This document shows, piece by piece, positions 1-64,000 of a DNA stretch of 64,000 nucleotides. The notes beneath the pieces were generated by a model, which was given only the letters and a program-made list of their open reading frames with translations, searched no databases and was not told where the DNA came from. The stretch lies in the IMG/VR virus record IMGVR_UViG_3300027763_000037, positions 1 to 64,000 of that record; one strand, 5' to 3'. Origin of the DNA: a virus. How positions within the stretch are numbered: position 1 is the stretch's first letter; each line of letters starts with the position of its first letter. The translations under genes and the position numbers were made by a program.

Positions 1-279
1 TGGTGTTCTTAATGCACCAAATTTTTGACCGTTTAGATTTGAGTAGCCACCTGTAAGTCCAGATACTGTTAGCAATCTTGCTTCTCCTACTGGCCAATGA
101 TTAGTGACATTGGCTGGTGCTTGATCATACCACTCCATTGTGGAATATGTAAAATATGCACCAGCAAAAGTTCCTCCAGTTGCTGTTAGATCTACTGAAT
201 ATACTGTTCCTGCGCTGCCATTAATGTTACCTGAGCCTGTTACTGTTCCTGCTCCGAATATTCCTCTTGGTGCTACCAT
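1..279 (-). CDS. Partial virion structural protein (N-terminal fragment)
   Basis: The reading frame starts at ATG 279-277 and stays open to the window edge, giving the first 93 residues. The peptide opens MVAPRGIFGAGTVTG and is rich in Gly, Ala, Thr and Ser, with short beta-prone segments and no charged helices. That composition is typical of tail fibre or tail decoration proteins, and the tail genes at the other end of the window lie on the same strand. No specific family is recognised. The gene is truncated by the window edge, and its start is divergent from the promoter at 301-330. Confidence 0.6.
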   Translation of the reverse strand, partial: MVAPRGIFGAGTVTGSGNINGSAGTVYSVDLTATGGTFAGAYFTYSTMEWYDQAPANVTNHWPVGEARLLTVSGLTGGYSNLNGQKFGALRTP

Positions 280-300
280 AAGATTATTATATCACGGTAT

Positions 301-330
301 TTGACATTGAAGGGTGTGTGGGAGTATACT
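301..330 (+). promoter_or_regulatory. Sigma-70-type promoter, leaderless
   Basis: A perfect -35 TTGACA (301-306) is followed after 18 bases by -10 TATACT (325-330). Only six bases separate the -10 box from the ATG at 337, so the transcript should start at or next to the start codon. It drives the rightward accessory operon. Confidence 0.75.
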
Positions 331-336
331 TAGTAT

Positions 337-459
337 ATGAAAGAACCTAAGATTGCACAGATGGACTGGCGGAGCCTTGGTTATTGGCCTGTCTGGAAAA
401 ATGGAAAGAAAGTGTGGGTCCCTAAAGATGAACAACTTGACAACAATTCAGAAGACTAA
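337..459 (+). CDS. Hypothetical 40-aa protein, first gene of operon
   Basis: The 40-residue peptide begins MKEPKIAQMDWRSLGYWPVW and is rich in Trp and Lys. It has a start codon six bases after a consensus -10 box, so it is probably translated from a leaderless mRNA. It overlaps the next gene by 32 bases. No family is recognised. The promoter placement is the main evidence that it is real. Confidence 0.5.
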   Translation: MKEPKIAQMDWRSLGYWPVWKNGKKVWVPKDEQLDNNSED

Positions 460-730
460 TATCCTTCCATTACGATGGATAGGAAATTTCTGTGGGGAAT
501 ATGCTGGTAATCACCTTATTAAGGCTATTGATTTAGATGAGGAATTAGATAGTAACTTAGGTTTTCGTTATAAGTACCACGCAAAAATGTGGGTACTGCT
601 TAATAAACCTTATGAGTGGTGGGGCACATACTATCAACTTGATATAGAACAAATGAAAAAAGACTTAGAGGGTTCAGGGTGGGATGACTATGACGAGTTT
701 GGCAAAGCCTATTGGGATAAAGATGAGTAG
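428..730 (+). CDS. Hypothetical 100-aa protein
   Basis: The start at ATG 428 (MNNLTTIQKTNILPLRWIGN) is preferred over an upstream TTG because it sits after the end of the preceding small gene's conserved-looking part and gives a soluble, compact protein. The C-terminal half is acidic and aromatic, with EWWGTYYQLD and a WDDYDEF stretch. The stop overlaps the start of the next small gene (ATG 723), consistent with translational coupling. No family is recognised. Confidence 0.55.
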   Translation: MNNLTTIQKTNILPLRWIGNFCGEYAGNHLIKAIDLDEELDSNLGFRYKYHAKMWVLLNKPYEWWGTYYQLDIEQMKKDLEGSGWDDYDEFGKAYWDKDE

Positions 731-827
731 AATAATTATATGTCCAGTGTGTAAAAAAGAATGGGATTTGCGATGGGGAATTATGGCAAATGAATCATTA
801 TCAAACCACATGAAGGCTCACAAATGA
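723..827 (+). CDS. 34-aa C2H2-type zinc-finger peptide
   Basis: The peptide MSRIIICPVCKKEWDLRWGI continues to a SNHMKAH end. It has a CPVC pair followed by two His spaced four apart (H29 and H33), the arrangement of a single C2H2 zinc finger, so zinc binding is likely and nucleic-acid binding possible. It starts inside the end of the previous gene, and its stop overlaps the next start by ATGA. It is too short for most gene callers, but the coupled overlaps on both sides support it. Confidence 0.6.
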   Translation: MSRIIICPVCKKEWDLRWGIMANESLSNHMKAHK

Positions 828-1273
828 AACCAATAGCACATATCTACGATGTAGATGGAACTCTTGCTAACGTTGATCCTTTCTTGCATCATGTTCGTGG
901 TGAAAAAAGAGATTACGATGCGTTTCATTCTGCCTCCATTGATGCATTGCCTAACATAGAAGTTTTAGAGATGTTGAATAATTCTGTTAGTGATGGCTAT
1001 TCAGTTTTAATTGTTACATCCCGCAAAGAAAAGTACCGTGGACTAACATCCATGTGGCTTGCCAAGAACAATATTAGATCGCATGGCCTATTCATGAGAG
1101 CAGATGATGATAACAGGCCAGATTATGAAGTCAAGAAAGATATACTTGATAAGGTATCAGAACTTTGGAGTGTTGAGCATGCGGTAGATGATAATCCAAA
1201 CGTAATAAGACTTTGGGAAAATCACAATATCCCTACAACAAAGATAGGTACTTGGGATGGACAAAAGGGATAG
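824..1273 (+). CDS. HAD-superfamily phosphatase (polynucleotide 3'-phosphatase-like)
   Basis: The 149-aa protein carries the HAD motif I DxDGT at residues 9-13 (YDVDGTLA), motif II in IVTSRK near residue 66, and an acidic motif IV in HAVDDNPN near residue 125. The size and layout match the stand-alone phosphatase domain related to the C-terminal half of T4 polynucleotide kinase, which removes 3'-phosphates from nucleic acid ends. A role in nucleic acid repair or in nucleotide dephosphorylation is therefore likely; the substrate is inferred. No kinase domain is attached. It is ATGA-coupled to the zinc-finger peptide. Confidence 0.8.
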   Translation: MKPIAHIYDVDGTLANVDPFLHHVRGEKRDYDAFHSASIDALPNIEVLEMLNNSVSDGYSVLIVTSRKEKYRGLTSMWLAKNNIRSHGLFMRADDDNRPDYEVKKDILDKVSELWSVEHAVDDNPNVIRLWENHNIPTTKIGTWDGQKG

Positions 1274-1461
1274 TGAAACAAACAAACGACAAAGACTCTT
1301 TACATAAACAAAACAGGGCTGAAAGAAATACTCAAAGAATTAAAGCAAAACCTAAAATGTCAAAGCAAGAAAGAATAGAGCAACGTATTCGTGAAGATAT
1401 AATTAGAACATCTCTAAATGAAATGGTTAAAGAAATTAATAACAAAGAGGCTAAGCAATAA
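1273..1461 (+). CDS. Basic 62-aa hypothetical protein, GTG start
   Basis: A GTG at 1273 shares its G with the TAG stop of the phosphatase gene, the usual sign of translational coupling. The product is strongly charged (Lys, Arg, Gln, Glu) and predicted to be almost entirely helical, with a segment MSKQERIEQRIREDIIR. No family is recognised. Its 3' end overlaps the convergent sulfotransferase-like gene by 11 bases. Confidence 0.5.
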   Translation: MKQTNDKDSLHKQNRAERNTQRIKAKPKMSKQERIEQRIREDIIRTSLNEMVKEINNKEAKQ

Positions 1462-2071
1462 ATTTGTAATACTTACTGTATGTTTCTTGTATATCTTTGT
1501 GTGATTTAAGATACTTAACAATAGACTCGTAAGCGTCTGTTTTTGTGTGTGATTCAATTTGATTATGTATGTGAGAAGTCTTTATGTTTTCTTCTGCTAC
1601 CCCAGATTTTTTAAGAATATTTTTACAGAACAAGACAGGGTTATTTTCTAAATCAGAATATTTAACTTTAATAATTTTATTATTCAACTCAAGGCAATTA
1701 AGATAAGAATTGTATATCATTATTTGGTTATCTATAAAATTATTTTCACGAATACTTAGATTACTACCACTTTTAATCTGATCTTCATTTACTATAGACT
1801 TTCCTTCAATAACTCTTCCAACATGTCCAGAGAACCATCTATCAACATTATGAGAGATAGAGTCTATAGGATCTCTCAAAATGAAGTATGAATCTACATC
1901 TAAACCAAAGTCAGATAAAAGCATTATTGCTTCATGCTTCCATATTATCCATGAGTTGCCTTCTGGCATGTGATGATAATTCTCAGTTTGAGAATCTTTT
2001 ACCATACGAACACACATATCTGCTACAGACCATGCCCCAGAATTTGGGTAAGAATTAATTAATATTTTCAT
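1451..2071 (-). CDS. Sulfotransferase-like P-loop protein
   Basis: The 206-aa protein starts with a 5'-phosphosulfate-binding-type loop, SYPNSGAWSVAD (residues 7-18), and has a matching 3'-phosphate-binding motif, ILRDPIDSISH, near residue 65. These two blocks define PAPS-dependent sulfotransferases. A basic DNA-repair or kinase role is not supported. Two further genes of this type lie at 2108 and 4876, and a gene with an APS-kinase domain lies at 17619. The acceptor is unknown, with glycan or protein hydroxyls most likely. The start lies six bases from a TACAAT -10 box. Confidence 0.75.
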   Translation of the reverse strand: MKILINSYPNSGAWSVADMCVRMVKDSQTENYHHMPEGNSWIIWKHEAIMLLSDFGLDVDSYFILRDPIDSISHNVDRWFSGHVGRVIEGKSIVNEDQIKSGSNLSIRENNFIDNQIMIYNSYLNCLELNNKIIKVKYSDLENNPVLFCKNILKKSGVAEENIKTSHIHNQIESHTKTDAYESIVKYLKSHKDIQETYSKYYKFIA

Positions 2072-2101
2072 ATATACATTGTATCAGTAGTAGTGTATAC
2101 T
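2072..2101. promoter_or_regulatory. Divergent pair of leaderless promoters
   Basis: On the minus strand TACAAT (2083-2078) lies six bases before the ATG at 2071. On the plus strand TATACT (2096-2101) lies six bases before the ATG at 2108. The two sulfotransferase-like genes are thus expressed back to back from overlapping control DNA, each probably leaderless. Confidence 0.6.
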
Positions 2102-2107
2102 AATTAT

Positions 2108-2635
2108 ATGCCTGTCGATTCAATTTATTTTTCAAACTATACAAGGTCTGGCCTTGCTTTTATGCAATATTTAATAACTCTTTGCCCAAATCTTCCTATG
2201 GGTCATGCCAGTCACGGAATTCAAACACGTCGGAGAACAATGACTGTTATAAGAAACCCTATGGATGTATGTGCATCATCAATTATAAATAATTATGATA
2301 ATTGTCAGGATATTAATCAAACTATTAAAGAAGAAGAACGCAAATATATAAAATTTTACAAAGAATTATTAAAACAAGATGATCTTATTGTTATAGATTT
2401 TAATGATCTTGTAGGCAGGCCAGAAGAAACTATGAAGTCTATTCACAAACTTTTAGATTTGCCGTTTTTAATGTATGATCGTGATAAAGATATGACATTT
2501 AATGAAGATGGTCACCTTCATACATCTAAAACACATCCTGAATATGATAGAATTAAGGATGCAGTTTATCAGATTACTCATACAAAGTCTTTAGAAATAT
2601 ATAAACAAACATTAGAAAGAGGGTTAAGAGTATGA
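2108..2635 (+). CDS. Sulfotransferase-like P-loop protein
   Basis: The 175-aa product has SNYTRSGLAFMQ near its N terminus, equivalent to the PRSGTTWLQ loop that binds the 5'-phosphosulfate, and VIRNPMDVCASSI, equivalent to the 3'-phosphate motif of PAPS-dependent sulfotransferases. It is shorter than cellular enzymes (about 250-300 aa), as are its two neighbours. ATG 2108 is preferred to a GTG at 2093 because the GTG lies just upstream of the -10 box. The next gene starts in its stop codon (TATGA). Confidence 0.75.
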   Translation: MPVDSIYFSNYTRSGLAFMQYLITLCPNLPMGHASHGIQTRRRTMTVIRNPMDVCASSIINNYDNCQDINQTIKEEERKYIKFYKELLKQDDLIVIDFNDLVGRPEETMKSIHKLLDLPFLMYDRDKDMTFNEDGHLHTSKTHPEYDRIKDAVYQITHTKSLEIYKQTLERGLRV

Positions 2636-2727
2636 TAGTAGCACTAATAACATTTGCAGTAGGTTATATAGCCTGCTATTTTGTTATGACTTTTGGAATA
2701 AATAATGATAAGGAGAAAGATCAATGA
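2632..2727 (+). CDS. 31-aa single-pass membrane peptide
   Basis: MIVALITFAVGYIACYFVMT forms one hydrophobic helix followed by a charged tail, NNDKEKDQ. It overlaps the gene before by four bases and the CDGSH gene after by four bases. An AAGGAGA ribosome site for the next gene lies in its 3' end. A membrane role is clear; its function is not. Confidence 0.55.
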   Translation: MIVALITFAVGYIACYFVMTFGINNDKEKDQ

Positions 2728-2909
2728 GTCTATGTACATGTGGATACTCCACTGACTACCCAGATTGTAATGGAACACACAGAGCAGTAAGAAGGCTAAG
2801 AGAAGAGATTGCCCAGGCTATTGAGGCTATAGACATAGAGTCTTCAGTAACAAACGCCGTGGGCACAAAAATCTTAGCAGCAAAGATAGCAAGAAATCAA
2901 AATGATTAA
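2724..2909 (+). CDS. CDGSH-type iron-sulfur peptide
   Basis: The 61-aa protein has the spacing CxCxxSxxxPxCNGTH at residues 4-19. This matches the CDGSH signature (C-X-C-X2-[ST]-X3-P-X-C-D-G-[SAT]-H) at every position except Asn in place of Asp. In that family three Cys and one His bind a redox-active 2Fe-2S cluster. The rest is a charged helix that could dimerise or contact a partner. It is coupled to a membrane peptide upstream and an SGNH operon downstream. Redox sensing or electron supply are possible roles; neither is shown. Confidence 0.7.
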   Translation: MSLCTCGYSTDYPDCNGTHRAVRRLREEIAQAIEAIDIESSVTNAVGTKILAAKIARNQND

Positions 2910-2979
2910 TAGGATTATTTTTATAATAAAACAAAAGATTAAAAATAAAAAAATAAAAAAGGCAAAAAGAATATACTAA
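2902..2979 (+). CDS. 25-aa strongly basic peptide before SGNH gene
   Basis: MINRIIFIIKQKIKNKKIKK is followed by AKRIY, with 11 Lys/Arg in 25 residues. Its TAA overlaps the ATG of the SGNH hydrolase at 2979. A very similar peptide lies at 8976, directly after another SGNH hydrolase gene. It may be a leader peptide coupling translation, or a functional cationic helix. The recurrence next to the same enzyme family supports it being real. Confidence 0.45.
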   Translation: MINRIIFIIKQKIKNKKIKKAKRIY

Positions 2980-3881
2980 TGTCTTATGATGCTTTTAATG
3001 TAGAACTTAATCCATCAAAATTAATATATGGGCTTATGCAGCCACCCCATGACTATGTAAGTGATAAGTATAGTTATACTGTTAACAAAGATGGTTTTAG
3101 ATCTGTAGACTTTTTAACTAAGCCCCCGATAATTACCCTGGGATGCTCTATTACGTTCGGCACAGGGCTACCAGAAGGCTTTAATTGGCCATCACAGTTG
3201 CAGTCTTTGCTGGGCAAAGACAAGATGATTGGTAATCTTGGAGATCATGGATCATCAATAATGAAAAATATATCTCAGTTCTTTTCATTTGTAAAAAAAT
3301 ATAATTATCTTCCAGAATATCTTTTGTGTAACTTTCCAGACTTTCAAAGATTTTATTTTATTAATAAAAACTTAAATAATATGGAAAATCTTTTCTGGTT
3401 AAAAGAAAGCATAAAGACTAAGGGCACAGCGCCATTTGAATGGGATAAGATAGTTCCTTCTCAGTGGATTAATTGGTCTAACCTTGATCACATTAAAATG
3501 TTAGAGCAGTTTTGTTATTTTAATAACATAAAACTAATATGGACGACATGGTCTGATAATATTCCTGACGAACTTGAAGACTGTTTTGCTAAAGATTTTA
3601 TCTTTTATAAAAAAGATCCAACCAGAGAACTGTTTCCAAATGATTTTGAGTTTAACTTTGCAGTTGACAAGATAGATAATTTAAGAACTCATTACGCAAT
3701 TATAGATTCTAAATTAGATTGTCATAGTCAGGTTAGGGACAAAAATCAAGATGTATTTGATTTTGGATATGATCATGGAAATATTAATCCTCCATTTCAT
3801 CCACACCCTGGGTCGCATAGGCATGCACATTGGGCAGACTTTTTTTACAAAGAAATGGAGGGTATGACTAATGGCAATTAA
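2979..3881 (+). CDS. SGNH/GDSL-family hydrolase or acyl-esterase
   Basis: The 300-aa protein has the block I nucleophile motif LGCSITFGTGLP (Ser57), a block II region NLGDHGSSI, and a C-terminal HPHPGSHRHAHWAD segment that can supply the catalytic His. These are hallmarks of SGNH hydrolases, which add or remove acyl groups on sugars and proteins. It shares the upstream NKDGFRS segment with three other copies in this window (8045, 21208, 26640). No signal peptide is seen, so it acts in the cytoplasm or in the virion. It overlaps the glycosyltransferase gene after it by 11 bases. Confidence 0.8.
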   Translation: MSYDAFNVELNPSKLIYGLMQPPHDYVSDKYSYTVNKDGFRSVDFLTKPPIITLGCSITFGTGLPEGFNWPSQLQSLLGKDKMIGNLGDHGSSIMKNISQFFSFVKKYNYLPEYLLCNFPDFQRFYFINKNLNNMENLFWLKESIKTKGTAPFEWDKIVPSQWINWSNLDHIKMLEQFCYFNNIKLIWTTWSDNIPDELEDCFAKDFIFYKKDPTRELFPNDFEFNFAVDKIDNLRTHYAIIDSKLDCHSQVRDKNQDVFDFGYDHGNINPPFHPHPGSHRHAHWADFFYKEMEGMTNGN

Positions 3882-4614
3882 AGAAGAATATATTCCTGAT
3901 GGTATTGGGGCACAGTTATTTAGAAAGATTGTTGTAAAGTCTTATGCCGATGCCATTGGAGAAGAGTATTACAATGATCCTATTAAAGATTTTTTAATAC
4001 ATGAATCTGATAACATAAAAACAGAAGATGAAAAAAATAAAATTATAGAACAGTTTAACAATCTTATATCACACACAAATTCTAAAGATATGAATTATGA
4101 TATTAAAGAAATTAGTACAAATGAAATTAATTCTTCAATGCTTACTAACTTTAATTTTTTAAATATTGAAACAATTAAAGAAAATAGAATTGTCATACAT
4201 ATTAGAAGAGGAAATGTCATACCAACGAACCCTCGCTGGATAGATGAAGAAAGATATGTAGAACTTATAGAGAACATAGATAATATTTCAAAACTTTTTT
4301 CATTAGAAAACCCAGACATATTTATTTTGACAGATTCTCCAGTTAATACAAATAAGTTTAAGCCATATGAAAAACAAGATGATTACTGGAAACAAGAACA
4401 TCTTGTTGCTGATAGCAATGGAGAATATCCCTTAACATCAATTAATCCTGATAACTTTCCTAATGTTAAGATAATAAATAACATGGGTACGTATGAGTCA
4501 TTTCTTTTTATGCTTAACTCAGCAGTTATAGTTCCATCTTGGTCAGCATTTAGTAAAGCAGCATCATTGTTAACAAAGAATTCTTATGTTGACATCTTTG
4601 GCGTATTAGGATAG
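3871..4614 (+). CDS. Fucosyltransferase-like glycosyltransferase
   Basis: The 247-aa protein resembles the alpha-1,2/O-fucosyltransferase fold. It has an N-terminal DGIGAQLF segment like the GGLGNQ of GT11 enzymes, the donor-phosphate motif IVIHIRRGN (family HxRRGD), FILTDSP, and a C-terminal SWSAFSKAASLL like the family's NSSFSWW region. A GDP-sugar donor is therefore likely. The N-terminal segment is shorter than in cellular GT11 proteins. It directly follows and overlaps an SGNH hydrolase, pointing to a shared glycan substrate. Family assignment is by motifs only. Confidence 0.65.
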   Translation: MAIKEEYIPDGIGAQLFRKIVVKSYADAIGEEYYNDPIKDFLIHESDNIKTEDEKNKIIEQFNNLISHTNSKDMNYDIKEISTNEINSSMLTNFNFLNIETIKENRIVIHIRRGNVIPTNPRWIDEERYVELIENIDNISKLFSLENPDIFILTDSPVNTNKFKPYEKQDDYWKQEHLVADSNGEYPLTSINPDNFPNVKIINNMGTYESFLFMLNSAVIVPSWSAFSKAASLLTKNSYVDIFGVLG

Positions 4615-4627
4615 ACTTAGTCTATAA

Positions 4628-4702
4628 GCACCAGTAGCCAAGTTGGTTAAGGCACCGAACTCATAATTCGGCTATTCGTAGGTTCAAGTCCTACCTGGTG
4701 TA
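4628..4702 (+). tRNA. tRNA with CAT anticodon (Met or Ile2)
   Basis: A cloverleaf folds with acceptor GCACCAG/CTGGTGT (first pair G-U), D-stem GCC/GGC, anticodon stem CCGAA/TTCGG with loop CTCATAA, and T-arm GTAGG/CCTAC around TTCAAGT. The anticodon is CAT. It could be elongator Met or lysidine-modified Ile(AUA); the first pair is not the C-A mismatch of initiator tRNA. No CCA is encoded. Confidence 0.85.
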
Positions 4703-4706
4703 CAAA

Positions 4707-4780
4707 GCGAGTGTTGCATAATGGTAGTGCATCATCCTTCCAAGTTGATTGTGCCAGTTCGATTCTGGTCACTCGCTCCA
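4707..4780 (+). tRNA. tRNA-Gly(TCC)
   Basis: Acceptor GCGAGTG/CACTCGC, D-stem GCA/TGC, anticodon loop CTTCCAA (anticodon TCC), and T-arm CCAG/CTGG around TTCGATT. The 3' CCA is encoded. One T-T mismatch interrupts the anticodon stem. It reads GGA, a codon that is frequent in this AT-rich genome. Confidence 0.85.
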
Positions 4781-4781
4781 T

Positions 4782-4857
4782 ACCTCTGTAGTTCAGTGGA
4801 CAGAACGATGGACTTCTAAGCCATGCGTCGCAAGTTCGATTCTTGCCAGGGGTACCA
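4782..4857 (+). tRNA. tRNA-Arg(TCT)
   Basis: Acceptor ACCTCTG/CAGGGGT, D-stem GTTC/GAAC, anticodon loop CTTCTAA (anticodon TCT), T-arm GCAAG/CTTGC, and encoded CCA. It decodes AGA, the Arg codon that dominates the phage genes here and tends to be rare in many actinobacterial hosts. Confidence 0.88.
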
Positions 4858-4861
4858 GTGG

Positions 4862-4867
4862 TATAAT
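4862..4867 (+). promoter_or_regulatory. -10 box TATAAT
   Basis: TATAAT lies eight bases before the ATG at 4876, directly after the tRNA cluster. It predicts a leaderless or near-leaderless mRNA. No good -35 is visible, as the region upstream is tRNA. Confidence 0.5.
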
Positions 4868-4875
4868 TAAATTAT

Positions 4876-5424
4876 ATGAAACTTTTGCTTGCTACCTATC
4901 CAAGAACTGGACAACATTTATTGCGTGATCATATATCACAAAAATTAAATGTTGAACTTGACCATACTCATGACTGCAGAATTAACACCTATGACAAAAT
5001 GATAACAATTGCCAGAGATCCAAAAGAGGCTATAGCGTCTTGGATGGCAATGGAACTACATCATGAAGATATTGAACCAACAAGAAAACCTCAGCCATTA
5101 GAGTTTTATGCTAAATCTGCTTCTGTTGAACATATTATTTTTCATAAATATGCAATAAGAAGTGCTTCAGAAGTCTTTGATTACACTCTTTTGAATAGCC
5201 ACATGGACAGTATCATTGATAAAATAAGTAAAAAGTTTAACATAGAAAAAACAAATGCAGAGTATGTAAATAGAATATCAGATACAAAAGGTAAGAAACA
5301 TATAGTAAGCAGTCAAAAAACAAAACATTACGAAGAAATTAAAAATTTTTTAAACTCATATGATTTATCAGAAAATTATAAGTTATATCAAGAATTATAT
5401 TCAATGTGTGCTGACTTAGGTTAA
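4876..5424 (+). CDS. Sulfotransferase-like P-loop protein
   Basis: The third sulfotransferase-like gene, 182 aa. ATYPRTGQHLLRD (residues 6-18) matches the 5'-phosphosulfate loop and TIARDPKEAIASW the 3'-phosphate motif. The distance between the two motifs is short, as in the copies at 1451 and 2108. The C-terminal half is helical and Lys-rich, and contains a segment TKGKKHIVSSQK that could hold the PAPS-binding RKG equivalent. It is separated from the operon before it by the tRNAs and ends in a nine-base overlap with the convergent GlcNAc transferase. Confidence 0.75.
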   Translation: MKLLLATYPRTGQHLLRDHISQKLNVELDHTHDCRINTYDKMITIARDPKEAIASWMAMELHHEDIEPTRKPQPLEFYAKSASVEHIIFHKYAIRSASEVFDYTLLNSHMDSIIDKISKKFNIEKTNAEYVNRISDTKGKKHIVSSQKTKHYEEIKNFLNSYDLSENYKLYQELYSMCADLG

Positions 5425-6528
5425 CTCTTTCCAATTAAAATCATAATTGTTTTTGTCTAAAATTGGGTAAGATTCATTATTGTTAATTCTTTTTTCATAC
5501 CAATCCTTTGCTTTTTTAAATAGTTCTGCCATATCAAACTCATTAAAATACTCTTCTGCAGATCTTGTTGCATGAGGCATAGAGTATCTATTCTTTTCAT
5601 CTAAACAAAAAAACCTATCAGCATGCTGTCTTTCAATAGTATCGTTGCCACAAAACTTTCCTCTAAAATATTTTACTGGGTACTTGCTATTATAAACTGT
5701 TTGATTATAATCAAAGTTATCATGACCAAGGTAGTGCTCAACTATGTTTGCATAGACATCCCATCCTGACATATAAGTGTATAAACTATCTATCATTTCT
5801 TCAGAAACAAATTGAGATCGAGAATCAAAGAGTGTATCTTCTATATATTCTTTTCTTGCAAATATGAAATTGCCTCCAACAAAACCAGTTCTTATGTATC
5901 TGTCATCAATTAGTTTTGCATCAGACAAAGGGTATTCTTTTGCTACCTGATTCATATTATCAAGCAATTCCCATCTTCTGTCTTCATCTAAAAGTATTGA
6001 TTTCTTTTCTGTAAACCTTGCATTCCATGCAAAACTTACACCATCCCTGTCTATCAAAGCATCTCCAGGATATTGATTTGTTTGTTGTGATATTATGACT
6101 TTCCCAGACTTAGATGCTTTGCTTAGTATTCTCAAGTCATTTTTTAATTTTGTGTCCCATCCCTCACAGAAGTGTGTATGAGAGTCTATTTGTAAAAAGT
6201 ATTCTTGAAATGTCATTAACTTTCTTAATACGTGCCTTATTCTAACAGTTCCAGGACGATTTTCTGCTGCACAATAAATTTTTATTATTTTTTGTGGATC
6301 TATAAACGATACATCTGGTATTTCTATTTTTTCATACTGCAGAGCAATACCAAAATATATCTTATCTGGGTTATCTGCATTGTCGATGATAGATTTAATA
6401 GTTCTAATAAGATATTGGTCATCATAAGAGGCTACGGATATATATATTGTGTCAGGTATTACAGACAAAGATTCTAAGATAGGAACTTCTCTTGTGTCTA
6501 TAATGTATGGATCTTCTACATATTCCAT
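5416..6528 (-). CDS. Skp1-type GlcNAc transferase (PF11397-like)
   Basis: The 370-aa protein follows the pattern of the GlcNAc family that contains Skp1 hydroxyproline N-acetylglucosaminyltransferase: IYISVASYDDQYLIRTIKS near residue 29, a GIAL segment, a basic ENRPGTVRIRH donor segment, and YFLQIDSHTHFCEGWD near residue 110. The DSH-type metal motif and the following GWD are characteristic. Such enzymes transfer GlcNAc from UDP-GlcNAc to a hydroxyproline or other acceptor. Prolyl-hydroxylase-like genes in the same window make hydroxyproline a plausible acceptor. No signal or membrane segment is present, so it acts in the cytoplasm. Confidence 0.78.
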   Translation of the reverse strand: MEYVEDPYIIDTREVPILESLSVIPDTIYISVASYDDQYLIRTIKSIIDNADNPDKIYFGIALQYEKIEIPDVSFIDPQKIIKIYCAAENRPGTVRIRHVLRKLMTFQEYFLQIDSHTHFCEGWDTKLKNDLRILSKASKSGKVIISQQTNQYPGDALIDRDGVSFAWNARFTEKKSILLDEDRRWELLDNMNQVAKEYPLSDAKLIDDRYIRTGFVGGNFIFARKEYIEDTLFDSRSQFVSEEMIDSLYTYMSGWDVYANIVEHYLGHDNFDYNQTVYNSKYPVKYFRGKFCGNDTIERQHADRFFCLDEKNRYSMPHATRSAEEYFNEFDMAELFKKAKDWYEKRINNNESYPILDKNNYDFNWKELT

Positions 6529-6531
6529 AAT

Positions 6532-7296
6532 TTAGTTTTGTTTGCCTTTAGACACAACCGTAACGACTGCATGTTCATCAAAAAGATGCTCTACAAGATC
6601 TTCTTCAAGTTGTCTAATTACTTGACTATACTTTCCATGAACAATATTTTGGTTTTGCAATCCGCCGTTTATTACTAAGCAAACCTCTCTATCCTCATTA
6701 AAAATTTCTAACATTTCTTTTAATAGTTCTAATATATTATATCTATAGTGAAGCAAAACAAGAAGTTCTTTAATATCTTTTATTCTTTCCAGAGTTTCAA
6801 TTTCTTTTTGTGCTGCATCATTTTCAATAACGATTCCTTCTTCAATAGATGCACGAGTTGCATCATTTGCAAAAAATTCTTTTAGCATGTAGCCAGCCTC
6901 TCCAGACTCCATAGCAGAAAGAGCAATTGCTAATGGCGCTGCAGATGGGCCAGCAACAATAGAAACTTCATATCCTTCTGACCTGACTTTTCTTATAAGA
7001 GATGATCCTGGGTCTGCAATTCCTGGATAGCCCATATGCAATAACAGCATTGTATTCTTACCAGAATCAAGAATTTCTTTTGTTTTTGAGAATTGTTCCT
7101 CAAGTGTATAATCAAGAAAAACATCATAGTTTATTTTGTTTTGTATGTTTAGATTGGTCATATCTTTTAGCAATTGGTCTTCATGCTCTACCCATACAAA
7201 CTCTCCAGACTTTAGATAGTCCAGCACCTTTTGTGGTGTATCTGTTGGGTCTGTTAGATGATTGCAACCTATTATAAAAGTGCCGTTTTTATTCAT
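6532..7296 (-). CDS. RsmI-like tetrapyrrole-methylase-fold methyltransferase
   Basis: The 254-aa protein has the central signature of RsmI, the enzyme that 2'-O-methylates 16S rRNA C1402: LLLHMGYPGIADPGSSLIRK followed by VRSEGYEVSIVAGPSAAPLAIAL. This segment forms the SAM site of the tetrapyrrole-methylase fold. The N-terminal part, TFIIGCNHLTDPTD, is weaker than the usual GTPIGNL. The C-terminal half does not match RsmI clearly. Ribosome modification during infection is possible, as is a different small-molecule substrate. Its ATG is six bases from a TACAAT box. Confidence 0.7.
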   Translation of the reverse strand: MNKNGTFIIGCNHLTDPTDTPQKVLDYLKSGEFVWVEHEDQLLKDMTNLNIQNKINYDVFLDYTLEEQFSKTKEILDSGKNTMLLLHMGYPGIADPGSSLIRKVRSEGYEVSIVAGPSAAPLAIALSAMESGEAGYMLKEFFANDATRASIEEGIVIENDAAQKEIETLERIKDIKELLVLLHYRYNILELLKEMLEIFNEDREVCLVINGGLQNQNIVHGKYSQVIRQLEEDLVEHLFDEHAVVTVVSKGKQN

Positions 7297-7324
7297 AAGA
7301 TAATTGTAGCATATGGTGTATAAT
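7297..7324. promoter_or_regulatory. Divergent promoters between methyltransferase genes
   Basis: Minus strand: TACAAT (7308-7303), six bases before ATG 7296, predicting a leaderless transcript. Plus strand: TATAAT (7319-7324), with a short leader containing a GATAGGG ribosome site ahead of ATG 7348. Confidence 0.55.
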
Positions 7325-7347
7325 TATAGTCTACAGATAGGGTCTAA

Positions 7348-8043
7348 ATGGCAAGAGAAATAGTTCCATCATTCATTGATTCATTCCCAGAACTACCGCT
7401 TAATCAAATTGAAGATGGTCATAAATTAGATCAAGATCAACTAAACAATACAAAACTTTATGCTTCAAGAGAAGAATACACAAAGCATCTTCCAAAAAAT
7501 ATGAGGTATATGGAGATAGGTGTTGCTTGGGGATATTACTCTGAGTTAGTTGCAGAAAATGCCAGCCCGAAAAGTATAGACTTGTTAGATTTTTATGATC
7601 TTGATCTTAAGTGTTGGTCATGGAGAAAGTTTGGAGAGTGTAAATGCGAGCCTGTTAAGCATGAAATGAAGTATACTCCAGAAACCCATGAGCCTTACAT
7701 AAAGGAATTGTTTAGTAAGTATAATAATGTTTCAACATTAAAAGGAAATGCAGTCGACATTCTTCCAGGCATAAACAAGGAATATGATTATATCTATATA
7801 GACATTTCAAATAAAAGGGATCAAACAAGAAAAGTTCTGAACTTATCTGCTGGACTTGTTCCCATTGGAGGAATAATTGGAATGAACGATTACTTGATCT
7901 TTGATGGTATTATAGAAGAGGCTCCTTACGGAACCTATCAAACTGTAAATGAATTTTTACACAAAAATAAAAATTGGTCAGTTACTGCGTTAGCACTGCA
8001 CAATCTTGGGTTTTACGATATATATATAAAAAGGGAGCAATAG
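7348..8043 (+). CDS. Class I SAM-dependent methyltransferase
   Basis: The 231-aa protein has motif I as YMEIGVAWGYYSE near residue 54, an acidic motif II in SIDLLDFYDLD, and motif IV in YDYIYIDISNKRDQTRK. The layout matches methyltransferases of the MTase_24/FkbM group that often methylate sugars in glycan clusters. A Cys pair (ECKCEP) lies after motif II. It is followed after one base by an SGNH hydrolase, consistent with joint action on a glycan. The acceptor is unknown. Confidence 0.7.
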   Translation: MAREIVPSFIDSFPELPLNQIEDGHKLDQDQLNNTKLYASREEYTKHLPKNMRYMEIGVAWGYYSELVAENASPKSIDLLDFYDLDLKCWSWRKFGECKCEPVKHEMKYTPETHEPYIKELFSKYNNVSTLKGNAVDILPGINKEYDYIYIDISNKRDQTRKVLNLSAGLVPIGGIIGMNDYLIFDGIIEEAPYGTYQTVNEFLHKNKNWSVTALALHNLGFYDIYIKREQ

Positions 8044-8044
8044 C

Positions 8045-8983
8045 ATGGCTGGAAAATATGACATAAAGTTAAATGATGATGCAAATATTTCTGATGTATT
8101 CTTTAATGAGTTCGATCTGACATGGATGCATGGTATGCCAAAAGACAAAAGAACGTTTACAAAACTTCCAATTGAAAATATTTTCAGGGGTGGAGATGAT
8201 GGATCCGTTATATACAACTACAATCAAGACGGATTTAGATCTGACGAGTTTTCTAATCAGCATGGCAAATATCATATTTTGTTTAGTGGCTGCTCACAGA
8301 CTGAGGGTGTCGGTGGATCTATAGAAACAGTATGGACAAACATTCTTCACAAAGAACTTAAAGATCGTGGACTTGATGTTGGTGGTTTTTATACTTTAGC
8401 AAGGTCTGGCTATGGATGGCAAAAAATTATTTCACAATTTATGCTATACACAAAAAAATACGGAATGCCAACACATTTCTTTGTACTTATGCCAAACATA
8501 GGAAGGTTCTACCTATGGTCTGAAGAAAGAAATAATTGGGTATATGTGCAAAGATACCCAGTAAATACTGACTATGATGCAATCAATGATTGGCGTAAAA
8601 AGCATGAATCTGAAGAAGTTCCTGAGCCTTCGAGGTTTGAAGAGCAAAAGTTGTCAGTTAAAGAACATAGAGAAAAGTTTTTAGATTTTGTTATAGGATG
8701 GAAACTTTTTTCAGAATACTGCAAAGCCAATAACGTTAAATTAGTTTGGTCTTCTTGGGACTATGCAGAATCAGATAACTATTCATTGATTAAAAGCAAT
8801 GAGTTCTTTCCGTTAAATGAAAGTAATGAGATCGAATCTTTCATATCAAAGAAAAGACCAGACCTAAAACTTGAAAAATATGACTTAATAAGAAGAGATG
8901 GGCACGATGGAGTTCTTTGGAATGAGTATTGGGCTGAAAAGTTTTTAGAAAAAATAGATGAAAGGGAGTTATTCAATGATTAA
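8045..8983 (+). CDS. SGNH/GDSL-family hydrolase
   Basis: The 312-aa protein has the nucleophile motif FSGCSQTEGVGG (Ser84), preceded by YNQDGFRSDEFSN, the segment shared by all four copies in this window. A later GYGWQKI region resembles block II and NIGRF block III. DGHDGVLWNEYWAEKF near the C terminus can hold the Asp/His pair. A carbohydrate or protein esterase/acyltransferase role is likely. It overlaps the 26-aa basic peptide gene downstream. Confidence 0.78.
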   Translation: MAGKYDIKLNDDANISDVFFNEFDLTWMHGMPKDKRTFTKLPIENIFRGGDDGSVIYNYNQDGFRSDEFSNQHGKYHILFSGCSQTEGVGGSIETVWTNILHKELKDRGLDVGGFYTLARSGYGWQKIISQFMLYTKKYGMPTHFFVLMPNIGRFYLWSEERNNWVYVQRYPVNTDYDAINDWRKKHESEEVPEPSRFEEQKLSVKEHREKFLDFVIGWKLFSEYCKANNVKLVWSSWDYAESDNYSLIKSNEFFPLNESNEIESFISKKRPDLKLEKYDLIRRDGHDGVLWNEYWAEKFLEKIDERELFND

Positions 8984-9056
8984 AAAGATTAAGATGTGGT
9001 TCAGAATAAGAAAGATTAAAAAGCAGATCAATAGAAAAAGAGATTTTATTTATTAA
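8976..9056 (+). CDS. 26-aa strongly basic peptide after SGNH gene
   Basis: MIKKIKMWFRIRKIKKQINR is followed by KRDFIY. It has 12 Lys/Arg and resembles the peptide at 2902 (basic helix, ending in IY). It overlaps the SGNH stop region by eight bases, with an AAAGGGAG ribosome site upstream. The same pairing occurs twice in the window, which argues against chance. Confidence 0.5.
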   Translation: MIKKIKMWFRIRKIKKQINRKRDFIY

Positions 9057-9537
9057 TAAGTTGTATTTTTACTATGTACCTATGAGTTGTATATCTTGAT
9101 TCATCGACTTCATCTTTTTCTGAAATTAACTCAAACTCGTTTGTTTGAGGAAGGAAAATAAGCAAAGGTTCGTTCTCTTCTTTTAAAGAAGAAACAAGAA
9201 ATTCATCATTTGTTTGTACTATTACTATAGACTCAATATTTTTTTGTTCTTTTATATGGGACCAAAAAGCCATACACTTTGCTAAGCCAAACCACATATT
9301 GTTATTAATTTTTCTTGAATGTTTTTCAAACTCAGTAATTCCTTCATCATATGGACTTGGTTTATCTTCTGTTCTTAATATATAGATATGTCTAAACGGT
9401 TCTTCTGTCCATAAAAACCCTTCACTTTCAAATCCTTGTTGTAATATAATAAAAAACTTCTCTGGCTCTTCAAGTGCAAGCGGAAAAAAGTTTCTATTAA
9501 GATTTGATTGGGTTTGCTTTGTCATTTTTAATTTCAT
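9046..9537 (-). CDS. Hypothetical 163-aa protein
   Basis: A soluble protein with mixed alpha/beta character. It may start at ATG 9537 or ATG 9525 (MTKQTQSNLN); both lie inside the 3' end of the gene upstream. It contains a hydrophobic strand IESIVIVQTNDEFLV and an aromatic segment NNNMWFGLAKCMAFWSH. No family is recognised. It is the last gene of a three-gene minus-strand operon with 9497-9640 and 9640-10188. Confidence 0.5.
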   Translation of the reverse strand: MKLKMTKQTQSNLNRNFFPLALEEPEKFFIILQQGFESEGFLWTEEPFRHIYILRTEDKPSPYDEGITEFEKHSRKINNNMWFGLAKCMAFWSHIKEQKNIESIVIVQTNDEFLVSSLKEENEPLLIFLPQTNEFELISEKDEVDESRYTTHRYIVKIQLINK

Positions 9538-9640
9538 ATGGGCCTAAGTCTGCTTTAACAGTACCATCTTTTCTTAGTCTAACTATTCTTCCATTTTTAA
9601 TCTGTGTTGGATTGAACGCATGAGATTTCTTTTTTGGCAT
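9497..9640 (-). CDS. 47-aa basic hypothetical protein
   Basis: MPKKKSHAFNPTQIKNGRIV is followed by RLRKDGTVKADLGPYEIKN. The strand-rich, basic sequence could bind nucleic acid. Its ATG overlaps the stop of the upstream gene (TAATG), and its 3' end overlaps the start of the next, so all three are translationally coupled. No family is recognised. Confidence 0.5.
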   Translation of the reverse strand: MPKKKSHAFNPTQIKNGRIVRLRKDGTVKADLGPYEIKNDKANPIKS

Positions 9641-10188
9641 TACTTTGATATCCTAAATGGAGAGTCTATCCAACTATCTGATTTAGCAACTGGGATGCAG
9701 TTTGGTACTGGCTTTCCATCTGCACCAGGCTTCATGCCTCTTTGTACATAACCATCCCAGCAAGGTGCTTGTTTATTTACATTACCGCAGCAGTCTGATT
9801 TCATTTCCCCAGCCTGACACTGTGGGCATTCATCACAAGTAACGTTTAATTCTTTACACATTGGGCAACCACAGCCTTCATATGCTTTACCAATTGATGA
9901 GTCGTACATCGCCATAGCAACTTCTGAATCCATAGTGTGTGCTTCCATATCTATAACTTCAGCATCCTTATACATCATTCCAATACTATATGCAGTTGGT
10001 TTCCATGATCCGTTTTCTTCTTTGTAAACTCTAACAGCCATTGCTGGATTTTCTGGTGGCATTGACTGTATTGCGTACTCTGTTCCAGGAACTCCATACA
10101 CTCCACCTTCGCTCATAATATGCTCCACCATTCCATGAACCATGCCTTCTGATGTCATGCCCATTACAAAACTACCTTCAGTTATCAT
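9640..10188 (-). CDS. Cys-rich hypothetical protein, possible structural motif
   Basis: The 182-aa protein starts at ATG 10188 (MITEGSFVMGM), six bases after a TATACT box; a longer frame start at 10233 would lie upstream of the promoter. The N-terminal two thirds are Met- and Gly-rich. A central CGCPMCKELNVTCDECPQC cluster plus a later DCC looks like a zinc- or metal-binding knuckle. The end, CWDGYVQRGMKPGADGKPVP followed by NCIP, resembles a short motif seen in several phage head proteins; that likeness is from memory. The function is unknown. Confidence 0.55.
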   Translation of the reverse strand: MITEGSFVMGMTSEGMVHGMVEHIMSEGGVYGVPGTEYAIQSMPPENPAMAVRVYKEENGSWKPTAYSIGMMYKDAEVIDMEAHTMDSEVAMAMYDSSIGKAYEGCGCPMCKELNVTCDECPQCQAGEMKSDCCGNVNKQAPCWDGYVQRGMKPGADGKPVPNCIPVAKSDSWIDSPFRISK

Positions 10189-10217
10189 TTTACAAGTATA
10201 CCATATTATGCTATAAT
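10189..10217. promoter_or_regulatory. Overlapping divergent promoters (Cys-rich gene / hsp20)
   Basis: Plus strand: -35 TTTACA (10189-10194), 17-base spacer, -10 TATAAT (10212-10217). The leader up to 10274 holds a small TGCCC/GGGCA hairpin (10227-10243) and a GAAAGGGG ribosome site. Minus strand: -10 TATACT (10200-10195), six bases before ATG 10188. The two promoters share the same DNA, so they should interfere with each other. Confidence 0.65.
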
Positions 10218-10274
10218 TAATAAGCCTGCCCAAACGGGGGGCAAATTAACTTATTCGCTTGAAAGGGGAATAAT

Positions 10275-10679
10275 ATGGTAGTAGAAACAATGCTGGGTCT
10301 TTTAGATGACCCATTCTTTAATCGATTCAATCAAACAGTTAGAACAACAAATAACAACTATCCACCTTATAATGTAATTAGGGTTGGAGAAGATCTGTTT
10401 ATTTTGGAGTTTGCTCTAGCAGGTTTTGATAAGAGCGAGGTATCAATCATAGTAGAAAATAATCAACTAAAGGTCACTGGACAGAGGTCTGAGGTTGAGG
10501 AGGATGACTCTGTAGTATTTTTACATAAGGGTATTGCAGCAAGAAAGTTCTCAACAGTATTTAACTTGCCAGAATATATGGAAGTTGGATCAGCCCTATT
10601 CTCGAACGGTATCCTAGAGGTAACTCTAGAAAAGCATGTACCTGAAGAGAAGAAGCCTAAAACTATTGAAATTCAGTAG
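10275..10679 (+). CDS. hsp20: Small heat-shock protein, Hsp20/alpha-crystallin
   Basis: The 134-aa protein has the complete alpha-crystallin domain: YNVIRVGEDLFILEFALAGF near residue 35, IIVENNQLKVTGQR, an FHL-like RKFSTVFNLPEYM, and the conserved SALFSNGILEVTLEK followed by a C-terminal KPKTIEIQ in which IEI is the I-x-I tail motif. These ATP-independent chaperones hold unfolded proteins, here likely during virion protein synthesis. Hsp20 genes are recurrent in large phages such as cyanophages. It has its own strong promoter, a purine-rich ribosome site (GAAAGGGG) and a leader long enough for RNA-level control. Confidence 0.95.
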   Translation: MVVETMLGLLDDPFFNRFNQTVRTTNNNYPPYNVIRVGEDLFILEFALAGFDKSEVSIIVENNQLKVTGQRSEVEEDDSVVFLHKGIAARKFSTVFNLPEYMEVGSALFSNGILEVTLEKHVPEEKKPKTIEIQ

Positions 10680-10689
10680 TATAATGTAA

Positions 10690-10800
10690 ACATTCCGCTT
10701 AAGACTTTAATAGGTTTTACAACGGATGGTCGATGAAAAGACAGTTAGCAGGCTGAAACCCGTGGCTAATAGACCTGAGCAGTAGTCTATAAACTGCTCA
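10690..10800 (+). ncRNA. Candidate structured RNA between hsp20 and oxygenase
   Basis: This non-coding stretch follows a TATAAT box (10680-10685) and can fold into consecutive helices. TCCG (10694-10697) pairs with CGGA (10723-10726). GGTC (10728-10731) pairs with GACC (10772-10775) and encloses GTTAGC/GCTAAT (10744-10749/10765-10770). A final hairpin GAGCAGT/ACTGCTC (10777-10783/10793-10799) has a nine-base loop. The next gene has its own -10 right after it. It may be a small RNA or a cis-element; it matches no RNA family I recognise. No poly-T tract follows, so the last hairpin is not a textbook terminator. Confidence 0.45.
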
Positions 10801-10807
10801 TTTATGG

Positions 10808-10813
10808 TATAAT
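10808..10813 (+). promoter_or_regulatory. -10 box TATAAT for oxygenase gene
   Basis: TATAAT ends 24 bases before the ATG at 10838. An ACGAAAGG ribosome site lies in the leader. No clear -35 is visible, as the upstream DNA is the hairpin of the candidate RNA. Confidence 0.5.
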
Positions 10814-10837
10814 TTAGTTAACGAAAGGCTATACAAA

Positions 10838-11557
10838 ATGGATCAAGGAAAATTAGCAGACAAAGAAAATAGTGTAACGTCAAGCAGAAAAGGCAATAAG
10901 TTTAAGTATGAAAGCCCTTTTCCAGGAATGCATATCTATAATGATGTGTGGCCCGACTCAATGGATTTCTTTAGGAAAGTTGAAGAAGATACATTTTGGG
11001 AAAATAATGATAGAAATAAAGTTAAATGGCAAAGAGAGGACTATCTTGATGCTGAGGTAGGCAAAAAAGCCTACACATGTTGGGTATGGCATGATGAAGA
11101 TGTTCAAAAAAATCTTGAAGAAGTTATAGATTCTTATCTTTGGCATTGGGACCTTGATCCACATAGTCGTGAGTCTTTGAGAATCACAAAGTATTCTCCA
11201 ACTGGAGAGTTTTTTGGTATGCATCCTGATGACTCTTTTGCTACACCAAGAACTACTGCTTTAGTGTATTACCCAAACGATGACTATGAAGGTGGAGAAC
11301 TTGAATTTTTACATTTTGGTGTTAAGATAAAGCCAAAGGCTGGGCAGTTATTTTTATTTCCTGCTGCCTATAGTTATGAGCATAAAATTCATCCTGTTAC
11401 TGGTGGAAATCATAGATATACTCTCGTTACCTTTTTTAATCAAGGAACAGAGAAAGAAAGACAAACAAGAAGCAACATGATAAGTAAAAATAAATTTTAT
11501 ACTGCAAACCTTAAATATGTTCTTTCTCCAGAATTTGGAACTGTTGAAGAAAACTAA
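10838..11557 (+). CDS. 2OG-Fe(II) oxygenase, prolyl-4-hydroxylase-like
   Basis: The 239-aa protein has a complete double-stranded beta-helix core. GMHPDDS (near residue 129) gives the first Fe ligands HxD, YYPNDDYEGGELEF is the family's EGGEL strand, YEHKIHPV gives the distal His, and GNHRYTLVTFF supplies the Arg that binds 2-oxoglutarate. This is the prolyl-4-hydroxylase-type layout. It should hydroxylate a protein or peptide side chain using O2 and 2-oxoglutarate. It sits alone between a structured RNA and a terminator, with its own promoter. Confidence 0.88.
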   Translation: MDQGKLADKENSVTSSRKGNKFKYESPFPGMHIYNDVWPDSMDFFRKVEEDTFWENNDRNKVKWQREDYLDAEVGKKAYTCWVWHDEDVQKNLEEVIDSYLWHWDLDPHSRESLRITKYSPTGEFFGMHPDDSFATPRTTALVYYPNDDYEGGELEFLHFGVKIKPKAGQLFLFPAAYSYEHKIHPVTGGNHRYTLVTFFNQGTEKERQTRSNMISKNKFYTANLKYVLSPEFGTVEEN

Positions 11558-11560
11558 AAA

Positions 11561-11590
11561 GAGGGCAGAAATTAATCTGCCCCCTAAATA
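11561..11590. terminator. Bidirectional intrinsic terminator
   Basis: GGGCAGA (11564-11570) pairs with TCTGCCC (11577-11583) over a six-base AATTAA loop. It stands between two convergent genes (ending at 11557 and 11597) and is flanked by A-rich DNA on the left and T-rich DNA further right, so it can act in both directions. Confidence 0.75.
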
Positions 11591-11596
11591 GTTTTA

Positions 11597-11866
11597 TTAC
11601 TTCTTTGCTGCTGACTTCTTTGCAGGAGCCTTCTTAACTACCTTTGCAGTCTTAACTGCTCTCTCTACTTCTTCAACAGATGGCAACTTGCCAAATGCCG
11701 AATCGTTAGGGTTGACTGCTCTCAATGCCACGGGCACAATGGCTCCAAGCAATGAGTAAGCAAGTGTCTTTGGATCTGTTACGCCTGAAGCGTATAGTGC
11801 AATTGCAGCGCCAAGGACTGATCGTCCGTAAGATGCAAGCATTGCCTTTAGTTGTGTTGTATTCAT
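11597..11866 (-). CDS. Small membrane protein, holin candidate
   Basis: The 89-aa protein has two hydrophobic stretches (VLGAAIALYASGV and LAYSLLGAIVPVALRAV) and ends in a Lys/Ala tail, VKKAPAKKSAAKK. This N-out or hairpin layout with a cationic tail is typical of phage holins, and similar sequences with GRSVLGAA and NPND are annotated as holins or membrane proteins in actinophages. An AGGAGG ribosome site overlaps the stop of the gene upstream. The endolysin is 7.5 kb away, and three other small membrane genes are at 28.1-28.9 kb, so its role as the lysis holin is uncertain. Confidence 0.6.
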   Translation of the reverse strand: MNTTQLKAMLASYGRSVLGAAIALYASGVTDPKTLAYSLLGAIVPVALRAVNPNDSAFGKLPSVEEVERAVKTAKVVKKAPAKKSAAKK

Positions 11867-11876
11867 TTTATTCCTC

Positions 11877-12035
11877 CTAGGATATGAATTTAGTTAGTAC
11901 TGTAAAACCAATCCATAAACCAATAATTCCTGCGACTCCCGCAAAAACTGGTGGTGCTGGGACTGGCAATTTGAATGCAGCAAATACTACACCACATCCA
12001 AAACCTGTTAGTATTGATAAGAAAACATCTTTCAT
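11877..12035 (-). CDS. XapX-domain small membrane protein
   Basis: The 52-aa protein MKDVFLSILTGFGCGVVFAA continues with FKLPVPAPPVFAGVAGIIGL. It matches the XapX pattern: two transmembrane helices joined by the KLPVPAPP turn. The family has no known function. Its start overlaps the upstream stop (ATGA) and its stop overlaps the ribosome site of the holin candidate, so the three genes form one operon. Confidence 0.75.
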   Translation of the reverse strand: MKDVFLSILTGFGCGVVFAAFKLPVPAPPVFAGVAGIIGLWIGFTVLTKFIS

Positions 12036-12196
12036 TGATAATCCTTTTCCGTTAATTCTTTGTGGTGATCAAAGCATACATCTATGATGTTTGACTGTGT
12101 TGCATATATCTTTGCTGCTTCCAGTTCACAACCCAAAACATGACAGGAATAGAAAGCATCATAGGCTAGGTCTTCTCGTGACTTGAATCTTATCAT
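12032..12196 (-). CDS. 54-aa hypothetical protein with CxxxxxC and CFDHH
   Basis: MIRFKSREDLAYDAFYSCHV is followed by LGCELEAAK and ends with DVCFDHHKELTEKDYQ. The Cys and His spacing suggests a small metal site, although not one of a standard class. A TAAAAT box lies six bases before the ATG. It overlaps the XapX gene by four bases and the preceding gene's stop by four. Function unknown. Confidence 0.5.
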   Translation of the reverse strand: MIRFKSREDLAYDAFYSCHVLGCELEAAKIYATQSNIIDVCFDHHKELTEKDYQ

Positions 12197-12600
12197 GTGT
12201 CTATTTTACCATAGTCCTCTGGTATCAAACCCTTTATTTTTTTATACCCAGCAATCAATCTTTCTGTGACATCATCAGATATAACTGGTGGACGGTATGT
12301 CTCCAAGTATTCTATGTCTGGCCCAACAATAGTTATAAAACTACTTATTTCTTCTTGCACTGATTCTATATAGGCATAGGCCCAATCTCTTGAGTCTGAA
12401 ACAAATTTTAAAAAACCATCATTTTGTTCTATTTTTTCAGACTCTTGAGAAATTCCTTTTTCTAATATAATATTATAATTAACAAAAGATTTTAGTAGGT
12501 CTTCTGTAAGTCTCATATTAGCAAATCGTAAACTTATATTATTAAGCATTAAAGAAAAAAATGATACAGATACAATTGAAAAAATTATAAACTTTAACAT
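12193..12600 (-). CDS. Membrane-anchored hypothetical protein
   Basis: The 135-aa protein has one N-terminal hydrophobic helix (LKFIIFSIVSVSFFSLML) followed by a helical, acidic domain. It could be an anchored cytoplasmic or external protein. No signal-peptide cleavage site is evident. No family is recognised. Its ATG touches the stop of the 76-aa gene upstream. Confidence 0.5.
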   Translation of the reverse strand: MLKFIIFSIVSVSFFSLMLNNISLRFANMRLTEDLLKSFVNYNIILEKGISQESEKIEQNDGFLKFVSDSRDWAYAYIESVQEEISSFITIVGPDIEYLETYRPPVISDDVTERLIAGYKKIKGLIPEDYGKIDT

Positions 12601-12830
12601 TACTTCATTACCTCTCTGACTAATAATACAATTGCTCCATTGTCTTCAAGTGCTTTCTTAACTTTAACCATGTACTCTACTGCTGTTCTTTTATCTGCGT
12701 CAGGTAGTCTAAAGAATTCAACTTCGTCTGCCTGAACAGCAATATAGTGTTCATGGTCAACAATTTTTAATTTAAAATCAATTGGACATGTAACAGATCT
12801 AAATGCACGTTTCATTTCATTTGTATACAT
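12600..12830 (-). CDS. Hypothetical 76-aa protein
   Basis: A small alpha/beta protein with strands IDFKLKIV and HYIAVQADEVEF, then a helix KRTAVEYMVKVKKALEDN and a strand AIVLLVREVM. It is one base-coupled to genes on both sides. No family is recognised. Confidence 0.5.
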   Translation of the reverse strand: MYTNEMKRAFRSVTCPIDFKLKIVDHEHYIAVQADEVEFFRLPDADKRTAVEYMVKVKKALEDNGAIVLLVREVMK

Positions 12831-13447
12831 TATTCTTTAACTCCAAAATTTCCCCACTTAGAATATCTTATCACACGATACTCTTCAATATCTGGTAATA
12901 TTGTTAAATGATCCCATGAATGTTTTGGAAGAGCCTTTGCTTTATCAATTGCCTCTTCTTTTGTTTTTGCTGCTACATCTACAGAGTACTCATCAATACA
13001 TTGTGCAGTTACAGTAAATATTTTTTCTCCTTCAGATAAAATAATATTTTTTTTAGAGAAACCAAATAAATACTCTTTTGTAAGCCCTTTATGATTACTT
13101 AAAATTCTATGATTTCTGTCATTTGGAAATATAATAAAATCCCCTGGAAAAATATCAACTGGCCCATTGGAAAAATCTACCATGGCTTTTGAGCCATCTG
13201 GACCATAATACACAACACACTTAACATTACTATCTGGATTATCAGATGCTGTTTGTGCCAACGTTAGGCTATTAGGATTTGCATATTTTGCATTTGCCGA
13301 TCCAAATATAATTCCACTATGAACTAAGAACAGCATGTCTAAATCTTCAGGATTTATCTTATCTAAATCATAGCCATGTTGGCTTGGCAATACGCCAACG
13401 CAATGTATAACTGCTCCACTGTTTAGTTTGTCGTTAGTCCAGCCCAT
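12830..13447 (-). CDS. Hypothetical protein with cupin-like segment
   Basis: The start at ATG 13447 (MGWTNDKLNS) has a GGGGAGAG ribosome site inside the end of the WhiB gene. In the middle, GPVDIFPGDFIIFPNDRNHR resembles the glycine-turn and His of a cupin barrel. The C-terminal part, FTVTAQCIDEYSVDVAAKTK and then EEAIDKAKAL, resembles a small beta-beta-alpha ligand-binding domain of the DpnD/PcfM type. Neither match is strong. Function unknown; the fused arrangement is worth a fold prediction. Confidence 0.5.
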   Translation of the reverse strand: MGWTNDKLNSGAVIHCVGVLPSQHGYDLDKINPEDLDMLFLVHSGIIFGSANAKYANPNSLTLAQTASDNPDSNVKCVVYYGPDGSKAMVDFSNGPVDIFPGDFIIFPNDRNHRILSNHKGLTKEYLFGFSKKNIILSEGEKIFTVTAQCIDEYSVDVAAKTKEEAIDKAKALPKHSWDHLTILPDIEEYRVIRYSKWGNFGVKE

Positions 13448-13704
13448 AACTCTCCCCAACTCTTTTTATCTTTATGGTTATTAAATTCACGTGATATCTT
13501 ACCTTCTTCAAGGAATACTCCACCCCAAAGACCGTACTCTTTACCACCAATTCCTGCAGCAAAACATTCTCTCCTAACAGGACAAGCAAAGCATATTTTG
13601 TCTACTGCAGGTCTAAGAACAACATCCTCTTCATATTTGTCAAAGAATATGTTTGTATCATAATCAAGACATGCAGCATCATCTTTCCAATAAAACTTTG
13701 GCAT
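13423..13704 (-). CDS. whiB: WhiB-family iron-sulfur transcription factor
   Basis: The 93-aa protein has the four WhiB cysteines: AACLDYD near residue 12 and CFACPVRREC at residues 38-47, plus the beta-turn YGLWGGVFLEEG that contacts sigma factor in this family. WhiB proteins bind a 4Fe-4S cluster, join RNA polymerase via sigma and control transcription in response to redox state. They are restricted to actinobacteria and their phages, which makes this a strong host indicator. The C-terminal segment is short with few basic residues, so direct DNA binding may be weak. Confidence 0.93.
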   Translation of the reverse strand: MPKFYWKDDAACLDYDTNIFFDKYEEDVVLRPAVDKICFACPVRRECFAAGIGGKEYGLWGGVFLEEGKISREFNNHKDKKSWGELWAGLTTN

Positions 13705-13707
13705 ATT

Positions 13708-13917
13708 TTACCTCACATACTTGTCAGGTATATCCCATCCATTTTCTGAAACGCTAAAGACTTTTTTAAGATTCCACTTATCATTCTGATAAGCGCCAAA
13801 CTTTGATGTTGCTCCTTTTTCTGAAGGATATAGTTCAACTACATTCCATCCATCCCATGACAAGACTTTGTTTTTATTTACAATGTCTTCCATTTTTTCT
13901 AATGATTTTATATTCAT
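13708..13917 (-). CDS. Hypothetical 69-aa protein
   Basis: A soluble, Lys- and Trp-rich protein with the segment VLSWDGWNVVELYPSEKG. Its start overlaps the stop of the protease gene by four bases, and it leads to WhiB after three bases. No family is recognised. Confidence 0.5.
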   Translation of the reverse strand: MNIKSLEKMEDIVNKNKVLSWDGWNVVELYPSEKGATSKFGAYQNDKWNLKKVFSVSENGWDIPDKYVR

Positions 13918-15047
13918 TTCTTACTCCATCCTTTAGGACATACAGGACTATAACCATATATAGTTCTCTGATACTTTCCTTTAGTACATACAATCTTAAC
14001 ACGTTTCTGTGTAGTTTGCAATACAGGTTTTACATTTACAACTTCTGGTACTACAATTAAATCTGGCTTTGCTGAAGGTGTTGGCGTTGGAGTTACCACA
14101 ATAACAGGTTTTTGCTCAAATAAAATTTTTTGAGATAAATACTTTTCTGCATCACTAAAAATATTTTGATGTCCAGCAATAGTAAAATATGTTGCACCAA
14201 CAACACTGAGTTCAAATGGATCTGTCCATCTTGGTGAAGAAGGGTCCACATTGCCTGCTACAGGCCCTTGTGCAGCCCCTGCAGCCCCTACGTAGACCCA
14301 CTCTGTGCCAATCTTTATCCATAGTGGAGACCCAGAGTCTCCGCCACCGTGAAAGACTCCTCTTAGTAGAACTGTTTGAACAAGTCCATAGGGATTATCT
14401 TTTGACCATTGCTCTACCTTTTTACCTGCACAACAAAAATTAGTTCTTGTTACCGCTTCTGATTTTGTTGGTTTACCGTCAAATCCTTTACCATTCTTGG
14501 CATTTTGCCAGTCTTGTTCACTCTTAATTCCATATGCAATTGAAAGTACAGGGGTTGATACACTTTTCATCAAAAGAATTTCTTCTTTGGTTGCAAATCT
14601 AAATGACTTATTACTAAGTTCTTTATCCAAAATCAATATTGCAACATCACTCATTCCAGCATTACAGTCAGTACCCTCACACATAGAATCTGTATACGAT
14701 TCTGGTACAAACTGAGCAATAACTTTGGCTTTGTTTGAAGTTCCACCAAATGGAATATCTACCCCTGGCGCTGATACATAGAGGTCTGAGTTTGAAGGAA
14801 GTTCTCCATAGAAATGTTTTTGCTTGGAGTAGACTCCACCATCAATTCTTAGTACACAATGACCAGAAGTAGCAACAATTCTTGGTGCAATCAGTGCGCC
14901 TGAGCAGTGTCGCTGATTATTCTGTCCAAGGATGATCCCGACTACTTTGTCATCTCCTAAAGCATCCTGACCATTCTGCATGGCATAAGCATTTGGCAAT
15001 ATAGTAAAAGAAAATGCAACGACTAATCCTAAAATAATTTTTTTCAT
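13914..15047 (-). CDS. Secreted trypsin-like serine protease with host-type C-terminal motif
   Basis: The 377-aa protein begins with a signal peptide (MKKIILGLVVAFSFTILPNAYA). The chymotrypsin-fold triad is visible: CSGALIAPRIVATSGHC (His near residue 57), MSDVAILILD (Asp), and GGGDSGSPLW (Ser). Even-numbered Cys suggest disulfides, so it works outside the cytoplasm. A PTPTPSAKP linker leads to a C-terminal block, KRVKIVCTKGK then YGYSPVCPKGWSKK. This Cys-pair Lys-rich motif recurs in surface proteins of freshwater actinobacteria as I recall it. Likely roles are cleaving host surface proteins, receptor removal or lysis timing. It is unusual for a tailed phage. Confidence 0.88.
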   Translation of the reverse strand: MKKIILGLVVAFSFTILPNAYAMQNGQDALGDDKVVGIILGQNNQRHCSGALIAPRIVATSGHCVLRIDGGVYSKQKHFYGELPSNSDLYVSAPGVDIPFGGTSNKAKVIAQFVPESYTDSMCEGTDCNAGMSDVAILILDKELSNKSFRFATKEEILLMKSVSTPVLSIAYGIKSEQDWQNAKNGKGFDGKPTKSEAVTRTNFCCAGKKVEQWSKDNPYGLVQTVLLRGVFHGGGDSGSPLWIKIGTEWVYVGAAGAAQGPVAGNVDPSSPRWTDPFELSVVGATYFTIAGHQNIFSDAEKYLSQKILFEQKPVIVVTPTPTPSAKPDLIVVPEVVNVKPVLQTTQKRVKIVCTKGKYQRTIYGYSPVCPKGWSKK

Positions 15048-15058
15048 ATCTACCTTAA

Positions 15059-15421
15059 TTAATAACTAAATAAATCAGACTCAATATTTTTGAGTTTTGC
15101 TGTTGTTAAAAGTTTTGGTGCTGGTTCAGATCCAGAAGAAAGGAAAGCGCAGTAGTCTACTTGCTCTATGTTTTCTTCTATCCAAGATGGTGCAACTTTA
15201 AAAAATTTAATCTTTCTTTTTCTTGCTTTCATTCCACGCTCTGATAGGTTAACAAACTCAGAAACCATATCGTTTACTTTTCCAGGCCCAGCAGAGTAGA
15301 TGTAAAACTCTCTATCTGTGTCTGGTAAATTTGACATAGCAACTGCCATTGAACGTAAGAATACCTGATAGTCATGAAACGTATTAGTTCCTTGGACCGC
15401 CACTATCATCTGTTTTCCCAT
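15059..15421 (-). CDS. Rossmann-type protein, possible SLOG family
   Basis: The 120-aa protein starts with MIVAVQGTNTFHDYQVFL, which resembles the GSRxF..Y motif of YspA/DUF2493-like SLOG proteins, and then has strands FYIYSAGPGKV and IKFFKV. SLOG domains bind nucleotides or nucleotide-derived ligands. The gene overlaps the end of the preceding one by 38 bases. The family match is by pattern and is weak in the second half. Confidence 0.5.
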   Translation of the reverse strand: MGKQMIVAVQGTNTFHDYQVFLRSMAVAMSNLPDTDREFYIYSAGPGKVNDMVSEFVNLSERGMKARKRKIKFFKVAPSWIEENIEQVDYCAFLSSGSEPAPKLLTTAKLKNIESDLFSY

Positions 15422-15803
15422 CTCTTAATTTGTCCATTATGAACAACATCTTATCTAATTGTACCTTATTCATACTCATGGTGTCAACTATCTTTGCTGA
15501 CTCACGATCTATGTTTGCCCCGTTTATATCAGCAACATAAAAAGCGCCATCTCTAATAAAATAAGCCTTGTTTTCTAATATGATTACTTTTATATTTGTT
15601 CTTTCTTCATGAATACTGGACTGAGTAGGCTTTCTTTTTTTAAAAATATCATGTGCTGGAAGAAGTGGTTTTACTATTGAATAGATATGTGATTGACTAT
15701 ATCTAAAAGGATTACTTCTCTTACCAACATGTCTATCTTTAACCATCTGAGTAGTTAAAAACATGAGAATAAATGTAGTAATTGATCCAATAAAATATTC
15801 CAT
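15384..15803 (-). CDS. Membrane-anchored hypothetical protein
   Basis: The 139-aa protein has one N-terminal membrane helix (FIGSITTFILMFLTTQMV), a basic stretch with KKRKPTQ, and a C-terminal soluble domain including NIKVIILENKAYFIRDGAFY. It sits between the SLOG-like gene and two tandem paralogues. No family is recognised. Confidence 0.5.
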   Translation of the reverse strand: MEYFIGSITTFILMFLTTQMVKDRHVGKRSNPFRYSQSHIYSIVKPLLPAHDIFKKRKPTQSSIHEERTNIKVIILENKAYFIRDGAFYVADINGANIDRESAKIVDTMSMNKVQLDKMLFIMDKLRDGKTDDSGGPRN

Positions 15804-15815
15804 TATTCTCCCAAA

Positions 15816-16157
15816 TTATTCTTTATCTAAGGCAAAGATTCTTATTAATTCTTTTAATGTGTACTGTCTATCTTTACTTAACTTTGCAATAGCATTTTGA
15901 TCTAAGGCTTTTTGAGTTAGTCTTATAATAGGATTTTTTTCTGTAACATCCATCTCCAAAAAACCTTCTTCCCAAAGAGCCATAGTCTCTTGTGAAAAAT
16001 ATGTAGAAATTTCTGTGTGTAGTTCTGGACTAACATCAATAAGTTTCTCTGTAAAATTATACAGAGGCTCTCCAGTTTCCATATCTATACCAGCAACCTC
16101 TAAGGCTCCATTGAGAATTAGTTGCTCAATAGCATCATCTTCATCTTTAAAGTTCAC
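15816..16157 (-). CDS. Hypothetical protein, tandem paralogue A
   Basis: The 113-aa protein shares its N-terminal 50 residues' pattern with the next gene upstream (16154): a helix ending EQLILNGALEVAGIDMETGE versus EHLLLQGAVEFQGIDEQTGE, then LYNFTEKLIDVSP versus LYTITDKLKEVSP. A duplication is therefore clear. The C terminus has an extra helical extension. The function is unknown. It is ATGA-coupled to its paralogue. Confidence 0.6.
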   Translation of the reverse strand: MNFKDEDDAIEQLILNGALEVAGIDMETGEPLYNFTEKLIDVSPELHTEISTYFSQETMALWEEGFLEMDVTEKNPIIRLTQKALDQNAIAKLSKDRQYTLKELIRIFALDKE

Positions 16158-16378
16158 GCTCTAAGTCTCCAAGTCATTCGTGTTGGCCCTTGATCTATAA
16201 GTTTAAACATATGATGTTCATACTGATCTTTTAATTGTTCATATACACCAGGACTTACCTCTTTTAACTTATCGGTTATTGTGTACAACATTTCTCCAGT
16301 TTGCTCATCTATGCCCTGAAACTCTACGGCACCTTGAAGAAGCAAATGCTCAAGCATTGCATCTGTTTGTAAACTCAT
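16154..16378 (-). CDS. Hypothetical protein, tandem paralogue B
   Basis: The 74-aa shorter copy of the tandem pair. It has the shared GIDEQTGEMLYTITDKLKEV core and ends WRLRA. In phage genomes small proteins of this layout often precede structural or scaffolding-type genes, but no role can be assigned. Its ATG touches the stop of the nuclease gene. Confidence 0.6.
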   Translation of the reverse strand: MSLQTDAMLEHLLLQGAVEFQGIDEQTGEMLYTITDKLKEVSPGVYEQLKDQYEHHMFKLIDQGPTRMTWRLRA

Positions 16379-16785
16379 TATTTTCCTGACTTGGCTCTTG
16401 CCTTAGCAAGTGCCTTAAAGTCCTTAACCTTGGTATCTCCAAGGTATCCCCATGCATAACCATCATTAATCATCATATCGTTAAGAGATACTGTGTTTCC
16501 ATCTACATATACCCAGCCTAAAATACGACCATACTTTTCAGATGAGTCCATCTTCTCAGTCTTAATTACAACAGACTTAGCATCCTTTAGAGACTTCTTT
16601 AGGTACTCTTTGGCTTCAAGTCCAAGAGCCTTCTCCGCAAGATCCTTTGTGCGTGACTCAGGGGTATCAATACCAGCCAGTCTTACACGGGATGCAAATA
16701 ATATATCAAACCCTAAATCAATAAGAACATCAATGGTATCTCCATCTACGACATTCTCTACTTTTCTTACATAGTATTCATACAT
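16378..16785 (-). CDS. Thermonuclease (SNase-like)
   Basis: The 135-aa protein matches the staphylococcal nuclease domain: VVDGDTIDVLIDLG (metal-binding Asp), SRVRLAGIDTPESR (catalytic Arg and Glu-containing turn), and EKYGRILGWVYVDG (second catalytic Arg). It lacks a signal peptide, so it acts in the cytoplasm or after lysis; it would cleave DNA or RNA with calcium. An CTAGGAGA ribosome site precedes the ATG. Host DNA degradation is a likely role. Confidence 0.92.
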   Translation of the reverse strand: MYEYYVRKVENVVDGDTIDVLIDLGFDILFASRVRLAGIDTPESRTKDLAEKALGLEAKEYLKKSLKDAKSVVIKTEKMDSSEKYGRILGWVYVDGNTVSLNDMMINDGYAWGYLGDTKVKDFKALAKARAKSGK

Positions 16786-16794
16786 AGCATTCTC

Positions 16795-17370
16795 CTAGTT
16801 TATATATTTGTTTGGCATAATATCAAATAATAGATGAATTCTATCTGTTGTACCATTATTTGTTACGCCGTGGAATCTTCCATTGTTAATCTCCCAGCAA
16901 TCTCCAGCCTTCATGTGCTTTTCTTCTTTATCAATTAAGAATATAGCATCTTCATTTGTTTGAATTGCTATGTGGTGTCTATGGACAAGCCCTAAATAGT
17001 CACCTTCATCATGGTGCTGATAAACAATTTTATTTCCAGGCAATCTTAAAAATGCTGCCTTTCCCATTTTCCCATCATGTTTTTTTTCATAGTGACCAAT
17101 TATTGGCTCTATCATTTTCCAAAGTTCTTGATCTTTAAGCCTAAATGTTGGTTCAAATGGTTGTCCTAGTTGCCATCCCATAATCTCCGAAACAAAAAGA
17201 GTTGTTGTCTCTCTATGAACAAAGGGAGGCATCTGTTGTCTTGTTCTGTCAATCCACCATTCTTCTTCTGGATAAGATAAAAGTTTATTTAAAATATCAT
17301 CTACATTATGATTTTCATAATATATATATCTCCAGTCTGCTTTTCTTTTTTGGTCAATGATTGATAACAT
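16795..17370 (-). CDS. Aspartyl/asparaginyl beta-hydroxylase-like 2OG oxygenase
   Basis: ATG 17370 overlaps the upstream stop (TAATG) and is preferred to an ATG at 17385. The core has YQHHDEGDYLGLVHRHHIAI (first Fe-binding His), LIDKEEKHMKAGDCWEIN, then FHGVTNNGTTDRIHLLFDI, which gives the distal His and the Arg that binds 2-oxoglutarate. This is the aspartyl/asparaginyl beta-hydroxylase layout. It is about 190 aa and soluble. It should hydroxylate Asp/Asn-like side chains or a related substrate. One of seven 2OG oxygenases in the window. Confidence 0.82.
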   Translation of the reverse strand: MLSIIDQKRKADWRYIYYENHNVDDILNKLLSYPEEEWWIDRTRQQMPPFVHRETTTLFVSEIMGWQLGQPFEPTFRLKDQELWKMIEPIIGHYEKKHDGKMGKAAFLRLPGNKIVYQHHDEGDYLGLVHRHHIAIQTNEDAIFLIDKEEKHMKAGDCWEINNGRFHGVTNNGTTDRIHLLFDIMPNKYIN

Positions 17371-17573
17371 TATTTTCTTCCCCATTTAACTTTATTCCAA
17401 CCACGCTCATGGAAGTAATAAAGAACTGTTTTTGTAAATACCTCAAAACTTGCTATTGCCCCTGCTGTAACTGGCTCTTTAGTTATTGCCCAAGATATTA
17501 CAAAGGTATCTGCTGTGCCAATGACACGCCAAGTAATTGCTTTTAGGGCTGATCTTTGTTTGGTTACATTCAT
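17370..17573 (-). CDS. DUF2061 membrane protein A
   Basis: The 67-aa protein starting MNVTKQRSALKAITWRVIGT continues with ADTFVISWAITKE and ends FTKTVLYYFHERGWNKVKW. This closely follows the DUF2061 consensus (KAxTWRxxGTxDT ... TKTxLYYxHERxW). Two membrane helices are predicted. A second member lies at 18929. In some bacteria the domain is found next to or fused with sulfate-activation genes. Here it is directly beside the APS kinase fusion, which fits that link. Confidence 0.8.
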   Translation of the reverse strand: MNVTKQRSALKAITWRVIGTADTFVISWAITKEPVTAGAIASFEVFTKTVLYYFHERGWNKVKWGRK

Positions 17574-17618
17574 GATGGCCACTCAATTTTGCTTGGCTTA
17601 GTGATGAAGTTCCAGACT

Positions 17619-18386
17619 TTAGATACCCAGTTCTTTACGTTTTTGCGTAGCCGATATAGCATGAATGTCTGCCCCCAAATCTACTTGTTCAATTTTATAT
17701 CCTACATCACGACCATACACAATGTTGGTAATGTTAGGAACCTTTATTACATTTGCCGTTGGCATGTCTTTCTGAATAAAATTTTTGACTTCGTGGAAAT
17801 GCAAAGGATCTTTTTCACTCATTCCAACTGTGTGGCGAACACCAATTACAACCTGAGTATTACGCTTTGCTGCTTCATCAAAAAGAGCACGATGCCCCTC
17901 ATGCCAAGGTTGGTAACGACCAAGAAGCAATACGGTATTTTCTTTCCAATCAAACATTCCAAATTTTCTAACAACAGTTATTGCTCTTGTTGCAACTGCA
18001 TCTGTGTGCTCATCGCCAGTGACAACAATGCGATGATCATAATGTTCTGGATCTTCCCATAGTTTATTTGTGTCATCAAAACGACCTTCTTTAATTGTAT
18101 CAACCCATACGACTACATCTGCTTCTCCAAATGCTTTGCGTGTTTCTTCAGTTGGACATATAAAATCTACAAGGACTGGCTTGTCCTGAATCTCCTCAAG
18201 TAGTCTTGCAAGTTCTCCCATTCGTCGTGCCTGCTCTACACGATCTTCTGGAGTAAACCCCAGGTCCTTATTGAGACCAGAACGAACCTGATCAGCATTT
18301 AAATGTATGGCATTAGTTCTGTCTCTAACCGCATCGGCAATTGTTGTTTTACCAGAACCTGGAAGACCCATAAATTGTATAATCAT
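17619..18386 (-). CDS. APS kinase-nucleotidyltransferase fusion
   Basis: The 255-aa protein has two domains. Residues 1-130 form an adenylylsulfate kinase: IIQFMGLPGSGKTTIADAV (Walker A), LNADQVRSGLNKDLGFTPED, and PVLVDFICPTEETRK. Residues 145-255 form an HxGH nucleotidyltransferase: LLLGRYQPWHEGHRALFDEA, VVIGVRHTVG, and HAISATQKRKEL, closer to NadM-type than to classical ATP sulfurylase, though YGRDVG is reminiscent of the GRD of sulfurylase. The kinase domain would make PAPS from APS. The second domain may make APS or activate a different compound. It could feed the three sulfotransferase-like proteins. Confidence 0.82.
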   Translation of the reverse strand: MIIQFMGLPGSGKTTIADAVRDRTNAIHLNADQVRSGLNKDLGFTPEDRVEQARRMGELARLLEEIQDKPVLVDFICPTEETRKAFGEADVVVWVDTIKEGRFDDTNKLWEDPEHYDHRIVVTGDEHTDAVATRAITVVRKFGMFDWKENTVLLLGRYQPWHEGHRALFDEAAKRNTQVVIGVRHTVGMSEKDPLHFHEVKNFIQKDMPTANVIKVPNITNIVYGRDVGYKIEQVDLGADIHAISATQKRKELGI

Positions 18387-18403
18387 TTGTTACTCTTTTC
18401 TGT

Positions 18404-18631
18404 TTATTGTAGTTTTAATCGTTCATCTAATATAGTTATTGCAAATTCCATCATTTTTTTGTAGCCGACAGAATTATCCATAATCTTATTATAATGATGT
18501 CCGCAAAACATTAAATCGCCTAGTAGGCCAGTGACTTGTACAAGGGCCTCAGCATTACATCTATCGCATCTGTCAAGAGGAGATAAAGTCCACTGCTTTG
18601 CTTCTACTACTTCATCAATCATCGTATTCAT
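18404..18631 (-). CDS. Zinc-ribbon protein (DUF7455-like)
   Basis: The 75-aa protein starts at ATG 18631, two bases after the stop of the gene before and with a GAAGGG ribosome site. It contains DRCDRCNAEALVQVTGLLGD then LMFCGHHYNK. The CDRC...FCGHH layout is a common small zinc-ribbon family in actinobacteria and their phages. DNA or protein binding is likely; the exact role is unknown. Confidence 0.7.
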   Translation of the reverse strand: MNTMIDEVVEAKQWTLSPLDRCDRCNAEALVQVTGLLGDLMFCGHHYNKIMDNSVGYKKMMEFAITILDERLKLQ

Positions 18632-18632
18632 A

Positions 18633-18818
18633 TTATACCCTTCGATTATCAGTGGAATAAAATCCACTACCGTTGAAAACTGCTCCTACATTAGAGTATA
18701 CACGAACTAAAGAAGTATTGCAAGTATCACACTTGTAGCCTGGATCATCCTCTGAAATTGATCGCTGTTTAATAAAATTATCATTGCAAGTACTGCAATT
18801 ATACTCATAAATAGCCAT
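18633..18818 (-). CDS. FmdB-type zinc ribbon protein
   Basis: The 61-aa protein MAIYEYNCSTCNDNFIKQRS continues with YKCDTCNTSLVRVYSNVGAV. It has the two CxxC knuckles and the FmdB consensus (MPxYEYxCxxCG...F...SxxxxPxxCPxCG). Proteins of this family are often regulatory or ribosome-associated. It ends directly before the second zinc-ribbon gene. Confidence 0.8.
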   Translation of the reverse strand: MAIYEYNCSTCNDNFIKQRSISEDDPGYKCDTCNTSLVRVYSNVGAVFNGSGFYSTDNRRV

Positions 18819-18821
18819 AGG

Positions 18822-18926
18822 TTATTTCTTCTTTTTTGCTTTTACAGTCCAAATTGGTGCATTGAGATTATCTCCGCCCCATTCATAACCTAAAGCCTTT
18901 ACAACAAATCTAATAATTTTGATACG
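18822..18926 (-). CDS. 34-aa hypothetical basic peptide
   Basis: MRIKIIRFVKALGYEWGGDN is followed by LNAPIWTVKAKKKK. It is basic at both ends with an aromatic middle. It begins two bases after the stop of the DUF2061 gene and ends three bases before FmdB, filling the gap between them exactly. No family is recognised. Confidence 0.5.
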   Translation of the reverse strand, partial: RIKIIRFVVKALGYEWGGDNLNAPIWTVKAKKKK

Positions 18927-18928
18927 CA

Positions 18929-19129
18929 TTACTTTACCTTACTTCCAAACTTAGCCCAGACTCTTTCATGTAAGAAATATCCAAGTGCTTCCCAACCAAT
19001 GTAAAGAAGAGCACCAAGACTTGCATACTCCCATTCACCAGTAAATAAATAAATTACTCCAGCAACTCCAACTAAATGAAAAGTTTCCCAACTTGCTGTC
19101 TTTAATAGCGTTCTCTTTGTTGATTCCAT
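18929..19129 (-). CDS. DUF2061 membrane protein B
   Basis: The 66-aa protein MESTKRTLLKTASWETFHLV continues with GVAGVIYLFTGEWEYASLGA and ends LGYFLHERVWAKFG. The HERxW end and overall length match DUF2061. Two transmembrane helices are predicted. It is diverged from copy A (17370) in the middle. Its ATG follows the endolysin stop with no gap, which may mean that it contributes to lysis. Confidence 0.7.
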   Translation of the reverse strand: MESTKRTLLKTASWETFHLVGVAGVIYLFTGEWEYASLGALLYIGWEALGYFLHERVWAKFGSKVK

Positions 19130-19744
19130 TTATTTAGCCTTCTTAACTACTGGCTTCTTTACTACTGGCTTAGCAACTGGCTTAGCAGGTGCTTGTACAG
19201 ACTCTGCTAGTTTGTTTAGTAATGGAGCATTCTCTTCTCCAGCATAAACTGGGCGACCCCAACCAACTACAGCATTAACCAACTTTTTCTTGTTATTCTT
19301 TACATAACCACGAGTCTTCTCTACGCACATTCCTCCGTTGCGTTGATCTCCCTTGGCGGTTCCTGAAGTGTTTCCTTCAATAACCTGAATAGTTCCATCA
19401 CCATTGTTTTTAATGCAAAGACCAACATGTGAAATACGATTTACACCATCTTCTGGGAAATCAAAATAGATCCAGTCTCCTGCTTGTGGGTCATCATTAC
19501 GAGCATCTGCCCAACGACCCTCTTTCTTAAACTGATCTGATGCTGCTACTGTTGAAGCAGACTTTGGAAACTTGGCTACTCCTGCTGTATGAGCACACCA
19601 CGAAACAAAAGACTGGCACCATGGTTGGAAGTTAACCTTCATCCATGCACCGTACTTTGTTTCGTTATCCTTTGGGCCTTCAATTGTGCCCACTTCTTTC
19701 TTTGCAACTTCAATGATTGCTTCTAAACTACCTTTTACTGCCAT
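19130..19744 (-). CDS. CHAP-domain endolysin
   Basis: ATG 19744 has a perfect ribosome site (AAAGGAGGCAACC), so the frame's earlier ATG at 19765 is rejected. The 204-aa protein has a CHAP amidase/endopeptidase domain: KVNFQPWCQSFVSWCAH gives the catalytic Cys (about residue 43), and NRISHVGLCIKNNGDGTIQV gives His, followed by VIEGNTS. It ends in a Pro/Lys/Val-rich tail (KPVAKPVVKKPVVKKAK), possibly cell-wall binding by charge. It should cut peptidoglycan at the end of infection. There is no signal peptide, so it needs a holin. Confidence 0.9.
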   Translation of the reverse strand: MAVKGSLEAIIEVAKKEVGTIEGPKDNETKYGAWMKVNFQPWCQSFVSWCAHTAGVAKFPKSASTVAASDQFKKEGRWADARNDDPQAGDWIYFDFPEDGVNRISHVGLCIKNNGDGTIQVIEGNTSGTAKGDQRNGGMCVEKTRGYVKNNKKKLVNAVVGWGRPVYAGEENAPLLNKLAESVQAPAKPVAKPVVKKPVVKKAK

Positions 19745-19770
19745 GGTTGCCTCCTTTAAAGACATATCTA

Positions 19771-19776
19771 TTATAC
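19771..19776 (-). promoter_or_regulatory. -10 box TATAAT for the endolysin operon
   Basis: TATAAT (19776-19771) lies 26 bases before ATG 19744. The short leader holds the AAAGGAGG ribosome site. The box lies just outside the 3' end of the carbamoyltransferase gene. Confidence 0.6.
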
Positions 19777-19780
19777 CAGT

Positions 19781-21211
19781 TTACCTACATATTGTAAAAT
19801 TGTACTCTTTTTCCCATTTAACAATATCATTTTCATCATTTAGTAATGGTTGCCCTTTAATATTTAAACTTGTATTAAGAAGTATAGGCACCCCAGTTTG
19901 TAAATAGAATTTATTTAAAACCCTATAAATCCCTGGGTTTTGATCTCTTGTAACTGTTTGTACTCTCGATGTACCATCTGCATGTACGACTGAAGGTATC
20001 TTATCAGGCTGCAAACATTTAACTGTATACTGCATATATGGGCTTTCAAAGTCCATATCAAACCACTTTGATGCATGCTCTGCCATCACTACTGGAGCAA
20101 AAGGTCTAAAGAGTTCTCTCTGTTTAATTAGATTAACTTTGTCTTTGATTAGTGGATCTCTTGGATCTGCAAGGATGCTTCTGTTTCCTAATGCTCTTGG
20201 ACCATACTCTGCTCTTCCTGATGCTACTGCTACGATTCCATCTTTTAGTATGCCGTCCAAAATTTTCTGAACAGGGTACTCTCCACCAAGGTCATAGCCA
20301 AGATAAGGAGTCTTCCAATCAAGATGCTTTCCATATAGGGCTGCTGCTGCACCCAAAGAACTTCCAGCATCTCCTGGGTTGGGCATAATCCAAATCATAT
20401 CAAATATTTTCCACAGCAGTGTATTTGCGGATGAGTTTAGTGCACATCCACCCATGAATACTAAATTATTTTTGCCAGTTAAACTTTTTGCCATACGCAT
20501 GAATTGATTTAGCCTTTGCTCGTATACCATTTGTGCTGCTGCTGCTATATCAAACTTATCTTGTTCTGAAACCCATCCCCAGTCAGTAATTCCCTTATGA
20601 AAATTATATTTTTGCTCATCGTAATTTGGAAAATATTCGTCAACTTTTTTATAATATTTTGTCCAATCTCCGTAAGCAGCCATACCCATCATAATATATT
20701 CTTCTTGGTTTGGCATAAGGCCTATGAGTTGAGTAAATGCAGAGTAGAACAATCCAAAACTAACTGGATAGTTCTGCTTATACTTAAGTTTAATCTTGTC
20801 GCCTTCACCAACCCAAATTGTTGATGTATTAAATTCTCCAATAGCATCAAGGACTACAATACATGCATCATTAAATGCGCTTGTATAATATCCTGCTGCT
20901 GCATGTGAGTAATGATGACCAAAGTTTTTTCTTGGTAAATCTCCAAGTTCTGTAGATTCAAACCATGGCTTTCCACCACCAAAGCCACCCTTAGTCTTTA
21001 CTCTAAGTTTTTTAAGCAAAGGTTTCTCGTAGTATGCAATCTGATCTGGATAGCCATACTGCAATGCATCTTTGATTAATTCTTTATTTGTAAACCAATC
21101 ATTTTTTTGCTTGCTATATCTTTCTGCATGTCCTGCAAAAAGTATTTTTCCATCTTCTATTAAAGAAATAGAAGCATCATGCGTAGTCTCATTTATACCT
21201 AATATTATCAT
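19781..21211 (-). CDS. NodU/CmcH-family carbamoyltransferase
   Basis: The 476-aa protein has both domains of the family. The N-terminal YrdC/Kae1-like part has LGINETTHDASISLIEDGKI, NFGHHYSHAAAGYY (metal-binding HxxxH) and VVLDAIGE. The C-terminal part has SGRAEYGPRALGNRSILADP, which binds carbamoyl adenylate, and ILLNTSLNIKGQPL. These enzymes transfer a carbamoyl group from carbamoyl phosphate to a hydroxyl on sugars, antibiotics or nod factors. The length is slightly short but complete. ATG 21211 overlaps the stop of the SGNH gene upstream (ATGA). A glycan acceptor is likely from context. Confidence 0.9.
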   Translation of the reverse strand: MIILGINETTHDASISLIEDGKILFAGHAERYSKQKNDWFTNKELIKDALQYGYPDQIAYYEKPLLKKLRVKTKGGFGGGKPWFESTELGDLPRKNFGHHYSHAAAGYYTSAFNDACIVVLDAIGEFNTSTIWVGEGDKIKLKYKQNYPVSFGLFYSAFTQLIGLMPNQEEYIMMGMAAYGDWTKYYKKVDEYFPNYDEQKYNFHKGITDWGWVSEQDKFDIAAAAQMVYEQRLNQFMRMAKSLTGKNNLVFMGGCALNSSANTLLWKIFDMIWIMPNPGDAGSSLGAAAALYGKHLDWKTPYLGYDLGGEYPVQKILDGILKDGIVAVASGRAEYGPRALGNRSILADPRDPLIKDKVNLIKQRELFRPFAPVVMAEHASKWFDMDFESPYMQYTVKCLQPDKIPSVVHADGTSRVQTVTRDQNPGIYRVLNKFYLQTGVPILLNTSLNIKGQPLLNDENDIVKWEKEYNFTICR

Positions 21212-22182
21212 TTTTTTCCAAACAACTCTATGTACCAAGAATACATTCTATTAGCAAAATATCTTTGAACTGCATACCCATCGTGACGCAAATCTCTAGC
21301 CTTGTTTTCATATTTAGACTTTGGTAAATTAATCATTTTTTCTTCTAAATCATAAAACATTTTTTCAGATAATTCTGTATCAGACCTAAACTTTTTAAAA
21401 TCAATCATCCTGTATAGTGCATCTTCTGGACCCCATGTATTCCAAATTAATTCTATATTATTTGCAATACAAAAAATTTCAAGCATTCTTAGGGTATATA
21501 CCGATCTTAATATAGATGCTTCTGCAGACATGACCTGCTCAACTTTTCCAGATCCAATCTCTTCTTTAGTTACTGTTCTCATATTGACATGATCAACAAA
21601 GTTTACATCATTTCTTTCTTTTGCTCCAGGGTACTCCAATAATCCATAACCAATTTGTCGATCAATATCTGGTGCTAAAAAATATATAATATTTGGATTA
21701 CCAAAAAGATGACAATACTTAAAGATATTTTGAACTATTTTTTCTATAGAGCCACCAGTAAAAGAAAGTGCTTGGTAAGGACCAAAACTTACTTCAGGAT
21801 TATCTGTCTTCATCCATTGATATAAAATTGATGGCCAAGTCTCCTCTACTGGCAAACCTGAGCCAAATGTTTGGGAACATCCAGCAAATAAAACATTTGT
21901 TTTATCTTTATTTAGTCTACTAAATTCATCAGACCTGTGCCCAAAAGAATTGCTTATATATGAAATTTTTTCATCATAAACAATTGAACTTTCCATGTCT
22001 GGACTGTCATCTAAATGAAATGACAAAGGATTTTTGTTATATGAATCCAACATTGGCAAACTACAGTGATCAAGATTATACGTCATTGGATTTAAAGATA
22101 AAATATTTAAATCTATTTGATCTAGCCTAAACCTATCATTAGCATATTCTGGACCATCATAATTAAAAAACCTACTAGTCAT
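21208..22182 (-). CDS. SGNH/GDSL-family hydrolase
   Basis: The 324-aa protein has ISNSFGHRSDEFSRL, then NVLFAGCSQTFGSGLP (catalytic Ser), LSFTGGSIEKIVQN (block II-like) and IIYFLAPDIDRQ (block III-like). A C-terminal RDLRHDGYAVQRYFANRMYS can provide Asp and His. Closest in the window to the copy at 26640 (same FAGCS and FGNPNII segments). It is translationally coupled to the carbamoyltransferase, which suggests that both act on one molecule. Confidence 0.8.
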   Translation of the reverse strand: MTSRFFNYDGPEYANDRFRLDQIDLNILSLNPMTYNLDHCSLPMLDSYNKNPLSFHLDDSPDMESSIVYDEKISYISNSFGHRSDEFSRLNKDKTNVLFAGCSQTFGSGLPVEETWPSILYQWMKTDNPEVSFGPYQALSFTGGSIEKIVQNIFKYCHLFGNPNIIYFLAPDIDRQIGYGLLEYPGAKERNDVNFVDHVNMRTVTKEEIGSGKVEQVMSAEASILRSVYTLRMLEIFCIANNIELIWNTWGPEDALYRMIDFKKFRSDTELSEKMFYDLEEKMINLPKSKYENKARDLRHDGYAVQRYFANRMYSWYIELFGKK

Positions 22183-22185
22183 AGA

Positions 22186-22857
22186 CTATTCTCTTCCGTC
22201 AGAAAGTATTGGCTTCTCCATATTGTGATACCAGTGTGGCAAAGAGTATCTTGTCCCTGATGTTATTTCTTGTACTTCATGAACGTACAAAAAGTTTGAT
22301 GGGAAAAATACAATACTGCCAGGGTCTGGCTCAAGAATAATATCTGAATTTACAAATTCAATCTCTCCACCTTCGTAGTCATCATTAAAGTATGAAACTA
22401 CAGATAGAACACGGCTACTAATTCCATGATCTTGGTGTGCTGGAAGGAATCCTCCTGGCTCATACCTAAGCATATTTACGCCAAACTCTCTTGACTTTAT
22501 GTTTGCATGAGCAAATGGATATAACTCTTTTGCATAATGATTGTAAGCAACCTCAAGTGGATCATAAATTCTTTTTGATAGACTTGACAACTCTTTGTAA
22601 TAATAGTCTTGTTCTGTAACCGTACCAGGTTTGGGAATAAATTTTTGCCAACAAAATGTTTCTAGAGTTCCAGCACTTTCATTTTGCCATGGCATCCAAT
22701 CTGTTTGAATTGTATGGGCATTTCCATGCTCTTTGTTAATAAATCTTTCGTGCATTTCTTTTATATCATCAATAATTAATTGAGGATCTTTAATAATGTT
22801 AGTATAGTATACTAATCCAAGGTCTGCAATTTCAAAATCAAATGGAAGTGAGTTCAT
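22186..22857 (-). CDS. 2OG-Fe(II) oxygenase, prolyl-hydroxylase-like
   Basis: The 223-aa protein has VNMLRYEPGGFLPAHQDHG (HxD first ligands), VSYFNDDYEGGEIEFVNSD, GSIVFFPSNFLYVHEVQEI (distal His) and GTRYSLPHWYH (2OG-binding Arg). The DYEGGEIEF strand is shared with the enzyme at 10838. It would hydroxylate a protein or glycan side chain. It overlaps the next oxygenase gene upstream by 20 bases. Confidence 0.85.
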   Translation of the reverse strand: MNSLPFDFEIADLGLVYYTNIIKDPQLIIDDIKEMHERFINKEHGNAHTIQTDWMPWQNESAGTLETFCWQKFIPKPGTVTEQDYYYKELSSLSKRIYDPLEVAYNHYAKELYPFAHANIKSREFGVNMLRYEPGGFLPAHQDHGISSRVLSVVSYFNDDYEGGEIEFVNSDIILEPDPGSIVFFPSNFLYVHEVQEITSGTRYSLPHWYHNMEKPILSDGRE

Positions 22858-23443
22858 GGAACTGAGCCTCCCATCTTAGGTTAGATTTTGGAACATCGAT
22901 AAAGTCTGGATCAACATGCTCTGGCAAACTTGTATGCATGTATAGTGCAGTATATCTGTTACCCCTTGTTACTGTTGTTATTCCATGGATGTATTCGCTT
23001 CCAGCCCCTGGAAAAAATACAGCAGAGTATTGCTTGGGTTGATATGTAAAGTTTTGATTAGGGAAATATATCATTCCTCCATCATATTCTGATTCATTGT
23101 TTAGATACATAATTGTGCTCCACTCAATAAATGGCTCAGGATCTTGAGCATCTATATGAAGTCCGCCCTTTGTTCCTTCTGTCCAGTGTGATCCAAAACC
23201 TTTAAAAACATAAATAGGATTTACAAACCCATTAAGTTGTTTATGAACATCATTTGCTTTGTGTCCGTACTTTACCATTATGTCCATTACTGTTGGGTTA
23301 TATGGCAAAGAGGTTCCACCATATCGTTCCTTATAGTACTCTGGGTATGGAAGTTTGACACCATTTGGATCTTGCTGCTCACGTATCAGTGTTGCTGCAT
23401 CCTCTGGGGATATAAAGTTTTCTATAATTTTTATTCTATGCAT
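22838..23443 (-). CDS. 2OG-Fe(II) oxygenase
   Basis: The 201-aa protein has KGGLHIDAQDPEPF (HxD), STIMYLNNESEYDGGMIYFP, YSAVFFPGAGSEYIHGITTV (distal His) and RGNRYTALYMHTS (Arg). It belongs to the same broad class as the neighbour but is not a close copy. An AAGGAGGAAAAC ribosome site and TATAAT box (23461-23466) precede its ATG, so it heads an operon with the oxygenase, SGNH and carbamoyltransferase genes. Confidence 0.85.
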   Translation of the reverse strand: MHRIKIIENFISPEDAATLIREQQDPNGVKLPYPEYYKERYGGTSLPYNPTVMDIMVKYGHKANDVHKQLNGFVNPIYVFKGFGSHWTEGTKGGLHIDAQDPEPFIEWSTIMYLNNESEYDGGMIYFPNQNFTYQPKQYSAVFFPGAGSEYIHGITTVTRGNRYTALYMHTSLPEHVDPDFIDVPKSNLRWEAQFHELTSI

Positions 23444-23460
23444 GTTTTCCTCCTTATTAA

Positions 23461-23466
23461 TTATAC
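23461..23466 (-). promoter_or_regulatory. -10 box TATAAT before the oxygenase-SGNH-carbamoyltransferase operon
   Basis: TATAAT on the minus strand ends 17 bases before ATG 23443, with AAGGAGG in between. No consensus -35 is seen. It separates this operon from the glycosyltransferase gene upstream. Confidence 0.55.
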
Positions 23467-23468
23467 CA

Positions 23469-24329
23469 CTAACGAATAGACCTTGTTATTCCAATAAATC
23501 TCTCGCCTTGTACTGCCTGAAAGTCTAACTGATCATGGTTATATTTTGGGTCATTTTTTTCAAATGGCAACTCATATATTCTATCTATCTGTATACCGTG
23601 AAAATTAATAAAATCTTTTACTGTTCTTTGATTATGTTTTTCTATATTTATAAATCTTGAATTACCATGTTTAATTAATCTAACAAACTCATTATAATTG
23701 TGCACCAAAGAAAATGGGGTATATATTGTTTCAATAATATTTTCTGAAATTTTAGAATATAGATTTGAGCAATAAGAATATATATCTATTCCACTGCAAT
23801 AAAGCAAAATGCTTACAGTTTCATTTTCTCCATAGTACTTTAAATGTCTTGGGTATTCAAACTGTTTTAATATATCTCCTTTACCAAATGCAAAATCTCT
23901 TGTAAAGACATTAGAAATTTGTGTAGACATTAAATCTTCAGATACAATTTCAAAAGAAAAGTCATCTTTTAACTTAAAATAAGTATTTCCTTTGCCAGAT
24001 ACAATCGCTTTTTTGTTATCTAAAAATCCAATTAGTTCTGTGTCCCAAGATTTTTTTACCATAACATTATCACCAACTAGCAGGACATAGTCTGAATTAG
24101 AAGACTGTATTGCATTTAGTTTCATATCACAAGGACTTTCGTGTGAGTCCCATATGACATGTCTATATTTTATATTTTTATAATCTTTGAATATATAATC
24201 TTTTATTAAAGGACTTTGATCAATAATTGTAATAAAAATTTCATTATCTGTGTTATTAATTAAATTTTCAACAACATCCTTTAATTGCTTTCCTTTATAA
24301 GAATAAATTATGGCTTCTATACTATTCAT
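23469..24329 (-). CDS. Glycosyltransferase, GlcNAc-transferase-like
   Basis: The 286-aa protein has a GT-A-like start, IEAIIYSYKGKQLKDVVENL, a strand ITIIDQSP, then YRHVIWDSHESPCDMKLNAI and YVLLVGDNVMVKKSWDTELI, where GDN stands in for the DxD/DSH metal motif before a conserved W-D. The pattern resembles the enzyme at 5416 in reduced form. The later half, with FSLVHNYNEFVRLI and GIQIDRIYELPF, is specific. A nucleotide-sugar donor is likely. It overlaps the next gene by eight bases. Confidence 0.65.
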   Translation of the reverse strand: MNSIEAIIYSYKGKQLKDVVENLINNTDNEIFITIIDQSPLIKDYIFKDYKNIKYRHVIWDSHESPCDMKLNAIQSSNSDYVLLVGDNVMVKKSWDTELIGFLDNKKAIVSGKGNTYFKLKDDFSFEIVSEDLMSTQISNVFTRDFAFGKGDILKQFEYPRHLKYYGENETVSILLYCSGIDIYSYCSNLYSKISENIIETIYTPFSLVHNYNEFVRLIKHGNSRFINIEKHNQRTVKDFINFHGIQIDRIYELPFEKNDPKYNHDQLDFQAVQGERFIGITRSIR

Positions 24330-25089
24330 CTAAATACTCTTCTTTTGTGTTGGTTTTAGATCCAAACAATTTCTTTCTCCAAGCAGTTTTTTTGTAATAC
24401 CCGTAAAGCATAGAACGTCTATTTTCTGCACGGAACTCATGCTTATCTAATTCCTCTGGTGTTTCTATTACCTCAAGTTCCCAATTATCTCTTTTAAATG
24501 GAATAATTTGAAATATGGGGGTTCCTTTTTTAATTGTTCCTCTAAAGTCTTTTTGTAAAAAGAAAGCAGTAAAAACTGGAAGGCCCCAAATATCTGACTC
24601 AACTATACCAGACTGTGTATAGAAAGGAAGATCAAACCTGTTCATTGGGTGAGTAATTAATACTGAATACCCTGGAGGAGTTTCATAATACCAATTCATT
24701 CTCCATCCGTAGTGCACTGGATGACAGTTATTTGGTATTGGCATATCTATGATTGGTCTTTTGTCAACAAGCATTACGTCTCCATCCCACCAAAGAATTG
24801 GCTTGCCAGTACCTGGTTCAACATCTACATGAAGATCATCTTCTAAAACATACTGATAGCCAGCAGTTAGCGAATCTAAAAAAGGCATACACATCTTTGT
24901 AGAGACTTGAGCACCATCAGTTCCAATATGGTTAACTGGGTTTAAGTGTTCATCGCTATTCCAAAAATCATGTCTTGATAAAGATTTATACCATTCTGGA
25001 ACATGCTTTGCTGATGGTTCTGGTGGAGACAATCTTTGTCCGTGATTTAAAAAGGCTGGAGTAAATGTAATCTTAAGAGGATCACTCAC
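24322..25089 (-). CDS. Unknown protein, paralogue trio member 1
   Basis: The 255-aa protein is clearly related to the next gene (25086). Both have an opening FTPAFLNHG or PAFTPEPIPAS followed by PEWYKSL or PDWYKKM. Both then have KMCMPFLDSLTAGYQYVLED (here) or the matching RCMPIFDAITAGYI, a central SVLITHPMNR or SVLVTNPIHR, and FQIIPFKRDNWELEV near the C terminus. No family is recognised with confidence. Small uncharacterised proteins of this kind occur in other environmental phages as I recall. It ends in a Lys-rich tail. Confidence 0.65.
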   Translation of the reverse strand: MSDPLKITFTPAFLNHGQRLSPPEPSAKHVPEWYKSLSRHDFWNSDEHLNPVNHIGTDGAQVSTKMCMPFLDSLTAGYQYVLEDDLHVDVEPGTGKPILWWDGDVMLVDKRPIIDMPIPNNCHPVHYGWRMNWYYETPPGYSVLITHPMNRFDLPFYTQSGIVESDIWGLPVFTAFFLQKDFRGTIKKGTPIFQIIPFKRDNWELEVIETPEELDKHEFRAENRRSMLYGYYKKTAWRKKLFGSKTNTKEEYLDE

Positions 25090-25808
25090 TTGTAATCCTT
25101 TTTTGACCTCATCTTATTCTTGTATCCAAACTTAAATGTACTGCGTAAAAACATTCTTTGTTTAGTTATAAGTTTATTTGCAACTACTGGATCAACTAGT
25201 TCCATCTCATAGTCATCTCTCTTAAAAGGAATAACTTGCACTAATGGCATTCCTTGCTTTAGCACACCCTTAAAATCTTTTTCAACCAAGAATGAAAAAT
25301 GTCCATCAACAATAAACTTATCACTATCAACAACTCCACTAATTGCCTGGAGCGGTGAAGGATCCCTGTGTATTGGGTTTGTAACTAAAACACTATGGCC
25401 CTCTTCTGTCTCTAATGCCCAAAATGGCATGATTCTAAATAAATCACGATGATATCTTGTTTCATCTATTGGATATGTACTATATTGTTCTCTTGAATGA
25501 CTAGAAACAAGATCATTCTTAATCATGTTCAATGGATTTGGAATACTCCATGTTATCTTTGCTGGGTTGGTTGCATCAACATAAATATCACAAGGAAGGC
25601 TTAAGATATACCCTGCAGTTATAGCATCAAAAATTGGCATACATCTTTTAACAGTACTTGTTGAAGTTCCCTGTGGCAAGGCCATCTCTTCATTTATATC
25701 AGATGGCATTTTTTTATACCAATCAGGCATGCTTTTGGATGCTGGAATTGGCTCAGGTGTAAATGCTGGGGTTCTATCGTTAAATGGATAGAATTTAATC
25801 TTGCTCAT
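25086..25808 (-). CDS. Unknown protein, paralogue trio member 2
   Basis: The 240-aa second member. It has SMPDWYKKMPSDIN, CMPIFDAITAGYILSLPCDI, GHSVLVTNPIHRD, FSFLVEKDFKGVLKQG and VQVIPFKRDDYEMELVD. The conserved PFKRD and the ITAGY stretch suggest a beta-barrel with a bound ligand, but the fold is not recognised. It is coupled to members 1 and 3 by short overlaps. Confidence 0.65.
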   Translation of the reverse strand: MSKIKFYPFNDRTPAFTPEPIPASKSMPDWYKKMPSDINEEMALPQGTSTSTVKRCMPIFDAITAGYILSLPCDIYVDATNPAKITWSIPNPLNMIKNDLVSSHSREQYSTYPIDETRYHRDLFRIMPFWALETEEGHSVLVTNPIHRDPSPLQAISGVVDSDKFIVDGHFSFLVEKDFKGVLKQGMPLVQVIPFKRDDYEMELVDPVVANKLITKQRMFLRSTFKFGYKNKMRSKKDYK

Positions 25809-26466
25809 AGAAGTTCCTCACTCTCTCTACTATTATACCACTAGGACGAATTACCATATTAAACATAGGTGACTGTCTCAGAATCTTTCCAAACCCATCC
25901 TTAATCATATGACTTCCAGTATTCTTAAAATGAAAGTTAACAAAAGGTGGCTCAATATATTGAGTTCTTGGATCAATTCTTTTTGACTCAAATGATACTG
26001 GATAGATATAAAATGGTGAATTTTCTGGTTGCTCTATTGAAATACTGACATTCTCATCTATTATCCAAGGTATATAAAATTTGTATGTGCCTGGAAAACA
26101 GCCCTCTGGTAAAAAATTGCTTTCTTTTGATTTATAGTACTGCCTCATCCAAGGCCTATCGACATTATAGAACTCTTCTTCTTTTTGCTGCACAAGCATC
26201 TCAGCATGGTTGCCTTGTTGCAATACAATTTTTTCATCATCAAAAGAAATAAGTTTTGGTTTTATATAAAGATTTTCAACATAACGATTGATAGGCTTTA
26301 TGACACTATGCATATATTTTCCAGATAAGACATGCTGATAGTTTAACCACTTGTCTGGAAGCCTTGATCCTTTAGATATTTCAATAAAGGATGGATCAAT
26401 TGAATCATACCAGACTTCATAGTTAAAGTCTGACTTGGCATTAATCTCTGGCAAATCTTTATTCAT
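25795..26466 (-). CDS. Unknown protein, paralogue trio member 3 (diverged)
   Basis: The 223-aa member is more diverged. SRLPDKWLNYQH replaces the PxWYK segment, and VSISIEQPENSPFYIYPVSF and HMIKDGFGKILRQSPMFNMV follow the same order as SVLVTNP and KGVLKQGMPLVQV in the other two. It keeps the same length and order of blocks. It has an AAAGGAATAAA ribosome site and heads the three-gene run. Confidence 0.5.
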   Translation of the reverse strand: MNKDLPEINAKSDFNYEVWYDSIDPSFIEISKGSRLPDKWLNYQHVLSGKYMHSVIKPINRYVENLYIKPKLISFDDEKIVLQQGNHAEMLVQQKEEEFYNVDRPWMRQYYKSKESNFLPEGCFPGTYKFYIPWIIDENVSISIEQPENSPFYIYPVSFESKRIDPRTQYIEPPFVNFHFKNTGSHMIKDGFGKILRQSPMFNMVIRPSGIIVERVRNFYEQD

Positions 26467-26467
26467 T

Positions 26468-26650
26468 TTATTCCTTTATTTTTAAAACATACATACACGG
26501 ATCTCCGCCATCTTCCCACTCTTGTGCTTCTTCTTCAGTCATGTATGGATCACCTGTATGCGTATTACAAAATGGCTCTGTTACCCATCCTCTTTCTATA
26601 CCATTACCTAGCCAGATGTTAAACTCTAGTTCGTCATTATCATCTATCAT
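26468..26650 (-). CDS. 60-aa acidic hypothetical protein
   Basis: MIDDNDELEFNIWLGNGIER is followed by GWVTEPFCNTHTGDPYMTEE. It is acidic with a few Cys and His (FCNTH and DPCMY), a pattern found in small actinophage proteins. It overlaps the SGNH gene upstream by 11 bases. Function unknown. Confidence 0.5.
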   Translation of the reverse strand: MIDDNDELEFNIWLGNGIERGWVTEPFCNTHTGDPYMTEEEAQEWEDGGDPCMYVLKIKE

Positions 26651-27509
26651 TATTTATCCATTCTATAAAAAAGTCAGAAAACATAATATTTGGAACAATA
26701 CCTGGATGAGAGTTATCTGTTCCAATTCCAAAGATATCTTGATGCTCAGAATACTCTGGATCATCATATATTTTTTTAATTATTTCTTCTGGCTTAACTG
26801 TTTTTATTTTTTTAAATGTTTTTAGTCCTAGACTTTCTCCAAAATTTCCTGTGTGTATATCCCAAGATGTTGAGTAAAGTTTTATTTCATGAGAATTGCA
26901 GTATGCTTCAAGAAGTGAATAGAACTGTTTAAATTTTACAAATAATCTATATGCAATCTCTTTTGAATCTACTGTTAACTTCCAGTAATCTTCGTCTCCA
27001 TATTTTGCATGATTCTTAAGTCTAAAGATATCGGTATCATAATCATAAAATGTTTCTCTTGTAAAATCTGCAAAAGAAACACATATGATGTCTGGATTTC
27101 CAAACTCAACACAATATTTTATTATGTTTGTAACAAGTATTTCAACGCTTGCACCCATAATGCCAAGACAATGGAAATCTCCTTTATTTTCAAAATCTAA
27201 AGAATTGTACACTCTCCTAGACCATCTAAACTTATCAGGAAGACCTTGTCCAAAAGTTGCCGAACATCCAGCAAAAAGAATATTTGTCTTGTTTGTATCT
27301 AAAGTATCAAAATCATCACATCTATGCCCATAGTTATTTATTTTATAATAAACTCTTTTGTCAATATTTTCTTCTGGATATGACAAAGTTTGTACCTCAC
27401 TATTTTCAAATAATGATCTATCTGCCTTGTCTATTTTATAAGACATTTCTGAATGAGCATACAGGTTTTCATTTGAAAGTATTTCTACAATCATTGGTCT
27501 TTCACTCAT
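26640..27509 (-). CDS. SGNH/GDSL-family hydrolase
   Basis: The 289-aa fourth copy. It has NNYGHRCDDFDTL, TNILFAGCSATFGQGLPDKF (catalytic Ser), LGIMGASVEILVTNI, PDIICVSFADFTRET and, near the end, GIGTDNSHPGIVPNIMFSDF with the likely Asp/His pair. Its neighbours are the unknown trio on one side and the HslV-like protein on the other. Confidence 0.78.
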   Translation of the reverse strand: MSERPMIVEILSNENLYAHSEMSYKIDKADRSLFENSEVQTLSYPEENIDKRVYYKINNYGHRCDDFDTLDTNKTNILFAGCSATFGQGLPDKFRWSRRVYNSLDFENKGDFHCLGIMGASVEILVTNIIKYCVEFGNPDIICVSFADFTRETFYDYDTDIFRLKNHAKYGDEDYWKLTVDSKEIAYRLFVKFKQFYSLLEAYCNSHEIKLYSTSWDIHTGNFGESLGLKTFKKIKTVKPEEIIKKIYDDPEYSEHQDIFGIGTDNSHPGIVPNIMFSDFFIEWINNDR

Positions 27510-27510
27510 G

Positions 27511-28035
27511 CTACATGCTCACTATGTCAACTGGTCCCATACATGATGGGTTAAACTTGATAGCAGCATTAACTGCTTGCATTACTCTGTTCCTTGCATT
27601 TTTTTGTTTGTCTGTTGCATACAGAACGCCGTAAGCATATTCTGCTCCTGAACCCATAGCAAGGTAAGGGAGAACATACTTTGACAAAGACATGTCAGCA
27701 GAACTGTGCTCATAGATTTGTCCACGAACTGCAATAATCAAACCAAGATCTCCGTCTTTAGATGTGTCTACCCAAAACTCATTATAGAATTCACGAAGTT
27801 CTTTAACAAACCTTGTCTGCATAAACTTGTCTGTATCTTTAATATTTGGAGCAGTTGGCCTAAAGTTGTATCGGATTCTTTCTCCGTCCATTGCGCCAGC
27901 ATACCCAATAAGGTATGGACCTATCTTCCAAACCTTTGGTGCTTCAAGTGCTAAAATGGTACCATCATCTGATGCTCCACGATCTCCAGCCATATAGATC
28001 TTGTCTTCATGTTTTACAACGGCAATGCAAGTCAC
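27511..28035 (-). CDS. Proteasome beta/HslV-like Ntn hydrolase
   Basis: The start is GTG 28035, giving MTCIAVVKHEDKIYMAGDRG. Removal of Met exposes Thr as the N-terminal nucleophile, exactly as in HslV (MTTIVSVRR...AGDGQAT). The APKVWKIGPYLIGYAGAMDG segment matches the HslV/proteasome KV-I-G-AG region and LAMGSGAEYAYGVLYA the GSG helix. The longer frame (to 28095) is rejected because it spans a consensus promoter; GGAGGGG lies 10 bases before GTG. It is likely a self-compartmentalised protease or peptidase of about 174 aa. No ATPase partner is in the window. Confidence 0.85.
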   Translation of the reverse strand: MTCIAVVKHEDKIYMAGDRGASDDGTILALEAPKVWKIGPYLIGYAGAMDGERIRYNFRPTAPNIKDTDKFMQTRFVKELREFYNEFWVDTSKDGDLGLIIAVRGQIYEHSSADMSLSKYVLPYLAMGSGAEYAYGVLYATDKQKNARNRVMQAVNAAIKFNPSCMGPVDIVSM

Positions 28036-28042
28036 AGGTAGA

Positions 28043-28095
28043 AGCCCCTCCAGATAGGTATAATTAAGTATACCATTGCCTAGAGGGGCTGTCAA
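28043..28095 (-). promoter_or_regulatory. Consensus promoter with nested palindromes for HslV-like gene
   Basis: The minus strand has -35 TTGACA (28095-28090), a 17-base spacer and -10 TATACT (28072-28067). An outer perfect inverted repeat AGCCCCTC (28043-28050) / GAGGGGCT (28083-28090) flanks an inner one, GGTATA (28057-28062) / TATACC (28069-28074). The inner repeat covers the -10 box and the outer one touches the -35 and the ribosome site. This looks like an operator for a dimeric regulator. Confidence 0.75.
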
Positions 28096-28111
28096 CTAGG
28101 GGTAATAATGA

Positions 28112-28396
28112 CTAATTAGCCTTTTTATCTACCGTTTTAAAGGCATCATTTATCTCTGTTAATGATAGCCTTCCATCGTCCAAAAAAGCCCTTGCCAGTC
28201 TTTCAATAACTGTTGCTACTCCTAAGAGTCCTGCAAGCATGACTGCCTGAACTGTGTCAATTCCTACTACGGCTCCTGCTCCCAAGACTGATAGTCCTGA
28301 TGCTGCAAATACCGCAAGAATTCTCATCAGAATATTTGTTATTGCTTTCTGTGGGTGCTCCTGCTTTGGGGGTTCTACTATTTTTTTAGTTGCCAT
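28112..28396 (-). CDS. Small two-helix membrane protein, holin-like
   Basis: The 94-aa protein has a charged N terminus, then two hydrophobic stretches (MRILAVFAASGLSVLGAGAVVG and VQAVMLAGLLGVATVIERLA) and a short charged C terminus ending DAFKTVDKKAN. It resembles actinophage holin-type proteins. With the two following membrane genes it forms a cassette leading to the PA14 protein. The strongest alternative is a host-surface-modifying membrane protein. Confidence 0.55.
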   Translation of the reverse strand: MATKKIVEPPKQEHPQKAITNILMRILAVFAASGLSVLGAGAVVGIDTVQAVMLAGLLGVATVIERLARAFLDDGRLSLTEINDAFKTVDKKAN

Positions 28397-28398
28397 GG

Positions 28399-28623
28399 TT
28401 AGTCCTCCTTGTCCTTATTTCCCTTTGATCCAAAATATCCACCAAGGATACCTATAACACCACCAAGTGCTGTTTGTACAAGGGTCATAACATCTGAAGA
28501 AACCTCTACGGCCTCTCCTGTGGTTTGTGTTTCTATTCCTGCAACAACATAGTCTCCTATGATTGCTGCAAGTATTGCTGCTCCAACCATTGCTGCGAGT
28601 AAGTACATAGTTTTATCTTTCAT
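28399..28623 (-). CDS. Small membrane protein with two helices
   Basis: The 74-aa protein has N-terminal helix MYLLAAMVGAAILAAIIGDYV, a Thr/Glu-rich loop, and a second helix VQTALGGVIGILGGYFG. It ends in GSKGNKDKED. The second helix with GG motifs and charged tail is typical of phage holins or membrane-associated lysis accessory proteins. It is single-base coupled to both neighbours. Confidence 0.55.
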   Translation of the reverse strand: MKDKTMYLLAAMVGAAILAAIIGDYVVAGIETQTTGEAVEVSSDVMTLVQTALGGVIGILGGYFGSKGNKDKED

Positions 28624-28850
28624 TATTTATCCTTTCTTAGCGGGATTGTGATTAACCAGATAACTGTTGTTGCCATTACAGCAATACCAACAATGTCTCT
28701 TGCTGATCCCGTCAAAGTTAGCCATGCGATAAAGAAGCCCAGGAGGGTAAATGCTTGTGCAATTAATTCCATACCTGCGTCTTTAAACCATTTAGTTAAT
28801 CCCTTTAGCATTTTGCCTACCAGGTTTATGGCCTTATTGATTATTTTCAT
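28623..28850 (-). CDS. Small membrane protein with amphipathic start
   Basis: The 75-aa protein begins with an amphipathic basic helix (MKIINKAINLVGKMLKGLTK) and then has two hydrophobic helices, AQAFTLLGFFIAWLTLT and DIVGIAVMATTVIWLITIP. It ends LRKDK. It overlaps the 3' end of the PA14 gene by four bases. Confidence 0.55.
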   Translation of the reverse strand: MKIINKAINLVGKMLKGLTKWFKDAGMELIAQAFTLLGFFIAWLTLTGSARDIVGIAVMATTVIWLITIPLRKDK

Positions 28851-30982
28851 TTGTTCCTCCTTATCATTGCCCCTGCAATTTGTGATACGATGATTACTGG
28901 GACAATTACTTCTTGCGCTTTCTCTCTCTGATCGTCTGTCATATCCATACCTAATTCAGAGAAATTAGATAGGAGTTCTACTGGGTCCACTGCGAAGACT
29001 GCTCCAAGTGGGTCTGCTAAAAATGCTTCTGTTTGTACTTCTGTTACTGCATCTGCCAATGTAAAGGGCATTGCAGTTTCTCCTGCCTCTGCTTCTCTAT
29101 CATTAAACTCAACAAATGCTTCAGCAAGTGCTGGGTTAGACTTCATCTGCTCAGCAATCTGTGCAACTTCTGAAGGCTTAATACCAAGGTCTTGTGCAAC
29201 CTCAGCCTTTGCTTCTTGAGTCAAGGCTCTGAGTGTTTGGCTAACTGCTGTTATTTGTTCAGCAGAAAGAGTAACTAACTTATTATCCTTGCTTGTAAGG
29301 TTAGCAATAACATTAGATAGATCTTCTTCTGTTCCAGTTCCCTTTTCAGGAATCAGTGCTGCTAAAACTGCATCAGTAATTTCTACATCTGGTTCATTCC
29401 AAGGGTTCTCTTCTGGCTCTGGCTCTGGCCCAGGTTCTGGTGAAGGTTCTGGAGCAGGCTCTTCAGTTGTCTCTGGAGTTGGTTCTGGAGAAGGCTCAGG
29501 GGTTGGTGGTTCCTCTGGGGTAGGCTCAGGAGTAGGTTGGTCTGTAGGGTCCACTGTAGGCTCTGGAGAAGGCTCTGGTGTAGGAGGCTCTTCTGCTGTA
29601 GGTTCAGGGCTTGGTTCTGGTGTTGGTGGTTCCTCAGCAGTTGGTTCTGGACTTGGCTCAGGAGTAGGTGGCTCTTCAGCAGTTGGCTCTGGGCTTGGTT
29701 CTGGTGTAGGCTGATTGGCTGCAGCATTTGCTGCTGCTTGAGCAATAGCAGATTGAATTTCTCTTTGTGACTGCTCGTCATAGTAACGCCATGCGTTATC
29801 AATTGCACTATTGAGATTATTAATTGCTTGCTCGTATCCATCTTCAGCATTATTTTTATTTTGCAATGCCGTTGCAACATTTAAAACTGAGTTATTATAT
29901 TCGTTTGTTTTATTAGTTAAGGTTTGATTGTAACCATTTAATGTTGAAACTGCTTGGTTATAAACATTTAGTTTATCATTGTATACATCTTGGGCTGCGT
30001 TCTTTGCAGCGAGTGCATTGTTGTAGTCGTTGGTCTGTTCTTGTGTTGCTCCAGATCCAGAAGAAAATGTGTTTAGATTACAACTAAAGTTTTGTCCCCA
30101 CACTCTTGGGTTTCCAGCATAGTCGCAACCTGCACCAGTCCAACCTAAACTTCCAGATGAATCATATGGTATTCCCCATCCAAGATGATAAGATCCTGGT
30201 CCCCCACCGTTATACCACCAAATTTCTACATCAAATGTTTTATCTGTGGTTACATTATATATTGGAGAATATTGACTCCATGTTGTTCCCTGTTCCTTCC
30301 AGTTATTAATGGCAAGGTTTCCATCAATATACATCCTAAAACCATCATCTGTGTAACCTGCAAATTTTGTTGATGTGAACCATTCTGGAACTGTTATCTG
30401 TCCAGTAAATTTAACTATAAAGTTTTCATATCTATTACCACAAACTGGACGAGTCATGTAGTTTCCATTTAGTGTTCCACTACATAAGAATTGATCTGTG
30501 GCTGCAAGGCCATCAACCCTGATTAAACTATAAACATTGTATGATAAACCAGCACCACCAGTATTATTTAATGCTTGCTGAGCAGTTGATAAATTAATAT
30601 TTGCTACACCAAGAGCATCGTAGGCATTGTTCTTATTAGTTAGTGCAGTTGCTACTGTCACTGTTTGTCCGTCTACTGCTGATTGGGCTAAGTCTTTTTC
30701 TTCAAGTGCCGTTGCTTTTAGGTCAAGGGAGTTGTCATACAGGTCAGAGGTTTGAGACTGAGTTGATTGTGCAGATACTGCAAGGTCATACTTGTCTTCT
30801 GCCTCTTCAATTAAGGATATGAATTCATCCTTGTAGCCAAGGTCGTCAATGCTATCGTTAAGATCTTGGATTTCTTGGGCTGCAACTGTGAGGGGATCAT
30901 CAGAGTGTGCACCTTCTGGGGACATAAGAAGCCAGCCAAATGCTAATAGTGTGGCTGCTAGTATGCGTATTAGTCTTTTAAT
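28847..30982 (-). CDS. Secreted PA14-domain protein with proline-rich repeats
   Basis: The protein is 711 aa if started at ATT 30982, which gives a textbook signal peptide (Lys-Arg start, then AATLLAFGWLL and cleavage after AHS). An ATG start at 30925 would lose it. Order: helical coiled coils (about 25-130), a PA14-like domain (FAGYTDDGFRMYIDGNLAIN; DVEIWWYNGGG), a second coiled coil, a Pro-Glu-Thr-Ser repeat region, a Glu-rich helical domain, and a C-terminal hydrophobic helix with RRNK, probably a membrane anchor. PA14 domains bind glycans. It is the most likely target for hydroxyproline glycosylation by phage enzymes. Upstream: GGGGGAAAGG ribosome site and TATAAT. Confidence 0.75.
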   Translation of the reverse strand: MKRLIRILAATLLAFGWLLMSPEGAHSDDPLTVAAQEIQDLNDSIDDLGYKDEFISLIEEAEDKYDLAVSAQSTQSQTSDLYDNSLDLKATALEEKDLAQSAVDGQTVTVATALTNKNNAYDALGVANINLSTAQQALNNTGGAGLSYNVYSLIRVDGLAATDQFLCSGTLNGNYMTRPVCGNRYENFIVKFTGQITVPEWFTSTKFAGYTDDGFRMYIDGNLAINNWKEQGTTWSQYSPIYNVTTDKTFDVEIWWYNGGGPGSYHLGWGIPYDSSGSLGWTGAGCDYAGNPRVWGQNFSCNLNTFSSGSGATQEQTNDYNNALAAKNAAQDVYNDKLNVYNQAVSTLNGYNQTLTNKTNEYNNSVLNVATALQNKNNAEDGYEQAINNLNSAIDNAWRYYDEQSQREIQSAIAQAAANAAANQPTPEPSPEPTAEEPPTPEPSPEPTAEEPPTPEPSPEPTAEEPPTPEPSPEPTVDPTDQPTPEPTPEEPPTPEPSPEPTPETTEEPAPEPSPEPGPEPEPEENPWNEPDVEITDAVLAALIPEKGTGTEEDLSNVIANLTSKDNKLVTLSAEQITAVSQTLRALTQEAKAEVAQDLGIKPSEVAQIAEQMKSNPALAEAFVEFNDREAEAGETAMPFTLADAVTEVQTEAFLADPLGAVFAVDPVELLSNFSELGMDMTDDQREKAQEVIVPVIIVSQIAGAMIRRNK
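29410..29712. repeat. Tandem Pro-rich coding repeats
   Basis: A run of near-identical units in the minus-strand gene encodes PTPEPSPEPTAEEP (14 aa, 42 bases) three full times plus degenerate copies with TVDPTDQ, TPEEP and TPETTEE. The DNA is built from ggttctgg/ggctcttc-like words. Such repeats are prone to length change between related phages. Confidence 0.75.
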
Positions 30983-31026
30983 TTACCTTTCCCCCTTACA
31001 GACTGATGTCTGATAGGATGATTATA
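30983..31026 (-). promoter_or_regulatory. Promoter and leader hairpin of the PA14 gene
   Basis: -10 TATAAT (31026-31021) is followed by a leader with a CAGAC/GTCTG hairpin and the GGGGGAAAGG ribosome site, six to eight bases before the ATT start. No consensus -35 is seen. The site lies right after the terminator of the gene upstream. Confidence 0.6.
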
Positions 31027-31040
31027 CCATTTTATTGCAC

Positions 31041-31072
31041 AAAAAAGGGGCTACCGTAATTGGTAACCCCTT
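31041..31072 (-). terminator. Rho-independent terminator of the surface-protein gene
   Basis: On the minus strand GGGGTTACC pairs with GGTAGCCCC (one mismatch) over AATTAC, followed by six T. It lies 15-46 bases after the stop of the gene at 31087. It separates the two secreted-protein genes into independent units. Confidence 0.88.
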
Positions 31073-31086
31073 AAATGTTGGACTAA

Positions 31087-32280
31087 TTACTTAACGTAAG
31101 TAACCTTTGCCTTTGGATTCTTTGCATTCCACTTCTTTGCAAGTGCATTGAAAGCATCCTTAATTGACTTAAGTGCAGCAGCATTGTCTGCTGTTAACTT
31201 AGCGATAGTTGCATCCTTAGCAAGGACAACTGCATCTGAAGCAGTCTTTGCATCAGCAAGTGCCTTAGCAAGAGCAGCATCTGAAGCAGTCTTTGCATCT
31301 GCAAGTGCCTTATCTGAAGCAACCTTAGCAGCAACTGCATCTGCAGTAGCCTTTGCAAGGGCAGCATCTGAAGCAGCCTTAGCAGCAACAGCATCTGAAG
31401 CAGCCTTTACGACTGCAGCATCTGAGATTGCTTTAGCAGCAAGGGCTGCATCCTTAGCAGCAGTTTGTGCTGCAAGTTCTGATACTAGATCACGAACTGT
31501 GATTTCTGCAAACGGTGCTAGTGCACGAGCAGGAAGACCAACTACATCAGCAGTTGTTGCATCTCCAGCAGTTGTAGGTGAGAATGTGATTAGTGATCGT
31601 GTTCCAGTTGCTGGAAGTGTTGCAACAAACTTTGCAACTCCAAAATCTGAAAGTGTAGCACCAGTTGTTACTGTTGCTGTATCCATAACTGCTGTTGAAG
31701 CAAACACTGTTGCAGTGATTGACTTAGCAGATACCTTGTTGCCAAATGTATCTGTTGCAGTTACTGAGATGTCTTGCTTTGTACCAGCAGCACCAGCAGA
31801 AGGAGCAGATACTGTAAGAGTATTAATCTTACCAGCAGTTCCCTGTACGTAGTATGTAAGTGTTGTACCCTGATTTGTGATTACAACTGTACCAATTGCT
31901 GTTGTCTTTGTGTAGACATAAAATGTTGCTGTTGTTCCTGTACCAGTTGCAATTGTCAAAGATGATGATCCTGATGTTGCTCCTACTGGTGCAGCAGTTG
32001 TGTGTAGTGCAGACACGATTGTTGCATTTGTTGCTACGACTGAAACGCTTGTTCCAACATCAACTGTTGCAATAAACTTTAGTGCGTCAGCAGCATCTAC
32101 TGAGTTGTCTGCAGGGACTGGTAGTGATGCAGGCGTTGCGATTGCTGATGCTGTAGTGTTTGCTACAGTGTCAAGCGATACAGCGACTGTCATTACAGCA
32201 GCGTTTGCAGGCGTTGCTACGATTGTGCCAATCGTCATGGCTGCAACCATGGCTAGGGCGATTTTCTTAAATGAATTCAT
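31087..32280 (-). CDS. Secreted surface-type protein with Ig-like and Ala-rich coiled coil
   Basis: The 397-aa protein has a signal peptide (MNSFKKIALAMVAAMTIGTI to ANA), a region of Ser/Thr/Val-rich beta repeats with DTFGNKVSAKSITATVF (an Ig-like or bacterial surface-repeat motif), and a coiled coil of alternating Ala, Lys, Asp (repeats like ASDAALAKA) to about residue 360. The end KSIKDAFNALAKKWNAKNPK is a recurring C terminus in surface proteins of small freshwater actinobacteria as I recall it. Its codons are much richer in GC than neighbouring genes, which suggests capture from the host. It might mask or replace host surface layers. Confidence 0.75.
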   Translation of the reverse strand: MNSFKKIALAMVAAMTIGTIVATPANAAVMTVAVSLDTVANTTASAIATPASLPVPADNSVDAADALKFIATVDVGTSVSVVATNATIVSALHTTAAPVGATSGSSSLTIATGTGTTATFYVYTKTTAIGTVVITNQGTTLTYYVQGTAGKINTLTVSAPSAGAAGTKQDISVTATDTFGNKVSAKSITATVFASTAVMDTATVTTGATLSDFGVAKFVATLPATGTRSLITFSPTTAGDATTADVVGLPARALAPFAEITVRDLVSELAAQTAAKDAALAAKAISDAAVVKAASDAVAAKAASDAALAKATADAVAAKVASDKALADAKTASDAALAKALADAKTASDAVVLAKDATIAKLTADNAAALKSIKDAFNALAKKWNAKNPKAKVTYVK

Positions 32281-32297
32281 TCGGTATTTCTCCTTGT

Positions 32298-34073
32298 TTA
32301 TAGTGTTTTTAGTCTGTCCAAATAGTCTTTTATATCTTCTATTTGGCTAGGCTTATATTGTATCACGTTCTCAGGTAGAGTGTCAAACTGATTAGGTCTA
32401 TCCCTAAATGTATGAATATCTATCTCTGCATTATTATCTTTTGGGGTATGTGATATTGCCCCAAATATTGCTCCACACACAGCATCAGCCAAGTCCTTTG
32501 ACTTTTTGCGTGGGTGGTCAACTCTATCATTTTTCATGATTTTTAACTGTGTCAATTCATCGAACAAAAGTTCAATTGCTGGCATGACTAATCTTTCCTC
32601 ATACACAAGCATTGCCATATCCTCATAATGTTTTTTAGCAACAGAAACAGTATCAGTTCTCATTCCTACTTGCTTTAACTCATTTTGAATATCAAAAGAT
32701 TGCCAACGGTCAAATGAAACCATTCCAATATCAAACCCAAGCCTTCTGAGGTTTTGTATCCACTGCTTTACCTCTGAGAGATTTACTGGGCCTTCCACCT
32801 TTGGCTCCCACCAAACAACGGCATCTACTATGACAATTGGAGCAACCTGTTCGTAATTATTGATAACTTGTATGTTTACCCATTTTTCTACATGAGCAAT
32901 AGCAACAGCACATTTATCGTGTTTCTGTGCAAGGTCAGCATGTACATAATATTTCTTAGTTGGATCTGGCTTAAATGATTCATCAAACCTTTTGAATGTA
33001 TCTATTGGGTTTCTTGATGTCATGCAGGCTCTAACTTTTTCATGCTGTTTAAAGAATGCATCGGATGCAAATGTTGGAACACATGCAAAACGCATCATCG
33101 CATCTCCAAGGTCGGTATAAAAAGCAATCTTAAAATCATCAATTTGTCTTGTTGGGTTTACTTCCCATGTAGGTCTTTTTAGTGCAAACACTCCTGGGTA
33201 TTTGTATGAGATGATATGATCTTCATCCCAGGAAATTTCCAAAGAATTGTTTGGGTCATCATCTGGAAGATCTGGATTAAGAACAAACTTGTGAGTTCTT
33301 TCAATTAATTCTTTTTCAAGAATTACGTCATCATACTTTTCTGAAATAAAGTCACCTGGATATCTTGGAAATGAAAGCAAAACAACCTTACCAAGATCAG
33401 GGAAACGAGAGTCTACTGATCCACGGAAAGCCTTATAAATATTCTCAGCAGTCTTTCCTTGTTCATTACCTGTTCCCACTTCAGATGCAAAACCAGAAAT
33501 CTCGTCAAGCACTGCAAGTAAAAGGTTTAAACCTTCATGAGATTCTCTTTCTGAGTGACCAGAATAAACAGTAATAGATTTATTAAACTCAACTGAGTCT
33601 GCTTTAGCATAATACTTTCCAGCAAACCAAGGGGACTTCTCAATCTTACTTTTAAAACCTTTAAAGAAAACATTCTTTGCTTGCTGTGCGTTAATAGCCA
33701 CATTGATAAGGTCAATAGCATCGCCAGATGGCTTACCAAAGTACTTTGCTGGGTCTTTAAGGCATAGAAGTTTGTATACGATATATGAGCATGCTACGGT
33801 TGATGTAAAGTCTTTTCCAGATCCCTTGCCGAGTTGCAGGATGATTTCATTTTTTGTGTACTTATCAAAGTATCTTGCTCCTTCTTCTTCGCCCATAATC
33901 TCCATAAGATCTTCTTTACGATATATCTGGCTCATGGCCTCGACAATGTCGTATTGAATATCAGAAAGTCCAGGTTGTCCAAGATACGCCTCGCCCTCAA
34001 CAAATGTCTTAGCATCTACTGGCATCTCTTCAAAATGATTATCCTTTAGTACCTCAAGAAACTCATTGAACAT
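32298..34073 (-). CDS. terL: Terminase large subunit
   Basis: ATG 34073 is preferred to TTG 34082. The 591-aa protein has the packaging ATPase with Walker A QLGKGSGKDF near residue 80, Walker B LLAVLDEIS at about 185-193, and a coupling segment ENIYKAFRGS. The C-terminal RNaseH-like nuclease has the first Asp in YYVHADLAQKHDKCAVAIAH, the second in MVSFDRWQSFD and a later acidic DLADAVCGA. It cuts and translocates DNA into proheads. Its layout matches actinophage terminases, and the gene overlaps the small-subunit gene by 11 bases. Confidence 0.95.
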   Translation of the reverse strand: MFNEFLEVLKDNHFEEMPVDAKTFVEGEAYLGQPGLSDIQYDIVEAMSQIYRKEDLMEIMGEEEGARYFDKYTKNEIILQLGKGSGKDFTSTVACSYIVYKLLCLKDPAKYFGKPSGDAIDLINVAINAQQAKNVFFKGFKSKIEKSPWFAGKYYAKADSVEFNKSITVYSGHSERESHEGLNLLLAVLDEISGFASEVGTGNEQGKTAENIYKAFRGSVDSRFPDLGKVVLLSFPRYPGDFISEKYDDVILEKELIERTHKFVLNPDLPDDDPNNSLEISWDEDHIISYKYPGVFALKRPTWEVNPTRQIDDFKIAFYTDLGDAMMRFACVPTFASDAFFKQHEKVRACMTSRNPIDTFKRFDESFKPDPTKKYYVHADLAQKHDKCAVAIAHVEKWVNIQVINNYEQVAPIVIVDAVVWWEPKVEGPVNLSEVKQWIQNLRRLGFDIGMVSFDRWQSFDIQNELKQVGMRTDTVSVAKKHYEDMAMLVYEERLVMPAIELLFDELTQLKIMKNDRVDHPRKKSKDLADAVCGAIFGAISHTPKDNNAEIDIHTFRDRPNQFDTLPENVIQYKPSQIEDIKDYLDRLKTL

Positions 34074-34599
34074 CGTGGACAACTGTAATCACCTCATTGT
34101 CTTTTGCAAATGAAGATAGTCTACGCATAATCTCATCACGAACCTGTGGATACTCAGAAGCAATATCTTTTAATATTGAAACAAGAACTTCTTGACGGCG
34201 CTCAATCTCCATCATTTCTTCTGCTAACTCTTTATTCTCAAGAAGACCAGCCTTTTGTAGCATGTCTATACGCTTAGACTCAATGTCCATAACAAGTTTA
34301 ATTGCTGCGGTCTTTGCACTAAGATTATTAGTCATTGATGCCTCATCAATAACCTCATATGTACGAGATACTAACTTACTATAGTGAGTATCTGCTGCTG
34401 CCAAGGCTTCTTTAGCACGAGCACGGATAGCATCATTTGCAGATGCCATAACTTTCCACTCATTAATAAGTGTAACAACTTTTGTTCTTGGTATGTCCAA
34501 CTGCTTTGAAATTACTGTAGGATCATTTCCTTTTAGGTATTCTTCTACAACAAGATTGACTTGATCAAGGTGCTTAACTAGGTCATCTTCAGTTGACAT
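34063..34599 (-). CDS. terS: Terminase small subunit-like
   Basis: The 178-aa protein has an N-terminal helix-turn-helix (DPTVISKQLDIPRTKVVTLI) followed by long helices (residues 50-150) that could form the oligomeric ring, and an acidic end. It directly precedes and overlaps terL, the classic place for the DNA-recognition subunit. The sequence itself is not diagnostic, so the call rests on position, size and the HTH. Confidence 0.75.
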   Translation of the reverse strand: MSTEDDLVKHLDQVNLVVEEYLKGNDPTVISKQLDIPRTKVVTLINEWKVMASANDAIRARAKEALAAADTHYSKLVSRTYEVIDEASMTNNLSAKTAAIKLVMDIESKRIDMLQKAGLLENKELAEEMMEIERRQEVLVSILKDIASEYPQVRDEIMRRLSSFAKDNEVITVVHDVQ

Positions 34600-34861
34600 T
34601 ATTTAACTCCCGTGCAATTTTTAGCAAGATTAAATAGCCAATCAGGTCATCAATATCGTTGTCACCAATAAAGGATCCACCTCTTGAAATCCTAGAAAGT
34701 TTATCATCAATGCGAACATGTAGTTGTTCAACATTGTCAGAGGTAGCAAAAATTCTAACGGGGTTAAGCGCTGAATCTCCATAAGACTTGTTTTTTGCAA
34801 TAAGCATTGACTTTATCTCATCACAGACCTGGCCAATAGTAAACTGTGTTTCTTCACTCAT
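34589..34861 (-). CDS. Nmad1/DUF1599-like nucleotide-modification-associated protein
   Basis: The 90-aa protein starts at ATG 34861 (MSEETQFTIGQ). It has LIAKNKSYGDSALNPVRIFA and LHVRIDDKLSRISRG, followed by DDLIGYLILLKIA. This matches the DUF1599/Nmad1 pattern (KNxDYGDS...RxDDKLxRL...DxxxDLxGYxxL). The family is helical and is often found beside nucleotide-modifying enzymes in phages. Its role is unproven. Confidence 0.7.
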   Translation of the reverse strand: MSEETQFTIGQVCDEIKSMLIAKNKSYGDSALNPVRIFATSDNVEQLHVRIDDKLSRISRGGSFIGDNDIDDLIGYLILLKIARELNNVN

Positions 34862-34988
34862 AGTTTTCCTCTTCATCAAGTTCCCAATCAAACGTTTCTG
34901 GAATTCCTTTTAGTAAAGCAAATGCAAAACTAAAACCAACTGCACCTGCTACAGCAAGTGCAATAAGAGTCTTTTCAATTCTTTTCAT
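34854..34988 (-). CDS. 44-aa single-pass membrane protein
   Basis: MKRIEKTLIALAVAGAVGFS is followed by FAFALLKGIPETFDWELDEE. It has one Lys-flanked membrane helix with an acidic tail. It is coupled by overlap to the HTH gene upstream and the Nmad1-like gene downstream. Confidence 0.55.
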   Translation of the reverse strand: MKRIEKTLIALAVAGAVGFSFAFALLKGIPETFDWELDEEENYE

Positions 34989-35140
34989 CGCTTTGACTTC
35001 CTTAATCCAAATTTAGCAAGGTATACATAAATAGTTTCCACGCTTACTCCACACTCCTTAGCGATATCTTCTGGAGTTTTCTTATCCATATGATATCTTT
35101 TCTTAAGCCATAGTTCACTTGTATATAGTTTAGCAGTCAT
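34985..35140 (-). CDS. 51-aa helix-turn-helix protein
   Basis: MTAKLYTSELWLKKRYHMDK continues with KTPEDIAKECGVSVETIYVY and ends LAKFGLRKSKR. The segment TPEDIAKECGVSVETIYVYL is a clean HTH. It may regulate the operon or assist DNA recognition by a neighbouring nuclease. The coupling ATGA overlap supports it as real. Confidence 0.65.
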   Translation of the reverse strand: MTAKLYTSELWLKKRYHMDKKTPEDIAKECGVSVETIYVYLAKFGLRKSKR

Positions 35141-35144
35141 AAGG

Positions 35145-35711
35145 TTATTTGTCAACCCCTATCGCCTTGTTCCAGTTTGATAACGCCCAGTGGCCAATTC
35201 CACAAGCATCTGCTACATCGTTATCAGTAATAGTTCTATCATATATAGTGTTGATGTATCTTATTGTTCTTTGCTTTCTTAATTCTCTTTCGTGTGTTTT
35301 AATCCATGATTCTGACTTACCTGGATTTTGTGCTTTAATTATTAATTTTTCTTCTTTACTTATTTTTTTATTACCAATAAAATTCTGCCAAGTAATGGGA
35401 GCAACCTTGCCAATAACTTTTGTACCAACCTGACCAGCCGATCCAAGGATTGCTCCCTGGACTAAAGCAAGATCAGCAGCAGTTTTTGGACTATTCATAA
35501 ACACAGTATGTTCAATTATAATTGCTTCAAAGCCACCATAGTAATCAAAAAAGGCTCGTACCTTTTGCCCAGCATCCATAACCTTCTCGTATGTATCCTT
35601 ACCCTGAAAATTAATCTTTCCAACAGCGCCCAATGTTTTTTGTTGTGTATCAAACAAAGCAAAGGCAAAATTATTTGTACTAGCATCAATAGCACATATT
35701 GTCTTTGGCAT
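35145..35711 (-). CDS. RuvC-like Holliday junction resolvase
   Basis: ATG 35711 (MPKTICAIDASTNNFAFALF) follows a GAGG ribosome site. The 188-aa protein has the RNaseH-fold acidic residues: Asp in ICAIDAST, Glu in AIIIEHTVFM, and Asp residues in TDNDVADACGIG. This is the RuvC/YqgF-type pattern with a central helical region (KISKEEKLIIKAQ). Phage enzymes of this kind resolve branched DNA before packaging. It lies between the terminase and nuclease genes. Confidence 0.8.
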   Translation of the reverse strand: MPKTICAIDASTNNFAFALFDTQQKTLGAVGKINFQGKDTYEKVMDAGQKVRAFFDYYGGFEAIIIEHTVFMNSPKTAADLALVQGAILGSAGQVGTKVIGKVAPITWQNFIGNKKISKEEKLIIKAQNPGKSESWIKTHERELRKQRTIRYINTIYDRTITDNDVADACGIGHWALSNWNKAIGVDK

Positions 35712-35727
35712 AACCTCAAACCCCCAT

Positions 35728-36012
35728 TTATTTTTCATCAAACATTGCCTTTATTTCTTTTAGTGTAAGATTAACTTCTTTTGGACTGACAATGCAAAAA
35801 CCGCAAAGTGGGTCGTCATTATATATTGACAACTGTACTTGGCAGTTTGAGCAAAGTCTTACCTTACCAATTCTTTTTTTACGCTTTGTGTAAACGTATC
35901 TTTGTGCAATATTTTCTTTTGTTGCAGAGTTTCTACATTCTGCAGAACAATATATCTGATAAGATATTTTTGTTTCAAAGTTTACATCACACCATTTGCA
36001 ATTCTTCACCAA
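35728..36012 (-). CDS. Double zinc-ribbon protein
   Basis: The 94-aa protein has CKWCDVNFETKISYQIYCSA (CxxC ... C) with a further C in AEC, and then CSNCQVQLSIYNDDPLCGFC. Two zinc sites are likely. It ends in an amphipathic helix, LTLKEIKAMFDEK. DNA or protein binding is likely. It overlaps the Cas4-like nuclease gene by 26 bases. Confidence 0.65.
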   Translation of the reverse strand: MVKNCKWCDVNFETKISYQIYCSAECRNSATKENIAQRYVYTKRKKRIGKVRLCSNCQVQLSIYNDDPLCGFCIVSPKEVNLTLKEIKAMFDEK

Positions 36013-36811
36013 GAACCTCCAAGGATTTGAGTTTTACAACCCCTGTCCCTGCAGACTCACATGCCTTTTTAATTGGGCATGACTTGCAAATTTTTGAATT
36101 AGATCGATAATTTTTTGTTGGCAAAGTTTGATTTTCCCAATTTTTTCTTACCTCTCTCATCCAATCAAATGCCTGGTCTACCCACCGACGGTAATGATCG
36201 TTTACTTCTACAGGCAAAATAAGAAGTTCATGATTGTTTTTATTTTCATAAATCAATACTCCCTTTGCCTTTTTAAAAATTTTCATATAAATTAACAACT
36301 GCATAAGGTGACCGCTCTTTGCCTTATTTTTTGTTTTTCTATACTCAAATCCTTCATTCATCATTGTCTTAATTTCACCAATGAGTTCTTCTCCTTGCCA
36401 GTCAAGCATCACATCGCCATATCCAAAGATAGGAGGATCATCATATCTAACCTTAAACTCTGTAGTATCTTCGCCTTCATCATCTTTATAGATTTTTGCA
36501 ATTTTAGAATTCATCATTGCTGCCTGAATTCTTGCATGAGAAAGACTTCCAGCAGTCATATTTGCTGCGCTGTAGGCATCTGCATTATCTTCAAACATTT
36601 GACCATCAAAAGCCAGATACCAATACCTTGGGCACTCTCCATGACCAAAGGCAATAGTTGATGGCGCAAAAGTTTTCTTTGTTGTATGCTTATCAACTCT
36701 TTTTATAGTATATCCTTCTTGAATTTTTTGAATTAGCCCAGCAACATCCATAGGATGGATTGGCTGCTCTTCTGGCTTTATCATAATCGTGTGCAATAAA
36801 TTTTTTGTCAT
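35987..36811 (-). CDS. Cas4/RecB-like iron-sulfur nuclease
   Basis: The 274-aa protein has the PD-(D/E)xK core: GHGECPRYWYLAFD (first Cys), FGYGDVMLDW (Asp), ELIGEIKTM (ExK), and GHLMQLLIYMKIF (QxxxY). A C-terminal CKSCPIKKAC supplies three Cys that with the first form a 4Fe-4S site, as in Cas4 and AddB. It likely degrades or processes DNA ends during recombination. It is not part of a CRISPR system; no array is present. Confidence 0.82.
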   Translation of the reverse strand: MTKNLLHTIMIKPEEQPIHPMDVAGLIQKIQEGYTIKRVDKHTTKKTFAPSTIAFGHGECPRYWYLAFDGQMFEDNADAYSAANMTAGSLSHARIQAAMMNSKIAKIYKDDEGEDTTEFKVRYDDPPIFGYGDVMLDWQGEELIGEIKTMMNEGFEYRKTKNKAKSGHLMQLLIYMKIFKKAKGVLIYENKNNHELLILPVEVNDHYRRWVDQAFDWMREVRKNWENQTLPTKNYRSNSKICKSCPIKKACESAGTGVVKLKSLEVLGEELQMV

Positions 36812-36839
36812 TGTTATTATTCTCGTTTCTGTTAATCTA

Positions 36840-36845
36840 AGTATA
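36840..36845 (-). promoter_or_regulatory. -10 box TATACT before nuclease-packaging operon
   Basis: TATACT lies 28 bases before ATG 36811. The short leader is A-rich. The site lies beyond the stop of the gene at 36854. No good -35 is visible. Confidence 0.5.
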
Positions 36846-36853
36846 GCAGAGAA

Positions 36854-37159
36854 TTACTTTGTTGTGTACTTTAATGCAGAAACAAGATTGTTAATTGCTT
36901 CGGCTGCGGTGTAGTATAAGTTCTTCTTTCCACGATCAGACTTATCTACATTTGCCATCCAGGTAGCCTTTAAGGCCATTTTTGCTGCAATTGCCTGAAG
37001 TCTAACTATCTCAACTGTTACAACATTTAAAGGAATATCTGGCTTTAAGATAACCTTGGCAATAAATGTAAGAGCAGTAGTAAGTTCTTCATCTTCCATG
37101 TAGTCTGCAATTTCAGACAGACCATTAATCATACTAATAGTGGTTGTATTTTCTGACAC
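36854..37159 (-). CDS. Hypothetical helical 101-aa protein
   Basis: The protein is all-helical, with ISMINGLSEIADYMEDEELT and LQAIAAKMALKATWMANVDK. Similar small proteins occur near the replication genes of actinophages, but the function is unknown. It lies between the oxygenase triplet and the nuclease operon. Confidence 0.6.
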   Translation of the reverse strand: MSENTTTISMINGLSEIADYMEDEELTTALTFIAKVILKPDIPLNVVTVEIVRLQAIAAKMALKATWMANVDKSDRGKKNLYYTAAEAINNLVSALKYTTK

Positions 37160-37168
37160 GCTGTACTC

Positions 37169-37954
37169 CTAGTAACCAGTTGTTGGAGGGACAACATTAT
37201 CACGAATTGCGTCTTCATTATACTGTTGCCATGCTTTTTTAAAATCTTCTCGTTCATTTAATGTCTTTGAGTAGTTTGCCCTTGCTTCACCATTTTTAAC
37301 TGGATCAATTGGATTAGTTAGTCCAGTAAATCTGTAGTTGCTGGTTGGGCAATAGTCAAGACTTAAAATTTCCAGAAACTCTCCTTCTTTCCAATTTCTT
37401 TGTGGTCTCCAGTGAATCTGATTTACAGCAGAAAAAATAATTGTTTGTCCAGGAGCAAGTGAGTATGTTTTGCCATCAATGATTAGGTCCCACACAATGT
37501 TGGAACCAAAATTGGTGTTTACTGTAATGAGGTTTTCATCTGCGTCAATGTGTGGCGGTAGCATTGGGTTATTTTTGCCCTCAGAAAAATCTAAGTTGTA
37601 TTCAATATAATTATAGTGGCAAAGAGCAATGTCTCCATTATAGAGTGGCTTAACAACATTATCAACTTTTTCTTCAATATGTTTTGGCATTATAAATTCA
37701 ATAAGTTGTCTAGACATATGAGTAATATTTTTTGGTCTAAATCTTCCTGCAGGAGTTGGATCTTCTTCATGCTGCTCATTTGGTCTATAAAATACTGGCT
37801 CAAGAGATTTTCCGTGATCAAAAATTGCACGAAGTTCTTCTGCATCTTCTAAAGTATAAATATCATCTGCATAAAATGGAAGTTCTTTGTTATATTTTTC
37901 CATTGTTGTTAGATATTGGTGCATTGGAGCGTTTTCTCTTTGTTGATTTTCCAT
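37169..37954 (-). CDS. 2OG-Fe(II)-type oxygenase, triplet member 1
   Basis: The 261-aa protein shares with the next two genes a compact core: LPPHIDADENLITV (HxD), VWDLIIDGKTYSLAPGQTII and NQIHWRPQRNWKEGEFLEIL, with the distal His and Arg in HWRP. This is a double-stranded beta-helix iron enzyme. The HWRP-type ending is different from the P4H copies at 10838 and 22186. It ends in a separate helical extension. Confidence 0.72.
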   Translation of the reverse strand: MENQQRENAPMHQYLTTMEKYNKELPFYADDIYTLEDAEELRAIFDHGKSLEPVFYRPNEQHEEDPTPAGRFRPKNITHMSRQLIEFIMPKHIEEKVDNVVKPLYNGDIALCHYNYIEYNLDFSEGKNNPMLPPHIDADENLITVNTNFGSNIVWDLIIDGKTYSLAPGQTIIFSAVNQIHWRPQRNWKEGEFLEILSLDYCPTSNYRFTGLTNPIDPVKNGEARANYSKTLNEREDFKKAWQQYNEDAIRDNVVPPTTGY

Positions 37955-37957
37955 TTT

Positions 37958-38698
37958 TTATCCTCTTGTCTCGTTTTGTTTAATGCTTTGCTCTGCTTCA
38001 ATTCTGTTTCTTTCTTGCTCAAAACTATTATTACTTTCTTTATTTTGATATCTCATGGTGTCTGTAGATCTTATATCAGAATTAGAAGTCCATGGCTCAT
38101 CATTTTTTGACCACTCAGTCCATCTTTCTAATCCTATACGTCTCATATTATTGATATGTTCTACTGTTAAAGGATCTTCCATTCCTACAACTTTAAAATG
38201 ACAGAATATCATTTCCATATATTCTCCATCAATAAACTCTCTAACTGGTCTCCAATGAACTTGATGTGTGCCAGAAAATGTTAGAGCCTGATTATCTTTT
38301 AATGTGTAGGTTGACTCGCTACCAGAATTATCTACAGTTACGCCCCAGTCCATATTTGCCTTTAATTGTATGTCTAGTGTTATTCTTGGTGAATCAAATG
38401 CTTCGTCTGTATGAGGAAACAGCAAAGGCCAGTATGTATATTTTTGACAATTTGATTTTGTCTTTTCATATCTAGAAAAGTTGTACTCTGATAAAACTAC
38501 TTGTCTTCCATACATGTTACTAACTAGGTCTTCAAGTTTCTTTTCAATTTCTTTAGGAAGTTCTATATGCCACGTATTATATCCAAGGCTTTTTACAAAG
38601 TCTGTTTCTTTTGTTGATGAAACTATATTGTATATATCAGAAATTTCTTTTTCTGTAAATACTGTTTTTACTACTACATTTGCCAATTTATTTAACAT
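37958..38698 (-). CDS. 2OG-Fe(II)-type oxygenase, triplet member 2
   Basis: ATG 38698 is chosen, as it overlaps the upstream stop and leaves the shared domain intact. The core is LFPHTDEAFDSPRITLDIQL, WGVTVDNSG, LKDNQALTFSGTHQVHWRPV and GEYMEMIFCHF. It keeps all Fe ligands (HxD ... H) and the Arg. A Gln/Asn/Glu-rich C-terminal tail (NNSFEQERNRIEAEQ) is unique to this copy. Confidence 0.7.
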   Translation of the reverse strand: MLNKLANVVVKTVFTEKEISDIYNIVSSTKETDFVKSLGYNTWHIELPKEIEKKLEDLVSNMYGRQVVLSEYNFSRYEKTKSNCQKYTYWPLLFPHTDEAFDSPRITLDIQLKANMDWGVTVDNSGSESTYTLKDNQALTFSGTHQVHWRPVREFIDGEYMEMIFCHFKVVGMEDPLTVEHINNMRRIGLERWTEWSKNDEPWTSNSDIRSTDTMRYQNKESNNSFEQERNRIEAEQSIKQNETRG

Positions 38699-39305
38699 GG
38701 TGTTCCCCATTTCTATTCTGTATTCCATTATAAATATTATTAATCTTTTTCCTATGACTTTCTTTTGTGTCAAGTCGTAAATCAAAATATAGCATTTTTA
38801 CATACTCTCCATCATTCCAAATCCTCTTTGGCCTATAGTGGCTATATTCTAAAGGCTTTAAAAATAATGCAGAATTATCTTTAATAAAATGTAGTTCATC
38901 GTCAACTCCTATTGCCCAGTCTACTGTAGATTCTAACTGATAGTCTAGTATTAGAGAAGCCTTTCCTCCATCATAATGTGGGGCTAAGTCTGGAGTTCCA
39001 AATTTTGGATTATACTCTCCGTAAGTAACTGTATCATTCATTAAAACATATTCATTATTAGATTCTTTATCATTAACAATTGCATATATTTTTTCAATAA
39101 TATTTATAGGTATTTGAATTCCAGAGCATGTGGATCTTCCAAGTTGCTCTTGAATTTTTACTATTGTATCTACATAGGTATATTGACCATGGACTTCATC
39201 TATCCATTCAACATGCTCTCTCTTTGAGAGTTGCTCACTTATTGCCTGCTTCAGTTGGGCAACCTCTTCTTTAGAAAATACATTTTCAATGACTAATGAG
39301 TTCAT
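38688..39305 (-). CDS. 2OG-Fe(II)-type oxygenase, triplet member 3
   Basis: The 205-aa protein has APHYDGGKASLILDYQLEST (HxD), VDWAIGVDDELHFIKDNSAL and EYSHYRPKRIWNDGEYVKML. HYRP replaces HWRP. Its ATG is six bases from a TATAAT box (39317-39312), so a leaderless transcript should cover all three oxygenase genes. Confidence 0.7.
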   Translation of the reverse strand: MNSLVIENVFSKEEVAQLKQAISEQLSKREHVEWIDEVHGQYTYVDTIVKIQEQLGRSTCSGIQIPINIIEKIYAIVNDKESNNEYVLMNDTVTYGEYNPKFGTPDLAPHYDGGKASLILDYQLESTVDWAIGVDDELHFIKDNSALFLKPLEYSHYRPKRIWNDGEYVKMLYFDLRLDTKESHRKKINNIYNGIQNRNGEHHVK

Positions 39306-39311
39306 AGTTCT

Positions 39312-39317
39312 ATTATA
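39312..39317 (-). promoter_or_regulatory. -10 box TATAAT for oxygenase triplet, leaderless
   Basis: TATAAT lies exactly six bases before ATG 39305, and overlaps the stop codon of the gene at 39313. No ribosome site fits between them. Confidence 0.6.
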
Positions 39318-39597
39318 CCTTATCCACTAATTGTTCTAAAATAGACATTTCTATGACAGCAAGCCTCACCTTTGAGTTCCCCTCGCCAAGGGCAATAACA
39401 ATGGCTGGATCATTGCCATTTCTAATAGCATCAGTAGTGGCCTTTGCCCAAACCTCTTTATTTAAAGTAAAGGACTTTCCAACTTCTTTAAAGTCAACTG
39501 TAAAGTTTCCCCAGGTGGCATCTCCTTTATGTGTGCCACGGCCAGAGTTCTTATGCTGTTTAGCACCTATTCTCTTGGACTCACTCTTCTCTGTCAT
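39313..39597 (-). CDS. PD-(D/E)xK Holliday-junction-resolvase-like nuclease
   Basis: ATG 39597 (MTEKSESKRI) gives 94 aa. The segment RIGAKQHKNSGRGTHKGDAT then WGNFTVDFKEVGKSFTL has the GDA and VDFK residues of a compact PD-(D/E)xK nuclease active site. Small single-domain nucleases of this type in phages resolve junctions or nick DNA. It is in the replication operon, with RecA and the polymerase. Confidence 0.72.
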   Translation of the reverse strand: MTEKSESKRIGAKQHKNSGRGTHKGDATWGNFTVDFKEVGKSFTLNKEVWAKATTDAIRNGNDPAIVIALGEGNSKVRLAVIEMSILEQLVDKV

Positions 39598-39757
39598 TGC
39601 CCTTCCATTTCTGCTTACCAAATTTAACGGTACTTAGATGCTTATCTTTACACATCCAAGTCATCTCTTTAGTTTCTGCATAAAGCCTTAATGTTTTTAC
39701 TTCTATCTTACATGTATGGCAAACAAATTTACCTTGATAAATTGTATAGTTAGGCAC
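39581..39757 (-). CDS. 58-aa zinc-ribbon protein, GTG start
   Basis: MPNYTIYQGKFVCHTCKIEV continues with KTLRLYAETKEMTWMCKDKH. The CHTC pair plus a later C and H form a single zinc site. The GTG at 39757 overlaps the recA stop and its 3' end overlaps the next gene. It probably binds DNA. Confidence 0.6.
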   Translation of the reverse strand: MPNYTIYQGKFVCHTCKIEVKTLRLYAETKEMTWMCKDKHLSTVKFGKQKWKGNDREE

Positions 39758-40760
39758 TTAGTTTAGCCTTGATTGATTCTTGCAAATCAAGATCCTCTCT
39801 TACACGATTAACAAATGCTTCTTTGCCCTGGACTTTTGAGCCGTCAGGAAGGATATACCAAGCACCTGTGCGTTCTACAATGCCATTTAGTTCAGCAGTA
39901 GTAACAAGATCACCGATGGTGTCAAGACCAATATCGTCACCTCTAAAATAAAAATCATACTCGCCAGATTGAAACCCTGGGGAGGTTTTTGAGAACTGGA
40001 GTTCCCACTTAATAGTTCTACCAATTTTTTCTTCAATTAGTTTATCTCCTACCTTGATCTTGCCCTTAATTGCTTGATTGTCTGACTCTGAAGAAAAGAG
40101 TTTAACAATACATGAGGAATAAAACTTAGTAGCCTGACCACCAGAAGGCTGCTGGCTAGTATACATAGCATTAATATTGTTACGAGACTGAGAAATAAGA
40201 ACAAGCAGAGTTGGCTTAACCTTATTGTTTGCATAGTTAAGCATTTTCCATGCGTTACTAAAGTCACGGGATTCGGCTCCAATCTGTTTAGTGTTTTCTA
40301 ATGCCTTCATTTCATCTGTATCTTTTTCAAAATAGATTGCAGGAAGCATTGATGTAATAGAGTCTACCACAATTAGGTCTACTCCAGCATTCATTAGTCC
40401 AACGCCAACATCTACCATGTCACTAATAGTTCTTGCTTGTGAGTAGATTAGTTTTTCTGGATCTACCCCAAGAGTTCTAGCCCAGTCTTCTGAGTATGAC
40501 ATTTCTGAATCAATCCACGCACACAGTTTACCTTCGGCTTGTGCTAGAGCAATCATCTGAAGGCACATAGAAGACTTTGCAGAGGACTTAGAGCCCCAGA
40601 TAAGAACTTGTCTACCATAAGGAAGACCTCCACCTAGTGCACGGTTTAGGCCATAACTAGGTGTTGGCTGATACTCATAGTTAACACCTACCCCGCTACC
40701 TAATTTCTTTCTTAATTTAGGATCAAGTTGTGCTAACGCTTCTTCTATACTAACTGACAT
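39750..40760 (-). CDS. recA: RecA-like recombinase
   Basis: ATG 40760 has a GGAGG ribosome site in the end of dnaE. The 336-aa protein has the RecA core: PSYGLNRALGGGLPYGRQVL, Walker A WGSKSSAKSS (56-64), a Walker B strand LIVVDSITSML and the LVLISQSRNN region equivalent to L2 start. The Walker A Lys and Ser are kept, but SKSSAKSS replaces the bacterial PESSGKTT. A C-terminal lid is present. It should form filaments for strand exchange in phage recombination or replication. Confidence 0.92.
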   Translation of the reverse strand: MSVSIEEALAQLDPKLRKKLGSGVGVNYEYQPTPSYGLNRALGGGLPYGRQVLIWGSKSSAKSSMCLQMIALAQAEGKLCAWIDSEMSYSEDWARTLGVDPEKLIYSQARTISDMVDVGVGLMNAGVDLIVVDSITSMLPAIYFEKDTDEMKALENTKQIGAESRDFSNAWKMLNYANNKVKPTLLVLISQSRNNINAMYTSQQPSGGQATKFYSSCIVKLFSSESDNQAIKGKIKVGDKLIEEKIGRTIKWELQFSKTSPGFQSGEYDFYFRGDDIGLDTIGDLVTTAELNGIVERTGAWYILPDGSKVQGKEAFVNRVREDLDLQESIKAKLSA

Positions 40761-43700
40761 GTACATCCTCCAATGTTACTGTTCCGTCTTTAGTCTTGCC
40801 AAAATCAAACTTGTATGACTTTCCTTCTTCGATGTGCATATACGCCTTTGCAAAAGATGTAGGGAAAACTGTAATAGAGTGTAGGTCTCTGCTTGTGTCT
40901 GCAAGTGTAAGAGATGCCATCTTCTTTCCAGCCTTTGTGATCCTTGGTTTAAAAGATACAACAAACATTTCTTCATCAGTGTATGGTAGTTGCTTATAGC
41001 CTAAGAACTTAACAAGAGCGTTAGTTGATCCCTTTATCTCATCAGAAGGAACTGCAGAAACAATCCTATTGTCATTAACAAGAATGAGGTAAGTACGACC
41101 AGTCTCAATAGTGGTATTTTCATCATCAAATATGCCGACACTGCCAGTTTTGTCCAAAACTTCAACTCGTGACCATCCTGTTCCTCGTTTAATTGATTTT
41201 ACCATACCCATAAATATGTATGATCCCTTTTCTTCAAAGTCAACAATGTCCTGAATGAATGCATAGTAATGAGAAGGAATCGTAATATTAAACTCTGGAA
41301 GGTTTAAATATTCATACAGGTTTTCTTTAATTTCTGCATCATTTCTTGGATTATCATTAAATGTTGCTGCGCCTATGGCATTCAGTGCTTGTAGTGCACG
41401 GCTGTTTACTCCGTTACCTTTAGTAAAGGTGAATTCTTCAAGTTCTTTGTACGAACCAAATGGTCGTGATTCAATATATCTTTGACCAATCTTGTCAGAT
41501 ATGAACTTGATAGCACTGAGCCCGAACCGAATGCCCTTACCCTCAATCTTAAAATCAATATCCGAATCGTTAATATGAGGTAGTTTGATGCTAATCCCCA
41601 TTCTTTTTGCTTCAATAAGATATTCAGTTCTTGCATCTTTATCCTTTTCATTTTTTAATATTGAGTACATGAACTCTAGTGGGTAATGATACTTTAACCA
41701 CGCCGTCCAATACGAGAGCGTAGAGTAAGCAACCGCATGAGACTTGTTGAACGAGTATCCCGCATGCGCTTCAAAGTCATGCCATAGATCACGAGCCGTA
41801 TTGGGACTAATATAGGCAGAAGCACCATTGACAAATTTGTCTTTGAATACATCAAACTCTTTAGCATCCTTCTTCTTTCCAATGATCTTTCTAACTTTAT
41901 CTGCTTCCGACATGGACATTTGTCCAAGGTGTACGCATGCTTGCATAACTTGTTCCTGGTAAAGAATACAGCCATAAGTGTCCTCCGTAAATTCTTTTAG
42001 TATTTGATGGATATATGATATGTTTTTGCGACCATGCTTTCTGTCAACATATTCTTTTCCAATAGTATTCATTGCTCCTGGGCGAACAAGAGCATTAGAT
42101 GCTGCCAGTTCATCAAGGTTTTTTACGCCCATCTTAACAAGAAGGTTTGTGTATGGTGCTGCTTCACACTGAAACACACCCTTTGTATATCCATCAGATA
42201 ACATCTGATAAACATTTGCATCGTCCATCTTAATCTTAAGAAGATCTATTTTCTTTCCATCTCGTTCTTTAATGATATCAATAGTGTCTTTTAATACAGA
42301 TAATGTTTTTAATCCTAATGCATCAATCTTTATAAGCCCGATGCGTTCAGCCTCTTCCATGTCGACGCCAACAACAGGTATACGTTCATCAGACCCAGTA
42401 GAAGATCTCGTTTCCAACGGAGCAAACCTAAAAATCGGATCTTTGCTAGTGACCACACCAGCAGCGTGTATGCCAGTACCACGAATACGACCACGTAATT
42501 GTTCACCATAGACCTCCACCTCTGGATATTTTTCTCTAAACTCTCTTGTTGATTTTGATGTGCAATAATCATCCCAAGAATCAACTGTCTTTAAAACCTT
42601 GTTAACATCTGATAACGGAATATTTAAAACTCGTGAAACATCTCTAACAATGCCTTTACCAGTAAACTGTAAGAATGTTGCAATTGATGCAACATGTCGA
42701 TACTGTCTAACTAGATAGTCTTTTACTTCTTCACGACGAGTATCTTGAATATCAGTATCAATATCTGGAAAGTCATTACGTTCTGGGTTAATAAATCGGA
42801 AGAAAAGAAGTTTATGCTGTATAGGATCGATATCAGTAATTCTTAGAGCATAGCAAACCAAAGATCCAGCAGCAGAGCCACGGCCTGGGCCAACCATGAT
42901 CTCTTCTTTCTTAGCCCAGTTGATCATGTTACTTACAACAAGGAAGTATGGAGCAAACTTTTTATCCTTAATAATCTGCAACTCTTCTTCAAGTCTATCA
43001 AGGTACTCTTGGTTCTCTGACAAACCTCGTTCTGCCAAACCTTCCATAGCAATCTTTGCAAGTTCTTTGTCAGGACTCTTATACTGTACTGGTAGTAAGT
43101 TTAATCCTTCTTGAATATCATAGTCTTCTACTGTATCTGCTAATAGGAGTGTGTTTGAGTATATGTCTTCTCTGTCAATACCCTGCAATACCATCGCTGC
43201 TTTCATTTCTTCATAAGACAAAAGATGAATATCAAACTTGTTAAATGTAATCTGACGATCTTCACCATATAGATAGTCAAGTCGCTTCATCATATCTGGC
43301 TGTTTCTTGGACTTATCATATGTTGTATCTTTTTGAATCTTTGCATGAGTATTCATAAGAAGTTTAAACTCTTGAATCTCTATCTGAGACTTATCTGCAT
43401 GGTGACAGTCTGGAGTTACGATAGCCTTAATTCCAAACTCATCTGCTAAATCAAGAAGATGCTTGTTAATATGAGGTTCGTTATGTGGCATTACTTCAAT
43501 ATAATAGTCTTTACCAAATTTTTCTTGGAACCAGGATATATATTTCTTTGCAAGTGCAAACTCTTCTTCTTCAAGTGCTTTAACCAAAACACTGCTTGGA
43601 CAAGCAGAAGAAACAATAATACCTTCTTTATACTTATCCAATATTTCAAAATCGAATCTTGGCTTCTTAAAGAAACCATCTGTCCAAGATAGTTCGCTAA

Positions 43701-44025
43701 TCTTGTTTAAATTTTCTAAACCAATTTTATTCTTGGCTAGAAGGATAATGTGATTATAGACAAGATCTTGCTGACCTTCTCTTTCAGACTTATCTCTTGT
43801 ATCAGATATGTCTGCACACATGTATCCTTCTAGACCGAGAATCGGCTTAATGCCCTTTGCTTTTGCAACTCGGTACAGTTCCCGATGCCCAGACAATGTT
43901 CCGTGATCAGTGATAGCCAATGCTGGCATATCAAGACCAACTGCTCGGTCTACTAATTCTTCTGGAGTAGCAATCCCATCAAACAAACTAAAATGGGTAT
44001 GGACATGTAAGCCTACGTAGTTCAT
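40750..44025 (-). CDS. dnaE: DNA polymerase III alpha subunit
   Basis: The 1091-aa protein has a PHP domain at the N terminus (VGLHVHTHFSLFDGIATPEE ... ITDHGTLSGH), then the Pol C palm with GPGRGSAAGSLVCYAL and FPDIDTDIQD (catalytic Asp residues), the thumb and fingers (YQEQVMQACVHLGQMSMSEA), a tandem HhH, and an OB-fold domain (SYIFMGMVKSIKRGTGWSRV). It is near full length for DnaE1. It replicates the phage genome; no PolA-type gene is seen in this window. PHP residues for proofreading are kept. Confidence 0.97.
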   Translation of the reverse strand: MNYVGLHVHTHFSLFDGIATPEELVDRAVGLDMPALAITDHGTLSGHRELYRVAKAKGIKPILGLEGYMCADISDTRDKSEREGQQDLVYNHIILLAKNKIGLENLNKISELSWTDGFFKKPRFDFEILDKYKEGIIVSSACPSSVLVKALEEEEFALAKKYISWFQEKFGKDYYIEVMPHNEPHINKHLLDLADEFGIKAIVTPDCHHADKSQIEIQEFKLLMNTHAKIQKDTTYDKSKKQPDMMKRLDYLYGEDRQITFNKFDIHLLSYEEMKAAMVLQGIDREDIYSNTLLLADTVEDYDIQEGLNLLPVQYKSPDKELAKIAMEGLAERGLSENQEYLDRLEEELQIIKDKKFAPYFLVVSNMINWAKKEEIMVGPGRGSAAGSLVCYALRITDIDPIQHKLLFFRFINPERNDFPDIDTDIQDTRREEVKDYLVRQYRHVASIATFLQFTGKGIVRDVSRVLNIPLSDVNKVLKTVDSWDDYCTSKSTREFREKYPEVEVYGEQLRGRIRGTGIHAAGVVTSKDPIFRFAPLETRSSTGSDERIPVVGVDMEEAERIGLIKIDALGLKTLSVLKDTIDIIKERDGKKIDLLKIKMDDANVYQMLSDGYTKGVFQCEAAPYTNLLVKMGVKNLDELAASNALVRPGAMNTIGKEYVDRKHGRKNISYIHQILKEFTEDTYGCILYQEQVMQACVHLGQMSMSEADKVRKIIGKKKDAKEFDVFKDKFVNGASAYISPNTARDLWHDFEAHAGYSFNKSHAVAYSTLSYWTAWLKYHYPLEFMYSILKNEKDKDARTEYLIEAKRMGISIKLPHINDSDIDFKIEGKGIRFGLSAIKFISDKIGQRYIESRPFGSYKELEEFTFTKGNGVNSRALQALNAIGAATFNDNPRNDAEIKENLYEYLNLPEFNITIPSHYYAFIQDIVDFEEKGSYIFMGMVKSIKRGTGWSRVEVLDKTGSVGIFDDENTTIETGRTYLILVNDNRIVSAVPSDEIKGSTNALVKFLGYKQLPYTDEEMFVVSFKPRITKAGKKMASLTLADTSRDLHSITVFPTSFAKAYMHIEEGKSYKFDFGKTKDGTVTLEDVHVS

Positions 44026-44026
44026 A

Positions 44027-44683
44027 TTACCAATCAGCGTTGGTTGATGAAGTTACAGATGGACTGTCAAAGCCCAAATAAAATGCTTCCTGCTCAGCAT
44101 AAGGAATCTTCTTTAGTGCTGACTCAAGAGGATAAGGCTCAACTGTTCCCCAGTTAAATGGTTCCTTATCTGGTGCTGATGGAATCAATGTGTAATTTGT
44201 TTCAGTTCCCTGACCATTACGCTTTAACTTCCATAGTACATTTGAGATGCTTCCTGTTTCAAGAGCATACTCACGAATTGTATTAAATGATGACTGCTTG
44301 CTGATACCCATTGACCAGATTGCAACATATGGTGCTTCGATACCGTCATCTACAAGAACGTTACAATAGAAACGAAGACGACCTCTCCAGCCAGCCTTTG
44401 GATCTTTACGGTGCATTTCTTCTGCCCAGTCACGTCCTTCTGTGTCCATAGTGTCTACAGCCTTGCGCTTATAGTCCTTTGGATTAACGTGCTCCTTAAC
44501 AACTAGTGCAAGTCCACGCTTTTCATTATAGTTTGCAGAGTCCTCATCAAGTTCTTCAATGAATCGGATCTTTACTGATTGGCCATCGGCAAGTTTAAGC
44601 CACTTTACCTTTGGTCCTGACTCGTCATACTTTGGCTTGTCGAGCAGGGCATTGATTGCTTTTAGTCCCTTTACTACGCTCAT
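44027..44683 (-). CDS. ssDNA-binding protein-like (gp32-type)
   Basis: The 218-aa protein lies between primase and polymerase. It has a basic N-terminal part (GPKVKWLKLADGQSVKIRFI) that resembles an OB strand pair, an aromatic-rich middle (WRGRLRFYCNVLVDDGIEAP) and an end in SVTSSTNADW. The acidic-aromatic tail fits an SSB partner-binding tip. Homology to named SSBs is not visible by eye; the call rests on position, composition and fold pattern. Confidence 0.6.
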   Translation of the reverse strand: MSVVKGLKAINALLDKPKYDESGPKVKWLKLADGQSVKIRFIEELDEDSANYNEKRGLALVVKEHVNPKDYKRKAVDTMDTEGRDWAEEMHRKDPKAGWRGRLRFYCNVLVDDGIEAPYVAIWSMGISKQSSFNTIREYALETGSISNVLWKLKRNGQGTETNYTLIPSAPDKEPFNWGTVEPYPLESALKKIPYAEQEAFYLGFDSPSVTSSTNADW

Positions 44684-44707
44684 ATTATTCTCCTTTGTGT
44701 TGTTGTA

Positions 44708-45652
44708 TTAGTTTAGCATAAGTGATATGGAGTTGTCAAATCGAAACTCTAAGTTTTTTATTGATTCATCATCCATATCACCTATGTCTTTATATTTGCT
44801 ATTAAGTTGTATAACGGAAACACGAGATCCAAGTTTTTCAATTATCCTGTCTTTCATATTTCCTCCTGCTTCATCGTTATCAGCAACAACAATAATGTTA
44901 TTGAAATACTTCTGAAGCAATTCTATTTGTGAGTTTGATACGTTAGCGCCAAGGGTAGCAACGGCTGGTAGACCAACTTGGTCAAGCCTCATAACATCAA
45001 AAGATGATTCTACCACATAGACTCTATCTGCTGTCTTGACTCTGTGTAGATTAAATAATGTTTTTGATTTTGGAAGTCCTGGAGTATTCTTAAATTCTTT
45101 GCCTTCGATTGATCTGCCAACAAAACCTAAAGGAATTCCATCTGGGCTATGTACTGGAACAGTTACCATGTCTTGCTTTTCTGAATATCCTAATGAGAAC
45201 TTTATGCAAGAAGGCTTTTCAATTTTTCTATATGTGAAATAGTTCCTTGCTCTTTCTGAGGCAACAAGATTATTGTGCAGTCTTTTAATAATTAACTCAT
45301 CAAATGTTTTGTACTGCTCTTCTTTTATAAGAGCCTTGTCGATCTCTGTAGTAATATTTGTTAATTTTTCTTTGCTCTTAATAAATCTAGCAGACTCAAA
45401 ATAAGTTCTACCAGAGGTATGCATTACAAGTTCAATCAGGTCTGCAGATTTTTGGCAAGAAAAACAAAAAAACATTCCGCTATCTTTTTGAACCTCTCCT
45501 GCTGGTGTTCTATGGTTATTATGAAATGGACAAAATATTATAAAGTCTGCATCAAGTTCTGACTCAACGTCTATACCAGATCCTGCGAGAACTCTTCTAA
45601 CTTGTTCTTTACTGTATAAATCGCCTTTGATCCGTCTATTCCTTCTATCCAT
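44708..45652 (-). CDS. dnaG: DNA primase (DnaG-like)
   Basis: The 314-aa protein has the CHC2 zinc finger (CPFHNNHRTP at 41-44 and CFSC at 63-66) and the TOPRIM core with VYVVESSFDVMRL (Glu) and IIVVADNDEAGGNM (DxD). It lacks the C-terminal helicase-binding domain of DnaG, so coupling to the DnaB-like helicase must be different. It makes RNA primers for lagging-strand synthesis. Its N terminus overlaps the previous gene by 82 bases. Confidence 0.9.
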   Translation of the reverse strand: MDRRNRRIKGDLYSKEQVRRVLAGSGIDVESELDADFIIFCPFHNNHRTPAGEVQKDSGMFFCFSCQKSADLIELVMHTSGRTYFESARFIKSKEKLTNITTEIDKALIKEEQYKTFDELIIKRLHNNLVASERARNYFTYRKIEKPSCIKFSLGYSEKQDMVTVPVHSPDGIPLGFVGRSIEGKEFKNTPGLPKSKTLFNLHRVKTADRVYVVESSFDVMRLDQVGLPAVATLGANVSNSQIELLQKYFNNIIVVADNDEAGGNMKDRIIEKLGSRVSVIQLNSKYKDIGDMDDESIKNLEFRFDNSISLMLN

Positions 45653-45897
45653 TCGCTTTGTCTTCTTCCCGTATATACTCCGTGTATTGATATCTCAAAT
45701 TCAAAATACTTCTTGTTCTCATTATAGTCTATCGTAAAATCTATGTCTATGTCAAGTCTTGGCACATATCCACTAAGTCTCATTTCTGAGATGATTAGTC
45801 TTTTGTACTCAGCCCTAAGTCTTCCTATGGCTGATTCATCATGGATGATTCCACTAAGGTTAAACCTTTTAATCGCCTTGTGATGATAATTTGACAT
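45571..45897 (-). CDS. Hypothetical 108-aa protein
   Basis: An alpha/beta protein, with GRLRAEYKRLIISEMRLSGY then DIDIDFTIDYNENKKYFEFE. The symmetric strand pair suggests a small beta-sheet. It sits between helicase and primase in the replication operon, with a -10 box (45903-45908) five bases before its ATG. No family is recognised. Confidence 0.55.
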   Translation of the reverse strand: MSNYHHKAIKRFNLSGIIHDESAIGRLRAEYKRLIISEMRLSGYVPRLDIDIDFTIDYNENKKYFEFEISIHGVYTGRRQSEWIEGIDGSKAIYTVKNKLEEFSQDLV

Positions 45898-45902
45898 ATC
45901 AT

Positions 45903-45908
45903 ATTATA
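45903..45908 (-). promoter_or_regulatory. -10 box TATAAT inside the replication operon
   Basis: TATAAT lies five bases before ATG 45897, with little room for a leader. It would give the primase-polymerase-recA part its own transcript. The previous gene's stop is adjacent. Confidence 0.5.
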
Positions 45909-45909
45909 A

Positions 45910-47130
45910 CTACTTATCTTCAAAATCTTTATACCTATAATATCCTTTGTCAAAATCACACTGTACAAGGAAGTCTCCCATAAAGCCGTTACGATTCTTT
46001 CTAAAAGCGCATTCAATAATATCACTATTATTACCACGGCCAAGAGCAAGGACCCAGTCAGCATCATAAGCAATCTGTCTAGACCAAGCAGTCTGTCCAA
46101 GAGTAGGGACTGTTGAAAGATCATTTACGTCATCTGGGGTTGCAGAAGAGATAGCAATGATAGGTACCTCTTCACCAATAGCCATAAGTTTAAGTTCTCT
46201 TGAAAGGTTTTTCATTCGTACCGTTTCATTATCTGACTTCTGATTGGGGGCCATCAACTGAAGGTAGTCAACGATTACAAAGTCTGGTTTGTATTGATCA
46301 ATTTTTCCACGAAGAACGGAAGGGTTGATTTCTCCACCTTGGTCATTAGAGATAATGTGAAATTCTGGTTTGCCCTGGAGGTGCTTTGCATGCCATTCTT
46401 TCAGCATATCCATTTCAATCTCGCCATTACTTAATTTTCTATGAGACCAACGGCCCTCACCCATAATAGTAAAGACACGATTGCGGACTTCTGTTTCGCT
46501 CATTTCAAGGCTTATGACCAGTGGGCTACGACCCTGTTTCCAGGCCTGTACAGCGAAATAGAGAGCCAACCAAGACTTTCCGATACCTGGGTATGCCAAG
46601 AAGACTCCTAACTGCCCTGGCATGATTCCAGAGGGGAGGTAGTTATCAAATCCTGGTAGGCCAGTCTTGATACCAATGTGACCTAGTTCTTGCTGCTTCT
46701 TGACATTTTCAAAATAGGCAATCGCAGACTCTAAGTCTGTTACATCAATATCACGAATAGCAGAAGTATTTTTCTTTAACTCTGATGTCTGTGTAATTAG
46801 ATCATTAAGAGCAACTGTACCTTGACCATTTTGAACATTTCCTGCTGCTGATCTTAAAATATCTTTTAGGCTATCTGTTAAGTACTCTCCTTGCAACTCT
46901 TCAAGATGGTGCTTAGTTGCTCCAATGTTTGCTACAGGTGAAAAGTCTCTAAACTTTTCTGTAACAAGTTCTGCTGGTGGCAGGGTTGAGTTATTTTCAA
47001 AATAAAGTCGTATGAAATTCCAAATGTCTCCGTGAGTTCTTAGAAGGTTATCCACGTTTGCTTGTAGAAGTACATGGATTTGTTTATCCTGAAGAACTGC
47101 TGTTATAAGTTTAGCCTCTGTATTATTCAC
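45910..47130 (-). CDS. dnaB: Replicative DNA helicase (DnaB-like)
   Basis: The 406-aa protein has a DnaB-like N-terminal helical domain, then GLPGFDNYLPSGIMPGQLGV, Walker A YPGIGKSWLAL, and LVISLEMSETEVRNRV. Walker B and the H4 region are in YKPDFVIVDYLQLMAP, and SRELKLMAIGEEVPIIAISS includes the arginine-finger region. A hexameric 5'-3' helicase that unwinds the phage fork. It is shorter than cellular DnaB (about 450). Confidence 0.93.
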   Translation of the reverse strand: MNNTEAKLITAVLQDKQIHVLLQANVDNLLRTHGDIWNFIRLYFENNSTLPPAELVTEKFRDFSPVANIGATKHHLEELQGEYLTDSLKDILRSAAGNVQNGQGTVALNDLITQTSELKKNTSAIRDIDVTDLESAIAYFENVKKQQELGHIGIKTGLPGFDNYLPSGIMPGQLGVFLAYPGIGKSWLALYFAVQAWKQGRSPLVISLEMSETEVRNRVFTIMGEGRWSHRKLSNGEIEMDMLKEWHAKHLQGKPEFHIISNDQGGEINPSVLRGKIDQYKPDFVIVDYLQLMAPNQKSDNETVRMKNLSRELKLMAIGEEVPIIAISSATPDDVNDLSTVPTLGQTAWSRQIAYDADWVLALGRGNNSDIIECAFRKNRNGFMGDFLVQCDFDKGYYRYKDFEDK

Positions 47131-47431
47131 TTAGCCACTCCTTTGCCATTCTTCTACGCTCTGCTCTCTCGTTGTCGTCTCTACTTTTATCTTTTTGTGC
47201 TTGTAAAATCTTTTCTGCGTTATATGCAAAGTAATTCCAAGAAGGATTCTCTGCAACTTTAAAGTAATACTCAAGTATATCGTAACATCCTGAAATTCCA
47301 TAGGATTCAACTAAGGCATCTGAAGCCCATTGTTCTACGTTTAGATTAAGAGATGGCTTTGATTCGTACCTTGCGGTATGATACTTGCTGTATCTTGAAA
47401 GCAAAGCCATGCGGTCTTTGCGTTCTGCCAT
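47123..47431 (-). CDS. Hypothetical helical protein next to helicase
   Basis: The 102-aa protein is helical and charged with a Trp-rich centre (VAENPSWNYFAYNAEKILQA) and a basic end (RAERRRMAKEWLSE). Directly upstream of a DnaB gene, helicase loaders are common; a loader role is a positional guess. It overlaps both neighbours. Confidence 0.5.
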   Translation of the reverse strand: MAERKDRMALLSRYSKYHTARYESKPSLNLNVEQWASDALVESYGISGCYDILEYYFKVAENPSWNYFAYNAEKILQAQKDKSRDDNERAERRRMAKEWLSE

Positions 47432-47637
47432 TACTTTTCGTCAGCCTCCGCTTGGGCTTCAACAATCTTTGCAGTTAGTTTGTCTTCAACAAACTTGTAA
47501 ACTCTTTCAAAAGCCTGATCTGTATTTTCTCCATCACGCTTGCTATCGATGATTCCAAGATCCAGCCTTAAAGACTGAAAATTTCCAAGATTTAATGTAT
47601 ACCCCAGCGTTACTGATACTTTCGTTTCTTCTGCCAT
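47431..47637 (-). CDS. Hypothetical 68-aa protein
   Basis: ATG 47637 has a GGAGGGGTA ribosome site; the longer frame is rejected. The protein MAEETKVSVTLGYTLNLGNF is followed by a strand QSLRLDLGIIDSKRDG and a helix to ADEK. It resembles small, conserved actinophage proteins of unknown function. Confidence 0.6.
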   Translation of the reverse strand: MAEETKVSVTLGYTLNLGNFQSLRLDLGIIDSKRDGENTDQAFERVYKFVEDKLTAKIVEAQAEADEK

Positions 47638-47653
47638 TACCCCTCCAAGGGAC

Positions 47654-48199
47654 TTAGTTAATAGATTCATTCCAAATTGGAATGTATCGTCCATCTTCTG
47701 TTCTCGTATATGTAAGTATACCATCGCCCATTCTACGTGTCAACTCTGCTTTTGTAGGCGTAATATCATTTGTTATTAAATTATCTTTTCTTGGTCTTCC
47801 AATATGATGTGTAGCAAGTATATCACGTATCTCTCTTACTTGCGATTCTGAATAGTATGATCTTACTTGCCACCCTCTATCCCCGCCCTTTTGAGATCCC
47901 GTTGGAAATGGAATGACTCCTCGTTTCATTAATGATGGCATATATTTTTTATGACGATTAACTAAATCAGCAGTCTGCCCTACTGTATATGCTCTTTCTC
48001 TTTTATTTTTAAAATCACTAATTAAACAACTTTCAATTTGATCTTTAGTAATATTATAAACAGACATAATGCCATTAGATTGATTATAATGATGTACCCG
48101 AACAAGGCATTTGTTTAAAAACCATACCTTTTTACTTCCAGGTATTACAGGGAGGAGATTGTACCCTTCGCTCTGAGTTGTTCCTTTTTTAGTAGCCAT
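47654..48199 (-). CDS. MerR-like DNA-binding protein
   Basis: The 181-aa protein has a winged-helix-like HTH in its middle: RAYTVGQTADLVNRHKKYMP then LMKRGVIPFPTGSQKGGDRG. The strand RGWQVRSYYSESQVREIRDI follows. This is the MerR/excisionase-type fold, with a basic N terminus. It may control early-late gene switching. No effector domain is visible. It overlaps the zinc-ribbon gene by 55 bases. Confidence 0.65.
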   Translation of the reverse strand: MATKKGTTQSEGYNLLPVIPGSKKVWFLNKCLVRVHHYNQSNGIMSVYNITKDQIESCLISDFKNKRERAYTVGQTADLVNRHKKYMPSLMKRGVIPFPTGSQKGGDRGWQVRSYYSESQVREIRDILATHHIGRPRKDNLITNDITPTKAELTRRMGDGILTYTRTEDGRYIPIWNESIN

Positions 48200-48336
48200 T
48201 GCCCCTCTTTAGAATTTTGTGGAGGATTAAAAAACTTTCTATTACCACATAGAACGCAATATACCTCAAGATGATTAATTGCACTATATATCCTATCAAT
48301 AAACATTCTTCCAGAACATTTGTTACATTTGATCAT
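48145..48336 (-). CDS. 63-aa zinc-ribbon protein
   Basis: MIKCNKCSGRMFIDRIYSAI then LEVYCVLCGNRKFFNPPQ has two CxxC knuckles, the zinc-ribbon layout of small DNA-binding phage proteins. Its start touches the stop of a tail gene, so it is the first gene after the tail operon. Confidence 0.7.
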   Translation of the reverse strand: MIKCNKCSGRMFIDRIYSAINHLEVYCVLCGNRKFFNPPQNSKEGQWLLKKEQLRAKGTISSL

Positions 48337-48773
48337 TATGACGGAATGCCAACTGCTATTATATTAATTCCAACCGATACTTCTCCTGCTGAGTTAAACT
48401 TTACAACACCCTCTACGCCTGTAGTAGTTATTGCTTTAATTACAACCGTAACATTTTTGCCAGCGGTTGTATCTTTAATTGTTACTGGTGTTGCAGTTAC
48501 AATTGGTGCATAAGCAAAACCAACTCCAAATGGATATGTCCATGACTTTTCTTCGCCTGCAATGATTGAAGTAGAACTAACGATTTCTTTATACCCTCCA
48601 ACAATACGGGCTTCTGAGGTTTTTCTACTTTGAGGCCCCGCTGTTGTTGTATCTACAGTGACATATTTGTTTGCTGATGTTGAGGCACTTTTTTGCAACT
48701 GAATAATTGCCTGAGCCATATCATAAATATATGCAACGTCTAATGGCTGTCCTTTATCTGGAACTGATATCAT
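48336..48773 (-). CDS. Putative virion protein (tail/baseplate)
   Basis: The 145-aa protein has a beta-rich sequence (VTATPVTIKDTTAGKNVTVV) with many Thr, Val and Ser and a helical N-terminal part. It lies last in the tail operon. The ATG is six bases after TATAAT. A role in the tail tip or fibre is likely but not shown. Confidence 0.6.
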   Translation of the reverse strand: MISVPDKGQPLDVAYIYDMAQAIIQLQKSASTSANKYVTVDTTTAGPQSRKTSEARIVGGYKEIVSSTSIIAGEEKSWTYPFGVGFAYAPIVTATPVTIKDTTAGKNVTVVIKAITTTGVEGVVKFNSAGEVSVGINIIAVGIPS

Positions 48774-48779
48774 AATATA

Positions 48780-48785
48780 ATTATA
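48780..48785 (-). promoter_or_regulatory. -10 box TATAAT, leaderless, before the tail-tip gene
   Basis: TATAAT (48785-48780) lies exactly six bases before ATG 48773. It overlaps the end of the previous tail gene. Confidence 0.55.
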
Positions 48786-49257
48786 CCAGACTCAAAGGAG
48801 TTGTGGACTCAAAGAGAGTTGCTGAAGGATATCTTGTTTTTGGAAAACTTGATGCCTGGATTGCAAGCATTACGCTTGTTTTTCCAGTATCTGGTATTGC
48901 TCTAAATTCATTCCCAAAAACAGATCTTACAAATTTCCATCCAGTCTCTCCATTATATTTTAAATATATGTCAAATGTTTCAATTCCATTAATATCTTTT
49001 GACCAAACTGCAGATATTGTTTTTTGTTGAACAGGGTCTGATGGAATTTGCGCTGTAAAAGAAACATTAAGACCAATCACTGTATTAGTAATAGGATCTT
49101 TTTTTAGATTTACTGGAATATTGTATACTGGAGACCAGTGAGAAACTCTATTATTATCATCAGTAATTATTCTATATTTTACTTTGTAGGATCCTGATGC
49201 TCCTGCAAAATTTGTTAATTGGGCTTTTGGAATTATAACTTTTTTAATTTCTGCCAT
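48781..49257 (-). CDS. Putative virion protein, fibronectin-III-like
   Basis: The 158-aa protein has beta strands, SGSYKVKYRIITDDNNRVSHW then YNIPVNLK, and ISAVWSKDINGIETFDIYLK, typical of Ig/FN3-like virion modules. It is in the tail operon between two structural genes. It could be a receptor-binding or decorating protein. Confidence 0.6.
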   Translation of the reverse strand: MAEIKKVIIPKAQLTNFAGASGSYKVKYRIITDDNNRVSHWSPVYNIPVNLKKDPITNTVIGLNVSFTAQIPSDPVQQKTISAVWSKDINGIETFDIYLKYNGETGWKFVRSVFGNEFRAIPDTGKTSVMLAIQASSFPKTRYPSATLFESTTPLSLV

Positions 49258-50369
49258 TATTGTATTCCAAGTCCAAATCTAAACTCAATATAATTAGTTG
49301 TATTTGGTGATTTTATTATCGGAAGAGATCCTGCATTTTTAATTACAGAGTACCCTGTCATTCCGTATATAGGATTTGCTGTACTTGTATTTTCAATTCT
49401 AACACCATCAAGACAGACATAATGGTTTGCGCTCACACTGGTATTTTTAAGAACAGATGCATACACTCTGACAGTATCAGCCATAGACCAAGACCACCCA
49501 GCGCTTCTTATTGCTGAGGAAAGCGAACCAGTAAATACTCTATATCTACTTCCAGAAAAAGAGGCATTGTCTAGAATCTGAACTTGAGCAGATTTACCAG
49601 AGTTAACGCCAGTTGTACATAAAAACTCTACAATTATTTTTACTGATGTAGGATTATCCTCAGTATCATCTCCAACTTTATTTATGACAGAATACGCAAC
49701 TTTAATAAGATCGGATTGAGAATAATTGTCAAGGTTTAGAGATGTATTAGATAGTTTAACATAGTCTGATGTATTAGATGTACCCCATTTTGTTTGAGCA
49801 GTAGATATCTCAGAAGAGTCTCCACGAAGTGCAATAAAAGAATTTAAATATCTACATGTTTCTTTTCTTGCAACACGTTTCTCAGTAACAAACACTTTGT
49901 TATCTGCATTTGTTCTAAAAACTTTGGAAGTTGTTGATATTATATTGTCTCCATCGTCTCCATCTAAAGGTTCTGGAATGTAAGGAATTGCAGAAGTGTT
50001 TCCAGAGTATTCCCAGTTTTCAGAGAATGTATAGAGAATCTTACTATCGTATGCTCCTGCAGTTGTATTTGCTCCAGCAGAGAATACTCCAACCTCTGTT
50101 ATTTCATATCTTTCTTCTGTTGGGAGTTCTGCTGTAAACACAATTTTTGAAACTCCGTTTTCAGAGACATACCCTCTTGACGTTATGGGAACACGAAGCA
50201 TTTCAAAATCTAGTCTTTCTTTTGCAGCAAAGGCTGTTGCATAGTCAGACAAATTAGCAGAAGCGCCTAATGGTGTTGGGCCACATCCAATAGCAATGTG
50301 TGATGCATAGGCAGAAGCCTGGCCAATCAAATACTTGGCTATAATGTTTTTACCGTTTGTAGTTATCAT
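49257..50369 (-). CDS. Putative tail/baseplate protein
   Basis: The 370-aa protein begins MITTNGKNIIAKYLIGQASA, a pattern shared by many phage tail proteins, with YATAFAAKERLDFEMLRVPI and EITEVGVFSAG, as in tail-collar or baseplate wedge proteins. The C-terminal half is beta-rich with SNHYVCLDGVRI-like elements. A tail tip role is likely. Confidence 0.65.
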   Translation of the reverse strand: MITTNGKNIIAKYLIGQASAYASHIAIGCGPTPLGASANLSDYATAFAAKERLDFEMLRVPITSRGYVSENGVSKIVFTAELPTEERYEITEVGVFSAGANTTAGAYDSKILYTFSENWEYSGNTSAIPYIPEPLDGDDGDNIISTTSKVFRTNADNKVFVTEKRVARKETCRYLNSFIALRGDSSEISTAQTKWGTSNTSDYVKLSNTSLNLDNYSQSDLIKVAYSVINKVGDDTEDNPTSVKIIVEFLCTTGVNSGKSAQVQILDNASFSGSRYRVFTGSLSSAIRSAGWSWSMADTVRVYASVLKNTSVSANHYVCLDGVRIENTSTANPIYGMTGYSVIKNAGSLPIIKSPNTTNYIEFRFGLGIQ

Positions 50370-50863
50370 ATTTCATCCACCTTATATATTGTACCATTAT
50401 ACTGACTTCCTTTTGTCTGAATATTAACCTGTACTAACTCGTTTGGTTCCATGTTTATTACGTTGATTACCAAGTCTCCTGTTTCTGGATCAAGGTAAAC
50501 TATTTCTTTATTAGGCCCTGTTCCCTCAGAAGGAACATGAGCATCTAATTTAATAGGAAAGTTATCAAAAAACTCTTTTGAAGTATCTTGTAGTCCTAAG
50601 ATTCTTTGTGGACTGTACTGATAAGCAAGCATTGTAATATTTTTTATTGGTCTATACAAAACGTCTTGACCATTAATAATGTCAGATCTTGTAATAGTTA
50701 TTATTTCTTGTCCACCAATGTCTTCAAAGATTAGGTCTGTCATTATCTCAATTGGAACAAGTTCAGAACTTTGAATAATTAAATTAGGAGTCGCAACCTT
50801 GATGTTTTCTTTGGCAGCAACAGTAGACACTGATGCTGGTATGGATGCTACTGGATCTACCAT
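50366..50863 (-). CDS. Putative virion protein
   Basis: The 165-aa protein is rich in strands (LVIQ, ITITRSDIINGQDVLYRPIK) and ends DLVINVINMEPNELVQVNIQ. It is coupled to tail genes on both sides by short overlaps. No family recognised. A tail-associated role is inferred from position. Confidence 0.6.
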   Translation of the reverse strand: MVDPVASIPASVSTVAAKENIKVATPNLIIQSSELVPIEIMTDLIFEDIGGQEIITITRSDIINGQDVLYRPIKNITMLAYQYSPQRILGLQDTSKEFFDNFPIKLDAHVPSEGTGPNKEIVYLDPETGDLVINVINMEPNELVQVNIQTKGSQYNGTIYKVDEI

Positions 50864-53800
50864 TACACTACCTCACTTAGATAAATTTCCATACTCGGTC
50901 CTTCTGCAGACTTTGAATATGAAATACTATATACAACAAATTTTTTACCATTAGTTCCAGAATAATCCAAATCTCCCTCATAATAATCAACCTCAGCAAT
51001 GTCTCCTAATTGAATTGTAGGATTAGCAAAAATCTTTAGACCGATAGACTTTCTTGGTTTAATAATCTTTTGTGTTAACCAAGACATAAGATAGTTTGCT
51101 TCATCTTTTGATTGAATATATGGAGTGTCAAGGCTAAAATCTTTTTTACCATGAGTCATTCTACTAATCTTAATTTCTTCATACTCTCTTAAAACTTTAT
51201 TTGGATATGAAACTAGGGTATCTCCAGAATATTGTGGCTTAGAAAAATCACTATTCTTTGAATAATATTCATCAACACTTATAGACTCATCTGTTTCTTG
51301 GGTAAATGTAACGCCCTGAATTCTTAAATAGTTTCCAGATGCCGCATCAAGAGTGATTGCCTTATCTGTTGCATTAAAGATTATAAACTCTGCACCATAT
51401 GCACCTGCTCTAAACCCAGATACTGCGTATCCCTTTATAGAGTTAAATGTTGGAGATAACTGTGCATAGATTGCTGGATATGCTTTTTCGTATTTAATCT
51501 TAAATACTGATGCCTCTCTCATTATTGTGCCAAACTCTTCAAAATATAAATTGCTTTGAGGCGGTTCATAAGAACTTATACCAGTTAGATATGTAGACTG
51601 TATGATTCCACTCATTGCATACTTTCTCATAGACTCGCTGGCATTGACTTCGCTATCTTCATCAAATACCGTCGCTGTTGGAGTGTTTAAGATATACTTA
51701 CTATTTTGCCCATAGTTAGCACCAATAGCATAAATATTTTCAAACATAACACGAGAAGATCCTCTGGTAAAAAGAGCCATATTATTAAACACTGGCAAAG
51801 GATCTTTGTCTATTACACTTGCAACAAATTGATTGTTTAGATAAATATAAAATTTTCTTTCATTTCCAATATTTTCGTATTCTATAGATATGTCATATAC
51901 TGTTGGAGTTTTTTCTGCTGCCATGCGGTATTGACCAGTAAACTTGCCATCATCAACAACAATGTTTGCAAGTCCAGCATATAGTTTTTCTGGAATTGCT
52001 GCTGAAGATGCTGAGTCTTTCTTAACCTTATAAAAAATAACATTGTTAACATCTTGAGACTTTGTTTTATCAATTGTAGTTTTTCCAAGTGCTATAAGTT
52101 CCAGAAAATATCCATTGTTTGTTTCTGGATTAACCATTATGCCAAGTCCACCTGATCCACCCACAATATTAACATCTTTGTCTGGAGTTGTTCCAGGAAT
52201 TAAATAATAAGATGTTGCTCCAACTGCTGTTTGTCCACGATCAGCATTGTTCTCTATCTTTCCAACTATTCTCATTCTAGTTCCAAAATGCGTAAACTTA
52301 TTTGTCATTGGCTTATAAACATAAGATATGAAATCAAGAGGTGCTTCTGATGTTTTAAATGATGGTCCAGCCATGATCAATGCTGAAGACTGAATTGTTC
52401 CAGTGCTTGTTGATTGCATGTTTGCAACATCTGCTTCTTTGTAATACTGTGTTGAAAGAAAGTTTTTTATTACACCATTTCTTGTTGTATTTTTTGCTAA
52501 ATCAGGTGTGACACCTGCTGCGCCTACTTCTGTTTCTGGTGCTGTTAGACCTGATTGAAACAGATACTTGGATTGCATAGTGCATCCTCTTACATTGTTA
52601 TTATCTGACCAATAAGGAGATAGGCCTGCAAAGTGTGAAGTAATTGTTGTATTGAACTGTCCTCTTCCATGCTTTGCTACAGGACCATTTTGTAAATATT
52701 CTTTTCCATTTAACTCAATATAGTTTGGCTCTGCATATATTCTAACTAATCCTGTTGGGAATATTGATCCACCAAACTTAAGTTTAGAAAAATAATTTTG
52801 ATATTCCTGAACATTAGTTATCCAAACATTTCCATATCCAGATACGGAAAATTCAACAGCATCAAACTTGATGACTTCTCCATTTGAATAAAAATATCCA
52901 TTATATCTTGCAAGCCAATATATTCCTTCGCCAAAGTTCATTGTGTTATTAACAACTTTATTTCCAGCAACATATGGAATAGCATCTGTTAAATTTGAGT
53001 TTAACGGAATTGCGCTTAGAACATAATCAGACATTTCTGAAACTTGATTGTTTACAGACTTTGTTGTCTCTGTTCCAGAAACCTCCCAGAGAAGTACTGG
53101 TTTATAAACCCAGGTCTTTTCATTATCAACAAGGCTTGCTTGTTTAATACTTCCAAATGTTTTTTGAATATATCTAGATGTAAAGTTAATCTTTCCATCA
53201 TTATAGACCTGATTATCTTCTGATGTTATCTCAATAATATTTGATAGTGCAGTAGAAGTAGACATATTCTTAATTCCATTATTTTCAATAAGATCATTTG
53301 TTCCTAAGAACTTTACATCTGTTGCTCTTTCATTATTAGAAGGCATAAAATAATTTTTGCTCATCATTACAAAGTTGTTATATTCATCAAAGAACATTGC
53401 TGTTTGTGTTGATATTGCTATGTCTTGCAAAACTTCTGCAATTGTCTTGTTCGAGTTAGAAAAGAAAAATGGAATAACTGACTCAGTCTCGCCAGGTAGC
53501 CTTTTAAATACGTAGTTTGAAAAACCAGCATAGTCTAATAGCATGCACACGGCAGTGCTGACTGATACATTTGGAAGAAGAAGTTCTGGTGCTGTAACTG
53601 ATTCAAAATAAAAAAACATATCTCTTAACGATAAAGAAACAGTTCTTTCGGAAATATTGTTTGTTGGGAATCCCTCAGAGTACATTGTCTTTAATGGAAC
53701 AAAATAATCGTATCCATCAACATCAACAGTAATGTCATAAAATTTAATCTGTATATTCCTTGTTATATATTTACTAATAATACTCTTAAGATTGTTTGGG

Positions 53801-55176
53801 TTAAATGCAGAATCATGGTCAAACATATTTAGAGTTCCAGTTGAAGCAAGCAGTTGGCCCACTGGTAAACCACTTATGCCTAAATCTGATGCTGACTTTG
53901 CAATAGAAAAATCTAATGTTTTGTCTGAAAGATTTACACAAAGTCTTGGAGATATTTCAATTAAGTCAAAAGATGCTTGCGGAGTATTCATAGACTCGAT
54001 GACTATTCTTATTCCTTTAATATAGTCAAACTCACGATACCTATTTCTAAGATTTACTTGATCATAAAATTTTACTGGGTCTGTAAGGTCTGTCACAAAG
54101 TTAGTCACACGGTCAATAGTTTCTTCTTCTAACTGCCAAGCGTACTCTGGTTTGAAGGTTGCATATTGCCCACCATTAAGCCCTCCCTGTTGCCATATAT
54201 AAAATGTTCCTACTTCTGTACTTGATGGCTGGATCAAGTAAGCATATCCATGTATATTTTTTTCTGGTAAAAATGATGCGTCTGAATAAGTCTCTGCAAA
54301 GATAAAGGATGATCTGTATGAGTCTGGAATCTTAAGGCCGTAGGACAGTTCTACATATCCATCATGTTTTATTACTGCTGTTCCATCTCTTCTTGTTGTT
54401 CCTTCATTAAATGAATACAAGTCTGTCCAGGTTCCATTTTGAAGCCCCTGAATTTTCCATCTTTTTGGAGTCTTGCTTTTTGAATCTCCGTAAAATGGAT
54501 CTGAAAATGTTGAGTCATTTGAAGAAAAAGTTCCAAGATCAACATTTCCAACATGTGTTTGCATTTTTACTACAACTCTATTTGCTGGCACATCTTCTTT
54601 ATATACAATAAATGGGCAAGCATCTTCAATAGGATAGGCTGAGTCTATTGTAGAAGATGATATTCCATATTCTACACCATCTTCTGTTCTGTATGAAGAC
54701 CAGTATTTAAATAGGTCATCTTTGTGGCCCATATAGTATCTTGGTCTTCTTGCCATATCTATATTAGAATGATGTAAATATTTGCCACGAAGAAATAAAG
54801 ATTTGTTAATTCCAGACCTAGGTCTAAATTTTGAGAAACAATCTTCTAATGAATAAAGCATTCCAATTTTTTCTTTTTTTGTAGAAAGGGTAAAAGGATT
54901 TTCTGAATCATCAAACCCTCCGTCAATTACAACATCTGCATCAGTTGCATTTGTATAATATTTTACTGCAGAAGAAGAGGTTCCAGAATCGTATGGATCA
55001 TAAGATCCTGGTAAATTTTTATATGGAGAATTTTCTTGCTTTGGTCTATATCGATAATTTCCAATTCTTGAAATATTTTCTGGAATATTCATATTCCATT
55101 CAGCAATGATTGCAGACTGTGTTCTTATTACAGAAGACTCTTGAAGATGTTTCTGCAGTTCTGGATTTTCAAACAT
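50863..55176 (-). CDS. Large minor tail protein / tail tip
   Basis: The 1437-aa protein has the place and size of the main tail-tip proteins of siphoviruses. It has repeated beta modules, including EFDYIKGIRIVIESMNTPQA, KFYDITVDVDGYDYFVPLKT, and laminin-G-like stretches with YYKEADVANM and NSRVMFENIYAIGANYGQNS. The C terminus, TIQLGDIAEVDYYEGD followed by VVYSISYSKSAEGPS, resembles the end of minor tail proteins that complete the baseplate hub. It should bind the host surface. Exact fold is not resolved by eye. Confidence 0.75.
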   Translation of the reverse strand: MFENPELQKHLQESSVIRTQSAIIAEWNMNIPENISRIGNYRYRPKQENSPYKNLPGSYDPYDSGTSSSAVKYYTNATDADVVIDGGFDDSENPFTLSTKKEKIGMLYSLEDCFSKFRPRSGINKSLFLRGKYLHHSNIDMARRPRYYMGHKDDLFKYWSSYRTEDGVEYGISSSTIDSAYPIEDACPFIVYKEDVPANRVVVKMQTHVGNVDLGTFSSNDSTFSDPFYGDSKSKTPKRWKIQGLQNGTWTDLYSFNEGTTRRDGTAVIKHDGYVELSYGLKIPDSYRSSFIFAETYSDASFLPEKNIHGYAYLIQPSSTEVGTFYIWQQGGLNGGQYATFKPEYAWQLEEETIDRVTNFVTDLTDPVKFYDQVNLRNRYREFDYIKGIRIVIESMNTPQASFDLIEISPRLCVNLSDKTLDFSIAKSASDLGISGLPVGQLLASTGTLNMFDHDSAFNPNNLKSIISKYITRNIQIKFYDITVDVDGYDYFVPLKTMYSEGFPTNNISERTVSLSLRDMFFYFESVTAPELLLPNVSVSTAVCMLLDYAGFSNYVFKRLPGETESVIPFFFSNSNKTIAEVLQDIAISTQTAMFFDEYNNFVMMSKNYFMPSNNERATDVKFLGTNDLIENNGIKNMSTSTALSNIIEITSEDNQVYNDGKINFTSRYIQKTFGSIKQASLVDNEKTWVYKPVLLWEVSGTETTKSVNNQVSEMSDYVLSAIPLNSNLTDAIPYVAGNKVVNNTMNFGEGIYWLARYNGYFYSNGEVIKFDAVEFSVSGYGNVWITNVQEYQNYFSKLKFGGSIFPTGLVRIYAEPNYIELNGKEYLQNGPVAKHGRGQFNTTITSHFAGLSPYWSDNNNVRGCTMQSKYLFQSGLTAPETEVGAAGVTPDLAKNTTRNGVIKNFLSTQYYKEADVANMQSTSTGTIQSSALIMAGPSFKTSEAPLDFISYVYKPMTNKFTHFGTRMRIVGKIENNADRGQTAVGATSYYLIPGTTPDKDVNIVGGSGGLGIMVNPETNNGYFLELIALGKTTIDKTKSQDVNNVIFYKVKKDSASSAAIPEKLYAGLANIVVDDGKFTGQYRMAAEKTPTVYDISIEYENIGNERKFYIYLNNQFVASVIDKDPLPVFNNMALFTRGSSRVMFENIYAIGANYGQNSKYILNTPTATVFDEDSEVNASESMRKYAMSGIIQSTYLTGISSYEPPQSNLYFEEFGTIMREASVFKIKYEKAYPAIYAQLSPTFNSIKGYAVSGFRAGAYGAEFIIFNATDKAITLDAASGNYLRIQGVTFTQETDESISVDEYYSKNSDFSKPQYSGDTLVSYPNKVLREYEEIKISRMTHGKKDFSLDTPYIQSKDEANYLMSWLTQKIIKPRKSIGLKIFANPTIQLGDIAEVDYYEGDLDYSGTNGKKFVVYSISYSKSAEGPSMEIYLSEVV

Positions 55177-55838
55177 TATACTTCTTCCAATGTAACAGAT
55201 ACATTCCAGTAGTCAAAGTTTTTTCCACGCTTTTCTACTGTGTAAGAAAAATCTGAAAAAAACATTTCAACTAGTTGGCTATATTGTGGTAAGTGTGCAT
55301 ATTTATTTATGCTTGGCTGACCAACATTGTTAAAGTTAGAGTACTTGTCATATGCTAAGAATACCCAGAAAGATCCTTTATGGTTATCATACCAATCAAG
55401 CATTTCAACTCCACCTGCACCAGCATCAGTTGTAAACTGTAGTGGCTGATCTTTATTTCCAACTAGATCAGTAGTAGCCAAACCAGTAGTTATATTAAAG
55501 TCTGGAGAATCTAAGAATGATCTTGAAGGTATCATGTTCCAAGATGTAGATATAGTTAATTTGTCTGCAATATGATAAGACCTTGTTCTTCCATTTATCA
55601 TTCTTTCTTTCTTTTCAATTCTTGTTGTTTTAAAATCTATTGGGCCTCTATTATCATCTGTCAATATTAAAAAGTTATCATACTGGCGTGAGTCTGTTAC
55701 ATCTCCATGCAAGGAGTCTACCTCTAGGCCATTTGGAATATAAACTCCATTGCTTAGGGTTCCAGAATTCTCTGACCATAGCATAGCCTGTGGTCTGTTG
55801 TAGTACTTTCTGCCTAGCATATAGGATGATGATGCCAT
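55176..55838 (-). CDS. Minor tail protein (distal tail-like)
   Basis: The 220-aa protein lies between the tape measure and the tail-tip gene, the usual place for a distal tail protein. It has strands such as RTRSYHIADKLTISTSWNMI, a central aromatic part (MLDWYDNHKGSFWVFLAYDK) and the end YTVEKRGKNFDYWNVSVTLE. The W-Y-rich TISTSW segment is common in tail proteins that join the tube to the tip. Confidence 0.72.
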   Translation of the reverse strand: MASSSYMLGRKYYNRPQAMLWSENSGTLSNGVYIPNGLEVDSLHGDVTDSRQYDNFLILTDDNRGPIDFKTTRIEKKERMINGRTRSYHIADKLTISTSWNMIPSRSFLDSPDFNITTGLATTDLVGNKDQPLQFTTDAGAGGVEMLDWYDNHKGSFWVFLAYDKYSNFNNVGQPSINKYAHLPQYSQLVEMFFSDFSYTVEKRGKNFDYWNVSVTLEEV

Positions 55839-58800
55839 TATAATCTATTCCCCCGAATTTTCTGTGCATCAATGCCCTTTATCTGAGCAATGACTGTCTT
55901 TGCAATTTCATCTGGATTTGAGTCAGATTTAACATTTACATTGATGCTATAATTATACACTGAATCCCCAATAGAATCTCCATTATTTATTGCCTTCATT
56001 CTATCAACTCCATAAGAATCAACGGCATATTTACTCATTACAAACTCTCCTGGGGTTAGCATTGCTGGGACAGTGTCTGTTCCTACTGAGAATCCACCAT
56101 TTAGGAATCTTGCAACATCAATAAATCCACCACTTGAGAGTTTTACTGGTCTACCTTTTGGATACTTTGCAGTAATTCTATTCATTGCTGCATTTGCTAG
56201 GCCATTATCTCCATCGGCACGGAGTCTTGCTACTCCTGCCATAAGAGCATCGTAATCCGCTTGGGCTGCTGCAAGAGCATTTGCTGCTGCTTCTGCATTT
56301 GCTGCTGAAGTTGCTGCAACTGCATTTGCTCTCATGTTTGCTTCTGCTGCAGAATCTGTGCTGCCATTTGTGTCTTCCCCAGCATATCCCTTAACCCAAC
56401 CATTGGTATCGCTCCAGCCATAATCTCCTACAGGCTTGGTTGGCTTCTTCCATCCACCTTTACCGTCAGAAATCCATGCTTTGCCAGGCTGTGGTGTTGG
56501 CGTGTCAGTTGGTGTTGGTGTAGGGGCTGTAACAGTTGTTGTAGTAGCCACTGTGTTAACATAAACAGTCTTATATTCTTTTGTAAATATTTCAATAGTT
56601 TTCGAAGATGGTAAAAGATTAATGTCTCTAAGAATATCTGCCATAGACTTTGCGCCCTTTGCAGTAGACTCTGCAATTGCTGCGATAGCGTCCTTCATTC
56701 TCTTTTCCATAGCCTCAGCAGTTGCTTCTGCTGCTAATTGAATTCTTTCCCAATCATCTGCTGTAAGTCCAGCAAAAGTTTCTACATCATCAAGTTCTGC
56801 ATTGATGGCAATAAGCGCTGCTTCTTGTATAGCAAGAGATGCATCTTGTTCTGCCAATGCTGTTACAATTGCTTGCTGTGCATCCATTTCTGCCTGGACT
56901 GCTTTAAGTTCCGCTTCTTTTGCTAACTTTGCTGCTGCGATTGCTGCCTGACGGGCAGGTTCAAGGTCATCTTGCTCTTTTCTTAGTTTGGCAAGTCCAT
57001 TTTCAAGATCTAATTTTTCTTTTGCTATTGCCTGTTCTAGTATAAGTCTTTGTGGATTATTTTCTAATGCATAAATTTGTTCTGAAATAACGTATTGCTC
57101 TTCAAGAATTTGGCTTCTTGTTTTTCCATCTTTGTTTGTTAGAGCATTAACATCATTTTCTCTTGACTGATTAAGTCCGTCCATCTGTGCATTACCAAAG
57201 TCTGCAGCATTAGCAGAACGAATATCTTGAACGGCTGCTGCTGCAGCAGAAATATCTCCAGATGATAAAGCGTCTGCCAAACCTAGTTGTTGTTGCTGCT
57301 CTCTTGATATTCTTTCGTTAATAGATAATACATTTTGTAATGCTTCTGCTTGAAGGTCGTACTTTTTATTTATGTCTTCTGCTGCTTTATCGATTAAAGA
57401 TAGGTCATGGCTAAGAACATTTGACTGATCTTGATATTTTTTAATTGGGTCATCAAAGTCTTTCTTTATTTGATCTTCTTTATCAGAGATAGACTTGTCA
57501 GCGTCTTTCTGAAGTTTGTTAATTCTGTCTTGCACATCTTTTTCTTTATCATCATATTCTTTATTAACTGCATCAACAGCATCATTCATAGACTTACTAA
57601 TGTTATCAAACTTTGTTTGGATCTGTGCCATATTTGCATTAGCAACATTCATTTGTGAGGCAACTAAAGATCTTTCTTTTCCAACACTTGCCTGTGTTTT
57701 ATTTCCAAGCAATTTAGTTAACGATTCTGATGTATAAGCCTTTTTTGTTGCAGGGTCAATCATCTTTGCTGCTACATTTGCTATAGCCTTTGCTCCAACG
57801 TTTTCTCCACCGTATGTAGTTCCATCTGGCCTTGTACCCTTTTCACTTACGTAGGCTCCAAGTTCTGATCCAGTCATTCGTGATCTTAGTCTTGATTTTA
57901 TTCCAAGGGCTTCTTGAGCAGCAGATGCACCACCCATAATAATTTCTGATACTGTTTTTGTAATGTTTACCTTAATATCTGAATTCTTTTTAATTTCATT
58001 TAAAGAATCAACTACATCTTGTAGTGATGCATTTGCACCAGCAGTCTTATTTTTAACTGCATCCATTGCTGCAAGTAGGGTGCTGAGTTGTTCTGGATCT
58101 CCAAGGGCATCTGTCATTGCTCCTTCTGATATTCCACGAGACAAACCAGATGATGCAAGAAATGCCTGAAGTTCTTGTCTTCTTGCCATATCTGCATTTT
58201 CTTGTCTTGCTCTTGCTCCTTGAGAAACTATGTTGTTAATCTTGTCTCTTGTGTCTGCTTGAACAGCAAGAGCATTGTTAATCTTGAGTTCTTCGTCTGT
58301 AATTTGACCTGTTGCAATTGCAGTTGTGTATGCCTCATCACTTAATACTCTTTGGATTTGAGTATTAGTCATTCCCAGTGCCGCTAATTTCTTCATAACA
58401 ATTGACTGCTGATCAAAGTTTCTGATTGTCTGAATTTGTGCTACATTGAAGTCACCAATAATTGCTTTGTTAAATCCAGCCGCAACTTCTTTTCCAGCCT
58501 TATTTAGGACAAGATCTCCAACCTTAGCGCCATCCTTTAATAATTTTTTACCTTTAGGATCGTTTGGATCAATTACTCTGCCTTTATTCTTGCCACTCTT
58601 AACCTTTTTAGTTGCAACCTTGCCATATTTAGCCTGCTCTGTTTTGTCAAGACCAGTAAACCAGTCAATGAACTGTCCATTATAACCTTTAGTAGGATCT
58701 GTTGCCTGAGTAGGCTTGCCAGATTTCATACCCATTAGTTGTTGTTGTATACCGTTAAATTTATTACCAATTTGTCCACCAGACACAGCCTTAAACAAAG

Positions 58801-61800
58801 CCTTAATTCCACCTTCAGCATCAATTGCTGCAAGTCGAACATTCTTAAGTCTTGTCATCAAGTCATCAATTGGGGTTGCTGCTCGTTCTGCTTTTTCTTT
58901 TAGTGGATCAACACCAGGAATTTTTGGACCAGCATTTGCTCCCTTAGCATTTCCTACGTTCCAGGCTTGTGCTGCTACGCCATAAGTTTTATTAATAAAT
59001 TCTCTTGGCATTCCTGCAGTGTTTATGCCTTTTGCAGCAAGATATGCATCAATAACATTTGAATCTCCAGAAGCAACAAAGTCCATCATCATAGTTGTTG
59101 TTATTTGTGTTCCATCTGCTCCAACAAGCATATTCCATTGAGCAAGAATATCTTTCATTGTTTGATCGCCTGCATCTGCTTTTTGCTGAACCTCAAGTTT
59201 TGTTAAAATTGTTTTTGGCTTTCCATTTGGACCAGTTATTTTATCAAGTGTCTTTTTAAATGCTGCAACTTTTTTAATTTTGTTGATACCATCAACGTTC
59301 ATATCAACAGTAGTTCCGTACTTAGCCTTCATGTTAGAAAGAATATTTATTGCTTCTGTATTTTCTTTAATATTTGCTTTATTTTCTGGAGCAGAAATGT
59401 ACGCAACAGTTGTTTCTATTGTCGTATCTGTTGCTCCACCCTTCATAAGCATTTGCATAACAACATTTGCTTCTGCTGAACTTCCAGTAACTCCAACCAA
59501 TAGTTCAAAATTTGTAACAAATGTTTCACTATTTTCAGCAAGATCAGCCAACCTTATAGCAACAAATGGATCTATAGATCCTGCTCCAAGTTCTAGTTGA
59601 AGAACACTCTTAAAGGTACTATCTTTCATTCCTTCAAGTCTTGTTACAGAGTTATCAGCAAAAGTTTTCATAGCACTTGAAGAGTCTTTATATCTTTCTC
59701 CAACAGAAACCTTTACTGCATCATTAAAAGCAGTTGCACCTATAACATCTTTTTGTGCAACAAGTGTTTCTAGATTTGTTTTATTTTGAGCAGTTAAAAG
59801 TGCAAGATCTCTTGCTCTATCTTTTTCAATGATTGCTCTTTCTTTATCTGTTTTTGCCATTGATAACTTAATATCGTATTGCTTATTAAGAGCATCAATA
59901 GAATTATTTCCACTTTCAAGATTTGCGATAGCCATTTGAACTGCTGCTGAATCTAGTTTTGCTTTTTCTTGGCTTGCTTTGTTTGCATCCCACATGCCTT
60001 TAGCAAAAAGTCCAATAGATGCTACTGCTAATCCCCAGCCGACTGGGTTCCAGATATTTGCTGCAGCAAGTGCTGCTATTGATGTTGCTGCGACAACTGG
60101 TGCTGCTTTTAGTGCATTATTTGATGATAACTTTTCAGCAGAAAATCCACCTTTTGTTGCAACTGCGTTATCAAATGCAACCTTTTGCTGATCCATTGCA
60201 TTTTGTTGCAACTTTGCAATTACTATAAGAGGATCTTTAAGCAAATCTTGACCATTAGGACCAAGTAGTTCTGAAAGTTCTCCAGTAATTACTGCTGGAA
60301 TTGTATAACTTCCCAACTGCTCTCCAAGTGCTGAAGCAATACTTCTTGCCTGATCCATAGTAATAACGCCTTGAGTTATTGCAACTCCAAGTTGTGTTGC
60401 TATATTTTTTCCTATATCTTGTTGAGATGATCCATTTTTTGCTTGAACATTAATGTCTTCTAGAAGTGCTTTTCCTGGTGCAGAGGTTAAGTAAGTTTGT
60501 CCAGACTTTCTTGTTTCTGCATCAACACCAGACGCCATGTCTGCTCTTCGTTTATTTGCAGACTCAGTAGCACTTACTGTTTTTGTTATTTTAGAAATTT
60601 CTATAAGTTTATCTGTTGTCATGGACATAGAGTTACCTAAAGCAACACCTTCTTTTCTTGCATTGTCCATAGATTTTTTATAAAGCCATACTGCTCCAAC
60701 AACTGCCGTTAGGGCTACTGCTGCAGCCTGCCAAGGATTCATAAGCATTGGAAGCATTCCTGCTACTGCAGAGGCTGCAAACAATCCTGTTGTAACTTTT
60801 GCGTCTGCTCCTCCCATCATCGCACCCATTGCTACAGCACCAAGAGCACCAGCAGCAGGTCCTGCAACTTTGCCAACTCTTTCTTGTCTTGCTGCTAGAT
60901 TTAATTTACGGGTTTGCTTATTCTCTGCCTTTTGCTTTCTTGCTGCTGCTTCTTCTTCACGCTGTTTAGTTAGTTCAGCACGACGCTCACGATCTGCCCT
61001 ATTTTTTTCTTCATTGGCTCGCATCTCTGCAGTTCTTGCTGCTTTTGCTTCTGCTGCTGCTTTGTCTTGTGCTGCTTTAAGACTTGCTGCTCTTGCTTTT
61101 TCTTGTAATTTTTCATGGTCACGAAGAGCCTGTGCTAACTGTGCTTCTGTTGCACCAGCCTTTTGTAGTGCAACTCTTTTTTCAATCCAAGTATCGCCCT
61201 TAGCCTTACCACGAACACGCATTGTTTGTCTTGGCATATCTTTTTTAGGAACAACTGTTGTCCCTGCTGGCTGCTTAATAACTCTTGTATCATCTGCTGT
61301 TCCTCCAACTCTTTTTACCGTACCAGTTTTTGCTTTTCCAGAAGTTGGTTTTATTTCTTTTATTTTACCAGTTTTATTATCTCGAAGTCCTTCTCCAGGA
61401 GTAGCAAGAATAAATTCACCAGTTCTTTTGTTTAAACGTAAATCAATAAGTTGCTTATATTTTTTTATGTCATCGTAAAAAGTCTTGCCTTTTCCAGTTC
61501 TTTCATCTAGAATAAACTTTGCTGCTTCGGCTGCATACTTTGTTTCTGGGTTGATCATTCCAGACAATCCTGGTGGTGCTTTTTTAGTTTCTAGAAGTGC
61601 ATGGGCTTTTAATTCTAACTCTGCTGCTTTAGAAACCAGCATTGCTTCTTGTGCTGTAACTGGATGTCTTCCAGTAGCAAGGAATCTTGCAGCAGCGTTA
61701 TACTCTCCACTATTTGTACCTAAAAGATTTCCATATTTCTTGTCCCAGGCTATTAAATTTGATGTTCTTTTTTCGGTTAAATAGTTGTTTACTGCACCTA

Positions 61801-64000
61801 AATCACCAAAAGCGTAACCCTTATTCCATTTCTCTGCAGCCCTTGCAATTGAACTTTGTCCCTTTTCTGCTTTTCCTGGTTCTACGTGTGCTGCTTCCAT
61901 TTGAACAAGTCTTGCTATTTTTCCAGAATCTAGGTTTGGATACTTCTCTTGCATATAAGCCTTTAACTTAGAAACTTCTCCTTGTGCTCCAAGGGCTTTG
62001 TTCTTTGCTTCTGTCTCTGCTAATACTGCCTTATACTCTTTGTACCCTTCAATATTATTAGATTTAAATCCACCAGCAGCCTTTGTTGGTCCACCAATTG
62101 TTAATCGCTCTTTTAATTTACTCCAGTTAGCAAACGATCCATCTGATACTCTCTTACCCTTTTGAGAATCAATATCAAAAAGATACCTCATACTTTGTTT
62201 TAGATGATCAACAGTTGCGCCTTTTTCTCCTTTACGACCAGTAAAGATTAGTCCATCTGGGCCTTGAACTGTTTGGGCTGCCAAGTTCTTAAGGAATAGT
62301 GGTTTCTTTTTTCTCCAGGCTTCTCTTGTTTTTTCTGTAATTTCTGGGCTACGAACAAGGTCGTCCATATATCTTTCAATGTCAACAACGTGTGGAGGCA
62401 TAGCCTTTGCTTGTGTTGGGCCATCTGGAATAACTCCAGCCATGCGACCACTTACCCAAAAATCTTGATTAGCGTGTCCTGACTGTCTCTTTTTTAATTG
62501 TTGCTCTTCAAACTTTTTAATAATCTGTGCTGCTGTTGCTTGCTTTGGTGTTGAAGGTTTGACTGCAGAATGAACTGCGTGATATTGTGACCAATCAACC
62601 TTTAGACCCTCTTCAAGTCTTTTGATCATTCCATTGTAGACAACTTTTTCATCTTTATTTAATGAGAACCCCTTTACGGTTTGTCTTAGTTTTGGAAGAA
62701 CTGTTTCAATCTCTTTTCGCATTGCAGTGTTATATTCTGCTGCGGTCATACCCTTTGGAATTGGTAATGTTGATTCAGCAAAGAACCTTCTTGCCCCACC
62801 CTTTTCTCCCAACAGATTAATATTGGCCATCTTTTCCATTGAAAGCATATCTTTTGGTTTTGCATAATCTCTTAAACCAGAAGCCATCTTAAATACTCCA
62901 GCAGTTCCTACATCTGCAAGTTTGTTACCAGATAGGTTTCCTCCGTGTAAATCTTTGTCTCCTCTTAGATTTGCTGCTACTAACTGTTTAAAATATTCAT
63001 CCTTGCTAAACTTACCACCCATATTCTTTTCAGCAAATTTAGGATCAAATGGGGATTCAAGAACAATAATTTTTCTTTTTCCAGAAGGATCTAAGGGATC
63101 ACGCATTGTTCTGACAGTTTGTACTGGTGTATCAAGACCGTGTGCTTGTCTTGCTATTATGGTTGCTCTTTGTTCTGCAAGGGCAGCCTTTTCGTCCATC
63201 ATTGGTTTTACAAATACTTTATCTCCATTTGGCTTTTGATACATACCGCCAATACCAGGAACTGGGAAACTTCTTCCAGATGAGTCTGCAATTTTTCTAC
63301 CAAAGTCAGTTGGGGCCATTGATCCAAATCTACTATTTTTTGCTGCTTCTGCAACTTGCTTTAGTGTTAACTCTTGCTGCATTCTCTTTGTTACTGCATC
63401 AAAAGACTTTGGCATTCCTAAAAATAGTGGTTGAGAAGAAGATTGAGATTTTCTATATGCATCAATTTGTGGTTTAATCCAAGGGTACCTTGCTAAATTT
63501 CTTTCATGTTGTGCTTGGCGTCTTGCATCTTGTGCTTTTCTCAGTGACTCTAGTTGAGGAGATAGCGGTTTTACTTGAGGCCCTAGTTTTGCTGCTGGCA
63601 ACTTTCCAGCCATATGTCCTGGAACACTATCGGTAAATATTGCCTTAAGAAGTCCATGATGCTTTTCAGTTAACTTTGCTGGAATAACTGCTTCACCTGG
63701 AGCAAGCATTGCTGGTTGAATATCTCCAGCACCCTTTGGTCCTGGAACTGTTAGAACTCCGTCTTTATACTTTCTTATTTTTAGTCCAGCCTTGGCTGCA
63801 TTTGCTCCTGCTTTGCCACCTGTAAAAAGTCCAGGGCTTGATGCTGCAAGAGTTCTTGCTTGGGATGCTGCTGTCTGATAAGCCCTTCCAAGTGATTCTA
63901 CAGATGCTCTTTCTACTCCAAATACCTGAATAAGTTTTTGGTGAGCACCGTGAAGTGCGTTAGACTGTACTGTATTTTCAAGTTGATCTTGAGTTAAATA
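55838..64000 (-). CDS. Tape measure protein (partial) with kinase-like segment
   Basis: The frame stays open to the window edge, so at least 2720 residues are encoded and the start is outside. The in-frame Met at 63709 is internal. Central features: a GPAAGALGAVAMGAMMG and VALTAVVGAVWLYKKS membrane-like pair near 60.7-60.9 kb, long helical and coiled-coil regions at 57-58 kb, a PTPTPTDTPTPQPGKAW linker, and the tape measure motif TDTVPAMLTPGEFVMSKYAV near 56.05 kb. A related motif, IQPAMLAPGEAVIPAK, is near 63.7 kb. Between 63.26 and 62.8 kb lies a kinase-like segment (see findings). The length sets the tail length, consistent with a long-tailed siphovirus. Confidence 0.93.
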   Translation of the reverse strand, partial: YLTQDQLENTVQSNALHGAHQKLIQVFGVERASVESLGRAYQTAASQARTLAASSPGLFTGGKAGANAAKAGLKIRKYKDGVLTVPGPKGAGDIQPAMLAPGEAVIPAKLTEKHHGLLKAIFTDSVPGHMAGKLPAAKLGPQVKPLSPQLESLRKAQDARRQAQHERNLARYPWIKPQIDAYRKSQSSSQPLFLGMPKSFDAVTKRMQQELTLKQVAEAAKNSRFGSMAPTDFGRKIADSSGRSFPVPGIGGMYQKPNGDKVFVKPMMDEKAALAEQRATIIARQAHGLDTPVQTVRTMRDPLDPSGKRKIIVLESPFDPKFAEKNMGGKFSKDEYFKQLVAANLRGDKDLHGGNLSGNKLADVGTAGVFKMASGLRDYAKPKDMLSMEKMANINLLGEKGGARRFFAESTLPIPKGMTAAEYNTAMRKEIETVLPKLRQTVKGFSLNKDEKVVYNGMIKRLEEGLKVDWSQYHAVHSAVKPSTPKQATAAQIIKKFEEQQLKKRQSGHANQDFWVSGRMAGVIPDGPTQAKAMPPHVVDIERYMDDLVRSPEITEKTREAWRKKKPLFLKNLAAQTVQGPDGLIFTGRKGEKGATVDHLKQSMRYLFDIDSQKGKRVSDGSFANWSKLKERLTIGGPTKAAGGFKSNNIEGYKEYKAVLAETEAKNKALGAQGEVSKLKAYMQEKYPNLDSGKIARLVQMEAAHVEPGKAEKGQSSIARAAEKWNKGYAFGDLGAVNNYLTEKRTSNLIAWDKKYGNLLGTNSGEYNAAARFLATGRHPVTAQEAMLVSKAAELELKAHALLETKKAPPGLSGMINPETKYAAEAAKFILDERTGKGKTFYDDIKKYKQLIDLRLNKRTGEFILATPGEGLRDNKTGKIKEIKPTSGKAKTGTVKRVGGTADDTRVIKQPAGTTVVPKKDMPRQTMRVRGKAKGDTWIEKRVALQKAGATEAQLAQALRDHEKLQEKARAASLKAAQDKAAAEAKAARTAEMRANEEKNRADRERRAELTKQREEEAAARKQKAENKQTRKLNLAARQERVGKVAGPAAGALGAVAMGAMMGGADAKVTTGLFAASAVAGMLPMLMNPWQAAAVALTAVVGAVWLYKKSMDNARKEGVALGNSMSMTTDKLIEISKITKTVSATESANKRRADMASGVDAETRKSGQTYLTSAPGKALLEDINVQAKNGSSQQDIGKNIATQLGVAITQGVITMDQARSIASALGEQLGSYTIPAVITGELSELLGPNGQDLLKDPLIVIAKLQQNAMDQQKVAFDNAVATKGGFSAEKLSSNNALKAAPVVAATSIAALAAANIWNPVGWGLAVASIGLFAKGMWDANKASQEKAKLDSAAVQMAIANLESGNNSIDALNKQYDIKLSMAKTDKERAIIEKDRARDLALLTAQNKTNLETLVAQKDVIGATAFNDAVKVSVGERYKDSSSAMKTFADNSVTRLEGMKDSTFKSVLQLELGAGSIDPFVAIRLADLAENSETFVTNFELLVGVTGSSAEANVVMQMLMKGGATDTTIETTVAYISAPENKANIKENTEAINILSNMKAKYGTTVDMNVDGINKIKKVAAFKKTLDKITGPNGKPKTILTKLEVQQKADAGDQTMKDILAQWNMLVGADGTQITTTMMMDFVASGDSNVIDAYLAAKGINTAGMPREFINKTYGVAAQAWNVGNAKGANAGPKIPGVDPLKEKAERAATPIDDLMTRLKNVRLAAIDAEGGIKALFKAVSGGQIGNKFNGIQQQLMGMKSGKPTQATDPTKGYNGQFIDWFTGLDKTEQAKYGKVATKKVKSGKNKGRVIDPNDPKGKKLLKDGAKVGDLVLNKAGKEVAAGFNKAIIGDFNVAQIQTIRNFDQQSIVMKKLAALGMTNTQIQRVLSDEAYTTAIATGQITDEELKINNALAVQADTRDKINNIVSQGARARQENADMARRQELQAFLASSGLSRGISEGAMTDALGDPEQLSTLLAAMDAVKNKTAGANASLQDVVDSLNEIKKNSDIKVNITKTVSEIIMGGASAAQEALGIKSRLRSRMTGSELGAYVSEKGTRPDGTTYGGENVGAKAIANVAAKMIDPATKKAYTSESLTKLLGNKTQASVGKERSLVASQMNVANANMAQIQTKFDNISKSMNDAVDAVNKEYDDKEKDVQDRINKLQKDADKSISDKEDQIKKDFDDPIKKYQDQSNVLSHDLSLIDKAAEDINKKYDLQAEALQNVLSINERISREQQQQLGLADALSSGDISAAAAAVQDIRSANAADFGNAQMDGLNQSRENDVNALTNKDGKTRSQILEEQYVISEQIYALENNPQRLILEQAIAKEKLDLENGLAKLRKEQDDLEPARQAAIAAAKLAKEAELKAVQAEMDAQQAIVTALAEQDASLAIQEAALIAINAELDDVETFAGLTADDWERIQLAAEATAEAMEKRMKDAIAAIAESTAKGAKSMADILRDINLLPSSKTIEIFTKEYKTVYVNTVATTTTVTAPTPTPTDTPTPQPGKAWISDGKGGWKKPTKPVGDYGWSDTNGWVKGYAGEDTNGSTDSAAEANMRANAVAATSAANAEAAANALAAAQADYDALMAGVARLRADGDNGLANAAMNRITAKYPKGRPVKLSSGGFIDVARFLNGGFSVGTDTVPAMLTPGEFVMSKYAVDSYGVDRMKAINNGDSIGDSVYNYSINVNVKSDSNPDEIAKTVIAQIKGIDAQKIRGNRL

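Follow-up and report, generated by a model that had tools for sequence, protein, structure and literature searches.

The window, i.e. the whole 64,000-nucleotide stretch of freshwater phage DNA analysed here, carries two predicted small sulfotransferase genes together with a doubtful third one, several genes for putative carbohydrate- or methyl-transferring enzymes, and a gene in which a kinase is fused to a nucleotidyltransferase (NTase). The four open reading frames that had drawn attention to this region (1451, 2108, 4876 and 17619) were all confirmed at these coordinates. The features are:

824..1273, + strand: HAD phosphatase of the PNKP 3'-phosphatase type (PF25109, 71.6 bits), adjoining the sulfotransferases
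1451..2071, − strand: doubtful sulfotransferase-like protein of 206 aa with motif remnants and weak profile scores
2108..2635, + strand: predicted small sulfotransferase of 175 aa; an alternative GTG start lies at 2093
3871..4614, + strand: weakly fucosyltransferase-like (NodZ) protein within the sulfotransferase cluster (PF05830, 21.1 bits, under the cut-off of 28.3)
4876..5424, + strand: predicted small sulfotransferase of 182 aa
5416..6528, − strand: GlcNAc-type glycosyltransferase (PF11397, 89.4 bits), adjoining sulfotransferase 4876
7348..8043, + strand: weakly methyltransferase-like protein within the cluster (PF13578, 20.9 bits, under the cut-off)
17619..17966, − strand: HxGH nucleotidyltransferase half of the fusion (residues 141–255), proposed ATP sulfurylase
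17967..18386, − strand: APS-kinase half of the fusion (residues 1–140)

Judged by profiles and motifs, genes 2108 and 4876 are small PAPS-type sulfotransferases. Gene 2108 matches the Pfam family Sulfotransfer_3 (PF13469) with 29.1 bits, above the cut-off of 27, and gene 4876, which has four close phage relatives, matches Sulfotransfer_1 (PF00685) with 22.0 bits, exactly at the cut-off. Leave-out profiles, from which every sulfotransferase of the window and its close kin had been removed before the search, detected the two genes among the 114 ORFs of the phage with E-values of 3e-15 to 4e-22 and 1e-16 to 6e-29, respectively. In the alignment, both have the 5'-PSB loop, a candidate catalytic histidine and the 3'-PB motif R(D/N)P...S; Y8, R10, H32 and S55 are nearly invariant, and R47 and P49 are invariant. 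The motifs of gene 4876 comprise TYPRTGQ, the THD histidine and IARDPKEAIASW. The sequence-only reading had assigned both PAPS-binding motifs to gene 1451 as well. This assignment holds for 2108 and 4876, which were among the 15 ORFs (10 distinct, all sulfotransferase-like) that a strict two-motif scan selected from 1,589 ORFs, but is doubtful for 1451, whose motifs are recognisable though degenerate and which was missed by that scan. Gene 1451 retains YPNSG, LRDP and the KHE histidine, and it is conserved at three other phage loci, but its 5'-PSB loop is without the basic residue, its 3'-PB serine is shifted by one position, no Pfam family matched it, and among the same 114 ORFs the leave-out profiles gave it E-values of no better than 0.003 to 0.78. 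An AlphaFold2 model of 1451 with three relatives had a pLDDT of 37 and was unusable for a fold assignment, and we regard the sulfotransferase nature of this protein as doubtful. A comparison with sulfotransferase profiles had been suggested for the three proteins, and a profile built with all of them had meaningful matches among solved structures to sulfotransferases only.

Phage sulfotransferases, which the sequence-only reading had called rarely described, are already annotated, for example in the cyanophages S-SKS1, S-SRM01 and S-SCSM1; their function has been stated to be unclear (PMC10580990). With the PF00685/PF13469 proteins of S-SKS1 and S-SRM01, the proteins described here have the 5'-PSB and 3'-PB loops and the candidate catalytic histidine in common, but they are shorter (175–206 aa versus the typical 250–300 aa) and divergent, and several are encoded per genome.

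Gene 17619 is indeed a fusion of two clearly recognisable halves, a kinase of the APS type and a nucleotidyltransferase with HxGH. The kinase half falls, by sequence and fold, into the APS-kinase family: PF01583 scores 61.2 bits (cut-off 21.1), the best 50 Foldseek matches are APS kinases throughout, and the motifs GLPGSGKT (P-loop), LNADQVR, NKDLGFTPEDR and DFICP are present. An alignment with canonical APS kinases revealed a shortened lid of the form K-R-F-WE-P (KEGRFDDTNKLWEDP) in place of the full KGLYKKARxGxIKxFTGIDxPYExP, and an asparagine replaces the first aspartate of the DGDN motif. The score for the curated apsK equivalog TIGR00455 is 58.6 bits, below its threshold of 138.7 bits. 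The NTase half contains, in this order, the motifs GRYQPWHEGH, YGRDVGY and ISAT. Its closest relatives of solved structure are NadM-type NMN adenylyltransferases, and the similarity is strong: the nucleotide-binding site GRxQPxHxGH and an NPF motif are common to both, with GRYQPWHEGH corresponding to GRFQPFHxGH of NadM. Unlike in NadM, the acceptor side reads PNxxxxxYGRxVGY, and no NAD genes surround the NTase in this phage; the NadM equivalog TIGR01527 is not reached (19.5 versus 181.2 bits). YGRxVGY was invariant in all 106 family members examined, and it occupies the place of GRDHAG in ATP sulfurylases. More generally, HxGH, YGRxVGY and ISAT follow the order PxHxxH, GRDHAG and SGT of true ATP sulfurylases, in an alignment that is weak (hhalign local probability of 8–12% against ATP sulfurylase profiles). 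The sulfate-binding motif QxRN of Sat is absent from the NTase, and searches of the phage record returned neither a match to the Sat-type ATP sulfurylase family PF01747 nor a CysD. The HxGH motif is essential in human PAPSS (PMC11697783).

The sequence-only reading had noticed the HxGH domain but overlooked that it may play the role of the missing ATP sulfurylase. If the NTase is a sulfurylase, the fusion has the architecture of a PAPS synthetase: human PAPSS1/2 and bacterial Sat-CysC likewise combine an APS kinase and an HxGH nucleotidyltransferase in one protein, and the kinase is N-terminal in the phage fusion as in PAPSS. PAPS synthetase has about 620 aa, whereas the phage fusion has 255 aa, with a NadM-like NTase of about 115 aa, and unlike PAPS synthetase it has no PF01747 match, no QxRN and a shortened kinase lid. 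We consider a miniature PAPS synthase, in which the NTase acts as a non-orthologous ATP sulfurylase, to be the best reading of this protein.

The genes to which the NTase is linked elsewhere point in the same direction. In OCS116 genomes, a 310-aa ORF (L124 and L128) combines the NTase with a complete APS kinase of the canonical type (PF01583, 218–222 bits), in reversed order, as in bacterial Sat-CysC. Among phage contigs, many of which are near-duplicates, an APS-kinase ORF lies directly beside the NTase or is fused to it in 43 of 45 jumbo-phage loci, canonical in 16 of the 45, and a sulfotransferase is found within the same locus in 23 of them; in phages with the kinase–NTase, a sulfotransferase is at most 2 kb away in 40 of 78 loci, as confirmed by Pfam in representatives. 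One jumbo-phage locus (L148) combines an APS kinase (219.8 bits), the NTase and a sulfotransferase (49.1 bits). In bacterial genomes with the NTase, four PF13469 genes lie within about 2.5 kb of it, with 0.21 expected from the whole-genome Pfam count (P = 7e-5). The kinase–NTase is not strictly tied to sulfotransferases, because it is far commoner than these among relatives of this phage (more than 600 contigs). Sulfotransferases were detected in 14 of the 32 records comprising this phage and its 31 relatives, and in none of three (G007, G025 and G031) of the nine records of at least 99 kb in this group; DLP_6, Bhz60 and Clavibacter phage 33 contain the fusion and no detectable sulfotransferase.

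Where the host forms no APS, a kinase acting on it is not enough to provide PAPS. The suggestion that the phage supplies both the sulfuryl donor and the transferases is supported and gains from the linkage in unrelated phages and bacteria, but it needs a source of APS in addition to the kinase, and it should not include 1451 with confidence. Sulfate assimilation is absent from acI actinobacteria (PMC5301498) and from SAR11 (PMC5069961). The phage carries a WhiB gene, and acI actinobacteria, an indirect host assignment, would be a fitting host without sulfate activation, in which the phage would need a pathway of its own. With the fusion as a miniature PAPS synthase, sulfation would therefore be possible in such a host. 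We think that the phage probably carries its own sulfation pathway, consisting of the NTase as sulfurylase, the kinase and the small sulfotransferases. The NTase half, as an ATP sulfurylase of a new, NadM-like family, would use ATP and sulfate to form APS, with release of pyrophosphate, the kinase half would convert APS to PAPS, and 2108, 4876 and perhaps 1451 would transfer the sulfuryl group of PAPS to an acceptor made by the adjoining glycosyl-, fucosyl- and methyltransferase genes. A virion protein or glycan decoration is our leading guess for this acceptor; sulfation of virion glycans or the host surface, as originally proposed, is likewise a guess. Phage-borne APS kinases are also known from the viral auxiliary metabolic genes cysC/cysH, which are usually interpreted in terms of sulfate assimilation. 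In this phage, the APS kinase is accompanied by sulfotransferases, which suggests a role in sulfation.

One alternative is that the host supplies APS, the phage kinase merely boosts PAPS formation, and the NTase has an unrelated role. The APS-kinase likeness of the kinase half would suit this, as would the CysD that is encoded in five of the 22 bacterial genomes with the NTase. In that survey, which partly relied on incomplete SAGs or MAGs, Sat was found in none of the 22 genomes, and 17 of them, including six SAR86 and the OCS116 genomes, had no known ATP sulfurylase, whereas PF13469 sulfotransferases were present in 21 of 28 bacterial genomes carrying the NTase. As, moreover, the acI strains lack the pathway, and the jumbo-phage NTase, commonly a stand-alone ORF, stays with the APS kinase, we regard host-supplied APS as quite improbable. 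NAD salvage by a NadR-like enzyme, in which the kinase would act on nicotinamide riboside, the NTase would convert NMN to NAD, and the sulfotransferases would be unrelated passengers, had to be considered for the likeness to NadM and for the NADAR gene that adjoins the fusion in Casjensviridae phages and likewise in Bhz60. We consider it unlikely, as the kinase half is of the APS-kinase and not the NRK type, NADAR and NadV are absent from this phage and its 31 relatives, DLP_6 encodes NadV and NadM-Nudix in genes of their own, and the acceptor-side YGRDVGY differs from the NMNAT sequence of that phage. Nor would NAD salvage account for the occurrence of the NTase in fusions or operons with sulfotransferases and APS kinases of the canonical type. 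We assign the same low likelihood to the production of another, nucleotide-activated precursor X for glycan decoration, with the kinase forming X-P, the NTase forming NDP-X, and shared glycan clusters accounting for the linkage with sulfotransferases. Some bacterial copies do lie near Wzz, NeuB-like and GDP-mannose genes (chain-length and sugar-nucleotide functions, recognised by eye), but this reading agrees poorly with an NTase that is fused to or adjoins canonical APS kinases, enzymes that act on APS, and sulfotransferases recur specifically, in tail-gene settings as well.

Beyond this phage, it appears rather likely that the NadM-like NTases with YGRxVGY represent a third, unrecognised class of ATP sulfurylases besides Sat and CysND, serving sulfation rather than assimilation, and that phages and streamlined bacteria without sulfate assimilation pair them with an APS kinase to obtain a miniature PAPS synthase. 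We found no earlier description of such a sulfurylase in the open-licence literature. If true, a family of sulfate-activating enzymes has been overlooked behind annotations as NMN adenylyltransferase or "kinase", and the PAPS source would be explained for SAR86, OCS116 and perhaps Pelagibacter relatives, which have sulfotransferases without a known ATP sulfurylase. Many environmental phages would then carry complete sulfation cassettes, making sulfated virions or host surfaces testable, and a sulfurylase of 115–150 aa would offer a compact means of regenerating PAPS. The HAD phosphatase beside the sulfotransferases might, speculatively, be a PAP phosphatase; in jumbo phages, fusions of APS kinase and HAD domains occur.

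Two of the three genes that the sequence-only reading had credited with both PAPS-binding motifs stand, on sequence grounds, as solid sulfotransferases, and the third is doubtful:

2108-2635, sulfotransferase, passes Pfam Sulfotransfer_3
4876-5424, sulfotransferase, Pfam Sulfotransfer_1 with a score at the cut-off
1451-2071, sulfotransferase-like, doubtful, degenerate motifs, no match in a Pfam search

When 1,589 ORFs were scanned strictly for the two motifs, 15 ORFs (10 distinct sequences) came back, every one sulfotransferase-like, with 2108 and 4876 among them and 1451 absent. With profiles built without any window sulfotransferase or close kin, 4876 and 2108 were still strongly recovered, and 1451 was found only at E 0.003 to 0.013 (E 0.78 with only 1451 left out). 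Among solved structures, sulfotransferases were the only meaningful matches of a profile that takes in all three proteins. In 1451, YPNSG, LRDP and the KHE histidine are retained, the basic residue has become Asn, and the serine is displaced; as this gene illustrates, short divergent sulfotransferases are easily missed by profiles.

The gene at 17619-18386 (-) does join an APS kinase to an HxGH nucleotidyltransferase (NTase), as had been read from its sequence: the kinase half scores 61 bits against PF01583, the first 50 Foldseek matches of the AlphaFold2 model (pLDDT 76) are all APS kinases, and the nearest solved relatives of the C-terminal half are NadM-type NMN adenylyltransferases. The alignment shows a shortened kinase lid with K, R, F, (W/Y)E and P kept, and the DGDN motif has Asn in place of its first Asp; in human PAPSS1, mutating both DGDN Asps abolished activity (PMC11697783).

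PAPS is made from APS, which is made by ATP sulfurylase, and neither a Sat-type sulfurylase nor CysD was detected in the phage record (111,921 bases, of which the window, at 36% G+C, is the first 64 kb). WhiB genes in phages point to actinobacterial hosts, and the window holds a DUF7455 gene and the following:

13423-13704, WhiB gene, PF02467, 44.2 bits

Since WhiB is also carried by phages that infect 'Ca. Nanopelagicales' (acI), a freshwater order (PMC10202952), a freshwater acI host is likely. As assimilatory sulfate reduction is missing from acI strains (PMC5301498) and no ATP sulfurylase was found in the phage, an APS kinase alone would be useless in such a host, and the fused NTase is therefore the natural sulfurylase candidate. 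We regard the sulfation module as real, and the NTase as its novel element, a candidate ATP sulfurylase.

The NTase lies far under the NMNAT equivalog cut-offs. All 106 members examined have HxGH and YGRxVGY, x being D in 94 of them, and 105 have ISxT..R; where this family has YGRxVGY, Sat-type sulfurylases have THF(I/L)VGRDHAG. A profile alignment of the two places PxHxxH, TNIVYGRDVG/THFIVGRDHAG and ISAT/SGT in register at a low probability of 8-12%. HxGH and the last motif are common to the whole superfamily, and the NMN adenylyltransferase of phage DLP_6 showed no GRD loop. The motif correspondence is suggestive, not proof.

Relatives of the fusion are present in bacterial genome contigs, several of them phage-like in look. 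In two OCS116 genomes (L124, L128), and in the gammaproteobacterial contig L125, which is truncated at its end, a fusion of reversed order joins this NTase domain, placed first, to a canonical APS kinase (OCS116 ORFs of 310 aa; PF01583 218 and 222 bits), and in SAR86 and Pelagibacteraceae, kinase and NTase are separate ORFs, overlapping or adjacent. Among 22 such genomes, PF01747 was found in none and CysD in only 5; in SAR11, cysDNC and sat are known to be missing (PMC5069961). PF13469 sulfotransferases occur in 21/28 such genomes, and Pfam places sulfotransferases next to the fusion in L116 (a weak match), L119, L120, L121, L122, L134 and L139. Counting only PF13469 matches of whole-genome searches, 4 genes lie within ~2.5 kb of the fusion against 0.21 expected (P 7e-5).

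Phage contigs were not dereplicated, so that the following counts overstate independent events: of 78 NTase loci retrieved with the OCS116 protein as query, 75 are kinase-NTase fusions, and 40 of the 78 have a sulfotransferase (representatives Pfam-confirmed) no more than 2 kb away, 51 at a limit of ~4 kb; in a third set, mostly jumbo-phage contigs, a stand-alone NTase of ~150 aa is next to, or fused with, an APS-kinase ORF at 43/45 loci, both exceptions lying at contig edges. The kinase is a complete canonical APS kinase at 16 of these loci, and 23 loci include a sulfotransferase inside the same 10 kb. The NTase thus keeps the same company whether its partner is a canonical APS kinase or the shortened kinase of the window type, and this interchange supports both reading the short kinase as an APS kinase and a role of the NTase in sulfate activation.

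Other observations count against this reading. More than 600 IMG/VR contigs carry the fusion, and a sulfotransferase was found by any profile in only 14/32 examined relatives of the window phage. Although profiles easily miss short divergent ones, three almost complete relatives seem to have none, and none was detected in fusion-carrying Casjensviridae and DLP_6 phages. In such phages, PAPS may be used otherwise, or the enzyme may have another role. At the Casjensviridae loci L102 and L103 (Bhz60 and Clavibacter phage 33), which gave no sulfotransferase, there is an overlap between the kinase-NTase and a NADAR gene, and a gene annotated as cysteine dioxygenase lies nearby.

As to the acceptor in the window phage, sulfotransferase neighbours include a GlcNAc-type glycosyltransferase and weak fucosyltransferase and methyltransferase matches, and these genes are also present, the carbamoyltransferase and oxygenase ones away from the sulfotransferases:

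824-1273 (+), HAD phosphatase, PNKP 3'-phosphatase type, beside the sulfotransferases
19781-21238 (-), full-length carbamoyltransferase, PF02543, PF16861
10838-11557, 16795-17385, 22186-22857 and, beyond the window, L105 15033-15563, 2OG-Fe(II) oxygenase or Asp/Asn hydroxylase-like
2979-3881, 8045-8983, 21208-22182, 26640-27509, divergent SGNH-like proteins, GCSxTxGxG...HPG motif by eye
4628-4857 (+), three tandem tRNA genes (Met, Gly, Arg) within the glycan/sulfotransferase cluster

Several oxygenase/hydroxylase-like genes in one phage suggest extensive protein or glycan hydroxylation, and in other phages, sulfotransferase and kinase-NTase lie, by eye, among tail-protein genes. Virion proteins or glycans are our leading, still tentative, guess for the acceptor; host surface or small molecules rank after them. 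PAP is an inhibitory by-product of sulfotransfer, which the HAD phosphatase could remove. Jumbo phages have APS kinase fused to a HAD phosphatase (L331 4025-4990; L310 4040-4999). Three SGNH-like proteins tested gave no Pfam match; comparable proteins occur in other phage loci, e.g., L203.

A contig labelled as a Chitinophagaceae MAG (L109) shares the gene order DUF7455-like, kinase-NTase, nuclease with the window phage and is its close relative, and its genome bin is therefore probably contaminated by phage. Beyond the window, the phage's own record encodes proteins with long FTPF/FSPF-type repeat runs (x-F-T-P-F-x-V-F; L106 9886-11616 and L105 19189-19995) and a collagen-like GXY protein (L106 13737-14462).

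Follow-up and report, generated by a model that had tools for sequence, protein, structure and literature searches.

Does the tape-measure protein of a tailed virus carry a kinase within its own chain, and if so, where would that kinase act? The question arises from a 64,000-nucleotide stretch of viral DNA (the window; positions 1 to 64,000 of IMG/VR record IMGVR_UViG_3300027763_000037), in which a sequence-only reading had proposed a kinase-like domain embedded in a tape measure protein. The strings on which that proposal was built are real and were all located in one minus-strand frame: GIGGMYQK (63233-63256), VFVK (63206-63217), EKAALAE (63173-63193), KIIVLES (63053-63073), DLHGGN (62936-62953), and ADVGTAG (62897-62917). 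The frame has 3328 codons in total; in the virus record, 111,921 bases long, its first start codon lies near base 65821. Two of its features are needed at the outset.

55838..64000, minus strand: part of the tape-measure frame within the window (open reading frame).
63677..63709, minus strand: MLAPGEAVIPA, a motif that closes the N-terminal body ahead of the kinase slot (read in the sequence).

We identified the frame as a tape-measure gene because of its gene order and its N-terminal similarity to phage proteins. It is the largest frame between the major tail/chaperone genes and the minor tail genes, an arrangement shared with Streptomyces phages, and its N-terminal body is 27-30% identical to annotated tape-measure proteins of those phages. 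Pfam and PHROGs searches with the window frame itself matched no tape-measure profile; when PHROGs was run on 44 members, tape-measure PHROGs matched single members, and Pfam searches of 10 of 12 990-aa tape-measure stretches gave sub-threshold matches only. PGE motifs similar to that of the window precede other sequences in kinase-less relatives. A WhiB gene in the viral record points to an actinobacterial host, as judged from gene content. Both the domain and its tape-measure protein are known here from metagenomic records.

The extent of the domain and its parts were established by an AlphaFold2 model (85 aligned sequences as input) together with VIA-align comparisons to solved kinases.

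62546..63445, minus strand: kinase-like domain of 300 residues (residue 1 is codon 63443-63445; model and VIA-align).
63236..63298, minus strand: beta1 and beta2 joined by the glycine-rich turn G64-x-G66-G67 (modelled strands 50-54 and 67-70).
63206..63208, minus strand: beta3 lysine K80, in VFVKP (conserved in 122/122 rows).
63146..63193, minus strand: alphaC helix, residues 85-100 (helix in the model).
63173-63175, minus strand: codon of alphaC E91 (Glu in 120/122 rows, Gln in 2/122).
63053..63058, minus strand: hinge, E130-S131, where beta5 ends (each in 119/122 rows).
62936..62965, minus strand: catalytic loop R161 to N170, R-x-D-x-D-L-x-x-x-N (R161, D163, D165, and N170 in 122/122 rows).
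62906..62914, minus strand: DFG-like D178-x-G180 (both in 122/122 rows).
62567..62839, minus strand: C-lobe helices, residues 203-293 (model, pLDDT mostly >90).

The 300-residue model is confident (pLDDT 93.7, pTM 0.90) from about residue 11 onward and has two lobes, an N-lobe of five strands plus alphaC and a helical C-lobe. The domain is somewhat larger than the span first proposed, 62500-63270, covering about 62546-63445 by this model. Its match list of solved structures in VIA-align is dominated by kinases, with CotH, CtkA, PI4K, HipA, and Fam20-type enzymes at the top. The best solved match is the CotH kinase of Bacillus cereus (PDB 5jd9, 5jda; Z 11.8, rmsd 4.2, 219 aligned residues, 8% identity), followed by CtkA of Helicobacter pylori (PDB 3akk, 3akl; Z 11.1 and 10.8; 13-14% identity). 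We consider these two tied because their Z values fall within 1 of each other; the others follow at about 9-10, including PI4KIIalpha, MavQ, and Golgi casein kinase (Z 9.8) and HipA (Z 9.2), with HipA/HipT toxin kinases (PDB 4pu5, 7ab5, and others) at Z 8-9. Note that the fold assignment leans on VIA-align and the AlphaFold2 model rather than on Foldseek against the PDB, which was run with a 450-residue model only and gave no match at E <=0.001 (best E 6.3e-3, poor superpositions). Against a viral model library, Foldseek returned A0A6J5MJB0, A0A6B9L6W7, and A0A6J5S481 at E <=5e-4 (12-17% identity). From the modelled structure, the domain almost certainly has a protein-kinase-like fold, and gene order and N-terminal identity bear out its placement inside a tape-measure protein.

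Sequence searches did not detect this relationship. No Pfam or PHROGs profile recognized the domain, whether the frame or the domain was searched, and PHROGs left it unrecognized in 44 members as well. Pfam searches of these 44 members at E values up to 5 matched 17 families, none of them a kinase family (CotH, HipA_C, and PI3_PI4_kinase included), and HipA_C is absent from the whole viral record. The best match among PDB sequences searched with the domain (E 0.077) was no kinase, and a search with the domain profile found no match.

We next consider conservation in an alignment of 122 rows, made up of the window and 121 distinct relatives (147 unique profile hits less 26 with <=2 bits), with pairwise identity down to 32%; one relative, L006, is identical to the window over the domain. 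K80, R161, D163, D165, N170, D178, and G180 are invariant, which agrees with the earlier assignment of VFVK to the beta3 lysine and of a DFG-like metal-binding aspartate. The proposed glycine-rich strand corresponds to the modelled beta1-turn-beta2, whose turn retains G67 in 122, G66 in 118, and G64 in 116 of the 122 rows, and the predicted alphaC glutamate and hinge-like stretch likewise fall on E91 and E130-S131. The exception concerns the loop, which had been read as an HxGN signature of the ABC1 type. Although the asparagine of HGGN is invariant, histidine occurs in 6 of 122 rows and residues 167-169, the three letters before N170, vary freely; that reading is unsupported because conservation within D-x4-N is limited to its D and N, and the consensus is R-x-D-[KRS]-D-[LV]-x-x-x-N. 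HipA and ordinary protein kinases also have a D-x4-N loop with conserved D and N. At 8 residues, the gap between N170 and D178 is short next to that of PKA. The domain is under purifying selection, with dN/dS values against its three closest relatives of 0.04, 0.23, and 0.19 (from an analysis restricted to pairs with 0.05<pS<0.7, many of which are close to saturation). The domain and the N-terminal body are equally well conserved, but conservation is lower in the linker ahead of the domain and in most of what follows the domain.

A single scan found the domain encoded in 373 IMG/VR stretches. Searches of isolate phages, of plasmids, and of prokaryote genomes sampled at one per species found no relative. 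Among the 121 relatives we saw no stand-alone copy: 82 lie in closed frames, the shortest of 1790 aa, and 39 lie in frames cut by the end of the stretch, two of which are short (L096, 893 aa; L056, 389 aa). We regard L056 as a broken or mis-assembled copy rather than a stand-alone gene because a tape-measure body is encoded immediately upstream of it, in a different frame. The domain is confined to the tape-measure frame in the copies that were read. When 16 records were searched whole, 11 had a single copy each, always in the long frame, and 5 had none; phages can therefore do without the domain.

The domain stands behind a conserved N-terminal body, and one clade of relatives lacks it. Relatives with bodies 66-75% identical have tape-measure proteins without it. 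Three Streptomyces phages likewise have tape-measure proteins with the body and without the kinase domain, and the domain is therefore not needed for building a tail as such. A survey of 79 loci, some on the same contigs as L001-L006, scored 39 as lacking the domain and left 6 unscored; the 39 include truncated frames of at least 1500 aa and, in L159, a frame that ends after 723 aa, short of the slot. In a tree of 48 N-terminal bodies (48 of 111 usable rows, rooted for drawing only), the kinase label changes once (support 93). Its rows were fetched partly with kinase queries, so the proportion that carries the kinase should not be read as a frequency; placements near L071, L020, and L093 are unsure because these are long branches and L071 meets L022/L037. 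The trait is stably inherited. We rejected a freely swapped cassette because of the single label change, and spread among unrelated tape-measure proteins because all 6105 N-terminal pairs align over at least 15% of the shorter member. A domain with a dRgH motif occupies the slot without a kinase at 12 of 14 loci, but a simple replacement is not fully upheld since L093 and L094 show a partial dRgH match behind a kinase.

Several known systems resemble parts of this arrangement. CotH is a cellular protein, and its Pfam family matched none of the 44 members. CtkA is likewise a compact two-lobed kinase, but it is a stand-alone cellular protein rather than part of a virion protein; the HipA/HipT toxin kinases share the D-x4-N loop. 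The three proteins of the viral model library are large phage proteins with a kinase-like part, although their annotations (portal; ADP-ribosyltransferase; PI3/4-kinase domain) do not make them tape measures. Known enzymes of tape-measure proteins are mostly directed at the cell wall. PMC10038345 describes T5 pb2 as a tape-measure protein that is expelled from the tail at infection and bears a muralytic domain; like other hydrolase-bearing tape measures, it places an enzyme within a protein that leaves the tail, whereas the domain described here is kinase-like. Tme, as described in PMC11126660, is a tape-measure-related endonuclease carried as cargo by an injection system of Streptomyces, again an enzyme domain on a tape-measure relative in an actinobacterium, but one that serves the cell's own system and not a phage. 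Polyvalent/MuF-type phage protein kinases (PMC5512222) are kinase-like domains of proteins that are proposed to enter with the phage. As described there, they lack the whole C-terminal subdomain and have Gln in the last N-lobe strand, where our domain has Glu; we rejected membership in that group because the C-lobe here is modelled with high confidence. The term 'tape measure' is absent from PMC5512222. Among the matches listed, in literature without preprints and with few subscription papers, none was seen to report a tape-measure protein with a kinase domain; wording on kinases and on tape measures occurs apart in passages of PMC8876498, PMC6102473, PMC3853054, PMC7824862, PMC5512222, and PMC10684548.

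The best overall explanation, to which we assign a probability of about 0.5, is an atypical protein-kinase-like phosphotransferase domain in a tape-measure protein, ejected with the DNA to modify the host. Judged by its retained residues, the domain is probably an active phosphotransferase; that it acts after entry into a new host, and not while virions are being assembled, is a prediction we favor only slightly.

The competing explanation that survives best, though we think it rather unlikely, is that an active kinase works in the producing cell during assembly, where it would target the tape-measure protein itself, tail chaperones, or baseplate parts and might time chaperone release or tube growth. 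The same fold and residues speak for it, as does the constant location in one protein, and ATP is certainly available in the producing cell. Stable inheritance (one change in the tree of 48) fits an assembly role equally. Against it stand the kinase-less relatives and the three Streptomyces phages, whose tape-measure proteins lack the domain.

It is improbable that the fold performs another reaction, such as AMP or glutamate transfer, or targets a small molecule. SelO and SidJ are kinase-like folds that transfer AMP or glutamate, a SidJ structure ranks second in the Foldseek search of the PDB, and the short N170-D178 gap would also suit such an activity. PMC6858067 reports kinase-like folds with reactions other than phosphotransfer. 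Nevertheless, the ordinary phosphotransfer residues are all kept; SidJ is absent from the 50 best VIA-align rows, which excludes nothing.

Location in a structural protein would suit a catalytically dead or purely structural domain serving as a tail spacer or binding module, and the sequence-only reading had allowed for a degenerate copy. This is very unlikely because the catalytic K, D, N, D, and G are kept in all 122 rows while the loops between them vary, and on that basis we rejected a pseudokinase. That there is no kinase fold and the short motifs arose by chance, for which the silence of sequence profiles is the sole point, is scarcely credible given the high-confidence fold model and the kinase-dominated match list; the motif set is more than a chance resemblance because K, D, N, D, and G never change across the 122 rows while the three letters before N170 vary.

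Returning to a kinase delivered at infection, we envisage that the domain would bind ATP and Mg2+ and transfer phosphate. It would travel strung out in the tail tube, since the tube would scarcely hold three folded copies abreast, exit with the tape-measure protein during DNA ejection, refold at or inside the membrane of an actinobacterial host, and, just as infection begins, phosphorylate a protein or lipid of that host. The retention of an intact-looking kinase domain by many related viruses is a hint that they may carry a kinase into the host along with their DNA, and such putative delivery with the tape-measure protein is plausible. More tentatively, a large group of actinobacterial siphophages may use the tape-measure protein as a delivery chassis, with a slot that would hold an active kinase in numerous lineages and, in their relatives, other domains that look like enzymes (one with a conserved dRgH), the kinase entering with the DNA and phosphorylating a host target before phage gene expression. 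If the kinase is delivered, siphophages would bring a signalling enzyme with their tail, and host modification could precede phage transcription. As a compact domain with obvious catalytic mutants, it also makes other tape-measure deliveries directly testable.

A single unbroken frame runs on the minus strand from the right edge of the window to position 55838 and contains the kinase-like domain. In the parent record (111,921 bases), the full frame comprises 3328 codons, with a first start codon near base 65821. The motif strings quoted in the sequence-only reading, which had proposed a kinase-like domain within a tape measure protein, were all recovered in place. Although the frame was unrecognized by profile libraries (Pfam, PHROGs), it is the tape-measure gene as judged by its position.

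Features of the window and its relatives
Window 55838–64000, minus strand: window part of the tape-measure frame
Window 62546–63445, minus strand: kinase-like domain, 300 residues
Window about 61445–62164, minus strand: conserved stretch with AAHVEPG motif, tape-measure residues about 1221–1460
Window 13510–13689, minus strand: WhiB-family gene
Locus L085 3851–4942, minus strand, bases 65851–66942 of the record: two frames between the major tail and tape-measure genes
Upstream of the tape-measure frame: portal, maturation protease, major capsid, Ig-domain/major tail protein
Downstream of the tape-measure frame: 220-aa gene and 1437-aa minor tail gene

The first 1273 residues of the frame match 520 of 50,697 isolate phage records, and the best 20 of these matches are Streptomyces phage proteins annotated as tape measures (27–30% identity over the N-terminal body). 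Three of the listed records were inspected, and all belong to Stanwilliamsviridae. The two L085 frames occupy the position of tail assembly chaperones in Streptomyces phages. The WhiB-family gene (E 3.4e-12, above the Pfam cut-off) fits an actinobacterial host; the family matches one of 14 control genomes, that of Corynebacterium glutamicum. GC content is 36%.

Sequence-profile searches of the domain, the frame, and relatives (Pfam, PHROGs, PDB sequences) recognized no kinase. A first model, of a 450-residue stretch with 44 dereplicated relatives, was confident at about residues 20–300 and mostly not in the remainder. The 300-residue model built from 85 sequences (AlphaFold2; pLDDT 93.7, pTM 0.90) presents beta1, beta2, beta3, alphaC, beta4, beta5, alphaE, the catalytic loop, and C-lobe helices in that order. 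The proposed kinase fold is therefore upheld by a confident model with kinase elements in sequence and by top VIA-align matches that are kinases.

Top VIA-align matches (Z; rmsd; residues aligned)
CotH 5jd9: 11.8; 4.2; 219
CtkA 3akk: 11.1; 4.5; 210
PI4KIIalpha 4hnd: 9.8; 4.7; 209
MavQ 7m7a: 9.8; 4.1; 209
Golgi casein kinase 4kqb: 9.8; 3.9; 201
HipA 4pu5: 9.2; 6.5; 207

Note that a best Z of 7–8 is typical where a model has no clear match, a level that the top rows exceed, whereas the lower rows (Z about 8) alone do not. The great majority of the best 50 rows name a kinase or HipA. A few carry other labels, such as that of an inhibitor or promoter complex, or LepB, which is counted as a kinase in PMC9758233. 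Foldseek matches to the PDB were weak (best E 6.3e-3, 450-residue model). Against viral models, Foldseek gave six matches at E 0.001 or better, to proteins of 955–1340 residues that include two annotated as ADP-ribosyltransferase, one portal, and one of an archaeal virus; the 450-residue model also matches a phage protein annotated with a PI3/4-kinase domain.

The active site was aligned in 122 rows, one from the window and the others from 121 distinct relatives; identity between pairs has a median of 53% and goes as low as 32%. Every row keeps G67, K80, P81, Q154, R161, D163, D165, N170, D178, and G180; at alphaC E91, 120 rows have Glu and two have Gln, and hinge E130 is kept in 119. The HxGN loop singled out from the window alone does not hold as a signature because the positions between D165-L166 and N170 are nearly free, with H at 167 in only 6 of 122 rows. 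As judged from this alignment, the conserved signature is D-x4-N followed by DxG, which is also found in ordinary kinases and HipA. D178 follows N170 at a distance of only 8 residues, compared with 13 in PKA.

With L006 (a locus identical to the window over the domain) as stand-in reference, dN/dS values of the domain against the three closest relatives are 0.04, 0.23, and 0.19; the median over 6151 pairs, many near saturation, is 0.29. A degenerate copy had been considered, but the invariant catalytic residues and low dN/dS oppose decay and speak for a working enzyme under selection.

Six IMG/VR scans with the domain returned 16, 172, 18, 203, 3, and 373 stretches encoding relatives, in overlapping sets from each of which at most 80 loci were kept. 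Genomic context was read for 121 unique copies, with copies fetched only in the last two scans (3 and 373 stretches) outside that set. In the copies read the domain is confined to the tape-measure frame: 82 sit in closed frames, none shorter than 1790 aa, 39 are in frames cut by an end of the retrieved stretch, and no stand-alone kinase gene was seen. Sixteen virus records searched whole hold exactly one copy (11 records) or none (five). No relatives were detected among 50,697 isolate phage records, where the match given by a divergent member was at chance level (E 9), nor, by searches that depend on short exact peptide patterns, among 72,556 plasmids or prokaryote genome contigs of 84,980 species; records very near that of the window may be left out of the search results.

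Among 40 dereplicated frames (of 58 complete; 2499–4268 aa), mean column identity is 0.45–0.76 in the N-terminal body (aa 1–720) and 0.57–0.70 in the kinase region (aa 841–1080), with lower values in the linker (aa 721–840; 0.17–0.38) and downstream part (0.01–0.39). The most hydrophobic stretch (aa 535–582) precedes the kinase in five frames examined and is present in a kinase-less locus (L182) too. The kinase starts at aa 715–796, 973–1082, or 1209–1367 in 111 frames with complete N-termini, and therefore additional material precedes it in some lineages. Behind it, the AAHVEPG stretch has relatives in 44 loci, 38 of which carry the kinase.

A scan with the N-terminal body returned 447 loci. 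Among 79 newly fetched, the kinase is present in 34, absent from 39, and cannot be told in six. With near-copies excluded, bodies with and without the kinase both reach 66–75% identity to that of the window. On a tree built from 48 bodies, of which 32 carry the kinase and 16 lack it, the kinase requires one change, with the kinase-less rows on one side of a branch; frequent swapping is therefore rejected, and the kinase appears stably inherited, with one loss, replacement, or gain.

In 11 kinase-less rows inspected, other sequences occupy the region between the PGE and SPSK motifs. One such domain fills the slot behind the body in 12 loci (L155, L156, L174, L175, L178–L185; aa about 820–1063), which make up part of the kinase-less clade, and has a conserved dRgH motif whose R and H occur in 95% or more of nine unique members; L093 and L094 show a partial match to it behind their kinase. 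The motif is reminiscent of DRGH, which PMC11126660 names for EndA-type nucleases. Further kinds of slot sequence (L142, L143, L160, L161, L164, L167, L172, L177), several with '-AH-' or '-SH-/-GH-' motifs, are possibly more enzyme-like cargo.

Tape-measure proteins with enzyme domains are known, mainly cell-wall hydrolases. Searches of open-licence PMC, with preprints and most subscription journals outside their scope, brought up no tape-measure protein reported to carry a kinase domain. Kinases are known in phage proteins that have been proposed to enter the host with the phage (PMC5512222); the term 'tape measure' is absent from that paper. Published work describes T5 pb2 as trimeric, with a muralytic domain, and expelled at infection (PMC10038345), the mycobacteriophage Douge tape-measure protein as a trimer for which a role as envelope channel is proposed (PMC13033339), and an endonuclease effector of a Streptomyces injection system as a tape-measure-related protein (PMC11126660).

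The kinase might instead act before packing into the tail, which also accounts for its stable inheritance; against this role, the tape-measure protein lacks the domain in close relatives and in three Streptomyces phages. For action after delivery, the domain would probably be strung out in the tail tube and refold following ejection, because by our estimate three folded 30-kDa domains abreast hardly fit the tube. It would bind ATP-Mg2+ and transfer phosphate and, by a further step of inference, may be delivered into the host with the tape-measure protein.
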